Assembly (NCBI GenBank): GCA_017506865.1
Contig: JAFCMP010000334.1
Location: 310,001-374,000, forward strand
Reading direction: 5' to 3'
DNA: 64,000 bases
Source of the DNA: Tribonema minus
Lineage: Eukaryota > Sar > Xanthophyceae > Tribonematales > Tribonemataceae
A program made the position numbers and the translations under genes. Positions 1-64,000 of this stretch are shown here, piece after piece; positions within the stretch are counted from its first letter, which is position 1, and the number at the start of each line of letters is the position of its first letter. The notes below the pieces were generated by a model. The model had not been told where the DNA came from. It worked only from the letters and a program-made list of their open reading frames with translations, and ran no database searches.

Positions 1-215
1 CTGTTGAAGGGCCCTGAACAAATCCCTCCGAAAATCTATGTCTGCTGGCACTCTCTTGCAGGCATCATCGCCACAACAGCAAGCGGTAGAGGGTGAAGGT
101 GCATGGAGGCCAATTGGTTGATCATGCGACAAAATCGATCATATCCTCATGCACTCCTCACGATGGCCGAATGCTAGCGGTGCATCAGGAAAACAGTGGC
201 AGTTTCGGCTACTGG
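1..215. repeat. Dispersed repeat, copy A (second copy at 11865-12080)
   Basis: This block matches 11865-12080 in the same orientation over about 215 bp with scattered substitutions and small indels. Shared stretches include GGTGAAGGTGCATGGAGGCC and GGTGCATCAGGAAAACA. The second copy lies inside an intron of the C2-domain gene. Copy A begins at the window edge and may extend further left. No coding potential is evident. It could be a short non-autonomous mobile element, or an intron piece of a paralogous gene lying to the left. Confidence 0.7.
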
Positions 216-1050
216 TGGATCGCCCACACATACGCAGTCAGTGCCCGACACAGTCATGACAGTCATGACGCTTCTGGCGTCGTCGTCACTCTCGAAGCAG
301 TTGGCTTGGCTGCCAGTTGCTCGGTGGGCTTCTCACATGACACGCACACGTAGATGTGCCGGTGTATGGTTTTTGAAGTCTGCTCAGGTTGAGCCTCGCT
401 GTTGAAGGCCCCGCTACCTGGGTGGAGTGGCAGCTGGACTGTCGCTCGTCTGTCGACAAGGCGTAATGGGGCTCGTTCTGTGCTCCAACGTGCTGTTTCG
501 AAAAAAACACCAATTGAAGTTTCACCATAACTCGTTAGTTCACAGATATTGATCACAGCTTTGACAACCATAATGGTCTTCAATGCTAGCATGACTTCAT
601 GCTATTGAGCCAGCATCTATACTGTGATCACAACGCTGAAGTGGCCATTTGATGGACTCTTTCAAACAAAGGCACAAGGAAGCAGTCGATCCGGCCTTAG
701 CCCCAAGCTTTGCTGCAGCATGTGCAGCTCACCATCTCATGGATTCGCAAAGCGGCAAAGCACAACATGGCTAGCGCAATCACGCCAACTGCCGTTGCCT
801 CCTCGTTCAGCAGGGACGTCCACGGTCACGTGCATGCCACATTCAGCCAGCCCGCCAGCGCTGTCCTCATCAAATTTTACTGGCATCATAGGTATCGCAT
901 TCCCCTGCATGCTGCAAGGCACAGAGCAAACACCATCCAACAAGGCAATCAGCCAAAACCTGACACACAGCAACCATCAGCACATACCAACAGCACACAC
1001 CATCACCAGTATCATGGGGGACCCATGGGGTGCATTACTCGCCCACAGGC
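216..1050. other. No supported gene; 3' flank of CstF-64 gene
   Basis: The short ORFs here lack recognisable motifs and lie in low-bias sequence. The stretch next to 1051 is the 3' flank of the minus-strand CstF-64 gene. Nothing else is supported. Confidence 0.5.
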
Positions 1051-2409
1051 TCAATAGCCTTGGTACTGCTGCTGCGGCTGGCTTCGCCGCACGCCCTCGT
1101 CCATCGCCGCGTCCTCCTTGTAGTACGCCTGCTGCTGGTCCGGCGGCGCGCCGTAATTCGGCAGTCGCGCCGGCGGCGACTCCCCGCGGTACCGCGGATC
1201 ACCCCCCCCCGCCCCCCGCCCCGCGCGCAATTCGCGCTCGCGCTGGTACTCCTCCTCCTGCAGCCGCATGCTGAGGATGCCAGAGCCCACCTCGCCCCCC
1301 CTGCCCAGCCCGCCGTCCTGCTCATACTGCGCCATGCCGCCGACCCCCCCGTGCCCCCTGTCGCCGCCGTACTCATCGAGCAGCCGCTGCCGGTCCGAGC
1401 TGCCCCTGCGCAGCTGCTGCTGCTGCTGCGGCGGCGGCGCCTCCTGCTCATACAGGTCGCGCCGCGAGCCGCCGCCGCCGCCGCCGTCGAAATCCCGGTA
1501 CGAGTCGCCGCGCGGCCGCAGCTCCGCCGCCCTGCCGTCCTGCAGCTGGTAGTCCTCGCCGCGCAAGCGCGCGTCGCCGCCGCCGCCGCTGCCGCTGCCG
1601 CTGCCGCTGCCGCTGCCGCTGCCGCTGCCGCGCCGCGCCGCGTCGTGGTCCGCGGGCTGCGAGTAGTCGATGACGCGCGCGCCCCGGTCCTGCGCGTATG
1701 CATCGCGCGCGTAGCGGGGGTCGCCGCCGCTATCGCCGCCGCCGCTGCCATCGGCGTGCTGAAACTCGTCGCGCTGGGAGCGCTGCCCCTGGCGCCGGAA
1801 CTCGTCCATGTTGGAGCTGACGTCGCCGGCGCCGCGGCCGTGCGACTGGTACTCGTACTGCGGCGCATGTTGCGTGACGCGAGTGTTGCGGCGGAGGTGG
1901 ATTCAGGGTTGAGAGCGAGGGTTGAGAGCACCGCGTTGAGTCGTTGCGGAAGGCCATGCGCGGCTGAACGCGACTGTATGAATCACCATGTACATTGCTG
2001 AGCTTCTGGCACTGAAGCAAATGGCGGTCTACGCAGGTGTACGGCCGCGCTTTGGCAAAGTTGAAGATACAGTGTGCAGGCTCATGGGTACCATGATAAG
2101 TGCTGTAAACGGACATTCTTGAAAGTCCACAGATACCATGATAACTTGCGCACGGCCGCAGAGATAACGCAAGCCATGCTGCAATCCCCAGTAAATCACA
2201 GAGCGCACAAAGTGTAGACATGATGGGGGTAGGAGAGGACGAGCACTTGTGAGGGCCATTGCTCATACTGACCAGAACATGCACTTTCCGCTGCCATGGC
2301 AATCGCCTGCTGCATAGTGACATGTGACTGAAGCCCACCTGGTCGTAAGTCTCGTAGGTGTCGCGCCCACTGTAACTGTCATACGCATCGTCCTGCCGTT
2401 GTGGCGGCG

Positions 2410-2440
<31 letters not shown>

Positions 2441-5400
2441 ATGGTGCAGCTGCTGTTGCTGCTGCTGCTGCGCCTCCAAGCTACTCTCCCGGCTCCACTG
2501 CTGTTGCTGCTGCTGCTGCGGTGGCAGCGGCGGTGGCGGCAATCCCGCACTGCCGCTCCTTTCCGCCTGTTGACTCGCCGCAGAAAAAGCATCAATCAGT
2601 GCACCGGCAAAAACGGACAGATCCAGACACAGTCGCAAAAGACAAGCATTACACTGGCTACACAGGAACAGGTGTTGCCGCTTCAGCAGCCCACCAAGCT
2701 CTATAACCGCGCACTACCTGCCCGCCTGAGCGCAGCAACATCAGCACTGTACAGGCGATGCCAGGTACAATCGCGGCTGTTTCAAAAACGGCAATCGCAA
2801 CTGCAACACGCAGTTCACAGGCGCGCTCACCTGCGGCAGCGCCGGCGGCGGCTGCAGCCCGACCCCCGGCGGCAGCGGCGGCATGGCGAGACCGGGCGCA
2901 AGAGGCGGCGGCACGAACGGCGGCGGCATCGGCGGCGGCGCGAGCGGCGGCGCGGCGGGCGGCCGCGGCGGCGCAATCAGCGGCGGCACCAAGGGCGGCG
3001 GCGCGAAAGGAGGGGGTAGTGGCGGGGGTCCCATGGGCAGCATGGGGGGGGGGCGCAGGCCCAGGCCGAGACCTAGGCCCAGGGTCGAGGGGGTGAGCAT
3101 GGGGGGCAGGTGCAGCGGCTGCTGCAGGGGGACGAGGGGGGGCATGACGGGCTGCGGCGGCGCGACGGCGGGGATCTGGCCGGGCTTGACCATGCCGAGG
3201 CGCAGCTGCATCTGCAGCAGCGCTTCGGCGACCTGCGCGGCGGCGGCGGCAGCGATCGGCGTGGCAGCAGCAGCAGCAGCAGCAGCAGCATGAGTTGCGA
3301 GCTCAAGAAGCATGCAAGTTCGCGGATGATGATCAAGCGCCTGCAGTCAACGCTGGTGCATTTGCATGGCTGTATCTGAATGGCCCATCGGAGTTCAGCA
3401 GGGCACCAGATGCCGCGGTGTACCTCGTGTGTTGAGGGTAGCTGTAGGAGCTGGCGGTGACTGATCACTGCAGCAAACGTTACTGAGGCATGAAAGCCAG
3501 GTGATTGACTGAGGCCCGGAGCAGTGTATGACCCCGCGAGCCTGCAGCAGGATAAATGATACTCTCAAAAATGCACAGATAGCGACTCTTCCGTCGTGCA
3601 CACCCGCATTTCATATCTTTTTATGTCCACACACCGGGTCAGTCCAAATGCCTTCAGCCGAGGCAGCAGGTCCCAATTGCATTAGTCCTTGAGGCTGGGA
3701 CTGGATCGTTCAACACGCTTCCACCCATGCTGCGAACCATATACGCGCAGTTTCTTGCCCTGGTGGTATCTGGAAGTATCTGAAACCCTCCTCAACATCA
3801 TGCCCTTGCTGCTTACAGTAAAAGCGTGTGCCCACTACGGCTGTGAGGTGAGCTTCTACTTAGCCTGGCTGGGGTCAGGACATGTGATGTACATGCACTT
3901 CCCACGCGCTTCCCATGCCTCATACCCTCTACATCCACGCACCATTGATCATGCCTCCAAAGTGTTAATGTTGCAATGCAGAGAGCTGCTGCTCACTAGC
4001 CTGTTGCTTCACACTGGCAGAGGTAGACATCAAGGTGGCCAATGCAACAGGAGGCCAACGCAAGTCCTGTGCTAGAAGTGAATGTATTGTGGTATGTGTA
4101 CCGGCAAGTGTAACTGCCGTAACCGTCAAGCGTGCAAATGGCAATGGGCATGCAACCATAGGTATGCTCCAACAGTTCAATACCTGATCCATGCTGTCAA
4201 TGACTAGAGAAACAAGCGCCTCATGGCCTGATCAAGGTCATGAAGTGTGAACGTAGGTCATGAAGTGTGACCGACTCCCTACCGCCCCATCCGCCCAAGA
4301 CATCCATTGCACACTGTCCCGCCTCAAGAGCAGTGTGATGCATCGCCATTCGCGCGCGTCTCACTGCCTGCAGCAAGAGCAGCGCGGCCTCACCTGTGGC
4401 TGCGACGTGAGCATCTGCTTGGCCTGATCCGGCTCCTTCTCCGCAAACTCCTTCAGCTGCGTCAGCAGCCCCCTCACTTCCTCCAGCGGCATCCCCGCTA
4501 TGACCATCCTGACGGTGCGCTCCCCCACCTCCAGCGCCTTGCCGCCCCCCCCGCCCCCCCCCTTCTCCCCCGTCAGAGCGCTGTTGCTGGAGTAGTTGAC
4601 GCGCAACTGGGCGGGCAGGCGCAAACGGCGGCAGCAGAGTGACGATGATCACGCATTCTCATGAATGCTAGCTGAGGACGTAAAAATGCCCAGGCAGTTG
4701 ATGTCAAGCTTGCCATGATGCTCAAACGCGGGCTCTTCTTAGCGTCTGGCGGATAGTTGCGGTGTGGCCTGGCAGCTGGGATGGCGCATAGCAGCCGTTG
4801 ATCACCTGCCAAGCCTAACGCTGTACTTCAAAGTATTGATAGCGGACACATAGGTTATGCAGCGCCGTGCGTATGAGACTATGACATAATGGCGCGCACA
4901 GATTGATGACCAGAGTGGATGCTTCCAATCAGCTGCGAAGTGAACCTGTCAATGGGGCGTGCGAATAAGCACATTGCGGAGAGTGCAACGTTGGCATACC
5001 AGTCATCACTACGGGATGTGGCATTGAAGTTGAAGTTTGGTGTTGAAAAGTGATGCTCATTGTGCCTGGCCATACCATGGTGACGAGCTCAAGGTGGTGT
5101 TGCTTTGACGTATCGGACTTGGCCTGTGTCCCATCTTGCATGCAGCTGTTGCAGCTCCCAGATGGCATCAATCCCTGTTACAAGTCGTAACTTGCGGCTT
5201 CCTCGAAAATGCCCAGTTTGTTTATTTGATAGTGGAGGCGCTTTGGGAAACGGAGCACATGGCTGCAAATAACAGGCACCCTGCCTTTATCGCATAACAG
5301 CTGTTGTTTACAAAACTGTGATTGCAGCACCTACAGCAGCGTTGAAGGCTCAAGTGCGGCTGCATCCTGCGGGACCCCTCACCTGTCGCCCGTTACATTC

Positions 5401-6548
5401 GTAACCGTTTAGGTTCCGGATGGCGCTGAGCGCTGTCGCGGAGTCCTCAAACTCCACAAACGCGTACCCCTTTGGCTTTCCGGTCTCATGGTCCACCACC
5501 GAGCGAATGTTAACCACCCTGCCCGCCTCGCTGAAAATGGCGTGCAGCTGCTCCTCCGTGGTGCCATACGGTATGTTTCCAACTGCGTGGCATCGTCATC
5601 GGCAGCAGCAGCAGCGTCAGCAGCAGCAGCGGCAGAGGCGGGGAATGCGCATGCGAGGGCAGCAAGCTGCTTGACCAGTCCAGCTGCGCCAGCGAGATGC
5701 GTGCACAAGTTATGGTCGGCAATGGAGTGCTGACACATGTGATGCTGCACACGGTCGATGCTACCTAAGGCTGTCTTCTATATGCCAGCTGATTGCGCAA
5801 ACGTCAGCAGCACTGCTGAGGTATGTTGATGTTCCGTATATACTCAATGCTGCCAGTAGCTGCCTGCTGTGCGCAGATCGTCTGAATGAGAAGGTCATCT
5901 CGCCCCCTTTGTAACTGGTGTACTGACCCATAAATCTTGAGACTGGCTGCAGAGCCGCAGCAACGGTGCATGCACTGCACTGCCCTTAAGGTGCACACTG
6001 TGTGTGCACAGTCCTGCAGCGTTGCTGCAGCTGCCAAGGTCAAACAGTGAAATCGCTACACCAGCATGATGAGAAGACATTCCTGTCATGTTAGCCTCGC
6101 CGCAGACAGTGTCCATGTCCATTAGCAACTGATTTACTCAGACTGTAAGCGCTTACTCTCCAGGTCATGCCATGGTATCTAGGCACTTTCAGCAGCCTTC
6201 TTCAGCAACCCAAAAGCCTTCTCGCAGCAAATTTAGTGCACATTGAAGCCAACTGAGTGCCAGCAATATAGTGACTGCAACTGCTTTACTCGAAGGGCTG
6301 CTCTGGGGGCACAAAAAATGGCATTTTGCACCAAGGCGCTATTCACCATCAGAAGTTGAACTTAAGGTTAAGTTGAGAGTCGCAGAGCATGAGAAAGAGT
6401 GGTGATCGTTCAAGAAGACAAGGCGTTTACAGCGATCCAATCAGAAATGTGACAGCCACGCTGCAAGCACGTGTGCGGTGTGGTGCTGTGACCGCAGCGC
6501 TCACAGTTGACATCGCTCACCGAAAACATCATTCTTGGATTTGCTCAT
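1051..6548 (-). CDS. CSTF2: Cleavage stimulation factor 64-kDa subunit (CstF-64/CSTF2-like), 6 exons, 625 aa
   Basis: The exons are 6548-6521, 5582-5383, 4606-4394, 3232-2831, 2566-2339 and 1857-1051, and all phases agree. The start is a 28-nt micro-exon encoding MSKSKNDVF, which completes RNP2 (VFVGNI, residues 8-13) with exon 2. RNP1 is KGYAFVEF at 47-54, so residues 8-82 form an RRM. Residues about 103-175 match the CstF-64 hinge ([18 protein letters not shown], then [14 protein letters not shown]), which in other species binds CstF-77 and symplekin. A Pro-rich linker, a Gln-rich segment and a long Gly/Arg/Tyr/Gln-rich tail follow. The protein should bind U/GU-rich sequence downstream of poly(A) sites in the nucleus. 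The usual short helical C-terminal domain (Pcf11/PC4 contact) is not seen before the stop. It could be lost, or lie in an alternative last exon. Confidence 0.9.
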
Positions 6549-7060
6549 GATGCCGCCGCCATTCACTGCTCCGGTGCTGCGCAAAGCCTTGACGACAGGA
6601 GCGCGCTGGCGCCTAGGCTAGAGGGGCTACGCATTCAAGTTCAGAAGCTCGGGGGACAGTGCTCAGCTGAGCTCGAGGAACGTTCGAAGATGACTTCTTG
6701 AACTTTGGACCTCGAACACACACACAACAAACAGCAAAGCCTTCATCTTCAGGTGCGTGGCCAGGCCTCCGAATTTTCAGTACGCTCGTCCTCTGTTGCA
6801 GGCCTTCAATGAAAACAGCTGGTGGAAGGCTGCACTTGAATTGCCCACCGGAACGTGGAAAAACAGGCCAGCCTAAGCCCAAGCAACTCAACCAGAATTC
6901 TCACGCGTGTGGACACAACCGCAAACCGCTGTGGTGTTCTTTCTTTGTCTGTGCCACCTGCAGCGAGCCATCACACAAAGAAACTGCAAGGGCCCACGTC
7001 CACGCACACACAGAAACAGCGAAACACGCACGGATTTGTTCTGAGAAAGCCAGCGTCACC
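6549..7060. promoter_or_regulatory. Bidirectional intergenic region between CstF-64 and C2 genes
   Basis: These 512 bp separate the divergent start codons of the CstF-64 gene (minus, ATG at 6548) and the C2 gene (plus, ATG at 7061). Both promoters must lie here unless 5' non-coding exons extend further. I could not identify a TATA box or a named motif, so this is inferred from gene arrangement alone. Confidence 0.45.
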
Positions 7061-10000
7061 ATGCGAGGACACATGTACGTCGAAGTGCAGGGCGCCACCA
7101 ACCTTCCCAGCACTAAATCTCAACCATTTGGTAAGCCTTCGAAACACGCAGCACCCCACATGCCTCCAATTCACCTCACGTTGTGGTTTTCGCGCTCAAA
7201 GATTCTGCCTAGAGCGCGTGAACGTGGATCTAGTGCGTGTCGCCATTGCTGGTCTGGCCCAGGCTTGCGCAGTCAGCACAGCAGCATGCTGCATTCAAGA
7301 TGCGCTTTGTGTGTGGCCTCCAGCCGCTGTTCCGTGGAGGATCTGGACCTGCACAGGCCTCGGTGAAGCGCCATCGCTTGTCTCATGCATGTGGTCTCTC
7401 AACGCAGATTGTGCCAGACACCAGGACTTAACACCGAGAGATCAATGCTGCACAGACGCTCCACAGTTCTGTCAAATATGCAAGTGTCGTAAGGTCACAC
7501 AAAAAAGCGGTGCACGGAGCAGCACGAATGACGACTGTTGATTGATCTGCCCTTGCCTTTCTAATTCAGGAACGGCTTCCGCAAACACTCGACGGCTTCC
7601 AACATTGACCACAAGGGTTCTGTTTGTGACCGTGCTCTGCGCTCATACACTGAAACTCTCTCACATTGGTGTTGCGATGGATATAGCTAAAAATGCAGCA
7701 ATTATCAGGACACTCCCTTGTGCGACATGACAACATACATTATTGTCACAACTTCTTGGCCAGGCGATCAACTTGTCTTCCGCCATGCCTTGCTCTTGAA
7801 AATCCTGCAGTGTCGTCCACCCTCTGTTGAAGTAGCTCGGGCAGCAGGGGTTATGTAAGCAAGCAGGCTGCGCTCACAGATCGTGTCGGTACCTCGCAGC
7901 ACGCCCTGCATGCCATCCTTCATGACGCGTGCGGCAATGCGCTCGATGTAACCATTTCCTGTCTCCCTCTGCCATCATGCGTGACATGCGCGGCGCTGTG
8001 CCAGTCATAAACGCTAGATAGCTTGCACGCTGAAGCCCTTTTGACTAGCGTGTAGTGGTGGCACTATTTGACTCATGGCCAATTGCTGCAGCAGTGGCGA
8101 CCACGGCCATTGGTGGGTGGAAGGCACTGGCGGCTAACCACACCTTGTCACCTACAGCTCTATGATCTGAATCATTTTCAAACGTTAACCGTTCTCCCTC
8201 TGCCCTTCCCCATCGCTCAGGCGAAGGTGGCGAGGCTGTCGCGCCTACCACATTTGTGAAGGTCAAGGTGAACGGCGAGGAGCAGTTGACGCAAACCATC
8301 ACCAAGACGTACAACCCGTCGTATGGCGCTAAGTTCACCTTCAGCCCGGATGGCCCGCCTTCGGAACAGCTCTACTTCACCGTGGTCTGCAAGTCCACCG
8401 CTGGCGACATCTCGCTGTGCTCGGTGAGGAACCATCACTTCAACTACTTACAGTCCTTTTGCACTTCGTGATGGCTTTCTGGTGCCGTAGGCCGTGCTAG
8501 GACCCACAGCTGCGGAACTGATGTGACGCTAAATGTGAACGTCATCAGTGCTCTATCGGCTGCGCCTAGCGCACATGCTTACCTCACCCCACGCGCCTCG
8601 ATGCAACACCACAATAGAGTACGATCATTGGCTGTACTTCAGTCTCGGTAAACATGCTCAGGCTGCCACTATTTCAGCAGACAATCACCACTCCCCACAT
8701 GCACATGTTGCTGACACCCACACATGTCCTGCCCCCCATGCTGCCTCGCAGGCCCACTTGAAGTTCGAAGACATATGGACGGGCAGGTTCTCCAAGCTCC
8801 TAGGTGTGCAGCTGCTTGATAAGCAGGGGGCTAACGCAGGCATACTGCAAGTGTCTGCCAACTGGACGGAGACTGTCGGCGCGGCTACCAAGGCGCAGGG
8901 GGTCATTGAGCAGGCAAAGGAGCGCGCCGGCGACCTGAAAGAACAGGTGATTGACCATGGGTGACAGTTGGGGTTAGGGTAACGGGTTGGCTCCAACCCG
9001 AAGAGGTGGACTCGTGTCTCCCATGCTTAGTAACCTTATAGTGTGCAGGCTAGGTTTGCTGCTTGGTGACATGCAGCAGAACACTCAGGAAGGCAAGAAA
9101 GTGGGCCATTGGGGACGGGAGAGGGAGCGGGGGGCAGCGGGGGTTCTGGGTTTTGGGGGGGCGCAGGGAGGAGCAGACGGTATGAATGGGGCTCTTGTTG
9201 TATATGTGTACATAGCACTGCATGCATTTTTGTACAGAAAACACTGCACGACACCGCTCCTGTTAGCTAGCAGTGTGACTCACGTCAGCTACTTGGCACT
9301 ACACCATGAAACTGTCATCCATCCATGCAACCAACCATTATTTCCCCTGCAATTGCATTGCAGGCCCCCGTGAATATAAAATAAAATGTGACTCACTGAC
9401 TCACACTCGCAGTTCACAATCATGCACGCCATTGACTTTCTTCCCATTGAATTCTTGCAACCACCCCGCAGGCACTGGCGAAGGCGAAGGAGCTGGAGAT
9501 GGCGGCTGCGCCCAAGGTCGACAGCGCCGCGGAGCAGGCAGACGACTTCATTGACCGCAGCCTCACGCGCCTCACGGGCCCGCGGCCGCCGCTGCTGCGC
9601 GTGGACGCCTACTACTCGGCTGTCAAGATGGTGAGTATTCGACACATCGACATATGATCCGTTGGCTGCTTCAGTTCGATGATGGTGTGTTAAGTCCTTC
9701 GCCGCATGAGTCAATGAGACCAGGTCACCAGGGGACCTGCGGCCGCCGCTGCCGCGCGCGGACGCCTACTTCCCGGCGGTGACGATGGTGAGCGTTTGAA
9801 AACATGATTTGTCAGCTGCTTCAGTTGCATTGATAATGCTTGAATCCTTCAATGTATGAGTCAATGAGGTCTGTGAAAGCTGCTGTTGTGCGCGGAGGCC
9901 AACTGATGGTGAGGCTCAATGTATGATGCATCAACTACTCAACTACTCAACTACACGCTTGACAATGCGTCAACCACTTCATCTGCAGTATACTTAGTAC

Positions 10001-13000
10001 GTGAGTAATTCAAGCATGACTGGTGAGGAGCGCCACGGGCTCGTGGCTGTCGCTGCTGTGCATAATTGCCTATACATTGTGCAAACCCTCCCCTCTCTGA
10101 CGCTCAACGTTTTCTGTATGCTTTGCAACGCGCCGCAGGTCTACGGCACCGTAGTGGGCCTGCCCATCGTCAACAAGCTGGCGCCCATCTTTGAGAATGT
10201 GGTGGAGGGCGTGCTCAGCAAGACGCCCCTCAAGCCGCAGGTGAGGCTGCAACAGCGCTCATACCGTGGCGGAGTGCCACCTTGCATCAGCTTGAAGTAG
10301 AGGCAGGCATCGTTCTTGTGAAAAGTTTATGCTTCTACCGAACAGCAGCACTCATACCCCGTTGCGGAGTGTCACCTTGCAACAGTCCTCACTTTGAAGT
10401 AAAGGCTGTCTTGTTGCTGAACAATTGGTGCTGCTATGGGAGGCGCGTCTGGGCCCCCATGGTTGCATGAAAGACTTTTGAAAGCGCATCCACTGCTTTG
10501 TACGCATTTTCAAGGGTGGCCTCCCATCGTGCCTCCACCATTTCAAGACCCTGTTGTGCTCACGCCTGAGAGCATGCCCCAAGGTACCCCCCACATTCAC
10601 AGCCCGGCAGCCCGCAGGATGGTGCAGAGAGCAAGGGCCGCAGCATCGCACTGCCTGTCGATACCTGAGCACTGCAGTGGGGATGACATCAATCCAACCC
10701 CTATTTTGCACCAACCCCATCTGGGCTTGAGCAGGAAATTCACCCCCCCCCCCCCCCCCCCCCCCCCCCTCCTCTCTACCCTTGCAGCCCGGCAGCCCGG
10801 AGGAGGGCGCGGAGAGCAAGGGCCGCACCGTTGACTGCATCGACCGCCGCATCGACGGCGCGCTGAACGGCATTGACGAGTTTGTCGACACCAAAAAGGA
10901 CGAGGCCATCAAGGCGCTGTGCGACGGCAAGAACGCCATCAAGGTGAGTATTCAAGAGGGGCATGTTGCTACTTCAAGAATTCAAGTTCAAGTATATGGT
11001 ATCAGTGGTGATGCATTGGCGAGTTTGTGGAAACCAAGCAGGACGAGGCAATCAAGGCGCTGTGCGACGGCAAGAACGCTAGTAAGGCGCGCACGGCAAT
11101 GCTGGAGTATGAAAGAGGGGCATGCTGCTACTTCAAGAATTCAATTCAAGTGTATGGTATCAGCGGTGATGGTGTCCTGAACGGTATGGATGAGATTGTT
11201 GACGCCCAGAATGATGGGGTTATCACGGCGCGGTATTATGACAGCAACGCCATCAAAGTGCTTGATTGAAGATCACTAGGAACTCTCCATGCGCCTCTAA
11301 TGCATCAGATGTGTTCGCAAGACGTTGTAACCTCAAAAGCACATCTAAGAGCAGGGTAGCCGTGCATGCAGCACTTTCATTATCCATCTCCACGCAGCGA
11401 TTGACTCGCTGCTGGCATCAACCCCTCCCCTTCTTGGTCTGATTTCCGCATGTTGATCGTTGATGTTGGTGCCAGGGCATCAAGCCGAAGGACAAGTCCA
11501 TAGTGGAGGCGACGGTGGATGGCATCGGCTACAGCGTCGGCGCGACGCGCGACGCCATCACCGGCACTGTCCACGGCGCATTCACCAACGTGCAGGGCTT
11601 CATCGGCGGCATCTTCGGCAAGGTGAGCGCGGCTGCAGCGCTCAGTTGATGTGGCACGTCACCTCCCGCGCTGTACTGTTTCTTCTGCCGCCCCTGTACA
11701 TGTTTGTTCTGCAGCAGACACTTGCGCTATCGCCGTGCGAAAAGGCTCCCCAGAGTGTCCAGAAGCCGACAATCACAGGCAGCGTTTGGTGCAGTGCCGA
11801 CGAGCCCTGCCCTTGCGTCCCTTAATCGTGTGCGAGATAGCTATGGTTTTATTGCTCTCGGTGTCTGTTGAAGGGCCCTGAACCAATTGCTCCGAAAGTC
11901 TAGTCTGCTGGCACTCTCAGCCAGCAGACACCCAACGCCACGACAGCAAGCAAGGCAGAGGGTGAAGGTGCATGGAGGCCAGTTGGTTGATCATATGGCA
12001 CAAATCGATCATGTCCTCATCCACTCGTCACGATGGCCGGATGCTAGCTGGTGCATCAGGAAAACACTGGCAGTTTCTGCTTGTGCTTTTGCACGTGCTA
12101 AGCCGTCACGTTCGCATGCCTCCCACCAATAACTGCGGTCGCCGCTGCTTCCGTCGCCCAGGTCCAGGACACGAGCGCCTTCGCCGTGGACCAGGCCAAG
12201 TCCGCCGCCAGCAGCGCGCGGTCATGATCAGCTTTGCGCCGCAGCCCCAACAACACACCCCAGCATGGTCATCTTCCGCCTTCCACCGTACTTGCAAGTC
12301 CCATCGCCCTGCACTAACCCGCCCCTGCCCCGTGTCACTTCCTCACTTCAACTTCCACTACCCAGGTCCAGGACACGAGCGCCTCCGCCGTGGACCAGGC
12401 CAAGTCCGCCGCCAGCAGCGCTCAGGACGTGCTCGGCCGCACTGCAGAGGGCGTTAAGGCCAAGGCGACGGAGGCCGCGCACGCCGCCACCGACGCGGCC
12501 GGCAGCGCAGTCGCCACCGTCAAGAGCACGGCGGGCGGTGCGGTGGAGACGGTGCGCACGCGCGCGGGCGGCGCCGTGGAGGTTGTCAAGACCAAGGCGG
12601 GCGAGCTCACCGGTGAGCGCTGCTGCTAGTTGTGGTGGTGGTGGTGGTGCGGTCAACGTGTGCGTGTGCGCAGCAGGCCTTGTGTCGTTGAGTGTAGCGG
12701 TGCGGCTTGAATGCATCAAATGCGTCTGAGGATGCGTGCGCATGCGCGCGGGCGGCACCGTGGAGGTTGTCAAGACCAAGGTCGGCGAGTGAGCAGTGAG
12801 CGCTGCTGCTGGTGGTGGTGGTGCGGTCATCATATGCTGCTGGTGATGGTGATTGTGGTGGTGGTGGTGTTGCGGTCTTTGCATGCGTGTGCGGAGCACG
12901 ACTTATCGTGGCATTAGTTAGGCGTGGGCGTGTTGGCCAGCAGGTCTGCTGGAATGCATTAAAGCTGCCTGAAGGTGCTTGTAATGTGCAGCAAACCTTG

Positions 13001-13228
13001 GTATTATGCTCGGTGTAGAGAGGTCTCCTTTTCAAAAGGGGTACTCACATGTGTCAAACTACGGCATTCAAACATGACTGCATTACATGACAGGCGGGCG
13101 TGAGCGTGGAGGCAATGCTTTTCCCTTGCAATCATTTGCAATGCAACTGATGCCCATTCCTGTCATCCCCTCTGCTGCTTTTTGTGTTTTCAGGCAAGGC
13201 GAACGAGGCTGTGTCGGGCACCGCCTAA
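7061..13228 (+). CDS. C2 domain plus LEA/perilipin-like amphipathic repeat protein, 9 exons, 437 aa
   Basis: The exons are 7061-7130, 8221-8423, 8752-8946, 9472-9630, 10139-10240, 10788-10943, 11476-11622, 12366-12612 and 13194-13228. All phases agree and the frame ends in TAA. Residues 1-137 form a C2 fold (MYVEVQGATNLP, FVKVKVNGEE, TKTYNPSYGAKFTF, GILQVSANW). The usual calcium-binding aspartates of loops 1 and 3 are missing, so calcium-independent lipid or protein binding is more likely. Residues 138-437 are Ala/Lys/Glu/Asp-rich amphipathic helices, ending in 11-residue-like repeats (TAGGAVETVRTRAGGAVEVV) that recall LEA proteins and lipid-droplet coat proteins. No signal peptide or membrane span is seen. 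A membrane- or lipid-droplet-surface role is inferred only. Several introns contain decayed copies of exon edges. Confidence 0.85.
9712..9915 (+). repeat. Decayed 3'-edge copies of C2-gene exon 4
   Basis: Positions about 9728-9786 repeat the last 60 or so bases of exon 4 (CGGCCGCCGCTG, then GACGCCTACT), ending at ATG|GTGAGC with a donor-like site. A shorter, more degraded copy ends at about 9909-9915 (ATGGTGAGG). Both lie in the intron directly after the real exon 4. Confidence 0.75.
10585..10665 (+). repeat. Decayed 5'-edge copy of C2-gene exon 6
   Basis: The text CAGCCCGGCAGCCCG, then GCAGAGAGCAAGGGCCGCA, matches the acceptor and start of exon 6 at 10782-10830 and then diverges. It lies in the intron just upstream of the real exon. 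Confidence 0.75.
10743..10769 (+). other. 27-nt pure poly-C run upstream of a 3' splice site
   Basis: An uninterrupted run of 27 C is followed by CCTCTCTACCCTTGCAG and exon 6 of the C2 gene. It is an extreme polypyrimidine tract. The complementary G-run could form a quadruplex. Confidence 0.85.
11010..11262 (+). repeat. Two decayed 3'-edge copies of C2-gene exon 6
   Basis: The first copy (about 11020-11083) repeats GACGAGGCAATCAAGGCGCT and GTGCGACGGCAAGAACGC. The second (about 11170-11262) repeats the DGALNGIDEF...NAIK region with more changes. Each is preceded by near-identical intron text containing CTTCAAGAATTCAA, so the duplicated unit spans the exon end plus the start of the intron. Confidence 0.8.
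11865..12080. repeat. Dispersed repeat, copy B (intronic)
   Basis: This is the second copy of the repeat at 1-215, sitting in intron 7 of the C2 gene. The order of conserved blocks is the same. It carries a small insertion near 11918-11935 relative to copy A. Confidence 0.7.
12157..12225 (+). repeat. 5'-edge copy of C2-gene exon 8 with acceptor
   Basis: An acceptor (CGCCCAG) followed by GTCCAGGACACGAGCGCC and about 60 bases nearly identical to the start of exon 8 precede the real exon by about 200 bp. The copy stops after CCGCCAGCAGCGC. If it were used as an exon it would change the frame downstream, so it looks like a decoy or relic. Confidence 0.8.
12735..12815 (+). repeat. 3'-edge copy of C2-gene exon 8
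   Basis: GTGCGCATGCGCGCGGGCGG and GTGGAGGTTGTCAAGACCAA repeat the end of exon 8 (12548-12600). They are followed by GTGAGCGCTGCTG as in the real donor region. The copy lies in the following intron. Confidence 0.8.
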
Positions 13229-13850
13229 AGCATCCATACATACAACACCGCCAACATGGCTTAGCAGCACACTGCACCCCCTGCCCAGTGGGGGGCTTGC
13301 GGGGGGGAGGGGGGGGGGGGCTGTGATGTGCACATGCAGCAGGGCCATCCGCTTGCTGCCAGCAGTACAGTACGTGTGCATTTCCCCTGACGATTCAGTA
13401 GCGCAGCAGCAGACATCAACATGTCGAGTTCCGATCAGCGACGGCAGATGCAGAAGAGGGGTGCTCGCAGCGGCAGCAACGCGCGTCGCCAATTTTTGAC
13501 ACGCGCTCTCATTCCGATTTTTGTACGCGCCTTCATTCAGCGCACGCCACACACACACTACATGTCCTCATGTGAGGCATTGCACTAGGTCCGACCTACT
13601 GCGCCGCAAGCGCTCTATGCACTATGTGTCGTTCAACTGGCTTGACTAGCTGCATGTGCTTTCACACCTTGGTGTCGGCCGCAATATGGGGAGTGGGACT
13701 GAATGGGGGGGGGGTGTCAACTTGCTCCCCCGCCCCTACTGGTCCTGATCCTCCTGCCCCCATTTTGTAGTTTGCCGGGGAGCTCGAAGAGACTGTGTCA
13801 CAAATGAACGCATGTAAACTACATCTAATGTTGTGCTTTTGTCTTGATGC
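13229..13850. other. No gene seen; 3' flank of C2 gene with G-runs
   Basis: This contains G-rich runs near 13302-13320 and 13706-13716 and otherwise unremarkable sequence. No ORF has supporting motifs. Confidence 0.4.
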
Positions 13851-14740
13851 TCTGTACTTTTTTTTAATTCTCGCTCAGGGCGCGAAACAGCCCAGATGAT
13901 GGTCTAACTTGATGCTGCTGTACGGAATCTGCATGTCGTGTGACTTTTGAAAGTGTCTCAACGATGCTCTGTACTTTTATTATATTCCACTTGTGGCTGT
14001 GGAAATGCCATGTTGTAGGTGTGTCGTGTCGCCTTGTTCTCACTCTTGGATGTAGCATGCAAAGCTTGCACGCCACACCCCGCCCCCCACATCACCCCCA
14101 ACAAAGCACCCGCAAGCGACTGTCCCCCACATAATGGCAGGGATACCAAACAAAGCTACAAGACTCTCCCCCCACAGACAAACCCGTCTTAGGGCCACCC
14201 AGCTCCACGCAGACTCCATCTCACAGTTTTCATGCAGGCCAAGGTCACCATAATGGGCCCTGAACTGGAGATTGTGGCTATCTACGTGAACCCCGATATC
14301 ATAAAGATGAGCAGAGGGACTCACTGCGCGCCAGGCGCTGACGCTAGAAAGAAAGGCTATATGACTAAGCAAAGTATCGCCTCCTTGATGAGCGGGACGG
14401 TGGTTCACCAGGCCTCCCATATCACCCCCAACAAAGCATCCGCAAGCGACTGTCCCCCACACACTAGCAGGGATACCAAACAAACCTGCAAGACTCTCCC
14501 CCCACAGACAGACCCTTCTAAGGGCCACCCAGCTCCACGCAGACTCCATCTCAAAGTTTTCATGCAGGCCAAGGTCACCATGATGGGCCCTGAACTGGAG
14601 ATTGTGGCTATCTACGTGAACCCCGATATCATAGAGATAAGCAGAGGGAATCACTGGGCGCCAGGCGCTGACGCTAGATGCTCTGTACTTTTTATTAATT
14701 CTCGCTCAGGGCGCGAAAAAGCCCAGATGATTGGCATCTA
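13851..14740. repeat. Tandem duplication (period 330 bp) bracketed by direct repeats
   Basis: Positions 14091-14347 and 14421-14677 are near-identical, offset by exactly 330 bp, starting ATCACCCCCAACAAAGCA and ending GGCGCTGACGCTAG. Both copies hold an open stretch reading AKVTIMGPELEIVAIYVNPD, with conservative changes between copies. The pair is bracketed by direct repeats at about 13854-13960 and 14682-14785 that share TAATTCTCGCTCAGGGCGCG. This could be a degenerate mobile element or a local segmental duplication. Confidence 0.7.
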
Positions 14741-14796
14741 GCTGTAAGGAATCTACATGTTGTATGACAGTCTGAAAGTGTCGCAACGACAACCAT

Positions 14797-14985
14797 TCAA
14801 ACGCCGCCGCCGCCGCCAAATGGCATCTCGGGGTCCTCCCCTACGTCCTCCTCCATGTGCCCCCCCCCCCTGGATTCTGCCATGTGTGTCATGACACGGC
14901 CAGAGTACGCCATGTGGAGCGCCGACAGTGCCGAGCGTAAGCGCGCCAGGGCGATGCCCTTGAGAGCTTTAGGGCGCTGTACTCC
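14797..14985 (-). CDS. Possible exon or small ORF of unknown function
   Basis: The minus strand reads openly as KALKGIALARLRSALSALHM, then a Met/Glu/Asp-rich stretch ending DPEMPFGGGGGV and a stop. It looks more protein-like than neighbouring ORFs. Its 5' boundary is unclear, although a CACAG acceptor-like site sits just upstream. No family is recognised. Confidence 0.25.
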   Translation of the reverse strand, partial: GVQRPKALKGIALARLRSALSALHMAYSGRVMTHMAESRGGGHMEEDVGEDPEMPFGGGGGV

Positions 14986-15453
14986 TGTGACATGCAATTA
15001 GTTTCAAATTGGCTGGCAGTGGTACGTGGTGCTTTCACAAAAGCTCGCTGAGCAATCTGTTGTCCTGCCATGGCCTGGCCGGTTCAGTTGAGCGTTGGTG
15101 ATGTGATTTTTAAGGTGCTGGTGACTTGTTGATAGTATGCGTATTTTGCAGCCTCCTCGTCATGCACATGAACTTGTTGAAATGTGGGTGGGATGTGACT
15201 TGGTGGCGCGACTCAAGTCGTGTGGTTTGCTGATGTTGTAAAAGTTAGGGATTGGGTAACTCAGGATGACTTTGCCTGCAGACTGATTTGATTCCTTGGT
15301 CATCTAGTGACGTTCAGCCACAATCTGAGGGCTTCATGATGCTTCTTGTGTTGTGTCAGTGGCTTCATATGTCAATTCTGATGAGATGAGGTTTTTAATG
15401 GTGCTTGCAGCGTCGAAGACACAGCTGTGCTCTTCACCAATCCGTGGGGCCAA

Positions 15454-15708
15454 TTAAAAGCTGTCAGATCTGTAAGGCGCACGCATGCTATCGTAACGGG
15501 TTCGCAAGCCGGTAACAGGTCCTGGCACACCCTCCTCCAGCTTTTGGTGCACCTGCTGCTGCGCTGGCACATCGTTGACCACGCGAAAGAACTGAGCATC
15601 GGGCTGTGCCTTGTGCTGACATACCACAGCTGCTTCGTGTGAATGACGAGGCTCCTTCTAGAGTTGTCGCCTCCAATCTGGCGTGGCAAAAACAGTTTCA
15701 TTTCTCAT
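15454..15708 (-). pseudogene. Small ORF with one in-frame TAG, function unknown
   Basis: From ATG at 15708 one frame reads MRNETVFATPDWRRQL, then TAG (15660-15658). It then continues open for 67 codons to TAA at 15456-15454, including FFRVVNDVPAQQQVHQKLEE and TGLRTRYDSMRAPYRSDSF. The downstream part looks like a genuine protein C-terminus. Possible readings are a pseudogene with a single nonsense mutation, a sequencing error, or an exon whose acceptor is CTCTAG or TATGTCAG with an unseen upstream exon. It diverges from the plastid-protein gene that starts at 15818. Confidence 0.35.
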
Positions 15709-15817
15709 CCGTCATCGGCGGCAGTGCGCATTTTTTAATTAGAGAAGACCCCTCTCGAATCACTCCCTCTACTACACACGAGACCAGAGTCAACCCACCA
15801 CCTCACCCCTCAGCACC

Positions 15818-16778
15818 ATGAAGTTCGTCATCGTCCTCGCTGCGATGCTGGGTGCGGCGACCGCTTTCGTGCCCGCCACCATGCCCGCCCGCGCTGGCAT
15901 GGCCGTGGTAAGTGTTTGCGCTGACGTTTGCGCATGATTTCTTGGCTTTGACACTTTGGCGCGGCTACACACAGGCCTGGTGCCCGTGCAGCTGTGGGGC
16001 GTGCGGAACAGCAGGCATAGCTGCGCTGCCTGGCTTGCGCTAGCCTGACGTGTGGTGGTCCGGCCATGCTGCAGAGAGTAGTCAAAGCCAACCAGTAGCT
16101 GCAGGGGCGCATACAACCCACCGGCACCTGCGAGAGCAGGCCAGAGCAGGCCACAGCATAGCGGTTGTTAACGTGATGAGCAGCTTCAGTGGCAATGCAC
16201 TGCGCTGGCAGCCGTAGGTGTATTGGGAGCTTGTGGTGCGGAGACGACGGGAGCAGCTCAATGATTCGGCAGCACCGTCTTGAGCAAGTTGTTGCGCAAG
16301 CCGTGCACACAGCGCTTTAAGGATCAATGCTGCTGCGCATTACTTTCTGCTTTCGCAGTTGTGGCTACAAGGAGTGCATGGCTCTCGCACCTGACGTTAG
16401 CTAGTCCTGTGGATGTTAGCCTCTCTTGTCAGCTTTCCACCGTTTTGTATGTTTGGATATTGGCGCATCGCGCACGATCGTTGACCGGCATACTTCTGCA
16501 CTAGCACGCGGCTCGTGGGTCTAAGGTTCTGTGACGTACGTACTTCATGGCTACCGCCTCCGCCAACCACACGGTTAGTTCGTGCACTCACGTTGTGCTG
16601 GTGCGCTCTTTGTGACTCCGCTCGACAGAGGGCCGAGGACGAGAAGCACCGTGGCGTGGGCGGCATGGCCGACACCCGTGACCCCGAGCCGGTCGACCAC
16701 GAGGACCCGCGCAAGTCTATCTCCAAGGCGCCCACGTTCGAGGAATACATGAAGCAGAAGCAGGCCGCCCAACAGTAA
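15818..16778 (+). CDS. Small plastid-targeted protein, 2 exons, 79 aa
   Basis: The exons are 15818-15907 and 16629-16778, joined in phase 0. The N-terminus (MKFVIVLAAMLGAATAFVPA) is a hydrophobic signal peptide ending in Ala-Phe-Val-Pro. That resembles the ASAFAP-type cleavage site of bipartite plastid presequences in algae with secondary red plastids. A short Arg/Ala/Met-rich transit-like stretch follows. The mature part is highly charged (EDEKHRGVGGMADTRDPEP, then RKSISKAPTFEEYMKQKQAA). I do not recognise the family. A stromal or thylakoid-associated location is inferred from the leader only. This gene is the best clue to the organism group. Confidence 0.75.
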
Positions 16779-17840
16779 GCCGCTCCCTTCAACCCCCCTA
16801 GTGACCAGTATGCCCCCCCAGTGAGCGTGATCTACTGAGTGGGTGCACTCGCACTCTTAAGAGCTGCTTCCCCACGCGCGCTGAAGCAGCTGCTGTAGAT
16901 CTAGCTGTACAAAAGCTGGGTTTTCCGCCCGTTGAATCACCTGGTTTTTCAATACACGTTTCTCATTACAGAAGATCACACACAACGACCTTGCCGGCGT
17001 GTGCTTGACGGTGCTTCTTCTGTGCTTTTGCTATGCGTAAGCTGGTGTCAACGACTGCATCAGTGTGTATCGATTGGTTGAGATTGTCTGCAAACGCTTG
17101 TCTGTCAGGCTCAGCTGGCTGGCGTGTGCGAGGTTCGTACCGTCTGCTTAAAAAAGTGCAGCATGTGCCCACAGCGATTGGAAATTATTAGCAGTGGTAC
17201 TGGCCTCGTACATGTGTGTACGACAAATTGTTTTGTCAACCCGTGAGATTTTGTATGACAAATAAACATTGTGATGCACTCGTTTGGCAAGATGCCCTCG
17301 AAGCATGTCGGCTTCGCAACTATTCCTTCACGTCACGAGGCATTCATCGTGGCAGGGTTGTGGTCTGGAGTTGCATGCTGCATATGGCTGCAGATGTGTG
17401 AGTATCAGGAAGCTCACGCAGGCGCCTTCACTGGATGCTTGGGGCAGCATGAAATTATCCATAGCGCGTGCGCTCGGCCAAAGCGGTAAGTGCTGCGTTT
17501 CGCCACCCTGCAAGGCATGTGAACTGCTACTGATGCACAATTTCAGAACAACGCGGATGTCTTGTGTGCCTGCAGAATTTTTTGTGATGTGCAAGCAATC
17601 GCTGCCCACTTTTGCTTGTAGCGCGCTGCGTATGCCAGCATTATCCTGGACCGCGCGGCAATGCACATGTTGAAATGCGGCCTCATGTCTCCCTCGACAC
17701 TGTACGTACACACAGGTGAGGTTCAACCGCAGAACGTCGCGCCGCCATCTGCATCATGATCTGATCTTGTACGCTCTCTCAGTACCTTGCTGCAACTGAC
17801 TGCGCGCGCTGCGCATCGAAGCCTCTCCTTTGCTGCCGTC
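16779..17840. other. No supported gene; downstream region with AATAAA
   Basis: An AATAAA hexamer lies at 17261-17266, about 480 bases after the plastid-protein stop codon. It may or may not be used for polyadenylation. Short ORFs here carry no recognisable motif. Confidence 0.35.
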
Positions 17841-17867
17841 CGCCCCTGAAATCATGCGTGCGCATCA

Positions 17868-18225
17868 TGCTGCCGTTGCTGGGCTGGGAAAAGATGAGCG
17901 TTGCAGCCCCACGTGCTCACGTCAGTGCTCAGGTGAGACAGGTGAGCGCTGCTGCCCGTTGCTCAGCTGGGAGAGATGAGCGCTGCCCCACGTGCTCACG
18001 TCATTGCCCAGCTGAGAAAGGTGAGCGCTGCTTGCTGCCCACAGTGCTGCATCATTGCCCAGCTCGGAAAAGGTGAGCATATGCTGCCCCCGCGCGCTGA
18101 CGTCATTCTCGGCTGGAAAAGGCGAGCGCTGCTGTGCAACTCATGTAAGTCATGCTCGGCTGGGAAAGGTGAGCACCGCTGCCCGCCGTGCTGCATCATA
18201 GCTCAGCTGGGAAAGGTGAGCGCTG
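17868..18225 (+). repeat. Minisatellite of eight donor-like units
   Basis: Eight degenerate units of about 40-65 bp each end in a variant of CTGGGAAAGGTGAGCGCTGC, a good 5' splice-site sequence. In the first and third units the donor reads ATGAGC instead of GTGAGC. An ATG-led stretch (MRAHHAAVAGLGK) occupies the first unit. A CTTTCTGCAG acceptor follows at about 18289-18298, and a short open frame in matching phase ends at 18365. This may be a tiny two-exon gene with an expanded donor region, but its coding status is doubtful. Confidence 0.6.
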
Positions 18226-18366
18226 CTGGCTGCTGCTTACCGTGCAGCGGCCTGCGGGGCCTTCTTGAACTCTGTCTCTGCACATCTCTTTCTGCAGATC
18301 AGCGGCTCGCGACGCGAATTTGCGAGAGGAGTGTACAGGTTCGCCAAGGCGCCTTGTCAGGGTAGC

Positions 18367-19260
18367 TAATTCGCACCACTGAGCTTGCAACCGTGAGGGT
18401 GTCAGCCCCTCCATACAATCGCAGGTGGGTGTTGACATCCGCAGTCTTGTGTCTTGTTGGTGTGTTCGCTCTCCGTGACGTGATGCTTGCGCATCTATCC
18501 TGGCAGAAGACTTCCGCTGTGCACATGCATGTAAAATCTTGCCATTGATGCGCCGCTTGCACACATCCAACATCGGAAAGCCAGGTAGAAGTGTAATTTG
18601 ATTGTCTATTATTTGTCAGCTGCGTTCTAAAGGAGTTGTGTGGATCACATGTGGCCCTGAGCAATCTCATTAGGAGTTGTGTGGATCACGTACGGGTTCA
18701 GAAACTGCCCATATGGTTGTTTGCCATTTTTGAGAAGCAATTACTTTTCAACAGTCGTGCACCATTGGCACCACATCATCGTTCCTACCACACTGACCGG
18801 GTCTAGTCTACAAGGAGCGATCAGTTCGTTGCAGATGAAGGGGAGCGGAGGAGGGGAGGTGCTGCATAATCATCAACGGTATTGGGTCATCTGGAAAAAA
18901 GATGCGAATACTGGCAGCAAGCTTGGAATTGTTGTGGTTTGGGCTTTGTGGCATTCTCGTTGACTGTGCTAGTATGATGAACCTGCCATATATCATTGGC
19001 TCACACGGGTCTATTCCTGATGTGGCTGCATTTGTCGATACAACTTGCTGCTGCGTCATCCTGCATGACCGATGTTTCCATTGAAGTGGCAGCAAGAAGC
19101 TCTCTATAAAGGTGCATGGATTTCATGTCATCAACGAAGGTGTGCTACAGGTGCCTAATTCATTGCACGCTTTGAGGCGTCACAGGCTTCTCTCAAAACA
19201 ATGAACACGGTCGCTCACAACACAAATATGGTTGCACCGTTTTGCATATACCTGTTTGCA
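18367..19260. other. No supported gene
   Basis: This is moderately AT-richer sequence with a short direct repeat (AGGAGTTGTGTGGATCAC at about 18631 and 18672). No ORF has convincing protein features. Confidence 0.4.
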
Positions 19261-19372
19261 CATGTGCTAATGCTGTGAGGCGAAAATTGTAGCGAGCGAC
19301 CGGCGGGCGGAGCCGGTTGCGACGCGGCGCGAGCCGCGAGAGCAAATCCGGCCGCGTGCTCGAGTGATTAAG

Positions 19373-19413
19373 GAAGGTTCCGGAAGGTTCCGGCAAGGTT
19401 CCTGGGAAGGTTC
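19373..19413. promoter_or_regulatory. Heat-shock-element cluster
   Basis: GAAGGTTCCGGAAGGTTC (19373-19390) is four alternating nGAAn/nTTCn units in perfect HSE register. It is followed by CAAGGTTC and GGAAGGTTC up to 19413. Such arrays are bound by HSF trimers. No clear coding gene starts within a few hundred bases on either strand, so the target could be a non-coding transcript or a mobile element. The match is sequence-only. Confidence 0.55.
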
Positions 19414-22320
19414 ACACCTACTTTTAGAGAAGTGCGGGGAACGCGGCGGCGACCTGGCCGGCGCGGCTGGCGGTGCGCGGTGCCGCTCGCCTGCGTTGCG
19501 CCCTGCCCGGCGCGCCGGCTTTCGTCGGCGCCTTCGCCGCTGTCGTCGAGGTGTGTTCGTTTTTGCGCCCAGAAAAACGCACGCCGCTTCCTCGAGGGCT
19601 CTGAACTGCTCGTGATCTCGAGTGGCGGCTGGCTGGGACGGTGGGGCGCTGGCGAGGGGTGGCATGGTGTGTGCGTGTGCTCTGCCGCTAGGCTCTGTGG
19701 CTCTGGCGTCTTTCTGCGCAGCCGAAAAGGGGCTGTGCCTACTTGGTGAGCCGTCGATTTTATAGCAAAAAAATGCAAAGTAGTCCTGCTTCACTGCTGA
19801 TTGCGAGGTAACGGCACACGACTGGCGGGCGCTGGTGGTGTTCAGCGTCGCTATCTACGACATTGGTGCCGCTGATACCGGTCTTGTTACGTAGCTCGCT
19901 CTGCGTCGTCTATTGCGATTTCAACAGGCTGTGCATTGCAACAGCGCTGTAGCGGGTTTTTGTTTGTGCGTGTGGCGCGCTTCAGAGATGGCCTGAGGTG
20001 GTGCTACAACAGTATATGCTGCTGAGGCGTGGCTACTGCTCGGGCAGCACGCGAGAGCGGCTGTTGAGCGTGTGCTTCGAGCTACAGGCCATCGCGAGAA
20101 CTTCAAGTGCGTAATTTTCGACTGTGGACCTGCGCTGGCTGCGTGTTTGCTGCCTGGAGAGCTGCTGGATGGCGATTTCTACTGCTGATCGTGGATGCTG
20201 GCGAAGCTGGAGCTGCCTGGTGGTGTGCATGGCGTGCTGCGATGGCGGGTGCTTTGGTTTCGGTGACTGGCGGCGCTCCGTGGACTGTGGACGACGCAGG
20301 TGTGATATTTGTTCTGGGTTATGGCTGACAACATTCTTATGACTGCAGCAACATTGCTTAATTTTCTGCTGCGACATCTGCACCCGTCTGGCGAGCCAGA
20401 TGACTGCAGAACTAGGCTTTGCAAAACTTGAGCTTGCCTGACTTGGCTCTGTTCAATGACACTGGTTTGGGGTGAACACAAGTTCTGAGTGGCTTGACAT
20501 GACTGCTGCTACGTCAGGACACTTTACGATTCTTCAGAACGCTTTGCACGGGCATGGAGTGCTGCACAGCTGCAGAGGCAGCGCCACCGCGGCGCTGCCG
20601 CGTGCGCACACATCGCACTGCGTTTGTTTGATTGAAAGCCAGGTTGGTTGCCTACAGTTGCAGTGACATGATGATGTTGCGCGCCTGGTAGCCGGCGCTG
20701 CCTACGCGTGCTGCTCGTCCATCACGGCTGCGCGCCTTTCACTTGGCGGCGCTTGTCCGCGACGCTGCGGCGCTGCAGCGTTCGTGCGCATCGCTGTCTG
20801 CATCACAGCGGTGATGTTTGCGTGCTGTTTGCACGTACTGTGCCCTGGTGACGCTTGTGCGCTTGTTTCAGTCAGCGGCACCTTGACGTAGGACAGTGTC
20901 GCCGTAGTTGCTTTGTGCTGCGCAGCGCGGCATGCCTTCTGCAATGCTGAGCGCATCGCGGCGCGCATGCGCGCTGCGGCGGCGCCTGCTGCTGGCAGTC
21001 AGCGGCTCGGTGCTCTATGCTGCGCAGCTGCTCAGCACAGCTACTGCTATGACCTGTTAATTGACAACGCCTGCGCGGCGCGCGCTGTCTCGGCTGCGCG
21101 CCTGTCAGTTAGCGGCGCCTTTATGCAACGCTGCACCCGCTGCAGTGCTCAACTCAATACAGTCCCTATCCACGCGCTGCGGCGGCAGCGGTGGCAGCGC
21201 CCGCGCGTGCTTGCACTGTGAATGCTTGGGAGCGCCTGCGCGTGCTTGCGCTGTGGATGCTTGGGCTCATGGCAGGTACTACTACGGTAGTGGCGCTGGT
21301 GCACGCAGCGCCATGTGCACATGCTGCCGCCCGCGCCACAGCTAGCGGCGCTGGCGCGCGCTTCCGCCTACGTACTTGTCTCAGCTGTCTGTTGGCTAGC
21401 AACGCCTGTGCGCGCGCTGCACTGCGGCACGCGCTGCCGCGCTCGATTCGTAGCTGCGCCGTGGCGGCGGCGGCGCCTGCATGCGGCGGCGGCGCTGCTG
21501 CGCGCACCTGCGCCGGCGATGCTGTCGGCGCCGTTCGCATTGCCGGGTCGTTCTGCTTCTGTGCGCTGCGGCATTGCTCAGCGAGGTCGCGTCTGTGCCA
21601 TGGCGCGGCGGCGGCGTGCTTTGAATGCAATTTATCCTTTGGGGGGGGGGGGGGCGTTGGGCGTGCTTTGAATGCGTTTTACGCCTTGTTCGGCGGTCGC
21701 GAGCCCCCCCCCGGCGGGGGAGATCTTGTAAGATTAAGTCACGCATCTTGGAATGGCTTGGGTGCAATGGCTGTCACTAACGCTGGCTTCCTGGTGCTCA
21801 AAGCCCCCTTTGCACATGACTGTGCAACACACTGCTACATGGTTGCACGCGAAGAGGAACGCACAAAAGCAGTTGTGCGCCTCTGCTGGTGCATTGTTGT
21901 GCGCTTTTTGGACCTGTTTGGCGCTAAGTGACAATGCAGAACAGACGTGAGAGCCTGTACATAACTTTGCGTCAGCTTTAGTGAGCTCGAAAATGTAAAA
22001 AAAAATAATTTACCGTATCATGTGTTGTAGAATTGGGGGGGCTTCTTTTTCAAAGTTGCTCCTAGTAGTAAGCCTGAACAGAGGAGACAGCGAGAGGAGG
22101 GAGACCATCCCCGTTGGAATAAGCTCAGTAACTTTTGTGGCCGCGCTCATTACGCGTTGAAGCTCTAGAGAGTAGGATGTGTGTAGAGAGGATGTGTGTG
22201 GTGAGGATTGGGTTAAAATTAGCTATAGGCTAGGAACTACTAGTAGGGCAGAATCTTTCAAAAGGGTTGGCTTAGTTCGAAATCAAAAAATTTCGCGCTA
22301 AAACTGAAACTTCAAGCCGA
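19414..22320. other. GC-rich low-complexity region, no supported gene
   Basis: Much of 20550-21640 consists of diverged GCG/CTG-rich repeats (variants of GTCAGCGGCGCC and CAACGCTGCACCCGC), giving long spurious Ala/Arg/Cys-rich ORFs in several frames. A G13 run lies near 21641. From 21950 to 22320 the sequence becomes AT-richer and precedes the ORF at 22341. Confidence 0.45.
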
Positions 22321-22340
22321 GCGAAATTCGTTGTTGAGCC

Positions 22341-23294
22341 ATGTCCTCAATCGTGCGGATCGATGGCTGCTCTAGGGAGGCCATTCTGCAGTCCCTACCA
22401 GCCAATTGGGGCTTCAGCTGTGTGCGTCGGCAGCAACGGCGCAAAACGTATCGTCTTCTGGTCTCAGTGCGAGTTCCAGAGCATGGCTCGGTAAAGATGA
22501 CAAGCGCCGCCATTGTCGGACCGGCAAACAGCACTCGCAACATCGTCGCTGAACAAGCATTCTGGAGCTCCCTTTCGGTGGGTGCATGGCTGGCTGTTGC
22601 TGCCAGGACGGCCTCATACAGGAGCGCAGCAGCTGCTGCTGCTGCAACAGGTCCGACAGCGGAGGGGCTGAGGACTGCTGCCGCTGCTTCCATCGGGGCG
22701 AGAGTCCGCCGCTCAAACGTATCAGCCAGGCCCCCATTGGCGACCACTGCGGGACTTAACAAAGTGAGCAAAAGAGGGGGGGCTCGCCCAGGTGCCGGTA
22801 GGCCCAGAAAGAAGGCTTTGCAGGCGGCTGCTGCTGCTACTGCAATGGACAGCACCTGGTCCGCACAGCTGAGCAGTGCTGCGACGCATGATGGCGCACC
22901 GCTGGCAGCGCGCGGTGGCGCAGCTCGTGGCGGCACAGCCGGCGGCGACGCAGCTGGCAGCGACGCGGCTCGCGGCAGCTCACAGCACGTGGCAGCAGGC
23001 GTGTCGACCGGGGGGGGGGGGAACGGCAGGGTGGCGCGGCGCTCGCCAGGCAGGCAGCGCGTCGCTGCGGACGTTGAGAACAGCAACGCCTTTGTGACAA
23101 CCCTTATGCCGGGTGCAACTACCAGTAAAACGCCCCCCTTCAGTCACTGTCTCTCCACTGTAGTGCGACTTTTCACATCATGCTTAGCAACTGTGCTTTT
23201 GTGCAGAACGGATGCAGAGCAGACTAGGCTGCTGTTGAAAGCGAAAATCACGATTGCATGGGACACCCCCAGGCCTCCTTTGGGACCTTCATGA
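22341..23294 (+). CDS. Hypothetical protein with GARPGAGRPRKK motif, 317 aa
   Basis: This is an ATG-initiated ORF preceded by AT-rich sequence. The first 90 residues are of mixed, protein-like composition (IVRIDGCSREAILQSLPANW, then RRKTYRLLVSVRVPEHGSVK). An Ala-rich linker follows, then the basic motif KRGGARPGAGRPRKKAL near residues 143-159. This Gly-Arg-Pro motif resembles an AT-hook and is common in DNA-binding and transposon-associated proteins. The C-terminal half is Ala/Gly low complexity and may not be coding. A long antisense ORF covers the same stretch but lacks motifs. Introns cannot be excluded. Confidence 0.4.
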   Translation: MSSIVRIDGCSREAILQSLPANWGFSCVRRQQRRKTYRLLVSVRVPEHGSVKMTSAAIVGPANSTRNIVAEQAFWSSLSVGAWLAVAARTASYRSAAAAAAATGPTAEGLRTAAAASIGARVRRSNVSARPPLATTAGLNKVSKRGGARPGAGRPRKKALQAAAAATAMDSTWSAQLSSAATHDGAPLAARGGAARGGTAGGDAAGSDAARGSSQHVAAGVSTGGGGNGRVARRSPGRQRVAADVENSNAFVTTLMPGATTSKTPPFSHCLSTVVRLFTSCLATVLLCRTDAEQTRLLLKAKITIAWDTPRPPLGPS

Positions 23295-24831
23295 AACGAA
23301 TACAAGTCTTCAGGGTGGCACTCGGCACCAGTATCTTTGGTTACATTCCTGCTGTTGTCATGCCTACTGATCAGCATGGCAATCACACTTCCAATTGGAT
23401 AGGCGACCTCACAACCTGTATGCCACATGCGCGTGTGCAAACAAGCAGCGCAAGACAACGAACGAACATTCCTAAACCACAGCGCCGCGACATTTCATGG
23501 ATTACCATGTAAGTGCACTTTGGATGCGTCGCTGTATTGGGCCCATCAGGGCATGTTGCAACCAAGAAGCGCTGCTGCTGCATGCAAAAAGACACCCACC
23601 CAAACCCCCGGGACCCCATCCCATCCCACCCTCCCTGCGCCTTCCCCCCTCAGCACGTGATGCTGTGAACTGCGACCGAAACTGCCACTGCGCATACACG
23701 TCAGCGGCAACCGCCCGCGTGGCTTGCAACCGCTAAGGCGCAAGATGCAACAAATAACGCTATGCGATAACCACGCGTGCTCAGCTACTGGAACGCATCG
23801 TGCCACAAACCCAAACAGCTTTGCCGCGCGTGCAGTCGCTGCTGCTGCAGTGAGCTGCTGCTGCAGTGAGCTGTAACAGTGAGCTGTCGCACCCCAACCC
23901 CCCCCCCCGCTCTCCCTCCAGCTACCCACGCAGACAGCATCTGCTGCTGTGGCGACGAGGGCAGCGGTGGCGGCGGCAGGTGCGACGTCATCCTACAGCG
24001 GTTTGCTCAGGCTTCGGCGGGACCACAGTGGCTCCCAGCCACGGCAAGCGCAGACGTTGCCGCAGCTGCAATGAGCAAGCACGTGCCGCCGACGGCCGAC
24101 GCGCACAAGGCCTGCGACGAGGAAGCCACGCTGAGCACTGTGGCATCAGCGCTCAACGCCTGCAGTCCCGGCACCAACAACACCACAGGAGACAACGTGC
24201 CAGCCGCTGCGGCCGTCGCCGACGCGCGCGCGCCAGGGGGCGCAGCGCCAGCGGCGACGGCGGTTACGGCTGACCCTCACAGGGGGGGCGGGGGGAACAG
24301 GAGCCTCACCAAAGGAACAGAAGCGACGGGATGGGACGGAGACCAGGCTGCATGGGGCCAGGCGCGCTGCTGCTGCCGTGCGCGTCGATTGCGCGATCGC
24401 GGCGCACTGCGAGGTGCGCCTTCTGCCAGAGCTACCGCCAGCGCTGCCACCGCTGCAGCAGAACCGAAAATGCGAGCATGGACGAGGAGGGCAGCGGCAG
24501 GCGCAGCTGCGTGAGCACAGGATGGGTCAGTGCGAGCGCCTGCATCGTGCTCTGCCGCTGCCGCTGCTGCCGCCGTCGGTGCACGGCCGCCTCTATTGCT
24601 GGTCAGCCGTCGAACACAGCTGCACAGAGCACGCCTCTCAGCGGCAGCACAGCGTGTGGAGAGCTGCGTTTCGTTGCACACGTGTCCGCGACCGCTGCTC
24701 TGCCAATGCTGCTGCGCCGTACAGAGCGCCGAGCCGGCAGCAGCGGCAGTAGCGGCCACCGCCTGAGGCGCGGCTGGTCTGCCGTACGCACCGCATGGCT
24801 GCGGGCGGCAGCGGCCGCAGGGGCGTCGGCG
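23295..24831. other. No firm gene; 3' flank of TUP1-like gene
   Basis: The plus strand holds an open, Ala-rich stretch at about 23920-24500 (with ADAHKACDEEATLSTVASAL) that could be a further exon of the ORF at 22341. No splice model could be confirmed. The part next to 24832 is the 3' untranslated side of the minus-strand TUP1-like gene. Confidence 0.3.
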
Positions 24832-25038
24832 CTACTCGTCGTTGAGCTCGCCGCCGCCGCCTCCGCCGCCGCCGCCGCCAACGCTGTCATCAGTGGTGTC
24901 GCCATGCTCGTCCATGGACGCGTCCTCGTCGTCCCCTCCCCCCTCCGAACCCCCTTCGTCATACTCCTCGCTGTCCCCAGCTCGTTGCACCACATCCTTT
25001 CCAGGCTCGGACTGAGCGCCACCGCTGCCGCTGCCGCT

Positions 25039-25084
<46 letters not shown>

Positions 25085-28000
25085 ACTGCGCCACTGCTGC
25101 CGCCACCCTCGTCAGCATCCGTCTTGGCTTCATCCTCCTGGTTACTGGGAGCACCGCCGCCCCCCTGGACGCCCATGCCCCCTGGCACCTCCGGCGCCGA
25201 CGCCACCGTCGCCGGGCTGCCGCTGCGACTGCTAATTGCGCTGCCGCTGCTCTCGCCGCCAGCGCCGCTGCCTCTGCGCCCATTGCCGATGCCGGGGGGC
25301 ACCGCAGCCGCCGCCGCTGCCGCTGCCGCCGCCGCCGCCAAACCGCCGCCGCCGCCGCCGCTGCCGCTGCCGCTGGCGTTCACAGCAGCGCTCTGCTGCT
25401 GCCGTGGTGGCGGGTCCTCTGGGTCTGGCGAAGGGACGCGCGCAATGGTGACCACGCCGTCGTCTGACGAGCCATCGTCAGCGGCAACGTGCGCGGAGGT
25501 GGTGCCAACAGCGCTCGGGCGCCGCGGCCCGGCGCCGCCACCGCCGCTGCCGTCGTGCGCTGCTGCCACCGCCGCTGGCGGTAGCACCTGGGGAAGGGAA
25601 GGGGAACAGGCGGCGCGTAGCTGAGTGGCGGCAGGCGCAGCTGAAGGAGGGCGGCGCGCGTGCTGTGCGGCGGAACAGGCATGCAGCAGCGCATGGTGCT
25701 GCCGCTGCCAGCGCCTCAGGCAGTGCCGCGAGCTCAGGGCAGCGCTAGCACGCATTGCTCTCTGAGTGAGCTACTGTAACGGTTGACTCGGCAGTGCAAG
25801 CGCACACTCGGCAGTGCAAGCGCAGGTGTGCGATGCGGAGAAAAGTGCATTTAACTCGCACGATTGGCGTCGTCCATGAAATTTCCCGACGCTGTACGGT
25901 GTGCGCGTCTCATGTTTTTTTACAAATCACATTGCTGATCACCGCCATGCTACAGAGGCGCTCAGTCTTACATCTGGGAAGGTCACGCTAGCACTAGCAG
26001 GGTGCGCAAGCGGGGCTAGGACTTCATGTGCATTGAAGTCTGTTGTCTATACTTCAGAATCACCCCGCACATGAGTGGACGGGACGCTGCACGTGCAGGA
26101 CGTAAAAGTGTCACTTCGTTGGGCCATCGCACAAAATAAATCTGCTGCCGTCACACAGCATCAGCAGTTTCGTCGGCACTGAAAAGAAGGAGCGGTTTGA
26201 GGGGGGTCAGCGTGTGGGGGGGGGGGGGAGGGGGCGGAGGCGCAGGTTCTGGGTAGCTTTGTATGTCTGTACTGCTGAAGTCTCGCAGTCTTTGACCTCT
26301 GAGACCCCATTGCAGCCCGCCACACTGATCAGCACCATCATTCAGATCAGGCACCGTGAGTCTCAAAGACACCAGCAAAATTCAACAAGGCTTCGACTGT
26401 ACGAGATGATTTATCAACAGCAAACTTCAACAAGCAGCTTCCACTCCGCAAACTTCCGACTTGACGCACCTGCTGCTGCTGCGGCTGCGCCTCCCTGTCC
26501 TCCGCCTCCGTGTAGCGCCACAGACACACGACCTTGTCGCCGCCGCCCGTCGCAAACAGCCGCTGGTTGGGGCACGTGCCCACGCCTATGATGCTGTTCT
26601 GGAACCCCGCCAGGACCACCGCGCGCCGCTGCACCGCCGTGTCCCACATCACCACCGTGCTGTCCTTGCTGCCGCTGATGATGTACCTGCGGCGGCGGCG
26701 GTGGCGCGCACGCGGCAGATGAGCGCTGCTGTGAGGCGCAGGCAGTTTTCAGAGCGCTGATTCATTGGCGTCTGCCATGCCCTGCGCCGGTTGCTGCGGC
26801 CGAAGTCGGCGGCGCGCGGGAGCGGGCACCTTGCGGACGGCGTGACGGCAGCGCTCGAATGCAGCGCGACCCTTGGAGGTCAGAACTCTATTTTTTGGAG
26901 TCAACAAGGCGTGCGAATGCAGTCATCTTCAACACTGGAGCATCCCAGCTACATGTACAATATTTGGAAGAACGAGGGCATGTGCGCACAACAAACGCGC
27001 TCTAACAGGACTTGGACGAGGTGCCGGAGTCGGCACAGGCTTGAATCGGTGTGTGCCAGCTGGCACCAGGCTGCACAGCTGCCTTTCAACATCACAGCGC
27101 ACTGTTCAACATCACAGCGCACTTGCGGCACGGCTCGCCTGCCGTCCTTGTTGCAGCAAATGCTCAGCTAATCGGCGTGCAGCCACGCAAGGCCCCTCCA
27201 TTCCAGTTCAGGTTCAACTGCAGGCACGTCGCTGCCAACCTCAACTTGACAGCAGCGCTGTCGCAGGGCAGCAAGCTGGCGTCTATGTCATTGTCACGGC
27301 AACTGGGACTGATCGGCAGGCTCGCGGTTATCAGCGATCTCTCGCCTACTTCAACCACAACTGAAATGCAGCCCGCGCCGTCGATTCAATAACTTCAACT
27401 TCAAATGACACACGCGCTCCCCCGCGCGGCAGCAGCGGCGCTCACCTGCCGTCGTCGCTGCAGCACACGCTCAGCACGTAGTCCTGGTGGCCTGAGAGCG
27501 CGACGGGCACGGGCGGCTGCGCGGGCGGCGCCCCGCGGCCGAGCCTCCACACCTGTATCGTCCTGTCCAGGCCGCCGCTCACCAGCTGCGCGCCGTCAGC
27601 GCTGAACGCGACTGAGTACACGCTCTCCGTGTGGCTATCCTGCGGTGCGCGCCGCGGCGGCGGCAGCAGCGGCGGCGGCGGAGCGAACGTCGGCGCGTCA
27701 GCGCGGCATGTCGTGCGTAGGCGGTGTGAGCTGGCGTTCTGGGGGCGGAGCCTGGCAAGTCAGCGGCGCATTTTGCCCCGAGGAACGGTGATCTGCGCTG
27801 CGGTCTGCGCCACACAGCGTGCGACAGCAACGCGCGCCGGCCGCACTCAAACAGCTGCATGATCCACGTGCGGTGTGCGACCGTGGCGTGCGCTGCGGCA
27901 GCGGCGGCGGAGGCAGCAGCGCGATGCAGTGTGTGCGTAAACATGGACCCTCCTGCACACGAAGCGCGCTGCGCCCGCACGGCGGCATCGGCGTCAGCGA

Positions 28001-31000
28001 GGCAATGCTGGAGTGCAGCAGTAAGGCCATTGTCAGCTTTGCCCTCTTTGTCAAGCACTGCGGTGGCCCGTGTGCGCCTCAGCTGCCGCAGCCGCACGTC
28101 CTAGCTCGCGAGTACCGCAACTCATACGACGCGTCGTGTCCGTGCTGCTGAAATAGCAACGCTCCACGCGCGCTCGAGAGACTGATGCTGCACCTCATCG
28201 CGCGCCGCCTCCTCCACTCACCAGAATGACACGAGCCATCCGCACCGACAATCAATCAGCCGCTGAATCCACGTTCGGAGCAGCGTGCGCGCCGCGGCGG
28301 CAGCCAGCGCGTGCGCGCACAAGGACCCTGCTGTACACGAAGCGCGCTGCGCCGACGCAGCGGCGGCGGCGATGACAGCAGCTAGGTACTTCTGGTACGC
28401 AGCAGCAACACTCCTCCACTCACCAGTCGGTACAGCAAGCCGCCGTCAGCGGTAGCCCACACGTGCACCGTCGTGTCGATGCTCGCGGCAGCGATCAGCG
28501 AGCCGTCGGGCCGGAAGGCGACGCACGTCACGCCGTCCGTGGGGCCGCGCGAGTCGCCCAGGACCATGCGGCACGCGCCGCTGTTGGAGTCCCACACGCG
28601 CACCTGCGCGAGTGAAAAAACGTGCGCGTGTTGTGTCGGTTTGCAAGACAGAGACACACGCGCGCGCGGACCTACGTAAAGCAACGGGGCTGACGCTTAG
28701 GGTCAAAGCTAGGGTTGCGTACACGCAGTGGGGCCATGCAAGTCGCCCGGAACCATGCGGCACGCGCCGCTGTTGGAGTCCCACACGCGCACCTGCGCGA
28801 GACAGCAACGCACGCGCTTTGGTCACAAGCCGACGGGTCTCTGGTCACAAGGCATGAACGGGTCAATGCATACGCCTAGCCCCTCTCATGCACACCTAGC
28901 AGTCGCCTCTGACCGTCACGATGAGTGCGCCGACCCAGTCAAGCGAGTACACCTCGCTCTGGTGGCCCACGAGGTCCAGCGGCGCCGGACCGTGTACTAC
29001 AACTTCAACTCACAAACATGTGCCACGCGGTAACTTCTGCATGAGCACTGCCTCTTGCAGCACAGACGTACCTGGCAGTCGCCGCTGCCCGTCGCAATGA
29101 GCGCGCCGACCCAGTCGAGCGAGTACACCTCGCTCTGGTGGCCCACGAGATCCAGCGGCGCTGGCCCATCCTCCATGAGCGACAGCACGCGCGCCGAGTT
29201 GTTCTCCATGACCGCCGCCACGCGCTCGCCATCGGGGCTCATGCACACCGAGCGCACATACGGGTCCTTAGGAGGGGGGAGAGGAACAAGGGGGGGGGGG
29301 GAGGGGGGGGCGGGGGAGCAGCCAGTTCTGGCTCGGTCAGGGCCGGTCGATTCGGGAAGGGGGGGGGGGGGGGCAGGGGGGGCAGCCAGTTGTGGCCCGC
29401 TCGGTCAGAGTCAGCCGATTCGCAAAGCAAAACCGATGCATGCACATGCTGGATCCAGACATTGCCTATTGCAAACAGCGCTTGCTTCTCACTCAGCGGC
29501 GATGCAATACGAGTATTGGCCCCATACATGTTGCACGATGCTGCACAGCAGCTAGCGGCGGTGCAGCCGCCATCTGCGGCAGCGCGCTGCCACCGTTGTG
29601 AAGAGCCAACAGTGACAGTCAGCGTCGACTCGCAGCCTCCTGGTTGTCTCGGTGTGCTGCACAAGCTCATCAAAGAGCATGTGTCTATTGAAGTTGAAGT
29701 TGACGCCCCGCAGCGCGCAACGTTGCATCGCCGCGGCGCGTCCGCCGCTGCTCTGTTTGTACGACGCAACCACGGCTTTGAATGACTGCGCGCTCAAAAT
29801 GAAGAGCCACCAGTGCAGCAAGTGCAAGCGGTGACTCGCCGCGTCCCGGCCACGCGCCCCGATTGCAGGCTTGACTGGTGATTGCGACATGACCATGTAG
29901 CGGTTTGCGATGGCAAGGGATAACTAAGACAGTACTGCTCTACCTTCAACAAGTTCTGCAACTTCAAACGGCGACTCACCGCCTCCTGGTCCTCCGCCGG
30001 CACGTCCTTCCTGTGCTCAAAGAGCTCTGCGCCGGACGCGACATTGAAAGTTCAAAGCAAGGCGCCGCGTTCTGCAACTTCAAACATAACTTCAATCCAC
30101 GACTCACCGCCTCCTGGTCCTCCGCCGGCACGTCCTTCCTGTGCTCAAAGAGCTCCGCGCCGGACGCGACATTGAAAGTTCAAAGCAAGGCGCCGCGTTC
30201 TGCAACTTCAAACATAACTTCAATCCACGACTCACCGCCTCCTGGTCCTCCGCCGGCACGTCCTTCCTGTGCTCAAAGAGCTCCGCGCCGGACGCGACGT
30301 CGAAGACCTTCACGCAGCCGTGGCTGCCCGTCGCGAGGCGCGAGCCGTCGGGCGAGAAGCGCACGCAGCACACCACGCTGCCGAGTGACAGGCACCCCTC
30401 GAGCTCCACGGCGGGCCGCCGCGCGTCCTTGCCGCTGCATGCGCACGCATGAACCGAGGCGCAGCGTCAGCGCATCTCTGCGCTACCCTTCCACTACTTC
30501 AAAGTCACGTAATGGCTGGTGGCGGTGTCTGCGTGGTAGCATTCAGTTGCTGGCGCCATCATCGAAACAGCGCTCATGTGGATTATAATACTTCCAAGTA
30601 TATATATTAGAGATTGGCAGATCATGTTGTACAAGCAGCACATCATACTGCCCAGCGACAGGCACCCCTTCAGCTCCATGGCGGGCCGCCGCGCGTCCTT
30701 GCCGCTGCGCGCCGGTTTGCGGCAGCACGTGCAAGCGAGGACTGCGTCAGCGCTTGGTGTGGTGTGGTGAGCGCTGCTACGCCGTGTACACGGACGGTGC
30801 GCACTCTGTCACATTACATTCGGCAGTTTGTGCTGGGAATGCAGCACACCACGCTGCCCAGCGACAGGCACCCCTCCAGCTCCACAGCAGGGCGCCGCGC
30901 GTCCCTGCCGCTGCGCGCGCGCGCGCATGAGCCGAGACGCAGCGGCGCGCACGGTCAGCCTCGCGCTAGCGCGTGGTGGTGTGCTGGGTGCCGTTGCACC

Positions 31001-31618
31001 ATAAGCGCTGCCACACGATGATCTTGTGTCAGAAAAAACGCTTATGGTGTCCCGCTGCGCGCCAGGCTGAGCACTGCCCCAGAGCAGTGCTGAGCGCTGC
31101 TGTACACATGAGGACTGCGTGCTGTGGGGAATCCGTCCGCGGCCGCGCTCGCCCGCACCACTCACAAACCACGCAGATGACAGTTTCGGTGGGTAGGATA
31201 ACCCTGGCTCTAACACCAGCCCTGACCACAAATGTACCCTCCGGTATTGAGCGCGGGAACCTGGAATGCGTGGCCTAAAGCCGCTTGCGGCGGGTGCACG
31301 AGGACGGCCGTGGTCGCAAGCAAGCACACCGGCACGCAACGCAGCGGCCAGTTGCCCTTGAGCGCATCGTAGCAGCGGTTTAAATCATAATCATAGCATG
31401 GAAGTACATGTCAAAGCGCTGCTGCCACTCACCCCATGTACTCCAGCGTCCAGCTCGGCCGCACGAACGGCGGCGGCGGCAGCGGCGTGTGCCGCAGCAG
31501 CCGCCGCTGCCCCCCCGGCTTGTCCCCCCCGTTCCGCATCTGCATGCCGCCGCCGCCGCTGCCAGCCCCCCCTGCCGCCATCGCCGCAGCAGGAGAGCCA
31601 GAGCGCCTGCCCTCCATG

Positions 31619-31676
<58 letters not shown>

Positions 31677-34273
31677 TAAAGTCGCCGCTGCCGCCGCGGT
31701 GTGAGCCGTCGTGCGCGCGCTTCTGCGGCGGCAGCGCCGAGCGCTGCTGCTGCGCTGCCGCCGCCGGCAACGCGCCGCCCGCGCCGCCGCGCTGCGGCAG
31801 CTGCTGCTGCTGCTGCTGCTGCGCGGTGTCGCCGCCGACGTGCGGCGACCCTCGCCTGTCGGCGTAGCTGTCCTGCGGGCCCTGCGCGAGCCGCGGCGCT
31901 GCTGCAGTGCTCAGCACAAGTTTTGTGCGTGGGAGGGGAGGGGGGAGGGGGTATTAGTACGGTGAGTCATCTCAAGAGTGCAACGCGCGGTACCCCTCGC
32001 GGCGAAAGCGCCAGCAGGTCACGCCGCGAGCACAGCCTGCGCGGCGCTGGCGACACTGCTGTTGCGGCAGCGCACTGAGCGCTGCTGCGCATTCTCTGCG
32101 CCGCGCATTGAAACGCCGGCGCAGCAGCACTGCTCCGCACCTTGTACCCGCTGCAGATTGTCAAACACGGGGTGGGGCCCGTACAGACGTGCGACAACCA
32201 CGCATCGGCGTCGCCGTGGCGTGTACCCAAATGCGCAGAGACTGCAGTGTGTAAGGTAGTGCGGTAGCTAGCGAACGTCGGCGCTGGACGCGTGCGCAGC
32301 GCGCCGCAAAAGATCATGTGACCAGCAACGGAGCGCCTGCCACCGCTGACTAGCGCTCTCGTACGGCAGACGCATGCAACGCCTGTGATGGTTGTCACCT
32401 CACGGCTACCCTGACTCATTCTTGACTTGTTCTTGACGCGTTCTGATGCATGCAGGCAGTGCAAGCGCGGCGGTGTGAGTGATTGCTGCGCGTGCGTTGC
32501 GCACCACGCCTCTGGTTGTCTCGTGCGCCTTTACTAAGAGGGGCTGTGCGATCGACTGCAGGCTGGCACGGGCGCTCTGCCAATCTGACATGGCAGACCA
32601 CCGGCGCTCACGTACAGCGATGTCACACCATGCATTCAATCAACAGCAGACAGAGCGTCTGAGCTCACCGTTGCCTGGCATGCCGGGCGCGGGCGCGCGG
32701 TACCGCGACGACGGCGGCGCATTCGGGTTGAGCATCGCGCCGTCGCGCTGCGCCCCCCCATCCGGTGGCCCCCCCGGGCGGCTGCCCATACCGCCCTGCA
32801 GCGTATGAGAGCAGGGCGCGATGGCTAGCCGTCAGAACGTAGAGCAGGAAAATGCAATTTGAAGTTCTGATGAAGACTACTCCGCGGCTGATGTTTCAGG
32901 TGTGGAGCGCTGCCTTCTAGGTCGAGCATCGCGCCGTCACCCCCCCCCCCCCCCCCCTCTCCCCCCTCCCCCCCTGCGGCCGCCCATACCGCCCTGCAGC
33001 GCAGCATGAGGGAGGACGCGAAGGCTAGCGTTGAACTATGGAGGAAAAAAAGTTACTGGAAGTTTTGATGAAGATTCAGCGGCTGTTGTGATCATGTTCA
33101 AGCTGTGAAGTGGTGCTGCTGCTGCAGCAGCAGCAGCAGCAGCAGCCCCTCCCTCCCTCCCCCTCCCGCCTGCGGTCGCTTGCGCACGTGCAATGGACAC
33201 GCAAACAGGGCACCAACCCACACAGCTGTTAATGGGTCGAGCACACACATGCCGATGGGGGACTTGAAGTACGGGAAGTGGCACGCAGTTTGCGACTGGC
33301 GCGGGTCGGTGAGCGCTACCTTCTGCAGCACTCCCCCCCGCCGTGGCTACAGATTCCGGCTCGCAGCACACCCTCCATGCGCATGCGAGCAGCGCAAGGC
33401 GCGCTTCGTCGATCTGCTTAAAGTGACGCTCCACTGCGCCCCAGCGCTCAGCCACGCACGCTACAACCAGCTCCGGTCTCGTAAGAGGCGCTGCGCGGAG
33501 GCGGCACGCACGCGGCATCCAGCAAGCGCGCAGCACAAGTCAAAAAAAGCCCCTGCCGCGAGCAGCAGCGCTCAGGAGAATCGCCGTGGCAGCGCTCACC
33601 AGCGGCGGGTACCCGTACGGCTCCGGCGAGCGCGGGCGCAGGCGCTTCATGGGGGGCTGCCCCCCGCCGCCGCCGCCCCCGCCCCCCCCGCCCCCCCCCT
33701 GCTGCTGCATGGCGTCCTGCCCCGGCCAGCCAACGACGCCGCCGCCGCCGTTGCCACCGCCGCTGCCGCTGCCGCCGCCGCCGCTGCGCATGCCGTGCGC
33801 ATCGTCCAGCGGGGGCATGCGGCCCGACATGGGGAGGCCCGGGGAGGGGCGCTGGCCGGGGGGCGGGGGCGGCGCGGGGGCACCTGACCCTGGTGGCAGA
33901 TGCAATGCGCACGAGAGCGTGAGGAGGGAGGGGGGGGGGGGGGGGGGGGGGGCAGGTTCATGCACGGTTTTCGCACGGAGCCAGGCCAAGAAAACTGCGT
34001 GCGCAGTTCAGGTGGGCTGTGCCTGCTGTCACCGCGACGGGCGGTGATGTTGATGCGCCACGACAGCCTACAAGGGAAGTGATTGAAACAGCCTCGGGGC
34101 ATAACTGCTAATTTGAACAGCGCGCTCTGTGCGCTGCGCACCATGCCGCCTAGAGCACTTCACGGAGGCCTTCAGAGAAGCACCGCACACAGCACCGCTC
34201 CCAGGGCCAAACGTAACCACCCAGCCACTTGCTCACCGCCCGCAGCAGCACTCCCGGGCGCGCCGCTGCGGTT

Positions 34274-34306
<33 letters not shown>

Positions 34307-36047
34307 GCTGCCGCCGCCGCCGCCGCCAGCGGACGGCGTGCCCTTGCGGCCGTCGGCGCGCAGGCGCGTGAGCTCCTCCTCGTAGCGCGCCTTGGCGCGC
34401 AGGTGGTCGTCCTGCAGCGCCGAGATGGTGCGCTGGATGTGCTCCATCTCTGTCAGGTGCTGCCGGAACTGTGCGCGCGCAAGGAGGGGGGGGGTGGGGG
34501 TGGGGGGTCAGGGGTAGGGGGAGGGTTGGCGGGACGTGAATGCGGGTAAACAGGTGCGCGCGCCGCGGGTGTTCGTATCGTAGCGCTGTACGAGGCGCAG
34601 GCCGCTCACTGCCGATGTGACTGTGATTTGTGGTTCTGCTTGGGTGTGGTGTTGGCGTCGCTTTGCAGTGACAGAACTGCGCATGCAGCAGTGCTCCCCT
34701 TTGTTGTTCAACTTGTCAGTCTGTTGGTGGCTCAGAGCTTGCACGGCATGCAATGCATATACTTCATGGTACATCACCTCGCACAGGCGTGTCACATATT
34801 CGAGCGCACCATGACCCTGCTGGGCTCTCGGCCCAGTTAACTGTCATCACCAACTGCATCAGGTGCTTCATCTGTTTGCTGTAGTTGCTTTGTGGGTTTG
34901 TTGTGGTTTGTTCAAGTTCTGTGAGGAATTTTTCTTGGCCTCTTAGGGCAGACCGACACCGTCATCGGGATGATGCAAGCATGGCCTGTTCTGCGGCAGC
35001 GCTCACCTTGCGCTCGTACTCATCCTTCTCCGCACGGATAGCTGTGTTCTCGGCATTGAGAGATTCAACCTCTATCCGCAGCTGATCCAGCAGCTCCAGC
35101 GATCTGCATTGGAAAATACCACAAACCGGCACACAAGCAGCAGTTGGCACATCTTCACAATGACTGTGCAGCATGACCCCCGGACAGTGGCTGCAGTGCT
35201 GCTGCCGCTTGCACGTCCCCTCATGCTTCTCTCATCGCGCTGGCATGCATGAGCGTTTGTCACGACCACCTAGGTGCTAGATGAGACGCACGCACTGTGG
35301 CACGCATCAGTGCGCGCCGATCAGCGCTGTCGAGGGAAAATGTGGGATAGACACAGATGGCGTAGTGAATGCGTGCTTGCGTGCTTTCAAAAAGCTTAGG
35401 ACTTTGTTGACGTAACTGCCCACGAATACCGGCATGCTCCGCAGCAGCACTGAGGCAGCAGCGCTGCCAATGAAACCGTCTCATCTTTACCACATATCTC
35501 GAAGGCAACCATCATCAGTACGGAGAGGTGGTACTGGGCTTCCAGGTGTATCACAAGGCTCACATGTGCCAGCTGCTCTCACGAGTGTGGTCATGTGGGT
35601 GTGTGACTGAGGACCGCCGCTGGCAGCGGGAGGCAGTCCGCATGACCCTTCGCTAGCTACGCTTCGATCACTTCATCATGTCAACAGACCACAGGGGCGT
35701 CAACATGATACAAGTCGATGCGAGTCTGAACAAGCCTGTTGCACTGACCCCACGTAACTGGCAGTCGAGCATCAGACGCGAGCGCCAACAGGCATGAAAA
35801 CCCACGCGACGCACCTCGACGCTCCACCGCCCCGCCCACCGCCACCCACCCCCAGTCCCATGGCTTTCGCTGCCGGCGGCTGCGGCATGGGTTGCTGCTG
35901 CTGCTGCGCCTGCTGCATGCCCATGGGGCGAGCGCCAACAGGGCCTGGGCCACCGCGCTGCATTTGTGGCTGAGGTGGCTGCTGTAGATGGTTCAAGGGA
36001 GGCGGCCCTCCCCTGGAAGGCCCCCCCGCCATGGCGCCGTAGTTCAT
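24832..36047 (-). CDS. TUP1: TUP1-type WD40 transcriptional corepressor, 12 exons, 1062 aa
   Basis: The exons are 36047-35815, 35103-35007, 34468-34237, 33889-33600, 32795-32669, 31901-31433, 30434-30236, 29266-29072, 28603-28424, 27639-27446, 26686-26470 and 25587-24832. Every phase agrees. Residues 79-145 are a coiled coil (SLELLDQLRIEVESLNAE, then QHLTEMEHIQRTISALQDDH) like the Tup1 tetramerisation helix that recruits Ssn6/Cyc8. Residues 146-482 are Gly/Pro/Gln-rich with KRLRPRSPEPYG. Residues 483-811 are seven WD40 blades in Tup1 order (SVVCCVRFSPDGSRLATG, YVRSVCMSPDG, YSLDW, SVYSVAFSADGAQLVSGG, YIISGSKDSTVVMWD). Exon 12 adds an acidic Gly-rich tail ending ELNDE, which is unusual for Tup1, whose blades normally end the protein. 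The role is nuclear gene repression via promoter-bound factors. Confidence 0.9.
28715..28797 (-). repeat. 5'-edge copy of TUP1 exon 9
   Basis: On the minus strand an acceptor-like GCGCAG is followed by GTGCGCGTGTGGGACTCC and about 60 more exon-9-like bases before divergence. The copy lies in the intron upstream of the true exon 9 (28603-28424). Confidence 0.8.
28915..28995 (-). repeat. 3'-edge copy of TUP1 exon 8
   Basis: The plus strand shows CGTCACGATGAGTGCGCCGA, then CCCAGTCAAGCGAGTACACC, matching the end of exon 8 (29080-29165) with a few changes. It lies in the intron just downstream of exon 8 in the minus-strand gene. Confidence 0.8.
29965..30235 (-). repeat. Two 3'-edge copies of TUP1 exon 7
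   Basis: The exon-7 end (ELFEHRKDVPAEDQEA plus donor GTGAGT) is repeated twice downstream of the real exon. The copies are nearly identical and separated by about 113 bp. The spacer contains AACTTCAAACATAACTTCAA, and the join to exon text is at ATTGAAAGTTCAAAG. Confidence 0.85.
30640..30925 (-). repeat. Two 5'-edge copies of TUP1 exon 7
   Basis: Positions about 30645-30715 and 30838-30915 repeat the acceptor and first 70-90 bases of exon 7 (KDARRPA, then ELEGCLSLGS). Both break off in the SVVCC region into intron sequence. They lie upstream of the true exon 7 in the minus-strand gene. Confidence 0.8.
32925..33008 (-). repeat. 5'-edge copy of TUP1 exon 5, interrupted by poly-G
   Basis: On the minus strand CTGCAGGGCGGTATGGGC repeats the start of exon 5 (32795). 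It then runs into a G-rich block and resumes with GACGGCGCGATGCTCGACC, matching the middle of exon 5. This is a relic with an expanded G tract. Confidence 0.7.
33930..33952. other. 23-nt pure G run (C in the TUP1 transcript)
   Basis: An uninterrupted run of 23 G on the plus strand reads as poly-C in the minus-strand TUP1 pre-mRNA. It ends 41 bases upstream of the exon-4 acceptor, so it may serve as a polypyrimidine tract. Similar runs occur near exon 8 at 29286-29372. Confidence 0.8.
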
Positions 36048-37079
36048 CGTCCGCTCCGCCGCTGTCTGCCAACTGGCAGAAAACAACGAGGATCAGCAAC
36101 ACACTATGTGTTGAAAGCTCAAATCACTTGCCAATCCAAGGCAAGCCATGGCTGGATCCGATCAGACCTGCCTGCCTAGATGATCGTGCAGCGGCGGCAG
36201 CCCGATCTATGTGAAGTCTGCGCTGTCAGCTACTACCTGCAGGCAAAAATCAAGTCGCGCTCGGGACACAAAGCTGTGGGGGCACTCCTGCAAGTGTGTG
36301 CCAACGCAGTTCCCACCTTGTGTCGAGCAGCCGCCAGGCAGGTCGCTGCCCAGGCCTTGCCAACCTCTGAACGCCACCCAGATCTGCTCTCTCGGCTTGG
36401 ATGCGACACTGAATAAAAAAGCAAAAGCTTTTTCGACTCGAATCAAAACAGCGCAAAAAGCACGAGAACCGAGAAGCCACCAAACACGCCGCCGCCGTGA
36501 CCGTGTGCTGCTGCCGCGGTTCTTACTGTTGCCGCTACCTCGGAAGAAGCACCAGACCTACGCTTACTACTGGAATGACAGTTCAGACGGGGCGGGGCAT
36601 GTCTACACACCGGCGGCGCTTGATGACGCTTTACTAGTCCTGTGGCTCATTCTCTGTATGGCTTCATTCTTGCAGGCAGAAACTATGTCCCTCTCCTACT
36701 GTTATTGCAATTACGTGGGGATATGATGTATGATGTCGTATCCCCAAGGTTGTGTCACTGACTGGTTGCTGATTTTGCCGGCTGGGACGTCGATGGCGAT
36801 CACGATCGTGGTGTGTCCCACATCCCACATCCCCAGCTCCATCTCTCTCATGCAAGCAAACAAGGCTTTTTACGGGGGGGCTAGTCAAATCGGCGCAAGC
36901 CACCGGAGCCTCGATCACTGACGCTGTCTGGGAAGACAGACGAGAACAACGCAGCAATGCGACGAAGGGTAGAGAAGGGAGAAGAAGCATCCAACGCGAA
37001 GAGAAACACACACGTGATTTTCTGTCAGGTAGCGCTGATAATCGAGGAATAAAGGGGGGGGGGGGGGGGGGGGGGGGGC
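36048..37079. promoter_or_regulatory. Upstream region of TUP1-like gene
   Basis: The TUP1 ATG is at 36047. A possible 5' untranslated intron acceptor (TTCTGCCAG on the minus strand) ends at about 36075. The rest is non-coding by appearance. A run of 25 G occupies 37054-37078. No named motif was found. Confidence 0.35.
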
Positions 37080-37084
37080 ACAGG

Positions 37085-37360
37085 GCGTGCGGCCTCCACC
37101 GTCAGCGCATTGCGCGCGAGCGACAGGCCCGCCAGTGCCGTGTTGACGTGGAGCGCGTCGGCGAGTACCGTGTTGGTGTTGCCGACGTGGCTGACTTCGG
37201 AAGAGGCTGAGCGCTGTGACAGCGTGTAGGTCTCAGGCACAACGCCGAGAGCGTCTGCGCCGGCGGCGGCGATGGTGTCACCACGCAGCATGAGCGCGCA
37301 AAGTGGCCCGATGTCGGCGAGCCTCAGGCGAAAACCTGACCGCCGAGTCGTCGACGGGCG
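37085..37360 (-). pseudogene. Possible relic of an RNI-type leucine-rich-repeat gene
   Basis: The minus strand reads NTVLADALHVNTALAGLSLA followed by RNALTVEAA, and a nearby segment reads LMLRGDTIAAAGADALG. These fit the Leu/Asn spacing of ribonuclease-inhibitor-like LRRs. The reading frame is short and no start or splice sites could be assigned. It may be a decayed gene or an exon of an unseen gene. Confidence 0.3.
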
Positions 37361-38019
37361 GCCCCGGGGATGAAGGCGATCATCTTGATGCTGAGCGCTG
37401 AGGTGGCGGTGGTGAGCTGCGCAGCTGCGATCACAGTGCATGGCGAGGTTTGCATTGAGGTACAAAACACATGCCAGCGCTGTGACAGAGGGGTTCAGCT
37501 GAGCGCTTTAAGCAGCAGCACCAGCCTCACAGGTCCTGAAGCTCAATGTGGTCAGACACTTTTCCGCGGTCACCATCGTTCATGTACCAGGCGGCACTGC
37601 AGTGTGATTCAGCAATCTGATGCTGCCAACACGCCTGACGGCGTTGTTCTCATAGAGGCATCATGGGAGTGCCGGTCAGCACTGCACAGCTGCAAGTAGT
37701 AATTGAAGGATCCAGAAACCCCTGGGGGTAGGATCAAGCTTGTTGCTGCTGCTCATCATCGCTGGCCGTGTTGCTCATCATCGCTTGCCGTGTTGAACAT
37801 CATCGCTGTCACGCTGCCCGAAACATAGTGAAATGCTTTGAGGCTCCCTATGCAGAGAGAGCCCCTCATGCGGCCAACGCCAACTGCAGGCGGCAATTTT
37901 GATTAAAATGCGACAAGAGTAGGCAGCTTCTGCCATCGGAGCAAGCAGCCGCCTTTGAGCGGAAGCCTCCGTTTCCATTGCACGACTCCATGAGCCGGTG
38001 ACCTGGAGCAGCGTGCAGC

Positions 38020-41000
38020 ATGAAGTTTGGCAAGAACCTGTCCAGGGTGATACAGGAGCTGTCTCTGCCGGAGTGGGAGCCGATGTGGCTGAACTATAAG
38101 CAACTGAAGAAGGTGAGAGCTGGCTGTGTTGCCCTACGGCAGAGGTGGGAGCTGCCGCACTTCTTGTGGCCGCCCCATGCTATGTGCTCTACGGCTGCAC
38201 CGATAGCTCAGGCCTACGCCGCGTGAGCATCTGTGCAATGCGCCCGGCTCAATAGGTCTGTGTGCTTCATGCGCTTCGCGGTGTGCAGAAAATCAAAATG
38301 ATAACCAAGCAGCAGGAAGCTGGACACCTGCCGGAGCGGCGCACGACTCCGGATGAAATGTCTCACAGCGCCGATGAGGTGGAGTTCTTCAGGCTGATGG
38401 AGGCGGAGCTGAAGAAAGGCGCCAGGTCAGCGTGGCACCGTCATCTGCGATTGCCTTTTTTTCTTGCTGCTCTCAAATTACAATTTGAGGTTGGTCGCAT
38501 TTGCGTGATCGCTTGAACGTCGTAGTGCGCAAAGCAGTAGATGTTTCTCATCTGTCAACGTGCCGGATTTAGACTCGTGGCGACTAGATGTAGACTCGTG
38601 GCGACTAGATGCTTGGCTGCACATGGCAGGTGTCGACATAATTGACCATCAGGCACCGGCACGGAACGGGTCAGGCACCGTCTCAGAAGCTTGTACTTGT
38701 GCAAAACATAATGTTGTCTATGGTTTCCACCTGTCTTATGTAAGAACTGGTTCGTTGAGATGGGTCTTGCCACCGTCTCACTTTGATGGCCAGCTTCGCG
38801 TCGACTTGTGAGCTACCCCCCATCGTACCGTGACTGGTGCACTTGCATGACCTCACTGGGGTTTTTTGTTGAAGTTTAGGCCGCTCAACAGGACTGATAC
38901 TGTGGTCGCGGTGATGGCTGATTTCGCGCCGACTATCGCTGCTGACATAGCACATACATAGCTGGGGTGTGGCGGCAGTCAGCATCAATTGTGTGGCTTC
39001 ACACGCTGCAGCAGCGCACGCGGCTTTCCAACCTTGCCGCACATGTGCTGTGCCCGCTGAGAGATGACGCAATGGACGAAGGTGGGGGAGGGGGCGGGAA
39101 GGGGGGGGGGGGGGGGGCGGCGGAAGGGGGTGTGAGGACCCTCTGCAGCTGGCGCGGAGGCCCGCAGAGCCATGACCTCACCGCGGCGCCCTTGCGCAGC
39201 GGAAGCGCTCGCCTACCGCCAGCGCCTGCGAACCGCGAGTGCACGGCTATCCTTTCAGAGGGCGGCGCTCGCAAACGATGTCCGGAGCACCGCGCGGCCA
39301 GCCTCAGAGCGCCCGCGCGCGGTGTGTTGCTGGGGGCCGGGGGGGGGGGGGGGGGGGGGGCAGCCAACGGGCGCACCCGCAGCGGCGGTTCTCGGCGCCG
39401 CGTTCACGCGGCATCGCTGGCAGCGCGGCGCGCCTCGTTCCGCCCACACTTGCAGCTCGTGAGCCACTGTGGATGCGGTGCCGGCCGCTGACGTGCTCTA
39501 CGCGTGGCGGCGACCATTCGACGCTGGGGCACGCGGGCGGCGCTCGCAGTGCGCGGCCGCGCTGCTCGTTTTCAGGCGGCCCCGCGCCAGCCGCGCAGCG
39601 CACGCTGAGCGCTGGTGCGCGCTGCGGCTGCGCGCGCGGCGCTGCTGCTGCTGCCGCTGCTGCTGCACGCGTCGCTGCCGCGCCACGGTGTGTGGCGCAG
39701 CAGATGCGGCGCGACTCGAGAAGCTGCGGGGGCTGCGGCGCGCGCGATGTTCGGCGTGCGTGCGCGGCGCCCCGGCCGCAGCGTTGCCGGGGGCACGCGA
39801 GCGGTGGGCGGCGTGCGTTTGGAAATAGCGCGGCGATGGCAGCGACAGTGCTCAGCACCTGCTCTGGCACGGCTCAACCCCTGCCTGGTGGGTGCGTGGC
39901 GCATGCTGGCGGCGAGGGGGGGGGGGGTGGGGGGTGCAGCCCCTGAGGCGCGGTGACGGCTGCTCGGCGAGTCGTCCTCTCGGCCGCCGCTGACAATGGG
40001 GGTTCGGCTGGGAGTTAGGGATACGTAGGGACAGCTCACGGACGGCGAGACGCGCATAGCGCTTGCACGTTCCGAGGACCGTTCCATCATACCTGAGCGC
40101 TGCTGGCAGCTAAGAAAGGTCGCATATCAGCATCGCAGCATCCCCCCCACCCCTCCCCTCTCGTACCAGGGACCGCACACACGGAGTACACTGTACTGCA
40201 GACCCGTGCTGATGCTGTGTCGGCCCGTCGCGTGCGCTCTCATTCTCGCATGCATTCACACGTACGCACACATTACATTCCCACCGCGGCTCCGTCAGTG
40301 CGTGCGCTGCCTCTGCGCAATGCCGCTACGCTCGCGCTGCTCATCTGCGGCGCTGCCTCCGCTGCACCGCCGCAGGTTCTTCCTCAACGTGGAGCAGCAG
40401 TTCACGCTGCGCATGCGGGCGGTGGAGGAGAGCCTCAGGTACTGCTCGGACACAAACGGTTCTGCATCGGCAGCATGTTGGTGTGCACACGCGGGTGGGG
40501 GGGGGTGGGGGGGCGGGGCGGCTGTGGTGTTGCTGGTGTTGGTTTGTTTTGGGTATGCAGCAAAGCTCTGATGCGCGTGTGTGCGTGCAACAATCGTAGA
40601 AGTGCGCCCGCCTACTAAAGGCGGGGACCCTGCCCACAGCAGTGGTCTCGTGGTGTCGTGGTGCCTGCATTGTACGCTCCGTCGCTCACAAACCCGAGTT
40701 CAACTGTGTGCGGCATCTCGATGAGCACTGAACGACCATACGCAGCCGACGGCAAGTATTGCTACTTCAAGTGCTACTTCAACTTCAGTGCAGAGCTGTA
40801 ACGCTGGCTTGTGGATGCAGCGTGCCTTGCTCTCAATGCACGTCGCACCCGCCCCCCCCCCCTCTCGTTTGCTCTGCAGATACACCAAGTTTCTGCTGGA
40901 CAACAAGTCGCTGGGCCTCGACAGCGGCTTCAGCGACGAGTTCCGCGCGGAGATGTGGACGGCCAACATGCGCGCGTGCGTGAGCGTGTACCGCGAGCTG

Positions 41001-44000
41001 CTGCTGCTCGAGCACTGGATCGTGATGAGCTACTGCGGCTTCAGCAAGATCCTCAAGAAGGTGAGCGCCGGGGGGGGGGGCGGGGGGGGGGGGGGGGGGT
41101 AAAGGTGTGACGCACCGCGTGCGCTGGACGTGAGCTACTGCGGCGTCAGCGGGATCCTCAAGGTGGACTGCTGTTGTAAATGTTGAAGTATAGTGACGTT
41201 CGCCGTCGTGTGCATCGGTTGGCGCGCGCGCGTTTGTGTGTGTTGCCGCAGTTGAACTAGGACAACCTCACTGCCTCGCGATGAGCTACTGCGGCTTCAG
41301 CAAGACTCTCAAGAAGGTGAGTGGAGGGGGTTGGGGGGTCGCCGCTGTAAGTGCGACGTGCCGCGCGCTGCTGCTGCGTGAGAACCGGATCACAATGACT
41401 CACTGCGGCTTTCAGCAAGGTCCGCAAGGTGGTGCTGCTGTAAGCGCTTGTGGAAGTGTAGTGACGTTCGCCGTCGTGTGCTTGAGATTCTGATGATTTT
41501 GTTTGGCACGCGCGTGCGCTCGTGCGTTGCGTGTTGCCGCGGGTGAGCCAGGCTAAGCTGCCTGCATTGCGCTGAGCTACTGCGGCTAGAGCTGGATCCT
41601 CAAGAACAGGTTTGTGGGGGGCGTCACCGCTGTAAGGAAGACTTGAGGTAGTGATGATTTCGCCGTTGCTTGTGCTTCAGTGAGACGACGAACCGTAAGA
41701 TGTATGCCCATATGTTTGCGCCGCTGCCAGTTTCATGCTGTCCTGCTTACCTACGTGGGATATACAGGTACTGTTGTGTCAGACGTGAGAGTTGAAGTAG
41801 TGGTATTGCCTCTGCTCTGACTGTGAGGGGGACGATGAGAGCTATTCACCTGTATGTATGTATGTATGCGCTTCTTGGCCAGGGGACCTATATTCACGCC
41901 AGAGTACAGTCAAGTCATCTCCGCGCAAGAACTACGCACTACTGCATTGTACACTCATCTTGCTGCGATGCAAATGCTCGCATCTATCTGCTTGCGCGCT
42001 GGACGGGCTAGGTACATGACGCGCTGAGAAGCGTTATATTCATTCATTCACGCCAGAGCACAGCAGTCGAGTCTTCACCACGCAAACAGCATTACGCACT
42101 GCAGCGTATAAAGTACTCATCTTGTACGCGCTACGAACGCTTTTGCCTGCGTCCGCGCGCAGCACGACCGCTGGACGGGCTGCATGACGCGCGCGAAGTA
42201 CATCGAACCACATGATATTCATTCTTTCTCGCCAGGGTAGTCGAGTCATCTCCGCGCCTGTGCTACGCACTGCCGCGCATACTTGGTGTCATCTTGCAGC
42301 GATGCAAATGCTCGCGGCTGCCTGCGCTGCAACGTGTACTCATCTTTCAAGCGCTACGAATGCTTTTGCCTGCCTGCGCGCGCAGCACGACCGCTGGACG
42401 GGCTACATGACGCGCGAAAAGTACATGGAGCGCGTCGTCGCGCAGCAGCCGTTCACGCAGTGCTCGCAGCTCATCGCCATGCTCACGACCATCGACCGCC
42501 TGTTCCGCGAGGTGCGTACTTCATGTTCTTCGAAATGTACGACTGTGTAAGTCATACTGTAAAAGCGGCGCGCACTTCGTCAGTGTTCAGAAGTTGAAGT
42601 TCAACATGCAGTTGGAGCACGTCGTCGCGCATCAACCGTTTACGCAGTGCTCACAGCTCATCGCCATGCTCACGACCATCGACCGCCTGTTCCGCGAGGT
42701 ACGTAGCGCATGTAGCACAATCCGTGTATATATATGTGAAAAACGAATCAACAGATTGCAGCTCTAGGTGATTAATACCTTGTACTTCACAAGTGTTTTT
42801 TGTGTGCACCGGTCGGTCATTGTTCAATTATTTCACGCCCGCGTCTTTTAATTGCTGTTAAACTTCAACATGAAATTGGAGCACATCGTCACGTGATACC
42901 CGCTTACGTAGTGCTCGTAGCTCTTGATTCAGCTCATGACCATGTTCGCTTGTTTGCAAGGTGGTGTGATGTTTTCGCGTCCTGGCACTGTTCAGAAAAG
43001 GCAGTGTGCAGTGTGCAGCAGCTGAAGTTGAAGTTGAACTACACCGTCACGTTGTCAACCGGCCCTTCCCGCAGCTCCTGCGCCACGCCGCAGCGCTTGG
43101 CGCCTATGCCCATGCGCTGCAGGAGGTGAACAAGTTACCTACCCCCTACGAGCGCTGCGTTGTTGCGGTCGTTTGGTCCATCGAGCACCGGCGCCGTGGC
43201 TCTCGCAACCTGAACGCGCAACATTGTTTGCTTTGCGGTCGTTTCGTCTATCTGAAGGGCAGTGCACCGGCACCGCGGCTCTTGCGCCCTGAAACCGCGT
43301 TTTACTTGCCCGTGCGCAGACCTGCGCCCCAGCTTTTGCAGTCTGAAACCGCGTTTCCACTTGCCTCCGTGCGCAGATTGGCGCCAACATTGAGGACATG
43401 GCGCAGTTGCGGTCCTTCGAGCAGCACATTGCAGGTGCGTAAACCGCCGTGTGCACCTGCCTGCGCTTCAAGGCTGGGGTTAGGGTTAGCGGCAGCAATT
43501 ATAAAACTGCTTACTGTGCACTTTAAGTGCTGGGTCAGGCATCACGGGAAACCCAAGCATGTAGTAGCGGCTTTGAGCATTTGAGACTCACTCTTGCACT
43601 GGCCGCTGTACATGTCGCGTAGTCGACAATCGACCTTCTGATGTGAGCGGGGCTTCCGCAGTGATCACATGTACAACGCACGTGTTGTCAACTTCTTGAC
43701 CACACAATTCACCTCAAAGCCACATCCGAGCTATCATGCAGCACATTGGAGCCACACACCCAAACTCTCCCTCTCGCTCATACACACACGCACGCACACG
43801 CACCTCTCCCCCCATATCGCGTGCGCAGGCGTCAAGACGTACGCATCGCAGGCCTCGCGCGAGTACGCGACCCACGCGGAGGGCCTGCGCTGCTGCTGTG
43901 AGGGCTCTGCGCAAGAGGACGACTGCACCAGGCGGCACAGCCCGCTGCCCGGCGGCCCCAGCCGCAGCGGCGGCGGCAGCGGCGGTGGCGCGCGCGGCGC

Positions 44001-45346
44001 ACGCAGCAGCGGCAGCAGCGACAGCGAGATGGGAGACTACGCTGCCGCCAGCCACGCGGCGCCGCCTGGCAAAGGTGGAAGCGGCGGCGGCGGCGCGCGC
44101 AGCCGCGGCAGCGCGCAGGGCAGCAGCGGCGGCAGCGGCGGCAGTGGTGCGCCGTCCGCGCGGCGCGATGCGGAGCGGAGAGCCGCTGGCAGCCAGCAGC
44201 AGCAGCAGCAGCACGTGCGGCCGCCGCAGCCGCCGCAGCAGCAGCAGCAGCGGCCGCAGCAACGGCACGCAGACAGCGGCGGCGGCGGCAGCAGCAGCGG
44301 GACGTACGCGCACATGGGTGGGGGACAGCTGGGGGCGCTGGCGGCGGCGGCGCGCGAGGGGCAGCTGGGGACGCTCGCAGCGGTCGCGGAAGAAGCTTTT
44401 GCTGCGCAGGTACGGGCACAGAGGCGGCGCCTCGCGCTAGCAGTAGAGGTCCAGACTTGTCTGCGCGTGTGTTTTGGCGTCGCTCGGGGGCAAAGGCGAA
44501 GGCGTGTTGACGCCGTCGTGTGCCTGTGCCGCGTCTGACGCCAATCGTGGTCAGTGGGTACTGTTTGTGAGACGGTTGTGCCTGCGCGCGTGTGCACTTT
44601 GCGTCGCAGCGGAATGCTGCAGTTGTTATCATGGCTTGCGCACCTGGATTGCGCGCATGCCATGGCAACACGGCAGCAAAGGATACCTGACAGCGCGCCT
44701 CACCGCACGCCGCACACCATGCAGGCCCCTCACTCCGCCTTGTCGTGAGGACCATGGTCCACCTGGTCACGCTCTCACCTGTTCGCTGCAGTACCTGTTT
44801 TCACGCGAGGGGCTGGATTCCTATCGTATTGATGTATGCAGCATGTACAGCGTATACATGCTCGCGTGCGCTGTGTCGTTGCGCTGCGCTGCGTACAGCC
44901 ACTCAGCGTCTCCTCCGCGCACGCGCATTCAGTCCGCTGCCGCGGCGACGGCGGCGGCGGCGCAACCCATCAGCGACAGCACCTCGCCCATTGCAACGCC
45001 CCCTCTCCGCTCCGCCGCGCCGCAGGCGGCGCCGCAGGCGACCCCCGTTGCGTTTGCCCCCCCGTCGTCTAAGCGGCCACGACACACGCCCGCGCTCAAT
45101 CCGGGCCCCCGCCCGCACATGCACGGCAGCGGCGGCGGCGGCAGCGGCGGCGGCGGCAGTAGCGGTGGCGGAGGCGGAGGCTCTCACACGGGCGGGCATT
45201 CCGGCCCCGGGCGGCCGTACGCAGCGCCGCCAGAAGCGTTTCCGGACCCCGGCTCAGGGCCCCCTCCCCCTGCAGGGGGGGGGCGCAGCAGCGCGCAGGG
45301 GAAAAGGGGGGGAAGGGGGCGGGGGGGCGGCGGCAGGCAGGACTAG
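38020..45346 (+). CDS. SPX-domain protein (inositol-pyrophosphate/phosphate sensing), 9 exons, 567 aa
   Basis: The exons are 38020-38112, 38289-38425, 40376-40438, 40880-41060, 42386-42511, 43075-43125, 43377-43434, 43829-44409 and 44933-45346. All phases agree. Residues 1-200 form an SPX domain. The N-terminus is MKFGKNLSRVIQELSLPEW, followed by YKQLKK|KIK, FFLNVEQQF and GFSKILKKHDRWTG. The Lys residues of the first helix, the LKKKIK segment and KILKKHD match the surface that binds inositol pyrophosphates. Residues 201-240 are short helices (LLRHAAALGAYAHALQE, IGANIEDMAQLRSFEQHIAG). The rest is Gly/Ser/Gln-rich with a possible nuclear signal (SSKRPRH) and no EXS, VTC, MFS or RING domain. A regulator of phosphate homeostasis is likely. 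The last exon's acceptor is the least certain. Confidence 0.88.
41110..41625 (+). repeat. Four 3'-edge copies of SPX exon 4
   Basis: The sequence GAGCTACTGCGGCTTCAGCA, followed by TCCTCAAGAAGGTGAG, closes exon 4. It recurs with decay at about 41128-41165, 41281-41318, 41393-41432 and 41574-41612. Two of the intervening spacers share GTGACGTTCGCCGTCGTGTG. The copy at 41281 keeps an intact AAG|GTGAGT donor. Confidence 0.85.
41890..42240 (+). repeat. Two 5'-edge copies of SPX exon 5
   Basis: Two blocks (about 41890-42045 and 42050-42215) repeat the intron end plus the first 40 or so bases of exon 5 (GCTGGACGGGCTACATGACG region). The shared upstream text includes TCATCTTG and GCTACGAACGCTTTTGCCTG. 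The real acceptor is at 42385. Confidence 0.8.
42590..42970 (+). repeat. Two 3'-edge copies of SPX exon 5
   Basis: The copy at about 42615-42699 is nearly intact (CACGACCATCGACCGCCTGT, then TCCGCGAG|GTACGT). The copy at about 42877-42962 is heavily decayed. Both begin with related text containing AACTTCAACATG or GTTCAACATG directly before TTGGAGCAC. Confidence 0.85.
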
Positions 45347-47054
45347 GCTGCTGTCGCCCCCCAAGTGGCGGCGGCGGCGGGCAAGTCGGTTTCGCCCCGC
45401 CGCCGCCTTTCGTCAGAGCAGTTTTCATATTTCACCCATGTGCGGCGCTGCCTTCGCCCAGCCTCATCGGTGCTGGATCCAGCAAGAGCTTATTTAGCCA
45501 GGAAGTGTGGGCGGGCGGGGGGGGGGGGGGGGGGGGGGCAGCGGCGGCGGCGCCGATGTCTCCGCACTTTGCACAGGCGAATGCTTGTGGTGCGTCGACG
45601 GGGCTCCCTTGCTTGTGTGTTGATGTGGGTGTGACAGAGGTCGAGGAGGGGCGTGCAGGGGGCGGGCAAGGGGAAGGGGGGGGGGGGGGGCGTTGCGGGT
45701 GCGTTATAGAGAGGATGGGCGGCAGCGGCAGCGACAGCGGGCGGTCGCAGCCAAGGTTAGGGTCCATTGTGATCCTTGCCAGAAGCGAATATCGGCAGCG
45801 GTCCTTCTGTTCCTGTAACTGGGCTCAGGGGGACAGATGGCATGTGGGGAAGTGTCAGGTTGTGGTTGCAGCCGCCGCGCTGCTCGTGGGGCTGTTTAGG
45901 CAGCGCCCCCCCCTGGCTGTGCTGCCGCAGCCCCTGTCGATTAAATGCATGTGTATGTCTCAGCTTGACATTGTGTGCGTCTTCGACCGCTCTACTGCCG
46001 TGTTGAAGTTGTTGGCGCGCACTAGCTGCGCTGCAACTCGCGCGATTGCCCCCTATGTTCTCTGATATCAGGGGTCAGAGAGGGAGGGGAGGGGCCCACG
46101 GGACAAGTTGTTCCCCGTGCCGTGCTTGTGTGCACACGCACGTCATCGCCCGTGGTGCTTTGAGAGTGCAGCATCGCTACGCAATGGCGGGGCTACGCCA
46201 AAGTCCGTCGCCGGCGCGGCGGCAGAGGTGCAGCTTGGCGGTCACGGCGCTGAGGACTGCCGCATCACACATGGCTCAATGCGACTTCAAGCACCACACC
46301 GTCGATTACTTGAAGTGTGTAGCATGGCGACCAGGTGCACATTTCTGTGAAGAGCGGGCCACAAGCTCACCAGACACATGTGGCCGAAAGCAGCTCTGTT
46401 TGTTTTGATGTGCCTGAGGCCTTGTTGTGTGCAAATGGCTCAAGTGAACTGTGTCTTGTCATTCAAAGCTCTGGCTTACATGGAGGCGGTGCAAATAAGA
46501 GTCGAGCTTGCACCAGAATCTACATGACCATGTACTACCAGATTCAGTATATGGAACAGGTAGACAGCACGCGGTATATACTGGCACTGCACTGGGGGGA
46601 AGGCATTGTTGCCACCGTATGACAGGCATGAGAAACAGGAGAGCAAACAGCAATTGGGGGAAGGGGCAGAGAGCCCTTGCATGAGCGTAGCACCTGGGCA
46701 CATGACACGCTCCGCCGGTCTGTCACCTGATGGTGTGTGCTGTGATGCGAAGGAGCAGTCCCGTGCATGCAAGCCTGGCTACAGTCCTCTGTGTCAGGCG
46801 CCTAAGCCATGGACGCTTCAACGTGCAGCAGACAGATATGTTGCAGTGTTGTGATGGCGGTGAGTGGCGATGCGCAGGCACACGCACAAGATAGCGGCTC
46901 GAAGTACGTAAAAAGTACATCAAGGACGAATTGTAACCGTGGATGAGCTATTGATTAATGGCGCGTAACGACATGAAAAACACATGCACATTGCAGGCAT
47001 AGTGAAGTATGTATGGCCGATACCTGTTGCTCAGCGCTGCTACGGAGCGCTGTG
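45347..47054. other. No supported gene; G-rich 3' flank of SPX gene
   Basis: This contains G-runs (45517-45538, and near 45678-45690) and no ORF with recognisable features. The downstream boundary is the stop codon of the minus-strand ORF at 47055. Confidence 0.4.
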
Positions 47055-47864
47055 TCAGTAGCGTATGCCCCTGAGATTGTGTGTCCACGGCACTATCGTC
47101 TCGCTCACGTAGCCGTTCAAGCTCTTGACCGAGCGTGCCTCCCCCAATAGGCCCTGCTTGCTCGCAGCCGCCCTTAGATCCCGCAAGTGGTGCTTCGCAA
47201 ACTCGCGTGTGAAGTCCGTTTGCAGCTGTGAGCTGGTCACGCCCACTGTACACGGTCTGACTGAGTGGCACCGCCGCTGTGCCGAACTGTCGCAGGCTTC
47301 CACTCCTCGTGCGCCGTCCGCACTGCAGCGGCTGCTTTCGGCGGCAGGCTGCGATGTGCGCTCTGCGCGAGCGCTGCGCGCGCTCTCAGTCAGATCACTT
47401 CGCACGCTGCTGCGTCCAGACTCGGTGCCTTTGTTCAGAGTGAGCACAGTATCTTGGAGGCCTGCGAGGTTGATGCTGGTGCTGGCGGTACGCGGACCAG
47501 GTTGCGCAGTGCTAGCCCTCCGCTGAAGCTGCAGGTGCCTGCCGCTGTTGTAGAAGCTGCCAACCTCTCCCGAGGTAAGCATCGTGGCATGCAGCGTTGC
47601 AAGACGCTCGGCATTGGGTCCTGTGCTGATGCGGGCAACAGTGTGCCCGTAGCTGATGTCTGATCTATGAGTTTCTATGCCTACCAGGGAGTTGTCGCGT
47701 CTGTATGTTTGGTTGGTCGGGCGACGATGGTCTCCGGGGCGAGCAGTGTGCATGTTGTAGAAAGCTTTGTCTGAGGGCACGTACTGTCCGCAACCATAGC
47801 CATCTGTCATGCGGTGTTTGGAGCCATGCATGCCGCAGTGGTGGTGCGCGTCTGTAGCTGTCAT
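47055..47864 (-). CDS. Hypothetical protein, single-exon ORF, 269 aa
   Basis: This minus-strand ORF runs from ATG at 47864 to TGA at 47055 with mixed, protein-like composition (QYVPSDKAFYNMHTARPGDH, then NSLVGIETHRSDISYGHTVA). It is rich in Ser, Arg and His and lacks the low-complexity runs of its neighbours. The frame stays open upstream of the ATG (as TGIPVDLTRADK), so the gene may start further upstream or have a 5' exon. No signal peptide, membrane span or known domain is recognised. The tone of the N-terminal half recalls microtubule- or flagellum-associated proteins, but that is a guess. Confidence 0.45.
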   Translation of the reverse strand: MTATDAHHHCGMHGSKHRMTDGYGCGQYVPSDKAFYNMHTARPGDHRRPTNQTYRRDNSLVGIETHRSDISYGHTVARISTGPNAERLATLHATMLTSGEVGSFYNSGRHLQLQRRASTAQPGPRTASTSINLAGLQDTVLTLNKGTESGRSSVRSDLTESARSARAERTSQPAAESSRCSADGARGVEACDSSAQRRCHSVRPCTVGVTSSQLQTDFTREFAKHHLRDLRAAASKQGLLGEARSVKSLNGYVSETIVPWTHNLRGIRY

Positions 47865-49727
47865 CTTGTCGGCACGAGTCAGATCGACGGGAATGCCTGT
47901 ATTTCTTTGCGCTGGTGAATCTCCTGGGCCTGGCGCCGCCGCTCTTGTGGAAGAGGCAACAAGTAGATGAACAACGAGGATGAGAAGCCCCTGGTTACGG
48001 CGGTTACTGTCCGACTGTATGCGACTGTACGCGACTGCGGTTCCTCCCCCCCCCCCCCCCGCGGGGAGAGCATCAAGATGCCATTTGCATCATCAAGCTG
48101 ATCAGCAGGCGGCGAGTGGTGATCGGGACTCACGAAGGGGGGTGGCGCAAGGTGTTTAGCTATTGCCTTCAGCTTGAGGTCCAGACATTGCCGTGAGCAG
48201 CTGACACACTGCTCAGCAAGCCTGTTGACCACGTTTCGTTTTAGGGCGCAAGGGGGCGCAAAGTGGGGCTAAACCCTAGAGGCGCAAGGGCGGAGTGGTT
48301 ACTTGCCAGTGGCAACCGACATTGAAGCGCTCAGTTGGAATGGAGCGGCAGACAGTACTCCGCCAGAAACTACAAGCCGGAACATGACCTTCTGCTCTGG
48401 CTCTGCGTGGCACTGCTCATCAAAGTCCCTGGACTATGATTTCAATAGTAGAGAATTATAGAGGGCAACAGCAGAATGGACTGCTGACTACAACTCTGAA
48501 TTGATCATCAAAGTGCACAGCAAAAGCAAGCTTGGGGGGGCATGATGAAATGACATGCAGAGGTCGGTGATGGTATGCGATTGTACAAAAGACAGATGCG
48601 GAAAACTAGAACTATTACTTGTAATGTCGTCATGATGCAGGCAACTGGCATTCACGTTTCATGCTGCTTCACGAGCTGCGTCCACGGACTTCGCTAGCCG
48701 CAGCATCATGACTTCATTGCAGTAGTGACAAAAATGATTGCCTTCTTGCTTTTAGTGGTGAAAATGCGCTGGTGACATCTGTATCACAACTTGGACTTGC
48801 ACAACCAATTGACGTTAAACACTATGCAAGGCACATACACACACACACGCACACACTCACACACACACACACACACTGCGTGCTGCCAGTAAGCCTTTAC
48901 AGACGGCGCACAATCAGCATGTCTTCTGCTGATGACTGCATTTTGTTGTAGCAGCATACACATCTGTCCCTATTTCGTCAGCACCCCTGCCACCGGTGCC
49001 AAGGCATGCTGCACCACAATTTGTGGCAACTGGCAGCAATGACGCCAACAATGATGGGCATGGCACACTGACCACTTATGGCATTACACACAACATCGAG
49101 GCAAAGGCACCACAGATGATGCAGCGAAGAAATGGCCTTTTGGGTTCCTGGTTCAATGGAATTTGATTGTGTTGTTGGTGGTCAGTCGTGTCTCATTGAC
49201 CCTCAAAGATGCATCAAGTGTGCACTGTGCGCGCACCTCACAACGGAGTTCGCAGAACAGTGCAGTCGTTCTCGGTGGCAACCGCGACCGCAATGTGAGG
49301 ACACAGCTGCTTGCAGCTCTCGTGTCCGACTGCGTGTGCGATCGTACTGTGTAACCGCCATGACTGCGTACGGCTGTCCAGTCAGCCACCACAGCCATGA
49401 CAAGATCCAGCATGTCGTTGTTGTTCCTTTGCGGAGAGCGTGGGTTGCCGAGACTCGACGCAGTGATGCCCGCTGGTGTCTGACATGCCTGACGGCGTTG
49501 TGGCAGTGCTGTTGCAATGATGCGCTGCACGCCCGTATTGAGGAGCGCTGCGACAAATTTTCAGAGCGCTGCTGCAGCTGCCTCGCCCCGCCACTAGCGT
49601 CGCTGCGCGCACGCTGCCGCGTCGCTCCCGGCGTGAACTGTCCCTCAGTGCTCATTTGCCGCAACACTGATTTCACAATCATGTGTGCAAAGTGTTGTAC
49701 GTGCGGCAGCAAATTCTGTGTATAAGC
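47865..49727. other. Intergenic, no firm gene
   Basis: The minus strand at 48232-48130 reads MVNRLAEQCVSCSRQCLDLK and ends near a GTGAGT donor, a possible 5' exon whose phase does not fit the ORF at 47864. A poly-C run lies at about 48048-48060. A Cys-rich plus-strand ORF at 49132-49725 is considered spurious. Confidence 0.35.
48831..48877. repeat. CA/GT dinucleotide microsatellite
   Basis: About 45 bp of (CA)n with a few G or T interruptions. Confidence 0.9.
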
Positions 49728-50516
49728 CTAGGTGCGAGCGAGCCGTTTACGCACATTGGGGTCCTCCACGTTCTGATAGGAGAAGGGGCAGTGCCGGCAC
49801 CCCGAGCCGCAGCAGGTGCCCCTGCAGAGAGAGCAGGTGCGAGCAGACCAAGAGCTGTTAGCACAGCAAGCTGTCAGTGGTGCGCAGCTGAGCATCATCT
49901 GATGTTGCTGGGGATAACAGTAGACTTGATTGAGGCTGGCATGCATGCAGTGCCATGTTCACTTCCATTTTAGAAGGTTGCTGTCGTTGCTGCTCGCTGT
50001 CTACAAGTACACAGTCAGATATTTCTCGTGATGCATGCCTCGCAATCGTGCAGAGCGTGCTTATTCTGCGCACATGTGCATATATGCAGTCATATCCCGT
50101 GTCAAAGTCGTTGTGACACTGATTCAACGATGCGAGTCATTGAGGCTGCATCTGGATGGCTTGCAAGTCGAGCCAACTGATATGATGGCGCTCAAGCAAA
50201 CTCTTCAGCTCGATGCACTCAGGCAGCAAAGGAAAGCAGAGCATTGAGAGCACTTGGTGAACGAGGTCACAAGCAGTCAAAGCCGCAGCCTTCGGGCTTA
50301 CCGCCTCAGGTGGCCCACACGGGTGAAGACAACGTAGTTTGTGGCCGGATCCCTGTATGTATTCATCCCTTCTCTACAAGCTTCTGCATGTGCTTCATGC
50401 GCTTCGACAGGTACTCGGGGTGGTACGGTGGCAAGCAGTCTCGCGGAAGACATCAGCGGTCTGGAAGTAGTCTGCCTACACGCAGCAGTCAGGACCATAC
50501 GCGGAAGCCGCTGCAT
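49728..50516 (-). CDS. DUF5522 / C1orf53-like small protein, 2 exons, 102 aa
   Basis: The exons are 50516-50302 and 49821-49728, joined in phase 2. The signature is DPATNYVVFTRVGHLRR followed, across the intron, by GTCCGSGCRHCPF. That is the conserved DPxTGY...HLxRG-CCGSxCRHCP motif of this family, with Cys75, Cys76, Cys80 and Cys83 likely metal-binding or redox-active. The first 30 residues (MQRLPRMVLTAACRQTTSRP) are basic and hydroxylated without acids, as in a mitochondrial presequence. The molecular function of the family is not established. An alternative frame over part of exon 1 also looks coding but does not reach the motif. Confidence 0.8.
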
Positions 50517-52440
50517 TGGCCGGATGTCAAGCCGTCAAATTTCCTAGCTGCTGTCAGCAAGACGCTAGGCAGCAGGGGGGAAGCCAGCACGTAATTCAAG
50601 GCGCTCCGCGGAACGTCGGCGGTTGCAGCTCTCTGCAGGCGTTCTGATTGGGTCAGATTTAAAAAAATCAAAGCCCTGATTCCTCCAACTCTGTGCGTCG
50701 TATCCTGGACCGTTGCAAAAACCTTCAAGTACCTATGCACGTTTTGCCCCCCCCGGGCCAGCTCGCCAACATCGAAAGGTGTGGCAGCGCCATGAAGTGG
50801 AGGGTGGGGGCTGCTTGTCTGGCGCGCCTAGCATGTTTCACCAGCCATGGTGCATCTGGCGCGCCGCAGCAGCACCTGCCACGTTTCAGCCGCACATTTG
50901 GAGCCCCTTATCACACAGCACCAGCAGGCCAGAGGAGCATTACGTTCGAGCTCGCGGCATCGGTAAGGACATGGAAAGCTTTGCAGTTCGCCTCTCAAGC
51001 AGCACGAGCAGCTACTTCCCTCCCCTCACGCCACCCAAGGATACTATCTTCGGGCCTTTTGGCACCGATGATTGTCATACCAATTGCTCTTCGAGCTGAT
51101 CCGTGGCTGAAGCAGAAGGAGTGGGGCTCATGCAGCTGTGCGCAGCTACTGCAGACTACGCCTGCTCGGCCGTCGCCAGGGCTCGTGCCTTTTCCGCCAT
51201 GTGCCGACCAACCTGCGCTTGAAGTTCGCCACCAAGGACACCATCCCGGGGCTTCACGGCACCCTGGATTGTTGACCCTACTCCCATGGAGTGTTGTTCG
51301 TGTGGCGGCAAACCGCAGCTTCTGCTGGCACCTCTGGCCCCGACTGCTGCATCGGCGACTGTGGACATCGGACCTGCGCTGCCTCCACCAGCACTTGCCG
51401 CCGTACACCGCATTTGCTGCCCCAGCACCTCACATCTGGACACTATCTTGGGACCTAGCGGTACCCTTGATTGTTGTTACACACACTCTTTCAGAGTCTT
51501 GTCCGTGGGGAGGGTCAGCGATGCGGCGACGGCGCAGGCAGGTGGCGGCTTCGCCTGCTTGGTGGCCTACGCCGACGCAGCGACCGAGTGTCAAGCCTGC
51601 TGCCTGCTGCGGCAAGATCATCAACGCGAACACCAACACCTGCAACCACACCGTCGAAGACCGGAGCCTATCCGCCGCCGTCCCTGCCGCCGGCGACGGC
51701 GCACGCCTTCAACCCACAACCGACACAAGGACACTATCTTGGGGCCTCGCGGCACCCTTGATTGTTAGTCATACAACTCTGCGGAGTGTTGTCCAAGGCA
51801 TGTGGTTAGAGAGCGGCGCCTGTGCGCGGCGACGGGGCAGGCGGTGGCAGCTGCTTGGCGGGAGCGGCGCGGAGGAGCAGGAGCAGGAGGAAGGAGTTCG
51901 CAGCAGGGGTTCCAGTGTGCGGCCGGGGACACCGGGAGGGGTAACACTAGCAAATAGAAGGGCGGGTTTTAGTAGATATGCTTGCTGGAGTGACAGCATC
52001 AGCCTTTGCAGCACCAGTGCCTGGCACTTAGTGATCCATGACCATTGTCCTCAGTTCTGGGCGCTGCTACCAGTAGCCCAGGCCTGCACAAAGCTGTTCA
52101 CGGTTAGGACCATTTTGGCAGAGACACGGGAGGCCTCAAAGTGGGTCTGGTCGTGTAGAGGCAGTAGCTTAGGCACTTTGGTGCAGCATGATAGTGGGGA
52201 CCGATCGGGGTTTGGGTGGGGTTTGTTGGGGTTGGGTTGGACTCTTCGTAGCAACAGCATTGATACCCTTAGCACCAGTGCCTGGTGCCCAGTGATCATT
52301 TTGCCTAGAGGCGTGATTCAGACGTGTCAGCATGGTCCTCAGTTCTGGGCGCTGTCACAGGCGACCCAGGCCTGCATAAATCTTTTTCAAGACGGGACAA
52401 GTGCCTCACGGCTGGGCAACCCTAAGTACGGTTTGGTTGT
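50517..52440. repeat. Diverged tandem repeats, no firm gene
   Basis: Four copies of a block resembling AGGACACTATCTTGGGGCCT, then GGCACCCTTGATTGTT, lie at about 51036, 51230, 51435 and 51725. A second pair (51992-52100 and 52254-52384) shares AGCACCAGTGCCTGG and CCTCAGTTCTGGGCGCTG. The long plus-strand ORF across 50693-52456 is probably a product of these repeats. They may be exon-edge copies of a gene whose intact exon I could not place. Confidence 0.5.
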
Positions 52441-52984
52441 GGGGTGTTGGTGGTAGTGTGAAGAGGGGGAAGCCTGTTTGCGGTTGAGTCTCTCTTTGGA
52501 GAAGGAATGTTGCATTGAGTGCACATCCAAAGAGAGGGCTTTTCGCGCCTCTTGCGAAGCGAAATTAATAAAAGTACCTATGCTCGCTCACGCATGCGCT
52601 TGCACTCATGAAGCAGAGCTGGTCGACACGACCTCAAGAATGCAAGAGTACATTGCAAAATTATATGCAAACGAATCTGGCCTGCCCACGAGCGTGGCAC
52701 GTGCACCTAATACAGTGGCTCAGCGCGCTGAGAACAGGTGAGTGCGCTCATTGTGCTCAGCATGCGCTCTTCTTGGTGATGGCAGCGGCAGGAGCAGTTC
52801 TGCAATGCAGTGTCGTGTAGCCGACACAGTGTTGCGGCATGTATTAATAAACCACTTCAAGAAGTGTGTGTGGAACGGTCATTGCATGTGTGCTGCGGCC
52901 TCAGCACACCGCGCCAGCGCAGCGGAGAGCAGCACCAGCTGTTGACTTCAACGTCGGCAGATGCTTGCAACAGGGCTCGAGCAG

Positions 52985-55900
52985 CTACTTTTGCTGCTGA
53001 GTCGTCTTCAAAAATTCCGCCATGGTGAGGAGCGACCACTGCCCCGGCTCCGTGCACAGCAGCACGTGCGAGTGAAACGCAAAGAGGCTCGTCCTGCGAG
53101 AGCAGCAGGTCATGAAGTGCACGTTAGTTGCTGCACTCGTGGCAAATGGTGCTTGGCATGAAGCAAGTAGAGTACGCAACGCTCAGAGCCGGGTGAGTTG
53201 ATGAGCGCAACGAGAGCGGCCTGCACGCTGTCAGCCCCGCCGTGACAGCTGCAGTCAGTATTTCCAAGGATGCTCAGTGCAAGTTGATGACCTCCTTGGC
53301 GGTGTCCTTGGAATTAGTAGTGATATCAGAACAGACATTATTGGTTAAGTTACTGACCAAGCAATGCAGAACTCTTACAACAATGGCCAGCGTCGGCGAT
53401 GCAGCAATTCACTGAGTTGCAGTTTGACCAGGCTACGTACGCAACGTCTTCTGAAAATGCTCCAATAGTCAGGCATTTTGTGGGCATAAGATGTATCTTC
53501 GGTATGGCCAATGGACGGCGCAAAAGAGAAAGGCATTCTGGGATGCAGCAAAGGGCATGGTCGACACAATCACACAGCACAGCATGGCACGCAGCACATA
53601 TTGACACCAGCAGCACGCTGTGCATCCTCTGCAGAGCATCGACTGAGCTCGACGCGGTGTGTCAAGCCGTGTGCCACACAAAGTTTGGGGCAAACAAATC
53701 GAGAACCCGTAAAACATAGAGGTGCGACCACCTGATGCTAATGTTTAGTAGCGCTGTGGTCCGGATGGACGCAACGCCGCAGCAAGACGGTGACTGCAAA
53801 TGAGACAGGCTCTTGCACAGAAAGCAGCGGCACCGAACTTCAACTTCGAAATTCGAGCGTTGCCGAGCGCTGCATCAACAAGCGCTCACCTGTGGCCGAT
53901 GCTGACAATGCTCTCCACATTGGACGCGGCCTCGTACAGGCGCGCCTCGTCGGGGCCGCCGAGGGCGCTGCAGCACGCAATCATAAGCGCACACGGAGTG
54001 CACAGAAACGTGACAGGGCGCTGATCGCGTTAACAATTACCGAGGCCCAGCACAGCTCAGCTGCCGATGATCACATGTATAACCGCTCAGCAGGTGCTGG
54101 CACAGGCGCAGCACCGGCAGCAGCAGTCGCGGCGGCGGGGGGGGCACGGTCAGCAAGTGCTCGGGGAGCACGCAAATTTGTTTGTGCTGACTGCCGCCAG
54201 TAACAGTGCTCTGCAATTGGCACCGCACGTGCTGAACACGGTAGAGCGGTTGCGTGAAGCAGAGGGTGCGGCGCTGATGCTCTGTCAGCCTGCTGATGCA
54301 GCGCAACGCCGCCGGATTGAGTGCCAAGGCGCGCGTACTGTTGCACAGCAATGAGCATCATAATGAACGCATTCCATGCCGCAGCAGCAATAAGCGTCAG
54401 GGTTGGTGTGACAAAGCTCATCAGATTGCGCACGAGCGCTGCCACACCAACGTCTATCAAGAGAAGGAGCTGCGAAATTGTTGCACGTTCGCATGGGTCA
54501 CCTCGTGGCTTCGTCGAGAAATGCCACCGCGGGCGGCTGCGCGAGCAGGCGCGCAAAGGCCAGCCGCTGCTGCTCCCCAACGCTCAGCTCGTCGGTCCAG
54601 TCCCGGACCGCCCCCAGGCCTCCGCTCCTGCGTCCAGAGGAGTGAGACGGACAAGCAAGCTTTCTGCCTCTGAACTTCAAGCTTGATGGCATCACTTCAA
54701 GCCATCATCTGCTTGGTCGGGTGTTGAGTTCGTCGCTTCCGACTCAAGCCACGCTCCGCCCTCCGCTCTAGCCGCCAAAGACAACCAGAAGGGGCAGAAA
54801 CCAGATGCAATTTGAAGTGCGCATACTTGAGCATGTTATTTTGTACAGGCCACCCTCTGCTGTTTGACCACTGCTCACCGGTTCTGCGCAGCTCCAGGCA
54901 TTCACTTGGCATACCTGACGTGCGCTTCAAGCGCAGCGGAGCGTACAGTCGCAATGAAAGAGTGGACTCACCAGCTATGCATATATGTACATACGTACGG
55001 CACGCCGACTCTGCCTCGCGCATAACGACGTCGCCACAGCCGGCGCTTCGCCCGACTGCACGTCAGCTTGCGCTGCGGCGCTTGGGTCGGTGGCGACCTC
55101 AATAACAACTTCAGTAAATACTTCCATTGCAACTTCAAGGCAGTGTGGCGGTACGGCAGTGGAGCCCTCGCCCGCCTCGAACTCCTGCACAACTACAGCC
55201 TTGCTCAGCGTGACGTCTCCTGAACCCAATGGTGCCGATGCAAGGAGGCTGCGCCAATGGCGAGCACAGTTCATTTTGCCATCTCGCACACAGCGTATTC
55301 ACGCGAGCTGCACACTCCAGCAGCGTCGCATATTGGCGGCGCAAGGTGACAGCAGCGCCGCAGCGCCTCCCGTGGCAGATGCTGCGGAACTGCTGAGGCC
55401 GTGCATGCACGCCTGTGACCGTCGCAAGTCTCAAAACTCCACACGCATAACCGCTGTGCACGGCAGCAATGAGAAACCCTCTGCTTCATGGCAGCTGCCG
55501 CCCAAACCACCAGTGTGACCCGCATTTGCACGTCCCTCAGACCTCTTGCGCATCTGCAGCGCGCCACGAACCACTCCCACATCAAGCATCATGAAAGCGT
55601 GCCAATGCCAACTTCACCTCAGGTCAAACGCCATACACTCCCCGACGTTCACGTACTTGAGAGTGTACACACATACGCATGCCCTACGCGGCAAACGACA
55701 TTTCCCAAGCATGCCTTACCTGGCGGCGATGTGACCGAGCCGCACCGTCTCGAGGGCGTGCATGATGGCAGCGTCCCCCTGCCCCCCCGCACCCCCCGCC
55801 TCATTGGGGTACAGGAGCTGCGTTCGCAGGTCCCCCAGGGGCATGTAGGGCTTCTGCGGCAGGAACAGCGCGTCGCGCGGTGCGGGGCGCTCTATCGCGC

Positions 55901-58900
55901 CGGAGCCGTAGGACCAGAGGCCGGCTATCGACCGCAGCAGCGAGCTCTTGCCGCAGCCGCTGCGCGTGGTGAGGGAACAGGGGGTAAGAGCGTGAAGGCC
56001 TCATGCTATTAGGCGCTTTCCGCAGACACTGCGCGGATCGGGAGCAGGCGCAAGAGCGCGAAGCTGTTGAGAATGGTGTTATGGATAGAGTAGCAGCGCA
56101 GGCGTCGTGTTTTGTTCGGCGCAGGCCAGCAGACCGGCGCGCTGCATGTCTGACGCCCTTTGGAGGCCAAGATGGGCAGGACCACCTCCACTGCTGACAG
56201 AAAACAGCAACAGCGCGCTGCAGCTGTGGTCGTAGCATTGGAGGCCAGGTAGGTATTTGCTGTATGCCGTGGCAGCAGCTTGTTCCGGAACTGCTGCACG
56301 TGAAGGTGCATCCTGACGACCGCTCGTGGTGAGCGTTGCTGCATCTTTGCACCAACCAGCGTCATGGCAAGACGCTGGGCTTCTGCAGCAAACACTCGGC
56401 AGTGTGCGCGTCCAGTGAGGCGCCTCTCATTGCGTGCGCGCGCGTACGACATGCATGCCCTGCAGCTCGCGCTGATGCCATGCATCAGACAGAGGAGCAC
56501 CGCACTGCACGTGGAGGGTTGGCGGTCAGGTGGCGGCAGCACCGCGAGCGTTTTTCCTCAACAAACAAAGACTCGCTCGCCTCGGTGGTTCGCAGCGCAG
56601 TACTGACACGAGGGAGAGTCACAGGTCGCAAACTGTTGCCAGACCTGGGGCTGTAGATGAGGAGGCTCTCGCCGCGCCGCAGTGCGAACGGCAGCGCGTT
56701 TGCAGATGAGACCGCACTTGGGGAAGTTCAACTTTGCTGAATGTTCAACAGCTGGATCTGGAAGATCACCACAAGCGCACGACGGCACAGTACGAGCCGC
56801 AGCTGGAGCAGCGCTGCTGACCTTGGACCGCGGACGAGGAGGCTCTTGCCGTGCCACAGCGCGAACGACAGCGCGTCGCAGATGGAGGTTGAATAATGTT
56901 TGAACATGGTCCACTGTTCAACTGATGGATGTTCAAGACTATCACTGTACGCTGAGGGATGTTCACAGTTATGTAACCGTTGCTGACCTGGGGCCGTAGA
57001 TGAGGAGGCTCTCGCCGCGCCGCAGCGCGAAGGACAGCGCGTCGCAGATGAGGCCGCGTATTGAAGTTGAAGTTTGTCCGATGATCAACTGCTGGATGTT
57101 GAAGATCACCACACATGAACGACGGTACAGTACGAACACAAGCAGCATAGCTCACCTAGGACCGTAGATGAGAAGGCTCTCGCCGCGCCGCAGCGCGAAC
57201 GACAGCGCGTCGCAATTGAAGGTTGAACATTCTGAAATGTTGAAGTTGTACACCATATGAGGGAGAGTCACCATTATGCGAACCGCCACTGACCTGGGGC
57301 CGTAAATGAGGAGGCTCTCGCCGCGCCGCAGCGCAAACGACAGCGAGTCGCAGATGAGGCCGCCGCCGTCCGGCGTGCGCAGCGACAGCGCCGTCACGCG
57401 CAGGCACACGCCGTCGTCTCGCGGCACGCTGCGCGCACGGGAAGCAAATGGCGCGAGTGTCACTTGACCGCGAACATACTTCTAGTGAAGTTGACTAGAC
57501 GTGTCGTCGTCTTGCAGCACGCTGCGGACGAAGCAGCAGATGGTGGGGAGAGTCACTTGACGGTGTACGTACTCTTCAAGTGAAGTTGACTAGACATGTC
57601 GTCGTCTCCCGGCACGCTGTGCAGATGGGCAGCGGACGGTGAGGAGGAAAGTCACTTGACAGTGTACGTACTCTTCAAGTGCAGTGAGATTATTCATGCG
57701 CACGTGGTTGTCAGGCGGCCTGCTGCAGGCGGGGAGCTCACACGGCACAGGCGGGCGGCAGAGTCACTTGACGGTTCATATACTCATCACGTATGAAGGT
57801 TACAGTGGTGGCCTCGCGGCCCGTCGCAGACAGGGAGCATCACGTAGCATAATTGCGAGGAGAGTCACTCGATGGCACATGTGCTCATCGAGTGAAGTTC
57901 ATGAGGCACGCGCGCCGTCGCCTCGCGATAACCAGGAGGGAGGGGTTGAAGCGGCGGGGACAGGGGGGCGATTCACCCAATTGTTGAGTGTAACCGTGAT
58001 GTTGGGGGTTCCACGTGTGACAAAAGAAAAAGGGTATCATGGGGCCACCACCTACGATGTGTGATGAGCAACGTACACAAAGCGGCTGCTACAAGAGTGG
58101 TAATGCTGCTGGATACCTCAGCGCAGCAGCCAGTCCAACGCTACCCCCACTCCAACGTTCACGCGTTGGGGCTTGTTCAGCTACTGCCGCCATGTGCTGC
58201 AGCCAACATTGACGGCAGCAGCTCACCGCCTAGAGCGATGCACAAGCTGCCACTCATCCTTTCACCCCCGACTAGAAAAGCCAAGCCACGCCTAGCGCTG
58301 ACAGCAACAGGTTGCCAAAGGTTGCCGAAATCATGCCTATGCACACGCTGTCGCACAAGGACGCTCTGACATCGCGCAGTCATTGGCCGCAATGTTTCAC
58401 GGTACCTGTATGAGATGCGTCCCGCTATGGTCATGAACAGCTGAAGCGTGCTGTTCTTGGCTTCCGGCAGCAGCGAGGTCGTCTCTGCAGAGGGGCTGGC
58501 CGGGCCCGGCAGAGCATCTGCACCGTTCAGAGAATAGCAAGAGGCACCGCAGGTTGGTGTGTTTGTGGATTGCAAGTTTGTGTTGCTTGACGCTTGGAGC
58601 ACCTGTTGGAGGACACTTGTGACACACCTTGCAGTGTACATGAACCAAGTCAGTTGATCACGATCTTCGCCGCATGAATTACTTCACGACGAGTCTCGCC
58701 CAAGAACAGTATCCTCAGGCATTCAGCAGACTCATTGGTGTGCTGGCCAGGGACTGACAGGGGTTCAGGTGCGACTGCTGCAAACGCTGGTGAAGATTAT
58801 GGCTACGCAGCACTATGGGTGGGCTCAGGCGAAGGCTGCGGCTGCGCCGGCAGCTGCCGCCAAAGCAGATCACACAGGGTGTACAAACCACCAACACTGT

Positions 58901-59149
58901 CCACTACATGGCAAACACTCGATGCATGCATTAATTTGTACACACAACAACATTATCCGTGCGAAGCTGTGCATGGCTACGTCTTCCACAAGAGTTGCTG
59001 CAGGCGCACTTTATTCTGCTGCGCCGAGCCCCAAGGAGGCGCCACGCACCATTGCCGACGCAACCATTGACGGCATCGCCAGCAGCGTTGATGCACTGCG
59101 GGGAATGAAAGTTGCAGTTGCAGGAGGGCGGCAGCGGTGGCGGCGGCGC

Positions 59150-59190
<41 letters not shown>

Positions 59191-62100
59191 CCAGCACCAG
59201 CAGAATTAGCAGCAGCAGCAATAGCGCGACAAGCACGTTGGACAAGAGCAATGTGGGCGAGAATTTACGATAATACGCTGTGGGAAGCGTGGAGTCGCTA
59301 TGGCAATCTGAGGCAATCGATTGTTCTTGCACTCAGGCATCGAGCGACGCTGGTCAATGCGCCCACTGCCGTGATGCCCATGACAATGCTTGAAGATTTA
59401 AGAAGACGCTACCATAACGCTCAGCAGGCGACGTGTGCATACCTACCTGCAGCATTCCTGGCAGGCTGTGCACGCGTTGCGTCTCGGCTGCTTGCCTGAG
59501 CAATGCCGCACAGAGGGCCTCACAGCCTCCGGCACTGATTAGTCAAGCAGAAAGGGCTTCATTGTGCACTTACGCAATCTGCAACATTGCACTGTTGACT
59601 GATCCATAGGCGAGTTGAGCGGGCGTGCCTGCGCAACGCAACTGAAAACGCACTCCTTAAGAATTTTTCTGCAATGCGTGAGCGCGTGAGATGAGGTCTG
59701 GATTGAAATGACTGTTACGGATGCGTAACTGCAAGTACCTGCAGCGTCGCCAGCAGTCTGTGCAGGCGCTCCGTCTTCGCGGCGGTGCACCTTCCCTTTG
59801 ACTTGACCACAGAGCCCATTTTAAATGCGGTACACTGTTTTGAAATATTCAAGCACTTGTCCTTTTGCTACCATGTGTGTCCTGCTACATGTGTCGATAC
59901 GTTCGATGGGGCACACAGTTTTGCAACAAACATTCAAACACTCGTTCCTTTTGCTGCCATGCATGTCCTGCTACATGTGTCGATACCAGCGAAGCGCTTC
60001 GAGGTGCTCGTGATTTACGCGTTGCGTGTGCACCTGCAGTGTCGCCAGCATGCCTCAACTGAAACCGTATTACCGTCTGCGACGCATGTGCACGCTGGAA
60101 GCGGGTGGATCGAACTGACCGTTGCGGATGCGTAACGGAGAGTACCTGCAGCGCCGCCAGCAGGCTGTGCAGGCGCTCCGTCTTGGCGGCGATCGTCGAC
60201 AGCGTCTGCACCTCGCGCACCAGCACGCTGAGCCCGCCCTGCGCACACCGCGCGTGAGGTAGCAACAGCGCTCAGCACGCATGATCCATGCGTCAAAAGC
60301 GGCGGCGTGCGAGGGAGCAGCAGCTGCAGCATGCGTGCGCGACCGAGCGTATAGCGCGTCAAAAGCGGCGGCGTGCGAGTGAGTAGCGGGCAGCATGCGT
60401 GCGTTACCGAGTGTATCACGCGTCAAAAGCGGCGGCGTGCGAGGGAGCAGCGCTCAGCACGCATGCTTGACAAAGTGAATCGCGCGTGAAAAGCGGTGCG
60501 CGCATGCATGCGTGATGAAGTGTATCACGCGTCAAAAAGCGGCGGCGCGCGAGGGAGCAACAGTGCTCAGCACGCGTGCGTGACCGAGAGTGATATCACG
60601 CGTCAAAAGCGGCGGCGTGCAAGTGAGCTGGGGAGGCATGCGTGCCTGACTCAGTGAACCTTTCGCGCTGAAAGCAGCAGCGCACTTGCCCCCCCCCCCC
60701 CCCCCCCCCCACGCCGCACCACCAACCCATGAGCATCCGCACGTGCACACAGGCTCGACCATGCTCAGCGTCGCTCGTATGAATTGGACTGCCGTGGCCG
60801 TAACATGACGTCGTCCCCACCGGCATCAGACATGTTGTACACTGTTGGTTCATGGCACTTCGGAGCGAGTACTTCGACAGGTTCGCCGTCTTGACTGCGC
60901 AAGCCCTTGAGCGTCCGCGCATGCGTACAGGTTCAAGCATGCTCAGCCTCGCTCGTATGCACCTGACTGCCGTGACCGTAGCATGAGAGTCGCGTTTGCC
61001 ACCGACGTCCCCCACTGGCGTCAAACACATGGACACTGATGCTTCATAGCACTTCTAAGCGAAGTACTCCTTTGACTCGCACGCGATAGTTGTGACTGCA
61101 CAAACCCTTGCTGCGTCAACTGCCACCAGCAGCTGCGTCCACTGACAAGCTAAGCCGTTGCCGTTCATCAAGTATCGCATCCCCACTGGCCATGCGCGCC
61201 ACCGCTCAACTGTATGACCTCAACAGCCATAGTCATCTGCAACATGACTGTCGCGTTCGCCACCAACATCCCCGATGGCAGCGCGTGTGGCAGCGCTCAC
61301 CTGTATGACAGAGTCATTGACGGTTACTTCGCTTGCATCATCCCCCCCGGTGGTAACGCGCGCATGAGCGCGCGCTCGCATGACCCTGAAAGCCAATGGC
61401 ATCCACAACATAACAATCGCGTTCGGGACTAACACTCTCAACGGCAATGCGCGTTGCAGCGCTCACCTGCACAACCCTGAACGCCATGGCCGTCTGCGAG
61501 GTGACAGACTCATTGACAGTTACATTTGCCTGCATCATTCAGCGCTCACCGACCCTCACTCGTATTGACCCCAAGTGTCATGACCACCTGCAACATACTG
61601 TCGCGTTTGCCACCAACATCACTGCCACCACCATAAATGCGCGCCAGCGCTCACCTGTATGACCCTGAAGGCCATGGCCGTCTGAGAGATGACGCCGTAC
61701 TCGACCTCGCCCGAGAAGTATCTGTGCGCGACCACCAGATACGGCAGGACCACTGTCATCCAGCTGAAGCTCTGCTGGAAGACATCGAGCTGTGCGCACG
61801 ACACGATGTTTGAAAGCATGGGAGGGGGGGGGCAGCGTCAGCGCATAAGCGGCAGCTACAGATTTGGGTGAGGCTGAGGCGCGGAGCATCACAGCATGAT
61901 GACGAGCACCACCACGGTGCGCGACGACCAGGTACGGCAGGACGGCCACAAGGAAGTGTGTGCGCTGCGACGGAGCAGCGGCACGCCACGGTCAGAGGAC
62001 TACTGCATCCGTCAATGACTTCTGTCGCAGAGATTTCTCACAGAGCAGCGCAGCAGCATTGTGCATTGTGACGGAGTATGGCATGACGGCAGCGTGGCGA

Positions 62101-63808
62101 TCCAGCCGAAGCAGAGCACTGCACCGTACTCGATCAGAAAGGTGAGAGAGCACGAGCTGCGACGCAGAGCAGCAGCGCACAACCGCCAGGTGTGGGCAAT
62201 GGCACTGCGGCCGCCATGCAGCCGCTGACGCTGCGCACTGTGCTGGAGCGTGTCCGCCTCAGTGCCCTAGATTCAAGTACTTGCGAAGTAGGTTCTGTGC
62301 GATACCTACGTACCTGTGCTGTCGCCTTAATGGTGTCCTCCGCTTCACTGTTGTACATTCAAGTAGGTCTGTGCAATGCCTACATACCTGTGCTGTCGCC
62401 TTGATGGTGTCCTCGGTGATGCTCAACGTCCGCTTCAGTGTCCTCAATTCAAGCGTGTCGTGTGCAATACCTACATAAATGTGCTGTCGCCTTTGTTGGT
62501 GTCCTCAGTGAACCTCAACATCAGCTTCAGTATCGCAAATTCAGTGGGCCTTGCGCAATATCTACGTACCTGTGCCGTCGCCTTGATGGTGTCCTCAGTG
62601 ATGCTCAACGTCTGCTTCAGTGTCCTAAGTTCAAATAGGCGTTGTGCGATACCTATACACCTGTGCTGTCGCCCTGATGGTCCTCGGTGATGCTCAACGT
62701 CCGCTTCAGCGTCCGAAGTTCAAGCAGGTCTTGTGCAATAACCTACGTAGCTGTGCCGTCTTGATGGTGTCCTCGGTGATGCTCAACGTCCGCTTCAGTG
62801 TCCTAAGTTCAAATAGGCGTTGTGCGGTACCTACGTACCTGTGCCGTCGCCAGTGATGATGTCCTGGGTGATGCTCAACGTCCGCTTCAGTGTCCTAAAT
62901 AAAAAGAAGCAGGTCTTACGCAATACCTACATATCTGTGCCGTCGCCTTGGATGGTGTCCTCCGCTAGGCTATTGTAAATTCAAGTAGGTCTCGTGCGAT
63001 ACCTACATACCTGTGCCGTCACCTTGGATGGTGTCCTCCGCTTCGCTGTTGTAAATTCAAGTAGGTCTCGTGCGATACCTACGTACCTGTGCCGTCTCCT
63101 TGATGGTGTCCTCTGCTTCAGTATCGTGAATTCAAATAGGCCTTGCGCGATACCTACGTACCTGTGCCGTCGCCTTGATGGTGTCCTCGGTGATGCTCAG
63201 CACCTCGCGCAGCAGCTCGCGCGTCTGCGCGGCCTCGCGTGGCCCGCCCTGCAGTAACGCGGCGACGTGACGAGTGAGAATTAGGGCTGGGGGCAGCAGT
63301 GCTCATCACGTGCGCTGGTGTGATGAGCTGGGTTTCCAAAGGCTGAATGCGCAAACATGGTTGTGTCCAGCTCATGACCTTTCTGATGGCACCCAATACT
63401 GTTGAAGCAGGTTTCGTGTGCAAGGCACTGCTGCGCGACACACTGCTACAAACTGCTGAACAAGATGACATCAGAGTGTCCTGCACTCGCTCAAAACGAG
63501 CATCTGCAGGGAATATGAGAGCCGCGAACCGCACTTGCGATCTGACAGACAGCACATGAGAACACCAGCGAGCATCCTGTTGAAAGCACGACAGTGAATT
63601 GCGCACATTTCAGCTTTGCCTTCAACACACTACATACCTTTTGACACCAATGAGATGACTCACTCAACTTAGAAGAGCGCCCACACAGTGCTCAGCAGCA
63701 CAGGCGTGAGCAGACACGGGGACTGCGGCATGCACTTACATCATAGAAGGCGATTTCTTCCGCGTGCTCCCTCACGCGGACGAGCCCGAACCTGAAGTTG
63801 GCTTCTTT
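52985..63808 (-). CDS. ABCD-type ABC half-transporter (5' end outside window), 10 exons seen, 417 aa
   Basis: The exons are 63808-63740, 63248-63162, 61774-61655, 60238-60146, 58602-58406, 57428-57294, 55959-55720, 54627-54502, 53967-53890 and 53093-52985. All phases agree. The first exons carry the membrane-domain EAA-like motif (FRFGLVRVREHAEEIAFYDG) and VVLPYLVVAHRYFSGEVEYG, typical of the PF06472 (ABC_membrane_2) family. The nucleotide-binding domain has Walker A GPSGCGKSS (232-240), Q-loop LPQKPYMPLGDL, signature LSVGEQQ (328-334), Walker B VAFLDEAT (Asp352, Glu353) and H-loop His381. The D-loop reads SALG instead of SALD. Relatives move acyl-CoAs or fatty acids into peroxisomes or plastids, or act in bacterial SbmA/YddA-like systems. 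The N-terminal membrane spans and targeting signal lie beyond 64000. Confidence 0.88.
56640..57215 (-). repeat. Four 3'-edge copies of the ABC Walker-A exon
   Basis: The end of exon 57428-57294 (CDSLSFALRRGESLLIYGP plus donor) is repeated at about 56640-56710, 56818-56888, 56987-57057 and 57155-57222, roughly every 170 bp. Each copy is about 70 bases of exon text. Junction sequences include ATTGAAGTTGAAGTTTG and GAAGTTCAACTTTG. Confidence 0.85.
57495..57725 (-). repeat. 5'-edge copies of the ABC Walker-A exon
   Basis: Upstream of the exon, blocks with GTCGTCGTCTTGCAGCACGC and GTCGTCGTCTCCCGGCACGC repeat the acceptor and first 20 or so exon bases about every 100 bp. Each is preceded by GTGAAGTTGACTAGAC and followed by the shared GAGAGTCACTTGACGGTGTA or a close variant. 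Confidence 0.75.
59137..59499 (+). CDS. Possible nested antisense ORF with poly-Ala tract
   Basis: Within an ABC-gene intron, on the opposite strand, an open frame encodes a CAG-repeat-derived poly-Ala tract. It is followed by a protein-like segment (ARWTRAMWARIYDNTLWEAW, then LRQSIVLALRHRATLVNAP) ending in TGA. Codon use is mixed rather than GC3-rich, unlike the neighbouring exons. The only ATG in frame before the segment is inside it (ARWTRAM). A possible upstream piece at about 59003-59110 reads KEAPRTIADATIDGIASSVD in another frame and would need splicing. No family is recognised. Confidence 0.35.
59150..59215. repeat. CAG trinucleotide repeat
   Basis: About 19 CAG units with a few CAA/CAC interruptions, inside an intron of the minus-strand ABC gene. 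Confidence 0.85.
59735..59785 (-). repeat. 3'-edge copy of ABC exon 60238-60146
   Basis: The exon end AAKTERLHSLLAALQ with donor GTACT is repeated about 390 bp downstream as an AAKTERLHRLLATLQ-like copy with GTACTTGC. This is a single decayed copy. Confidence 0.75.
60260..60670 (-). repeat. Minisatellite of intron sequence before an ABC exon
   Basis: About seven units of roughly 60 bp share GCGTCAAAAGCGGCGGCGTG, then GAGGGAGCAGC and CTCAGCACGCATGC. The array abuts the acceptor of exon 60238-60146, so it expands the intron end rather than exon text. A 22-C run (60689-60710) follows. Confidence 0.8.
61240..61640 (-). repeat. 3'-edge copies of ABC exon 61774-61655
   Basis: The exon end (QTAMAFRVIQ plus donor GTGAGCGCTG) recurs with decay at about 61300, 61375-61400 and 61450-61520. 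The copies are separated by shared intron text (GTCGCGTTCGCCACCAACAT and variants). A related pair of spacer duplications lies at 60729-61080. Confidence 0.8.
61878..62130 (-). repeat. 5'-edge and internal copies of ABC exon 61774-61655
   Basis: About 61885-61945 repeats the VVLPYLVVAHR segment. About 62055-62125 repeats the exon start (CTTCGGCTGGAT, then CTGCCGTCAT). Both lie in the intron upstream of the true exon. Confidence 0.7.
62265..63161 (-). repeat. Array of about ten 3'-edge copies of ABC exon 63248-63162
   Basis: The exon end encoding ITEDTIKATAQ plus the donor GTACGTAGGT is repeated about ten times directly downstream of the real exon, every 73-96 bp. Most copies keep CAG|GTACGT or CAG|GTATGT, so they carry intact decoy 5' splice sites. 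Unit junctions carry AATTCAAGTAGG or AGTTCAAATAGG. Confidence 0.9.
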
Positions 63809-64000
63809 CTGCGCGTCATCACACAGGAATCACGGGATGCAGCACATGAGCATTGGTGCCAATGTACAAGCAACGGTGCTCCCGGGGGTTGCGAAATGAC
63901 AGACGATGACGCTGCTCTGCAGTCAGGGGCGCGGAGTGGTCAGGACGCAGAGCATTAATGTTGCATGGCCTGTTGTGCCGGAGGCTGTGCACTTGATGGC

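Follow-up and report, generated by a model that had tools for sequence, protein, structure and literature searches.

Exon-edge arrays in the window

The window, the whole 64,000-nucleotide stretch that was analyzed, covers positions 310001–374000 of contig 334 in the 158.2-Mb, 554-contig assembly of the xanthophyte Tribonema minus. A T. minus kinase from the protein database agrees in the first part of its sequence with a reading frame of locus L049 on contig C223. A green-algal host was rejected, since a kinesin and a NEK kinase have their relatives mainly among ochrophytes and other stramenopiles. Genes were modeled with a small self-built gene finder trained on Pfam-matched exons. On these training data, it recovered 46 or 47 of 48 Pfam-bracketed splice sites (five settings). 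Within 21,183 bases of Pfam-bracketed introns, it placed 2 weak exons. All models below came from the gene finder, and TUP1 was also identified by homologues. The other names were taken from reading the predicted proteins and from an earlier note on this DNA, hereafter the original prediction.

1051–5582, minus strand: putative CSTF2-like gene
8221–12612, plus strand: putative C2-domain protein
15814–16778, plus strand: small two-exon gene
24832–34468, minus strand: TUP1
40880–44146, plus strand: putative SPX protein
53890–63248, minus strand: putative ABC transporter

When TUP1 was spliced without any of the copies described below, its WD40 part aligned with Ectocarpus TUP1 at 53% identity, and intronic copies contributed zero residues to the alignment. 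Three reading frames from the SPX region matched no Pfam family, a plasmid search using an SPX exon as query gave no match, and an Rfam search of the 64-kb window gave none either. The small two-exon gene starts with MKFVIVLAAMLGAATAFVP, which resembles the bipartite plastid-targeting signal of secondary algae.

Duplicates in the window were located by self-comparison, followed by direct reading of the sequence. The original prediction placed copies of exon edges in introns of the C2, TUP1, SPX, and ABC transporter genes, on both strands, and self-comparison found them there. Direct reading agreed with the content proposed for them: copies downstream of an exon carry the exon end with the donor, and copies upstream carry the acceptor with the exon start. 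At least one junction-spanning copy was present in 14 of the 25 modeled introns of the window, in these four genes. The 3 introns of the CSTF2-like gene contained zero junction-spanning copies. The SPX intron after exon 42386–42511 is outside the 25 because a weak exon model interrupts it. The arrays are as follows (percentages are identities).

9472–9630, plus: C2 exon with its end and donor copied downstream (9576–9718 against 9733–9868, 74%; exon model)
10788–11260, plus: array span of C2 exon 10788–10943 (pairs 80%, 73%, and 91%; sequence read), donor-side copies at 11013–11171 and 11177–11260
10600–10642, plus: acceptor-side copy of the start of C2 exon 10788–10943
12157–12823, plus: array span of C2 exon 12366–12612 (self-comparison, reading, and exon model), acceptor-side copy at 12157–12217 (98%) and donor-side copy at 12736–12823 (89%)
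28424–29266, minus: TUP1 exons 29072–29266 and 28424–28603 and the 468-bp intron between them, with a donor-side copy at 28894–28991 (90%) and an acceptor-side copy at 28728–28801 (93%)
29960–30304, minus: young tandem array on the donor side of TUP1 exon 30236–30434 (128-bp units, 97%)
30362–30951, minus: acceptor side of TUP1 exon 30236–30434, copies at 30632–30708 and 30841–30951 (pair identities 88% and 86%)
32669–33089, minus: acceptor side of TUP1 exon 32669–32795, copy at 32920–33089 (72%)
40880–41636, plus: donor side of SPX exon 40880–41060, copies through 41131–41636
42113–42923, plus: both sides of SPX exon 42386–42511 (self-comparison and sequence reading), acceptor-side copies at 42113–42206 (89%) and donor-side copies at 42613–42713 (91%) and 42857–42923 (78%)
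56610–57363, minus: four donor-side copies of ABC transporter exon 57294–57428
57412–57685, minus: acceptor-side copies of ABC transporter exon 57294–57428
59699–60191, minus: donor side of ABC transporter exon 60120–60238, copy at 59699–59784 (88%)
61192–61693, minus: donor-side copies of ABC transporter exon 61655–61789
62286–63188, minus: ten donor-side copies of ABC transporter exon 63162–63248, spaced ~75–92 bp

The 128-bp TUP1 unit consists of 69 exon and 59 intron bases, and its 97% identity extends across both parts. The C2 pair 10870–11013 and 11013–11171 abuts, with 80% identity. Both cases support the origin put forward in the original prediction, namely short tandem duplication. 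Abutting pairs had a median period of 110 bp (5–95% range, 64–227), and two that were checked shared 0–1 bp at the joint, which gives no support to microhomology. Copies in one array tend to share their exon breakpoint, for example 47, 47, 44, 41, and 38 bases in the C168 array, which is expected if one founding duplication was then amplified.

Two other repeats were seen in the window. At 17868–18237, a donor-like unit, CAGCTGGGAAAGGTGAGCGCTGC, is repeated about six times. No modeled exon adjoins this array, which possibly marks the edge of a gene missed by the models. In the gap between the C2 gene and the model that follows it, at 13843–14789, a 273-bp segment is repeated at 93% identity with a 57-bp spacer, and a second repeated pair flanks it.

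Exon edges recur in introns across the sampled loci

Genome searches with the Pfam families ABC_tran, kinesin, and Pkinase gave 68 loci, which were taken with 1.5-kb flanks, and eight further stretches were added by genomic place. The analyzed set comprised 67 merged stretches and 343 kb including the window, ~0.2% of the genome. This sample is small and non-random, as loci were selected by best Pfam match.

According to the original prediction, the text of exon edges should recur nearby more often than mid-exon text. We scanned the sampled 343 kb with 60-mer probes after removing low-complexity probes and targets shorter than 100 bases. Of 274 splice edges of gene-finder exons, 77 had their text repeated in the adjoining intron (donors 35/126, acceptors 42/148), whereas mid-exon text recurred in 3 of 186 cases (Fisher p 5e-16). 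With exons fixed by Pfam matches, 17 of 58 60-mers from the exon end recurred downstream, and 20 of 53 from the exon start recurred upstream. The figure was 5 of 83 for text from the exon middle (1/45 downstream, 4/38 upstream) and 2 of 61 for crossed probes, with start text searched downstream and end text upstream.

Coding edges without a splice site were used as controls. Recurrence was found at 1 of 22 predicted starts and at 0 of 16 Pfam-fixed kinase stop codons, the latter a weak control because several of these genes are intronless with low third-position GC. Predicted stop codons were positive in 9 of 41 cases. Among these nine, 3 fall where a kinesin domain is still incomplete, and a strong cryptic donor accompanies two of those 3 as well as 2 others. 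These five look like mis-called donors, and 4 remain unexplained.

Junction-spanning copies were present in 44 of 98 modeled introns, and 20 of the 41 loci with modeled introns had an array. The 21 loci that lacked one included three multi-exon kinesin genes with low third-position GC. The copied exon part had been put at 30–90 bases; at the 36 junctions measured, out of 114 examined, the longest exon part ranged more widely, from 10 to 118 bases, with a median of 43. The claim that whole exons are never copied nearly held: among 133 internal exon models, two lie within a duplicated segment, one 27 and the other 66 bases long. Duplication of whole exons is thus not the pattern here.

Third-position GC and duplicate coverage were not significantly correlated (rho 0.26, p 0.21, 25 genes). 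Duplicates covered 0.6% of single-exon kinase loci versus 17% of kinesin loci, a comparison that carries little weight because several of these kinase genes are intronless with low third-position GC. The single-exon kinase loci (C112, C90, C179, C467, C359, and C21) have a third-position GC of ~0.53–0.74, unlike most sampled genes, and may come from another compartment, for example foreign or viral insertions. Kinase matches with equal or near-equal scores and collinear spacings occur on different contigs in C90/C179 and in C144/C223/C278, which suggests allelic contigs. If so, comparing the alleles could directly reveal changes in array copy number.

Divergence of the copies

We examined 41 exon–copy alignments that cross a junction with at least 25 columns on each side (23 introns). 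Their exon parts differed by 9.4% and their intron parts by 18.1%, as expected if the exon is constrained while copy and intron both evolve freely. For copies found by exon text, the corrected intron/exon divergence ratio was 2.36 (67 pairs). For copies found by intron text only, divergence was 8.9% in exon and 14.2% in intron text (25 pairs, ratio 1.6), and 25 of 32 such copies carried the exon edge.

Indels in the copies were mostly not multiples of three (46/49). Differences between exon and copy amounted to 15.6% at third, 10.2% at first, and 8.8% at second codon positions; silent changes in the exon itself would produce this third-position excess. The donor GT was retained in 31 of 38 copies (neutral expectation 83%) and the acceptor AG in 28 of 30 (neutral expectation 79%, p 0.07). 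We conclude that the copies mostly evolve freely, and they look like neutral by-products. The proposal that they provide backup or decoy splice sites thus found no support, as splice dinucleotides appear to persist at about the neutral rate and frameshifts seem to be free in the copies.

Comparison of copies with one another gave a corrected divergence of 0.117 for exon-derived and 0.223 for intron-derived text (78 pairs), whereas plain neutrality predicts equality. Part of the gap may arise because copies were selected for their likeness to the exon; the exon may also have converted copies occasionally. Exon-to-copy gene conversion was itself suggested by a test in 12 of 12 arrays, but some of the intron text aligned in this test was non-homologous, and its copies, too, were selected for exon similarity. 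Reversing the choice drops the ratio to 1.6, so gene conversion is unneeded, though possible.

Progressive decay away from the exon, another element of the original prediction, survived as a weak trend. The nearest copy was the best match in 16 of 29 arrays versus 11.2 expected, and similarity fell with distance at a mean rho of -0.27 (14 arrays with at least three copies, p 0.054). A strict conveyor belt, in which the nearest copy is always the youngest, was rejected on the same counts.

Position of the duplicates relative to junctions

The original prediction described the duplications as anchored at splice junctions. The contrast between edges and exon middles is no proof of aiming, because duplications inside exons would be purged and random duplication with purifying selection yields the same contrast. 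We therefore compared the positions of duplicate clusters with a simulation in which tandem duplications fell uniformly over introns, the exon was constrained, and duplicates were detected in the same way (250–260 introns per setting).

A junction was spanned by 49 of the 75 observed clusters. Over 98 introns, 57 of 196 junctions (29%) were touched and coverage was flat with distance from the junction; interior points were touched as often (28%), since arrays extend deep into the introns. Of the 13 non-spanning clusters in introns up to 1100 bp, 12 lay within 64 nt of a junction, versus 3.6 expected by placement. The uniform simulation with matched intron length, at a slightly lower coverage (0.21 versus 0.265 observed), gave 75 of 150 clusters spanning and 15% of junctions touched; of its 44 non-spanning clusters in introns up to 1100 bp, 18 were within 64 nt of a junction. 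With clusters treated as independent, observation and simulation differed at p 0.03 for spanning, 0.001 for closeness, and 7e-5 for contact.

The simulated spanning fraction depends on the assumed starting intron length; four other uniform settings gave 0.42–0.61 versus 0.65 observed, and junction contact of 14–18% at higher coverage. Simulations in which 60–90% of events fell near junctions matched the observation better. Spanning clusters held more alignments than non-spanning ones (2.6 versus 1.7 per cluster), and the uniform model also produced such a difference. The excess at junctions that remains over the uniform model is about two-fold. Anchoring is partly supported, by an excess over uniform duplication; the edge contrast first offered for it is also what random duplication and selection would give. 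Purely uniform duplication plus selection fell short at junctions, although its rejection is incomplete.

Duplicate coverage and intron length

Within introns, 26.5% of bases belonged to local duplicates. The corresponding share was 6.5% outside gene models and 7.5% in exons, where the duplicated bases were mostly at edges. In deep exon interiors, 12 of 24,382 bases were in local duplicates. The ratio of intron to outside coverage was 4.1 (bootstrap 2.8–5.9). In the 98 better-supported introns, 18.8% of bases were in junction-spanning clusters and 7.2% in non-spanning ones, and coverage more than 1 kb from any predicted exon was 7.0%. Since the non-spanning and the distant values are about equal, the intron excess is the edge-linked part (18.8%), and a background duplication process is present everywhere.

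Introns with duplicates were longer than those without (median 793 bp, n = 51, versus 506 bp, n = 47; p 3e-4), in agreement with the suggested link between the duplications and intron growth.

Telomere-like GGGTTAGGG was found in 12 of the 98 introns in gene sense and as the reverse complement in 6; such interstitial telomeric sequence may be a trace of break repair. Duplicate-bearing introns were enriched in telomere-like GGGTTA and in TTGAAGT words. A shared motif as the cause was set aside, as these words are found in either orientation and most introns lack them.

Origin of the arrays

The account that we favor, and hold to be somewhat more probable than all else together, combines frequent short tandem duplication, purging in exons, survival of duplications that straddle a junction, and expansion by sustained homology. 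Short tandem duplications would arise often in the T. minus genome, founded by slippage or end joining. One inside an exon would alter the protein and be removed by selection. One that straddles a donor would leave the exon body, the first copy, and the second copy in a row, with only the first continuous with the exon. Splicing would be unchanged and the second copy would become intron, with the mirror image at acceptors. The copies would then evolve without constraint in a lengthened intron. Because selection freezes the exon edge, its similarity to the copies would outlast that between two intron segments, and edge arrays would stay visible longer. The same sustained homology would keep arrays expandable by slippage or unequal exchange, so that they accumulate at junctions. 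The copies, their positions, their near-neutrality, the privacy of the tested arrays to their loci, and the association with intron length come from the data; we infer both the DNA-level duplication mechanism and the role of sustained homology in the extra pile-up at junctions. Against this account, uniform simulations with a frozen edge, run without sustained homology, miss the observed junction contact and closeness, and exon-derived text differs less between copies than plain neutrality predicts. At one locus (L029, 960–1420), an insert with inverted ends of the ATAAGAGCGGT type fills a gap inside an exon-edge array and is like a small non-autonomous DNA transposon.

The shortfall of the uniform simulations could instead mean that something tied to splice junctions starts duplications there, with the copies still neutral by-products. 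Co-transcriptional R-loops, splicing-coupled pausing, nucleosome edges, and the exon–intron GC step are candidate triggers. We regard such a hot-spot as a possibility of roughly one chance in a handful or slightly better. It gains from the closeness of non-spanning clusters (12/13 versus 18/44 simulated), from the numbers of clusters spanning (49/75) and junctions touched (57/196), which near-junction simulations fit better, and from the absence of recurrence at Pfam-confirmed kinase stops (0/16), weak as that control is. It is at odds with the flat coverage and the equal contact at interior points, and in introns up to 700 bp the closeness was non-significant (5 clusters, p 0.16). Misplaced predicted junctions could make some clusters look close, and 4 of the 9 positive predicted stops (of 41) stay unexplained after the 5 probable mis-called donors. 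With the same reserve, transcription or splicing might make the exon–intron border prone to duplication; introns would then grow from their ends inward, and splicing would drive their lengthening. That the copies are retained for a function, whether as backup or decoy splice sites or as regulatory exons, appears improbable from their sequences. The acceptor AG is kept somewhat more often than expected (28/30 versus 79%, p 0.07) and exon-derived text is less diverged between copies than intron-derived text, but donor GT retention is exactly neutral (31/38), 46 of 49 indels break the frame, first and second codon positions change freely, and the divergence ratio of 1.6–2.4 is about that predicted for neutral copies of a constrained exon.

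Two further explanations are very improbable. In the Rogers model, introns are born by tandem duplication of exon text holding AGGT, and the copies would be remnants of such births. Tandem duplication is a known route of intron gain (PMC3443670, PMC4974935), but the model predicts a period equal to the intron length with both junctions joined, and 1 of 75 clusters touches both ends. The copies observed include text from either side of a single junction that already exists, and the intron around them is longer. An assembly or gene-model artefact would fit with arrays known from the assembly alone and with self-made gene models that were trained and checked on the same exons. The copies, however, are mostly 70–98% identical with independent changes, unlike mis-assembly, and the same pattern surrounds exons fixed by Pfam matches.

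Under the favored account of tandem duplication with surviving junction-straddling copies, one genome shows the stages of a process, intron lengthening without transposons, that is poorly documented: young arrays at 97% identity, middle-aged copies, and faded ones, all of which can be dated against the frozen exon edge as an internal clock. Intron lengthening by this route becomes measurable, and a clean test of junction hot-spots is offered. Annotators should be aware that an intron copy of an exon end can be mistaken for an exon when its GT or AG is intact.

Comparison with known systems

Among the matches listed in a search of the open-licence literature, we recognized no report of splice-edge arrays at this scale. 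Isolated cases have been published; a genome with more than a quarter of sampled junctions carrying copies was not found among those matches.

The arrays resemble introners (PMC9860276) in that many introns of one genome are affected. Introners are a dispersed family, whereas the T. minus arrays tested match their own genes only. Seven arrays (four from the window, three from kinesin genes) were searched against the whole genome, with very common words skipped. Each matched its own locus only, including the ABC transporter array at 62286–63188, apart from one 44-bp match and two short exon edges of kinesin paralogues. As all seven are private to their locus, they are not introners, and the original prediction was right to set introner insertion aside for them.

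Short direct repeats near intron borders are reported in PMC11782384 as 4–30 bp pairs at opposite intron ends and are read there as marks of insertion. They share with our arrays the closeness to splice sites. The T. minus units, in contrast, are ~60–280 bp long, and their repeats all lie to the same side of a junction.

That introns can be gained through tandem duplication is accepted (PMC3443670, which cites Hellsten 2011 and Gao and Lynch 2009). As in T. minus, such duplications are local, lie within genes, and are tolerated because splicing hides them. In intron gain, both ends of the new intron come from the duplicated AGGT, whereas the T. minus duplications straddle an existing junction.

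The nearest case is the potato RdRp gene, in which a tandem duplication across an intron–exon border is reported to have produced a new intron (PMC4974935). Abutting units holding both exon and intron bases, of the potato type, were found in T. minus (the 128-bp TUP1 unit, the C2 pair, and the 41 alignments). The potato case is one event in one gene, and T. minus has multi-copy arrays on both sides of exons at many junctions. In potato the outcome was a new intron; in T. minus, judging from the sequence, it appears to be longer introns.
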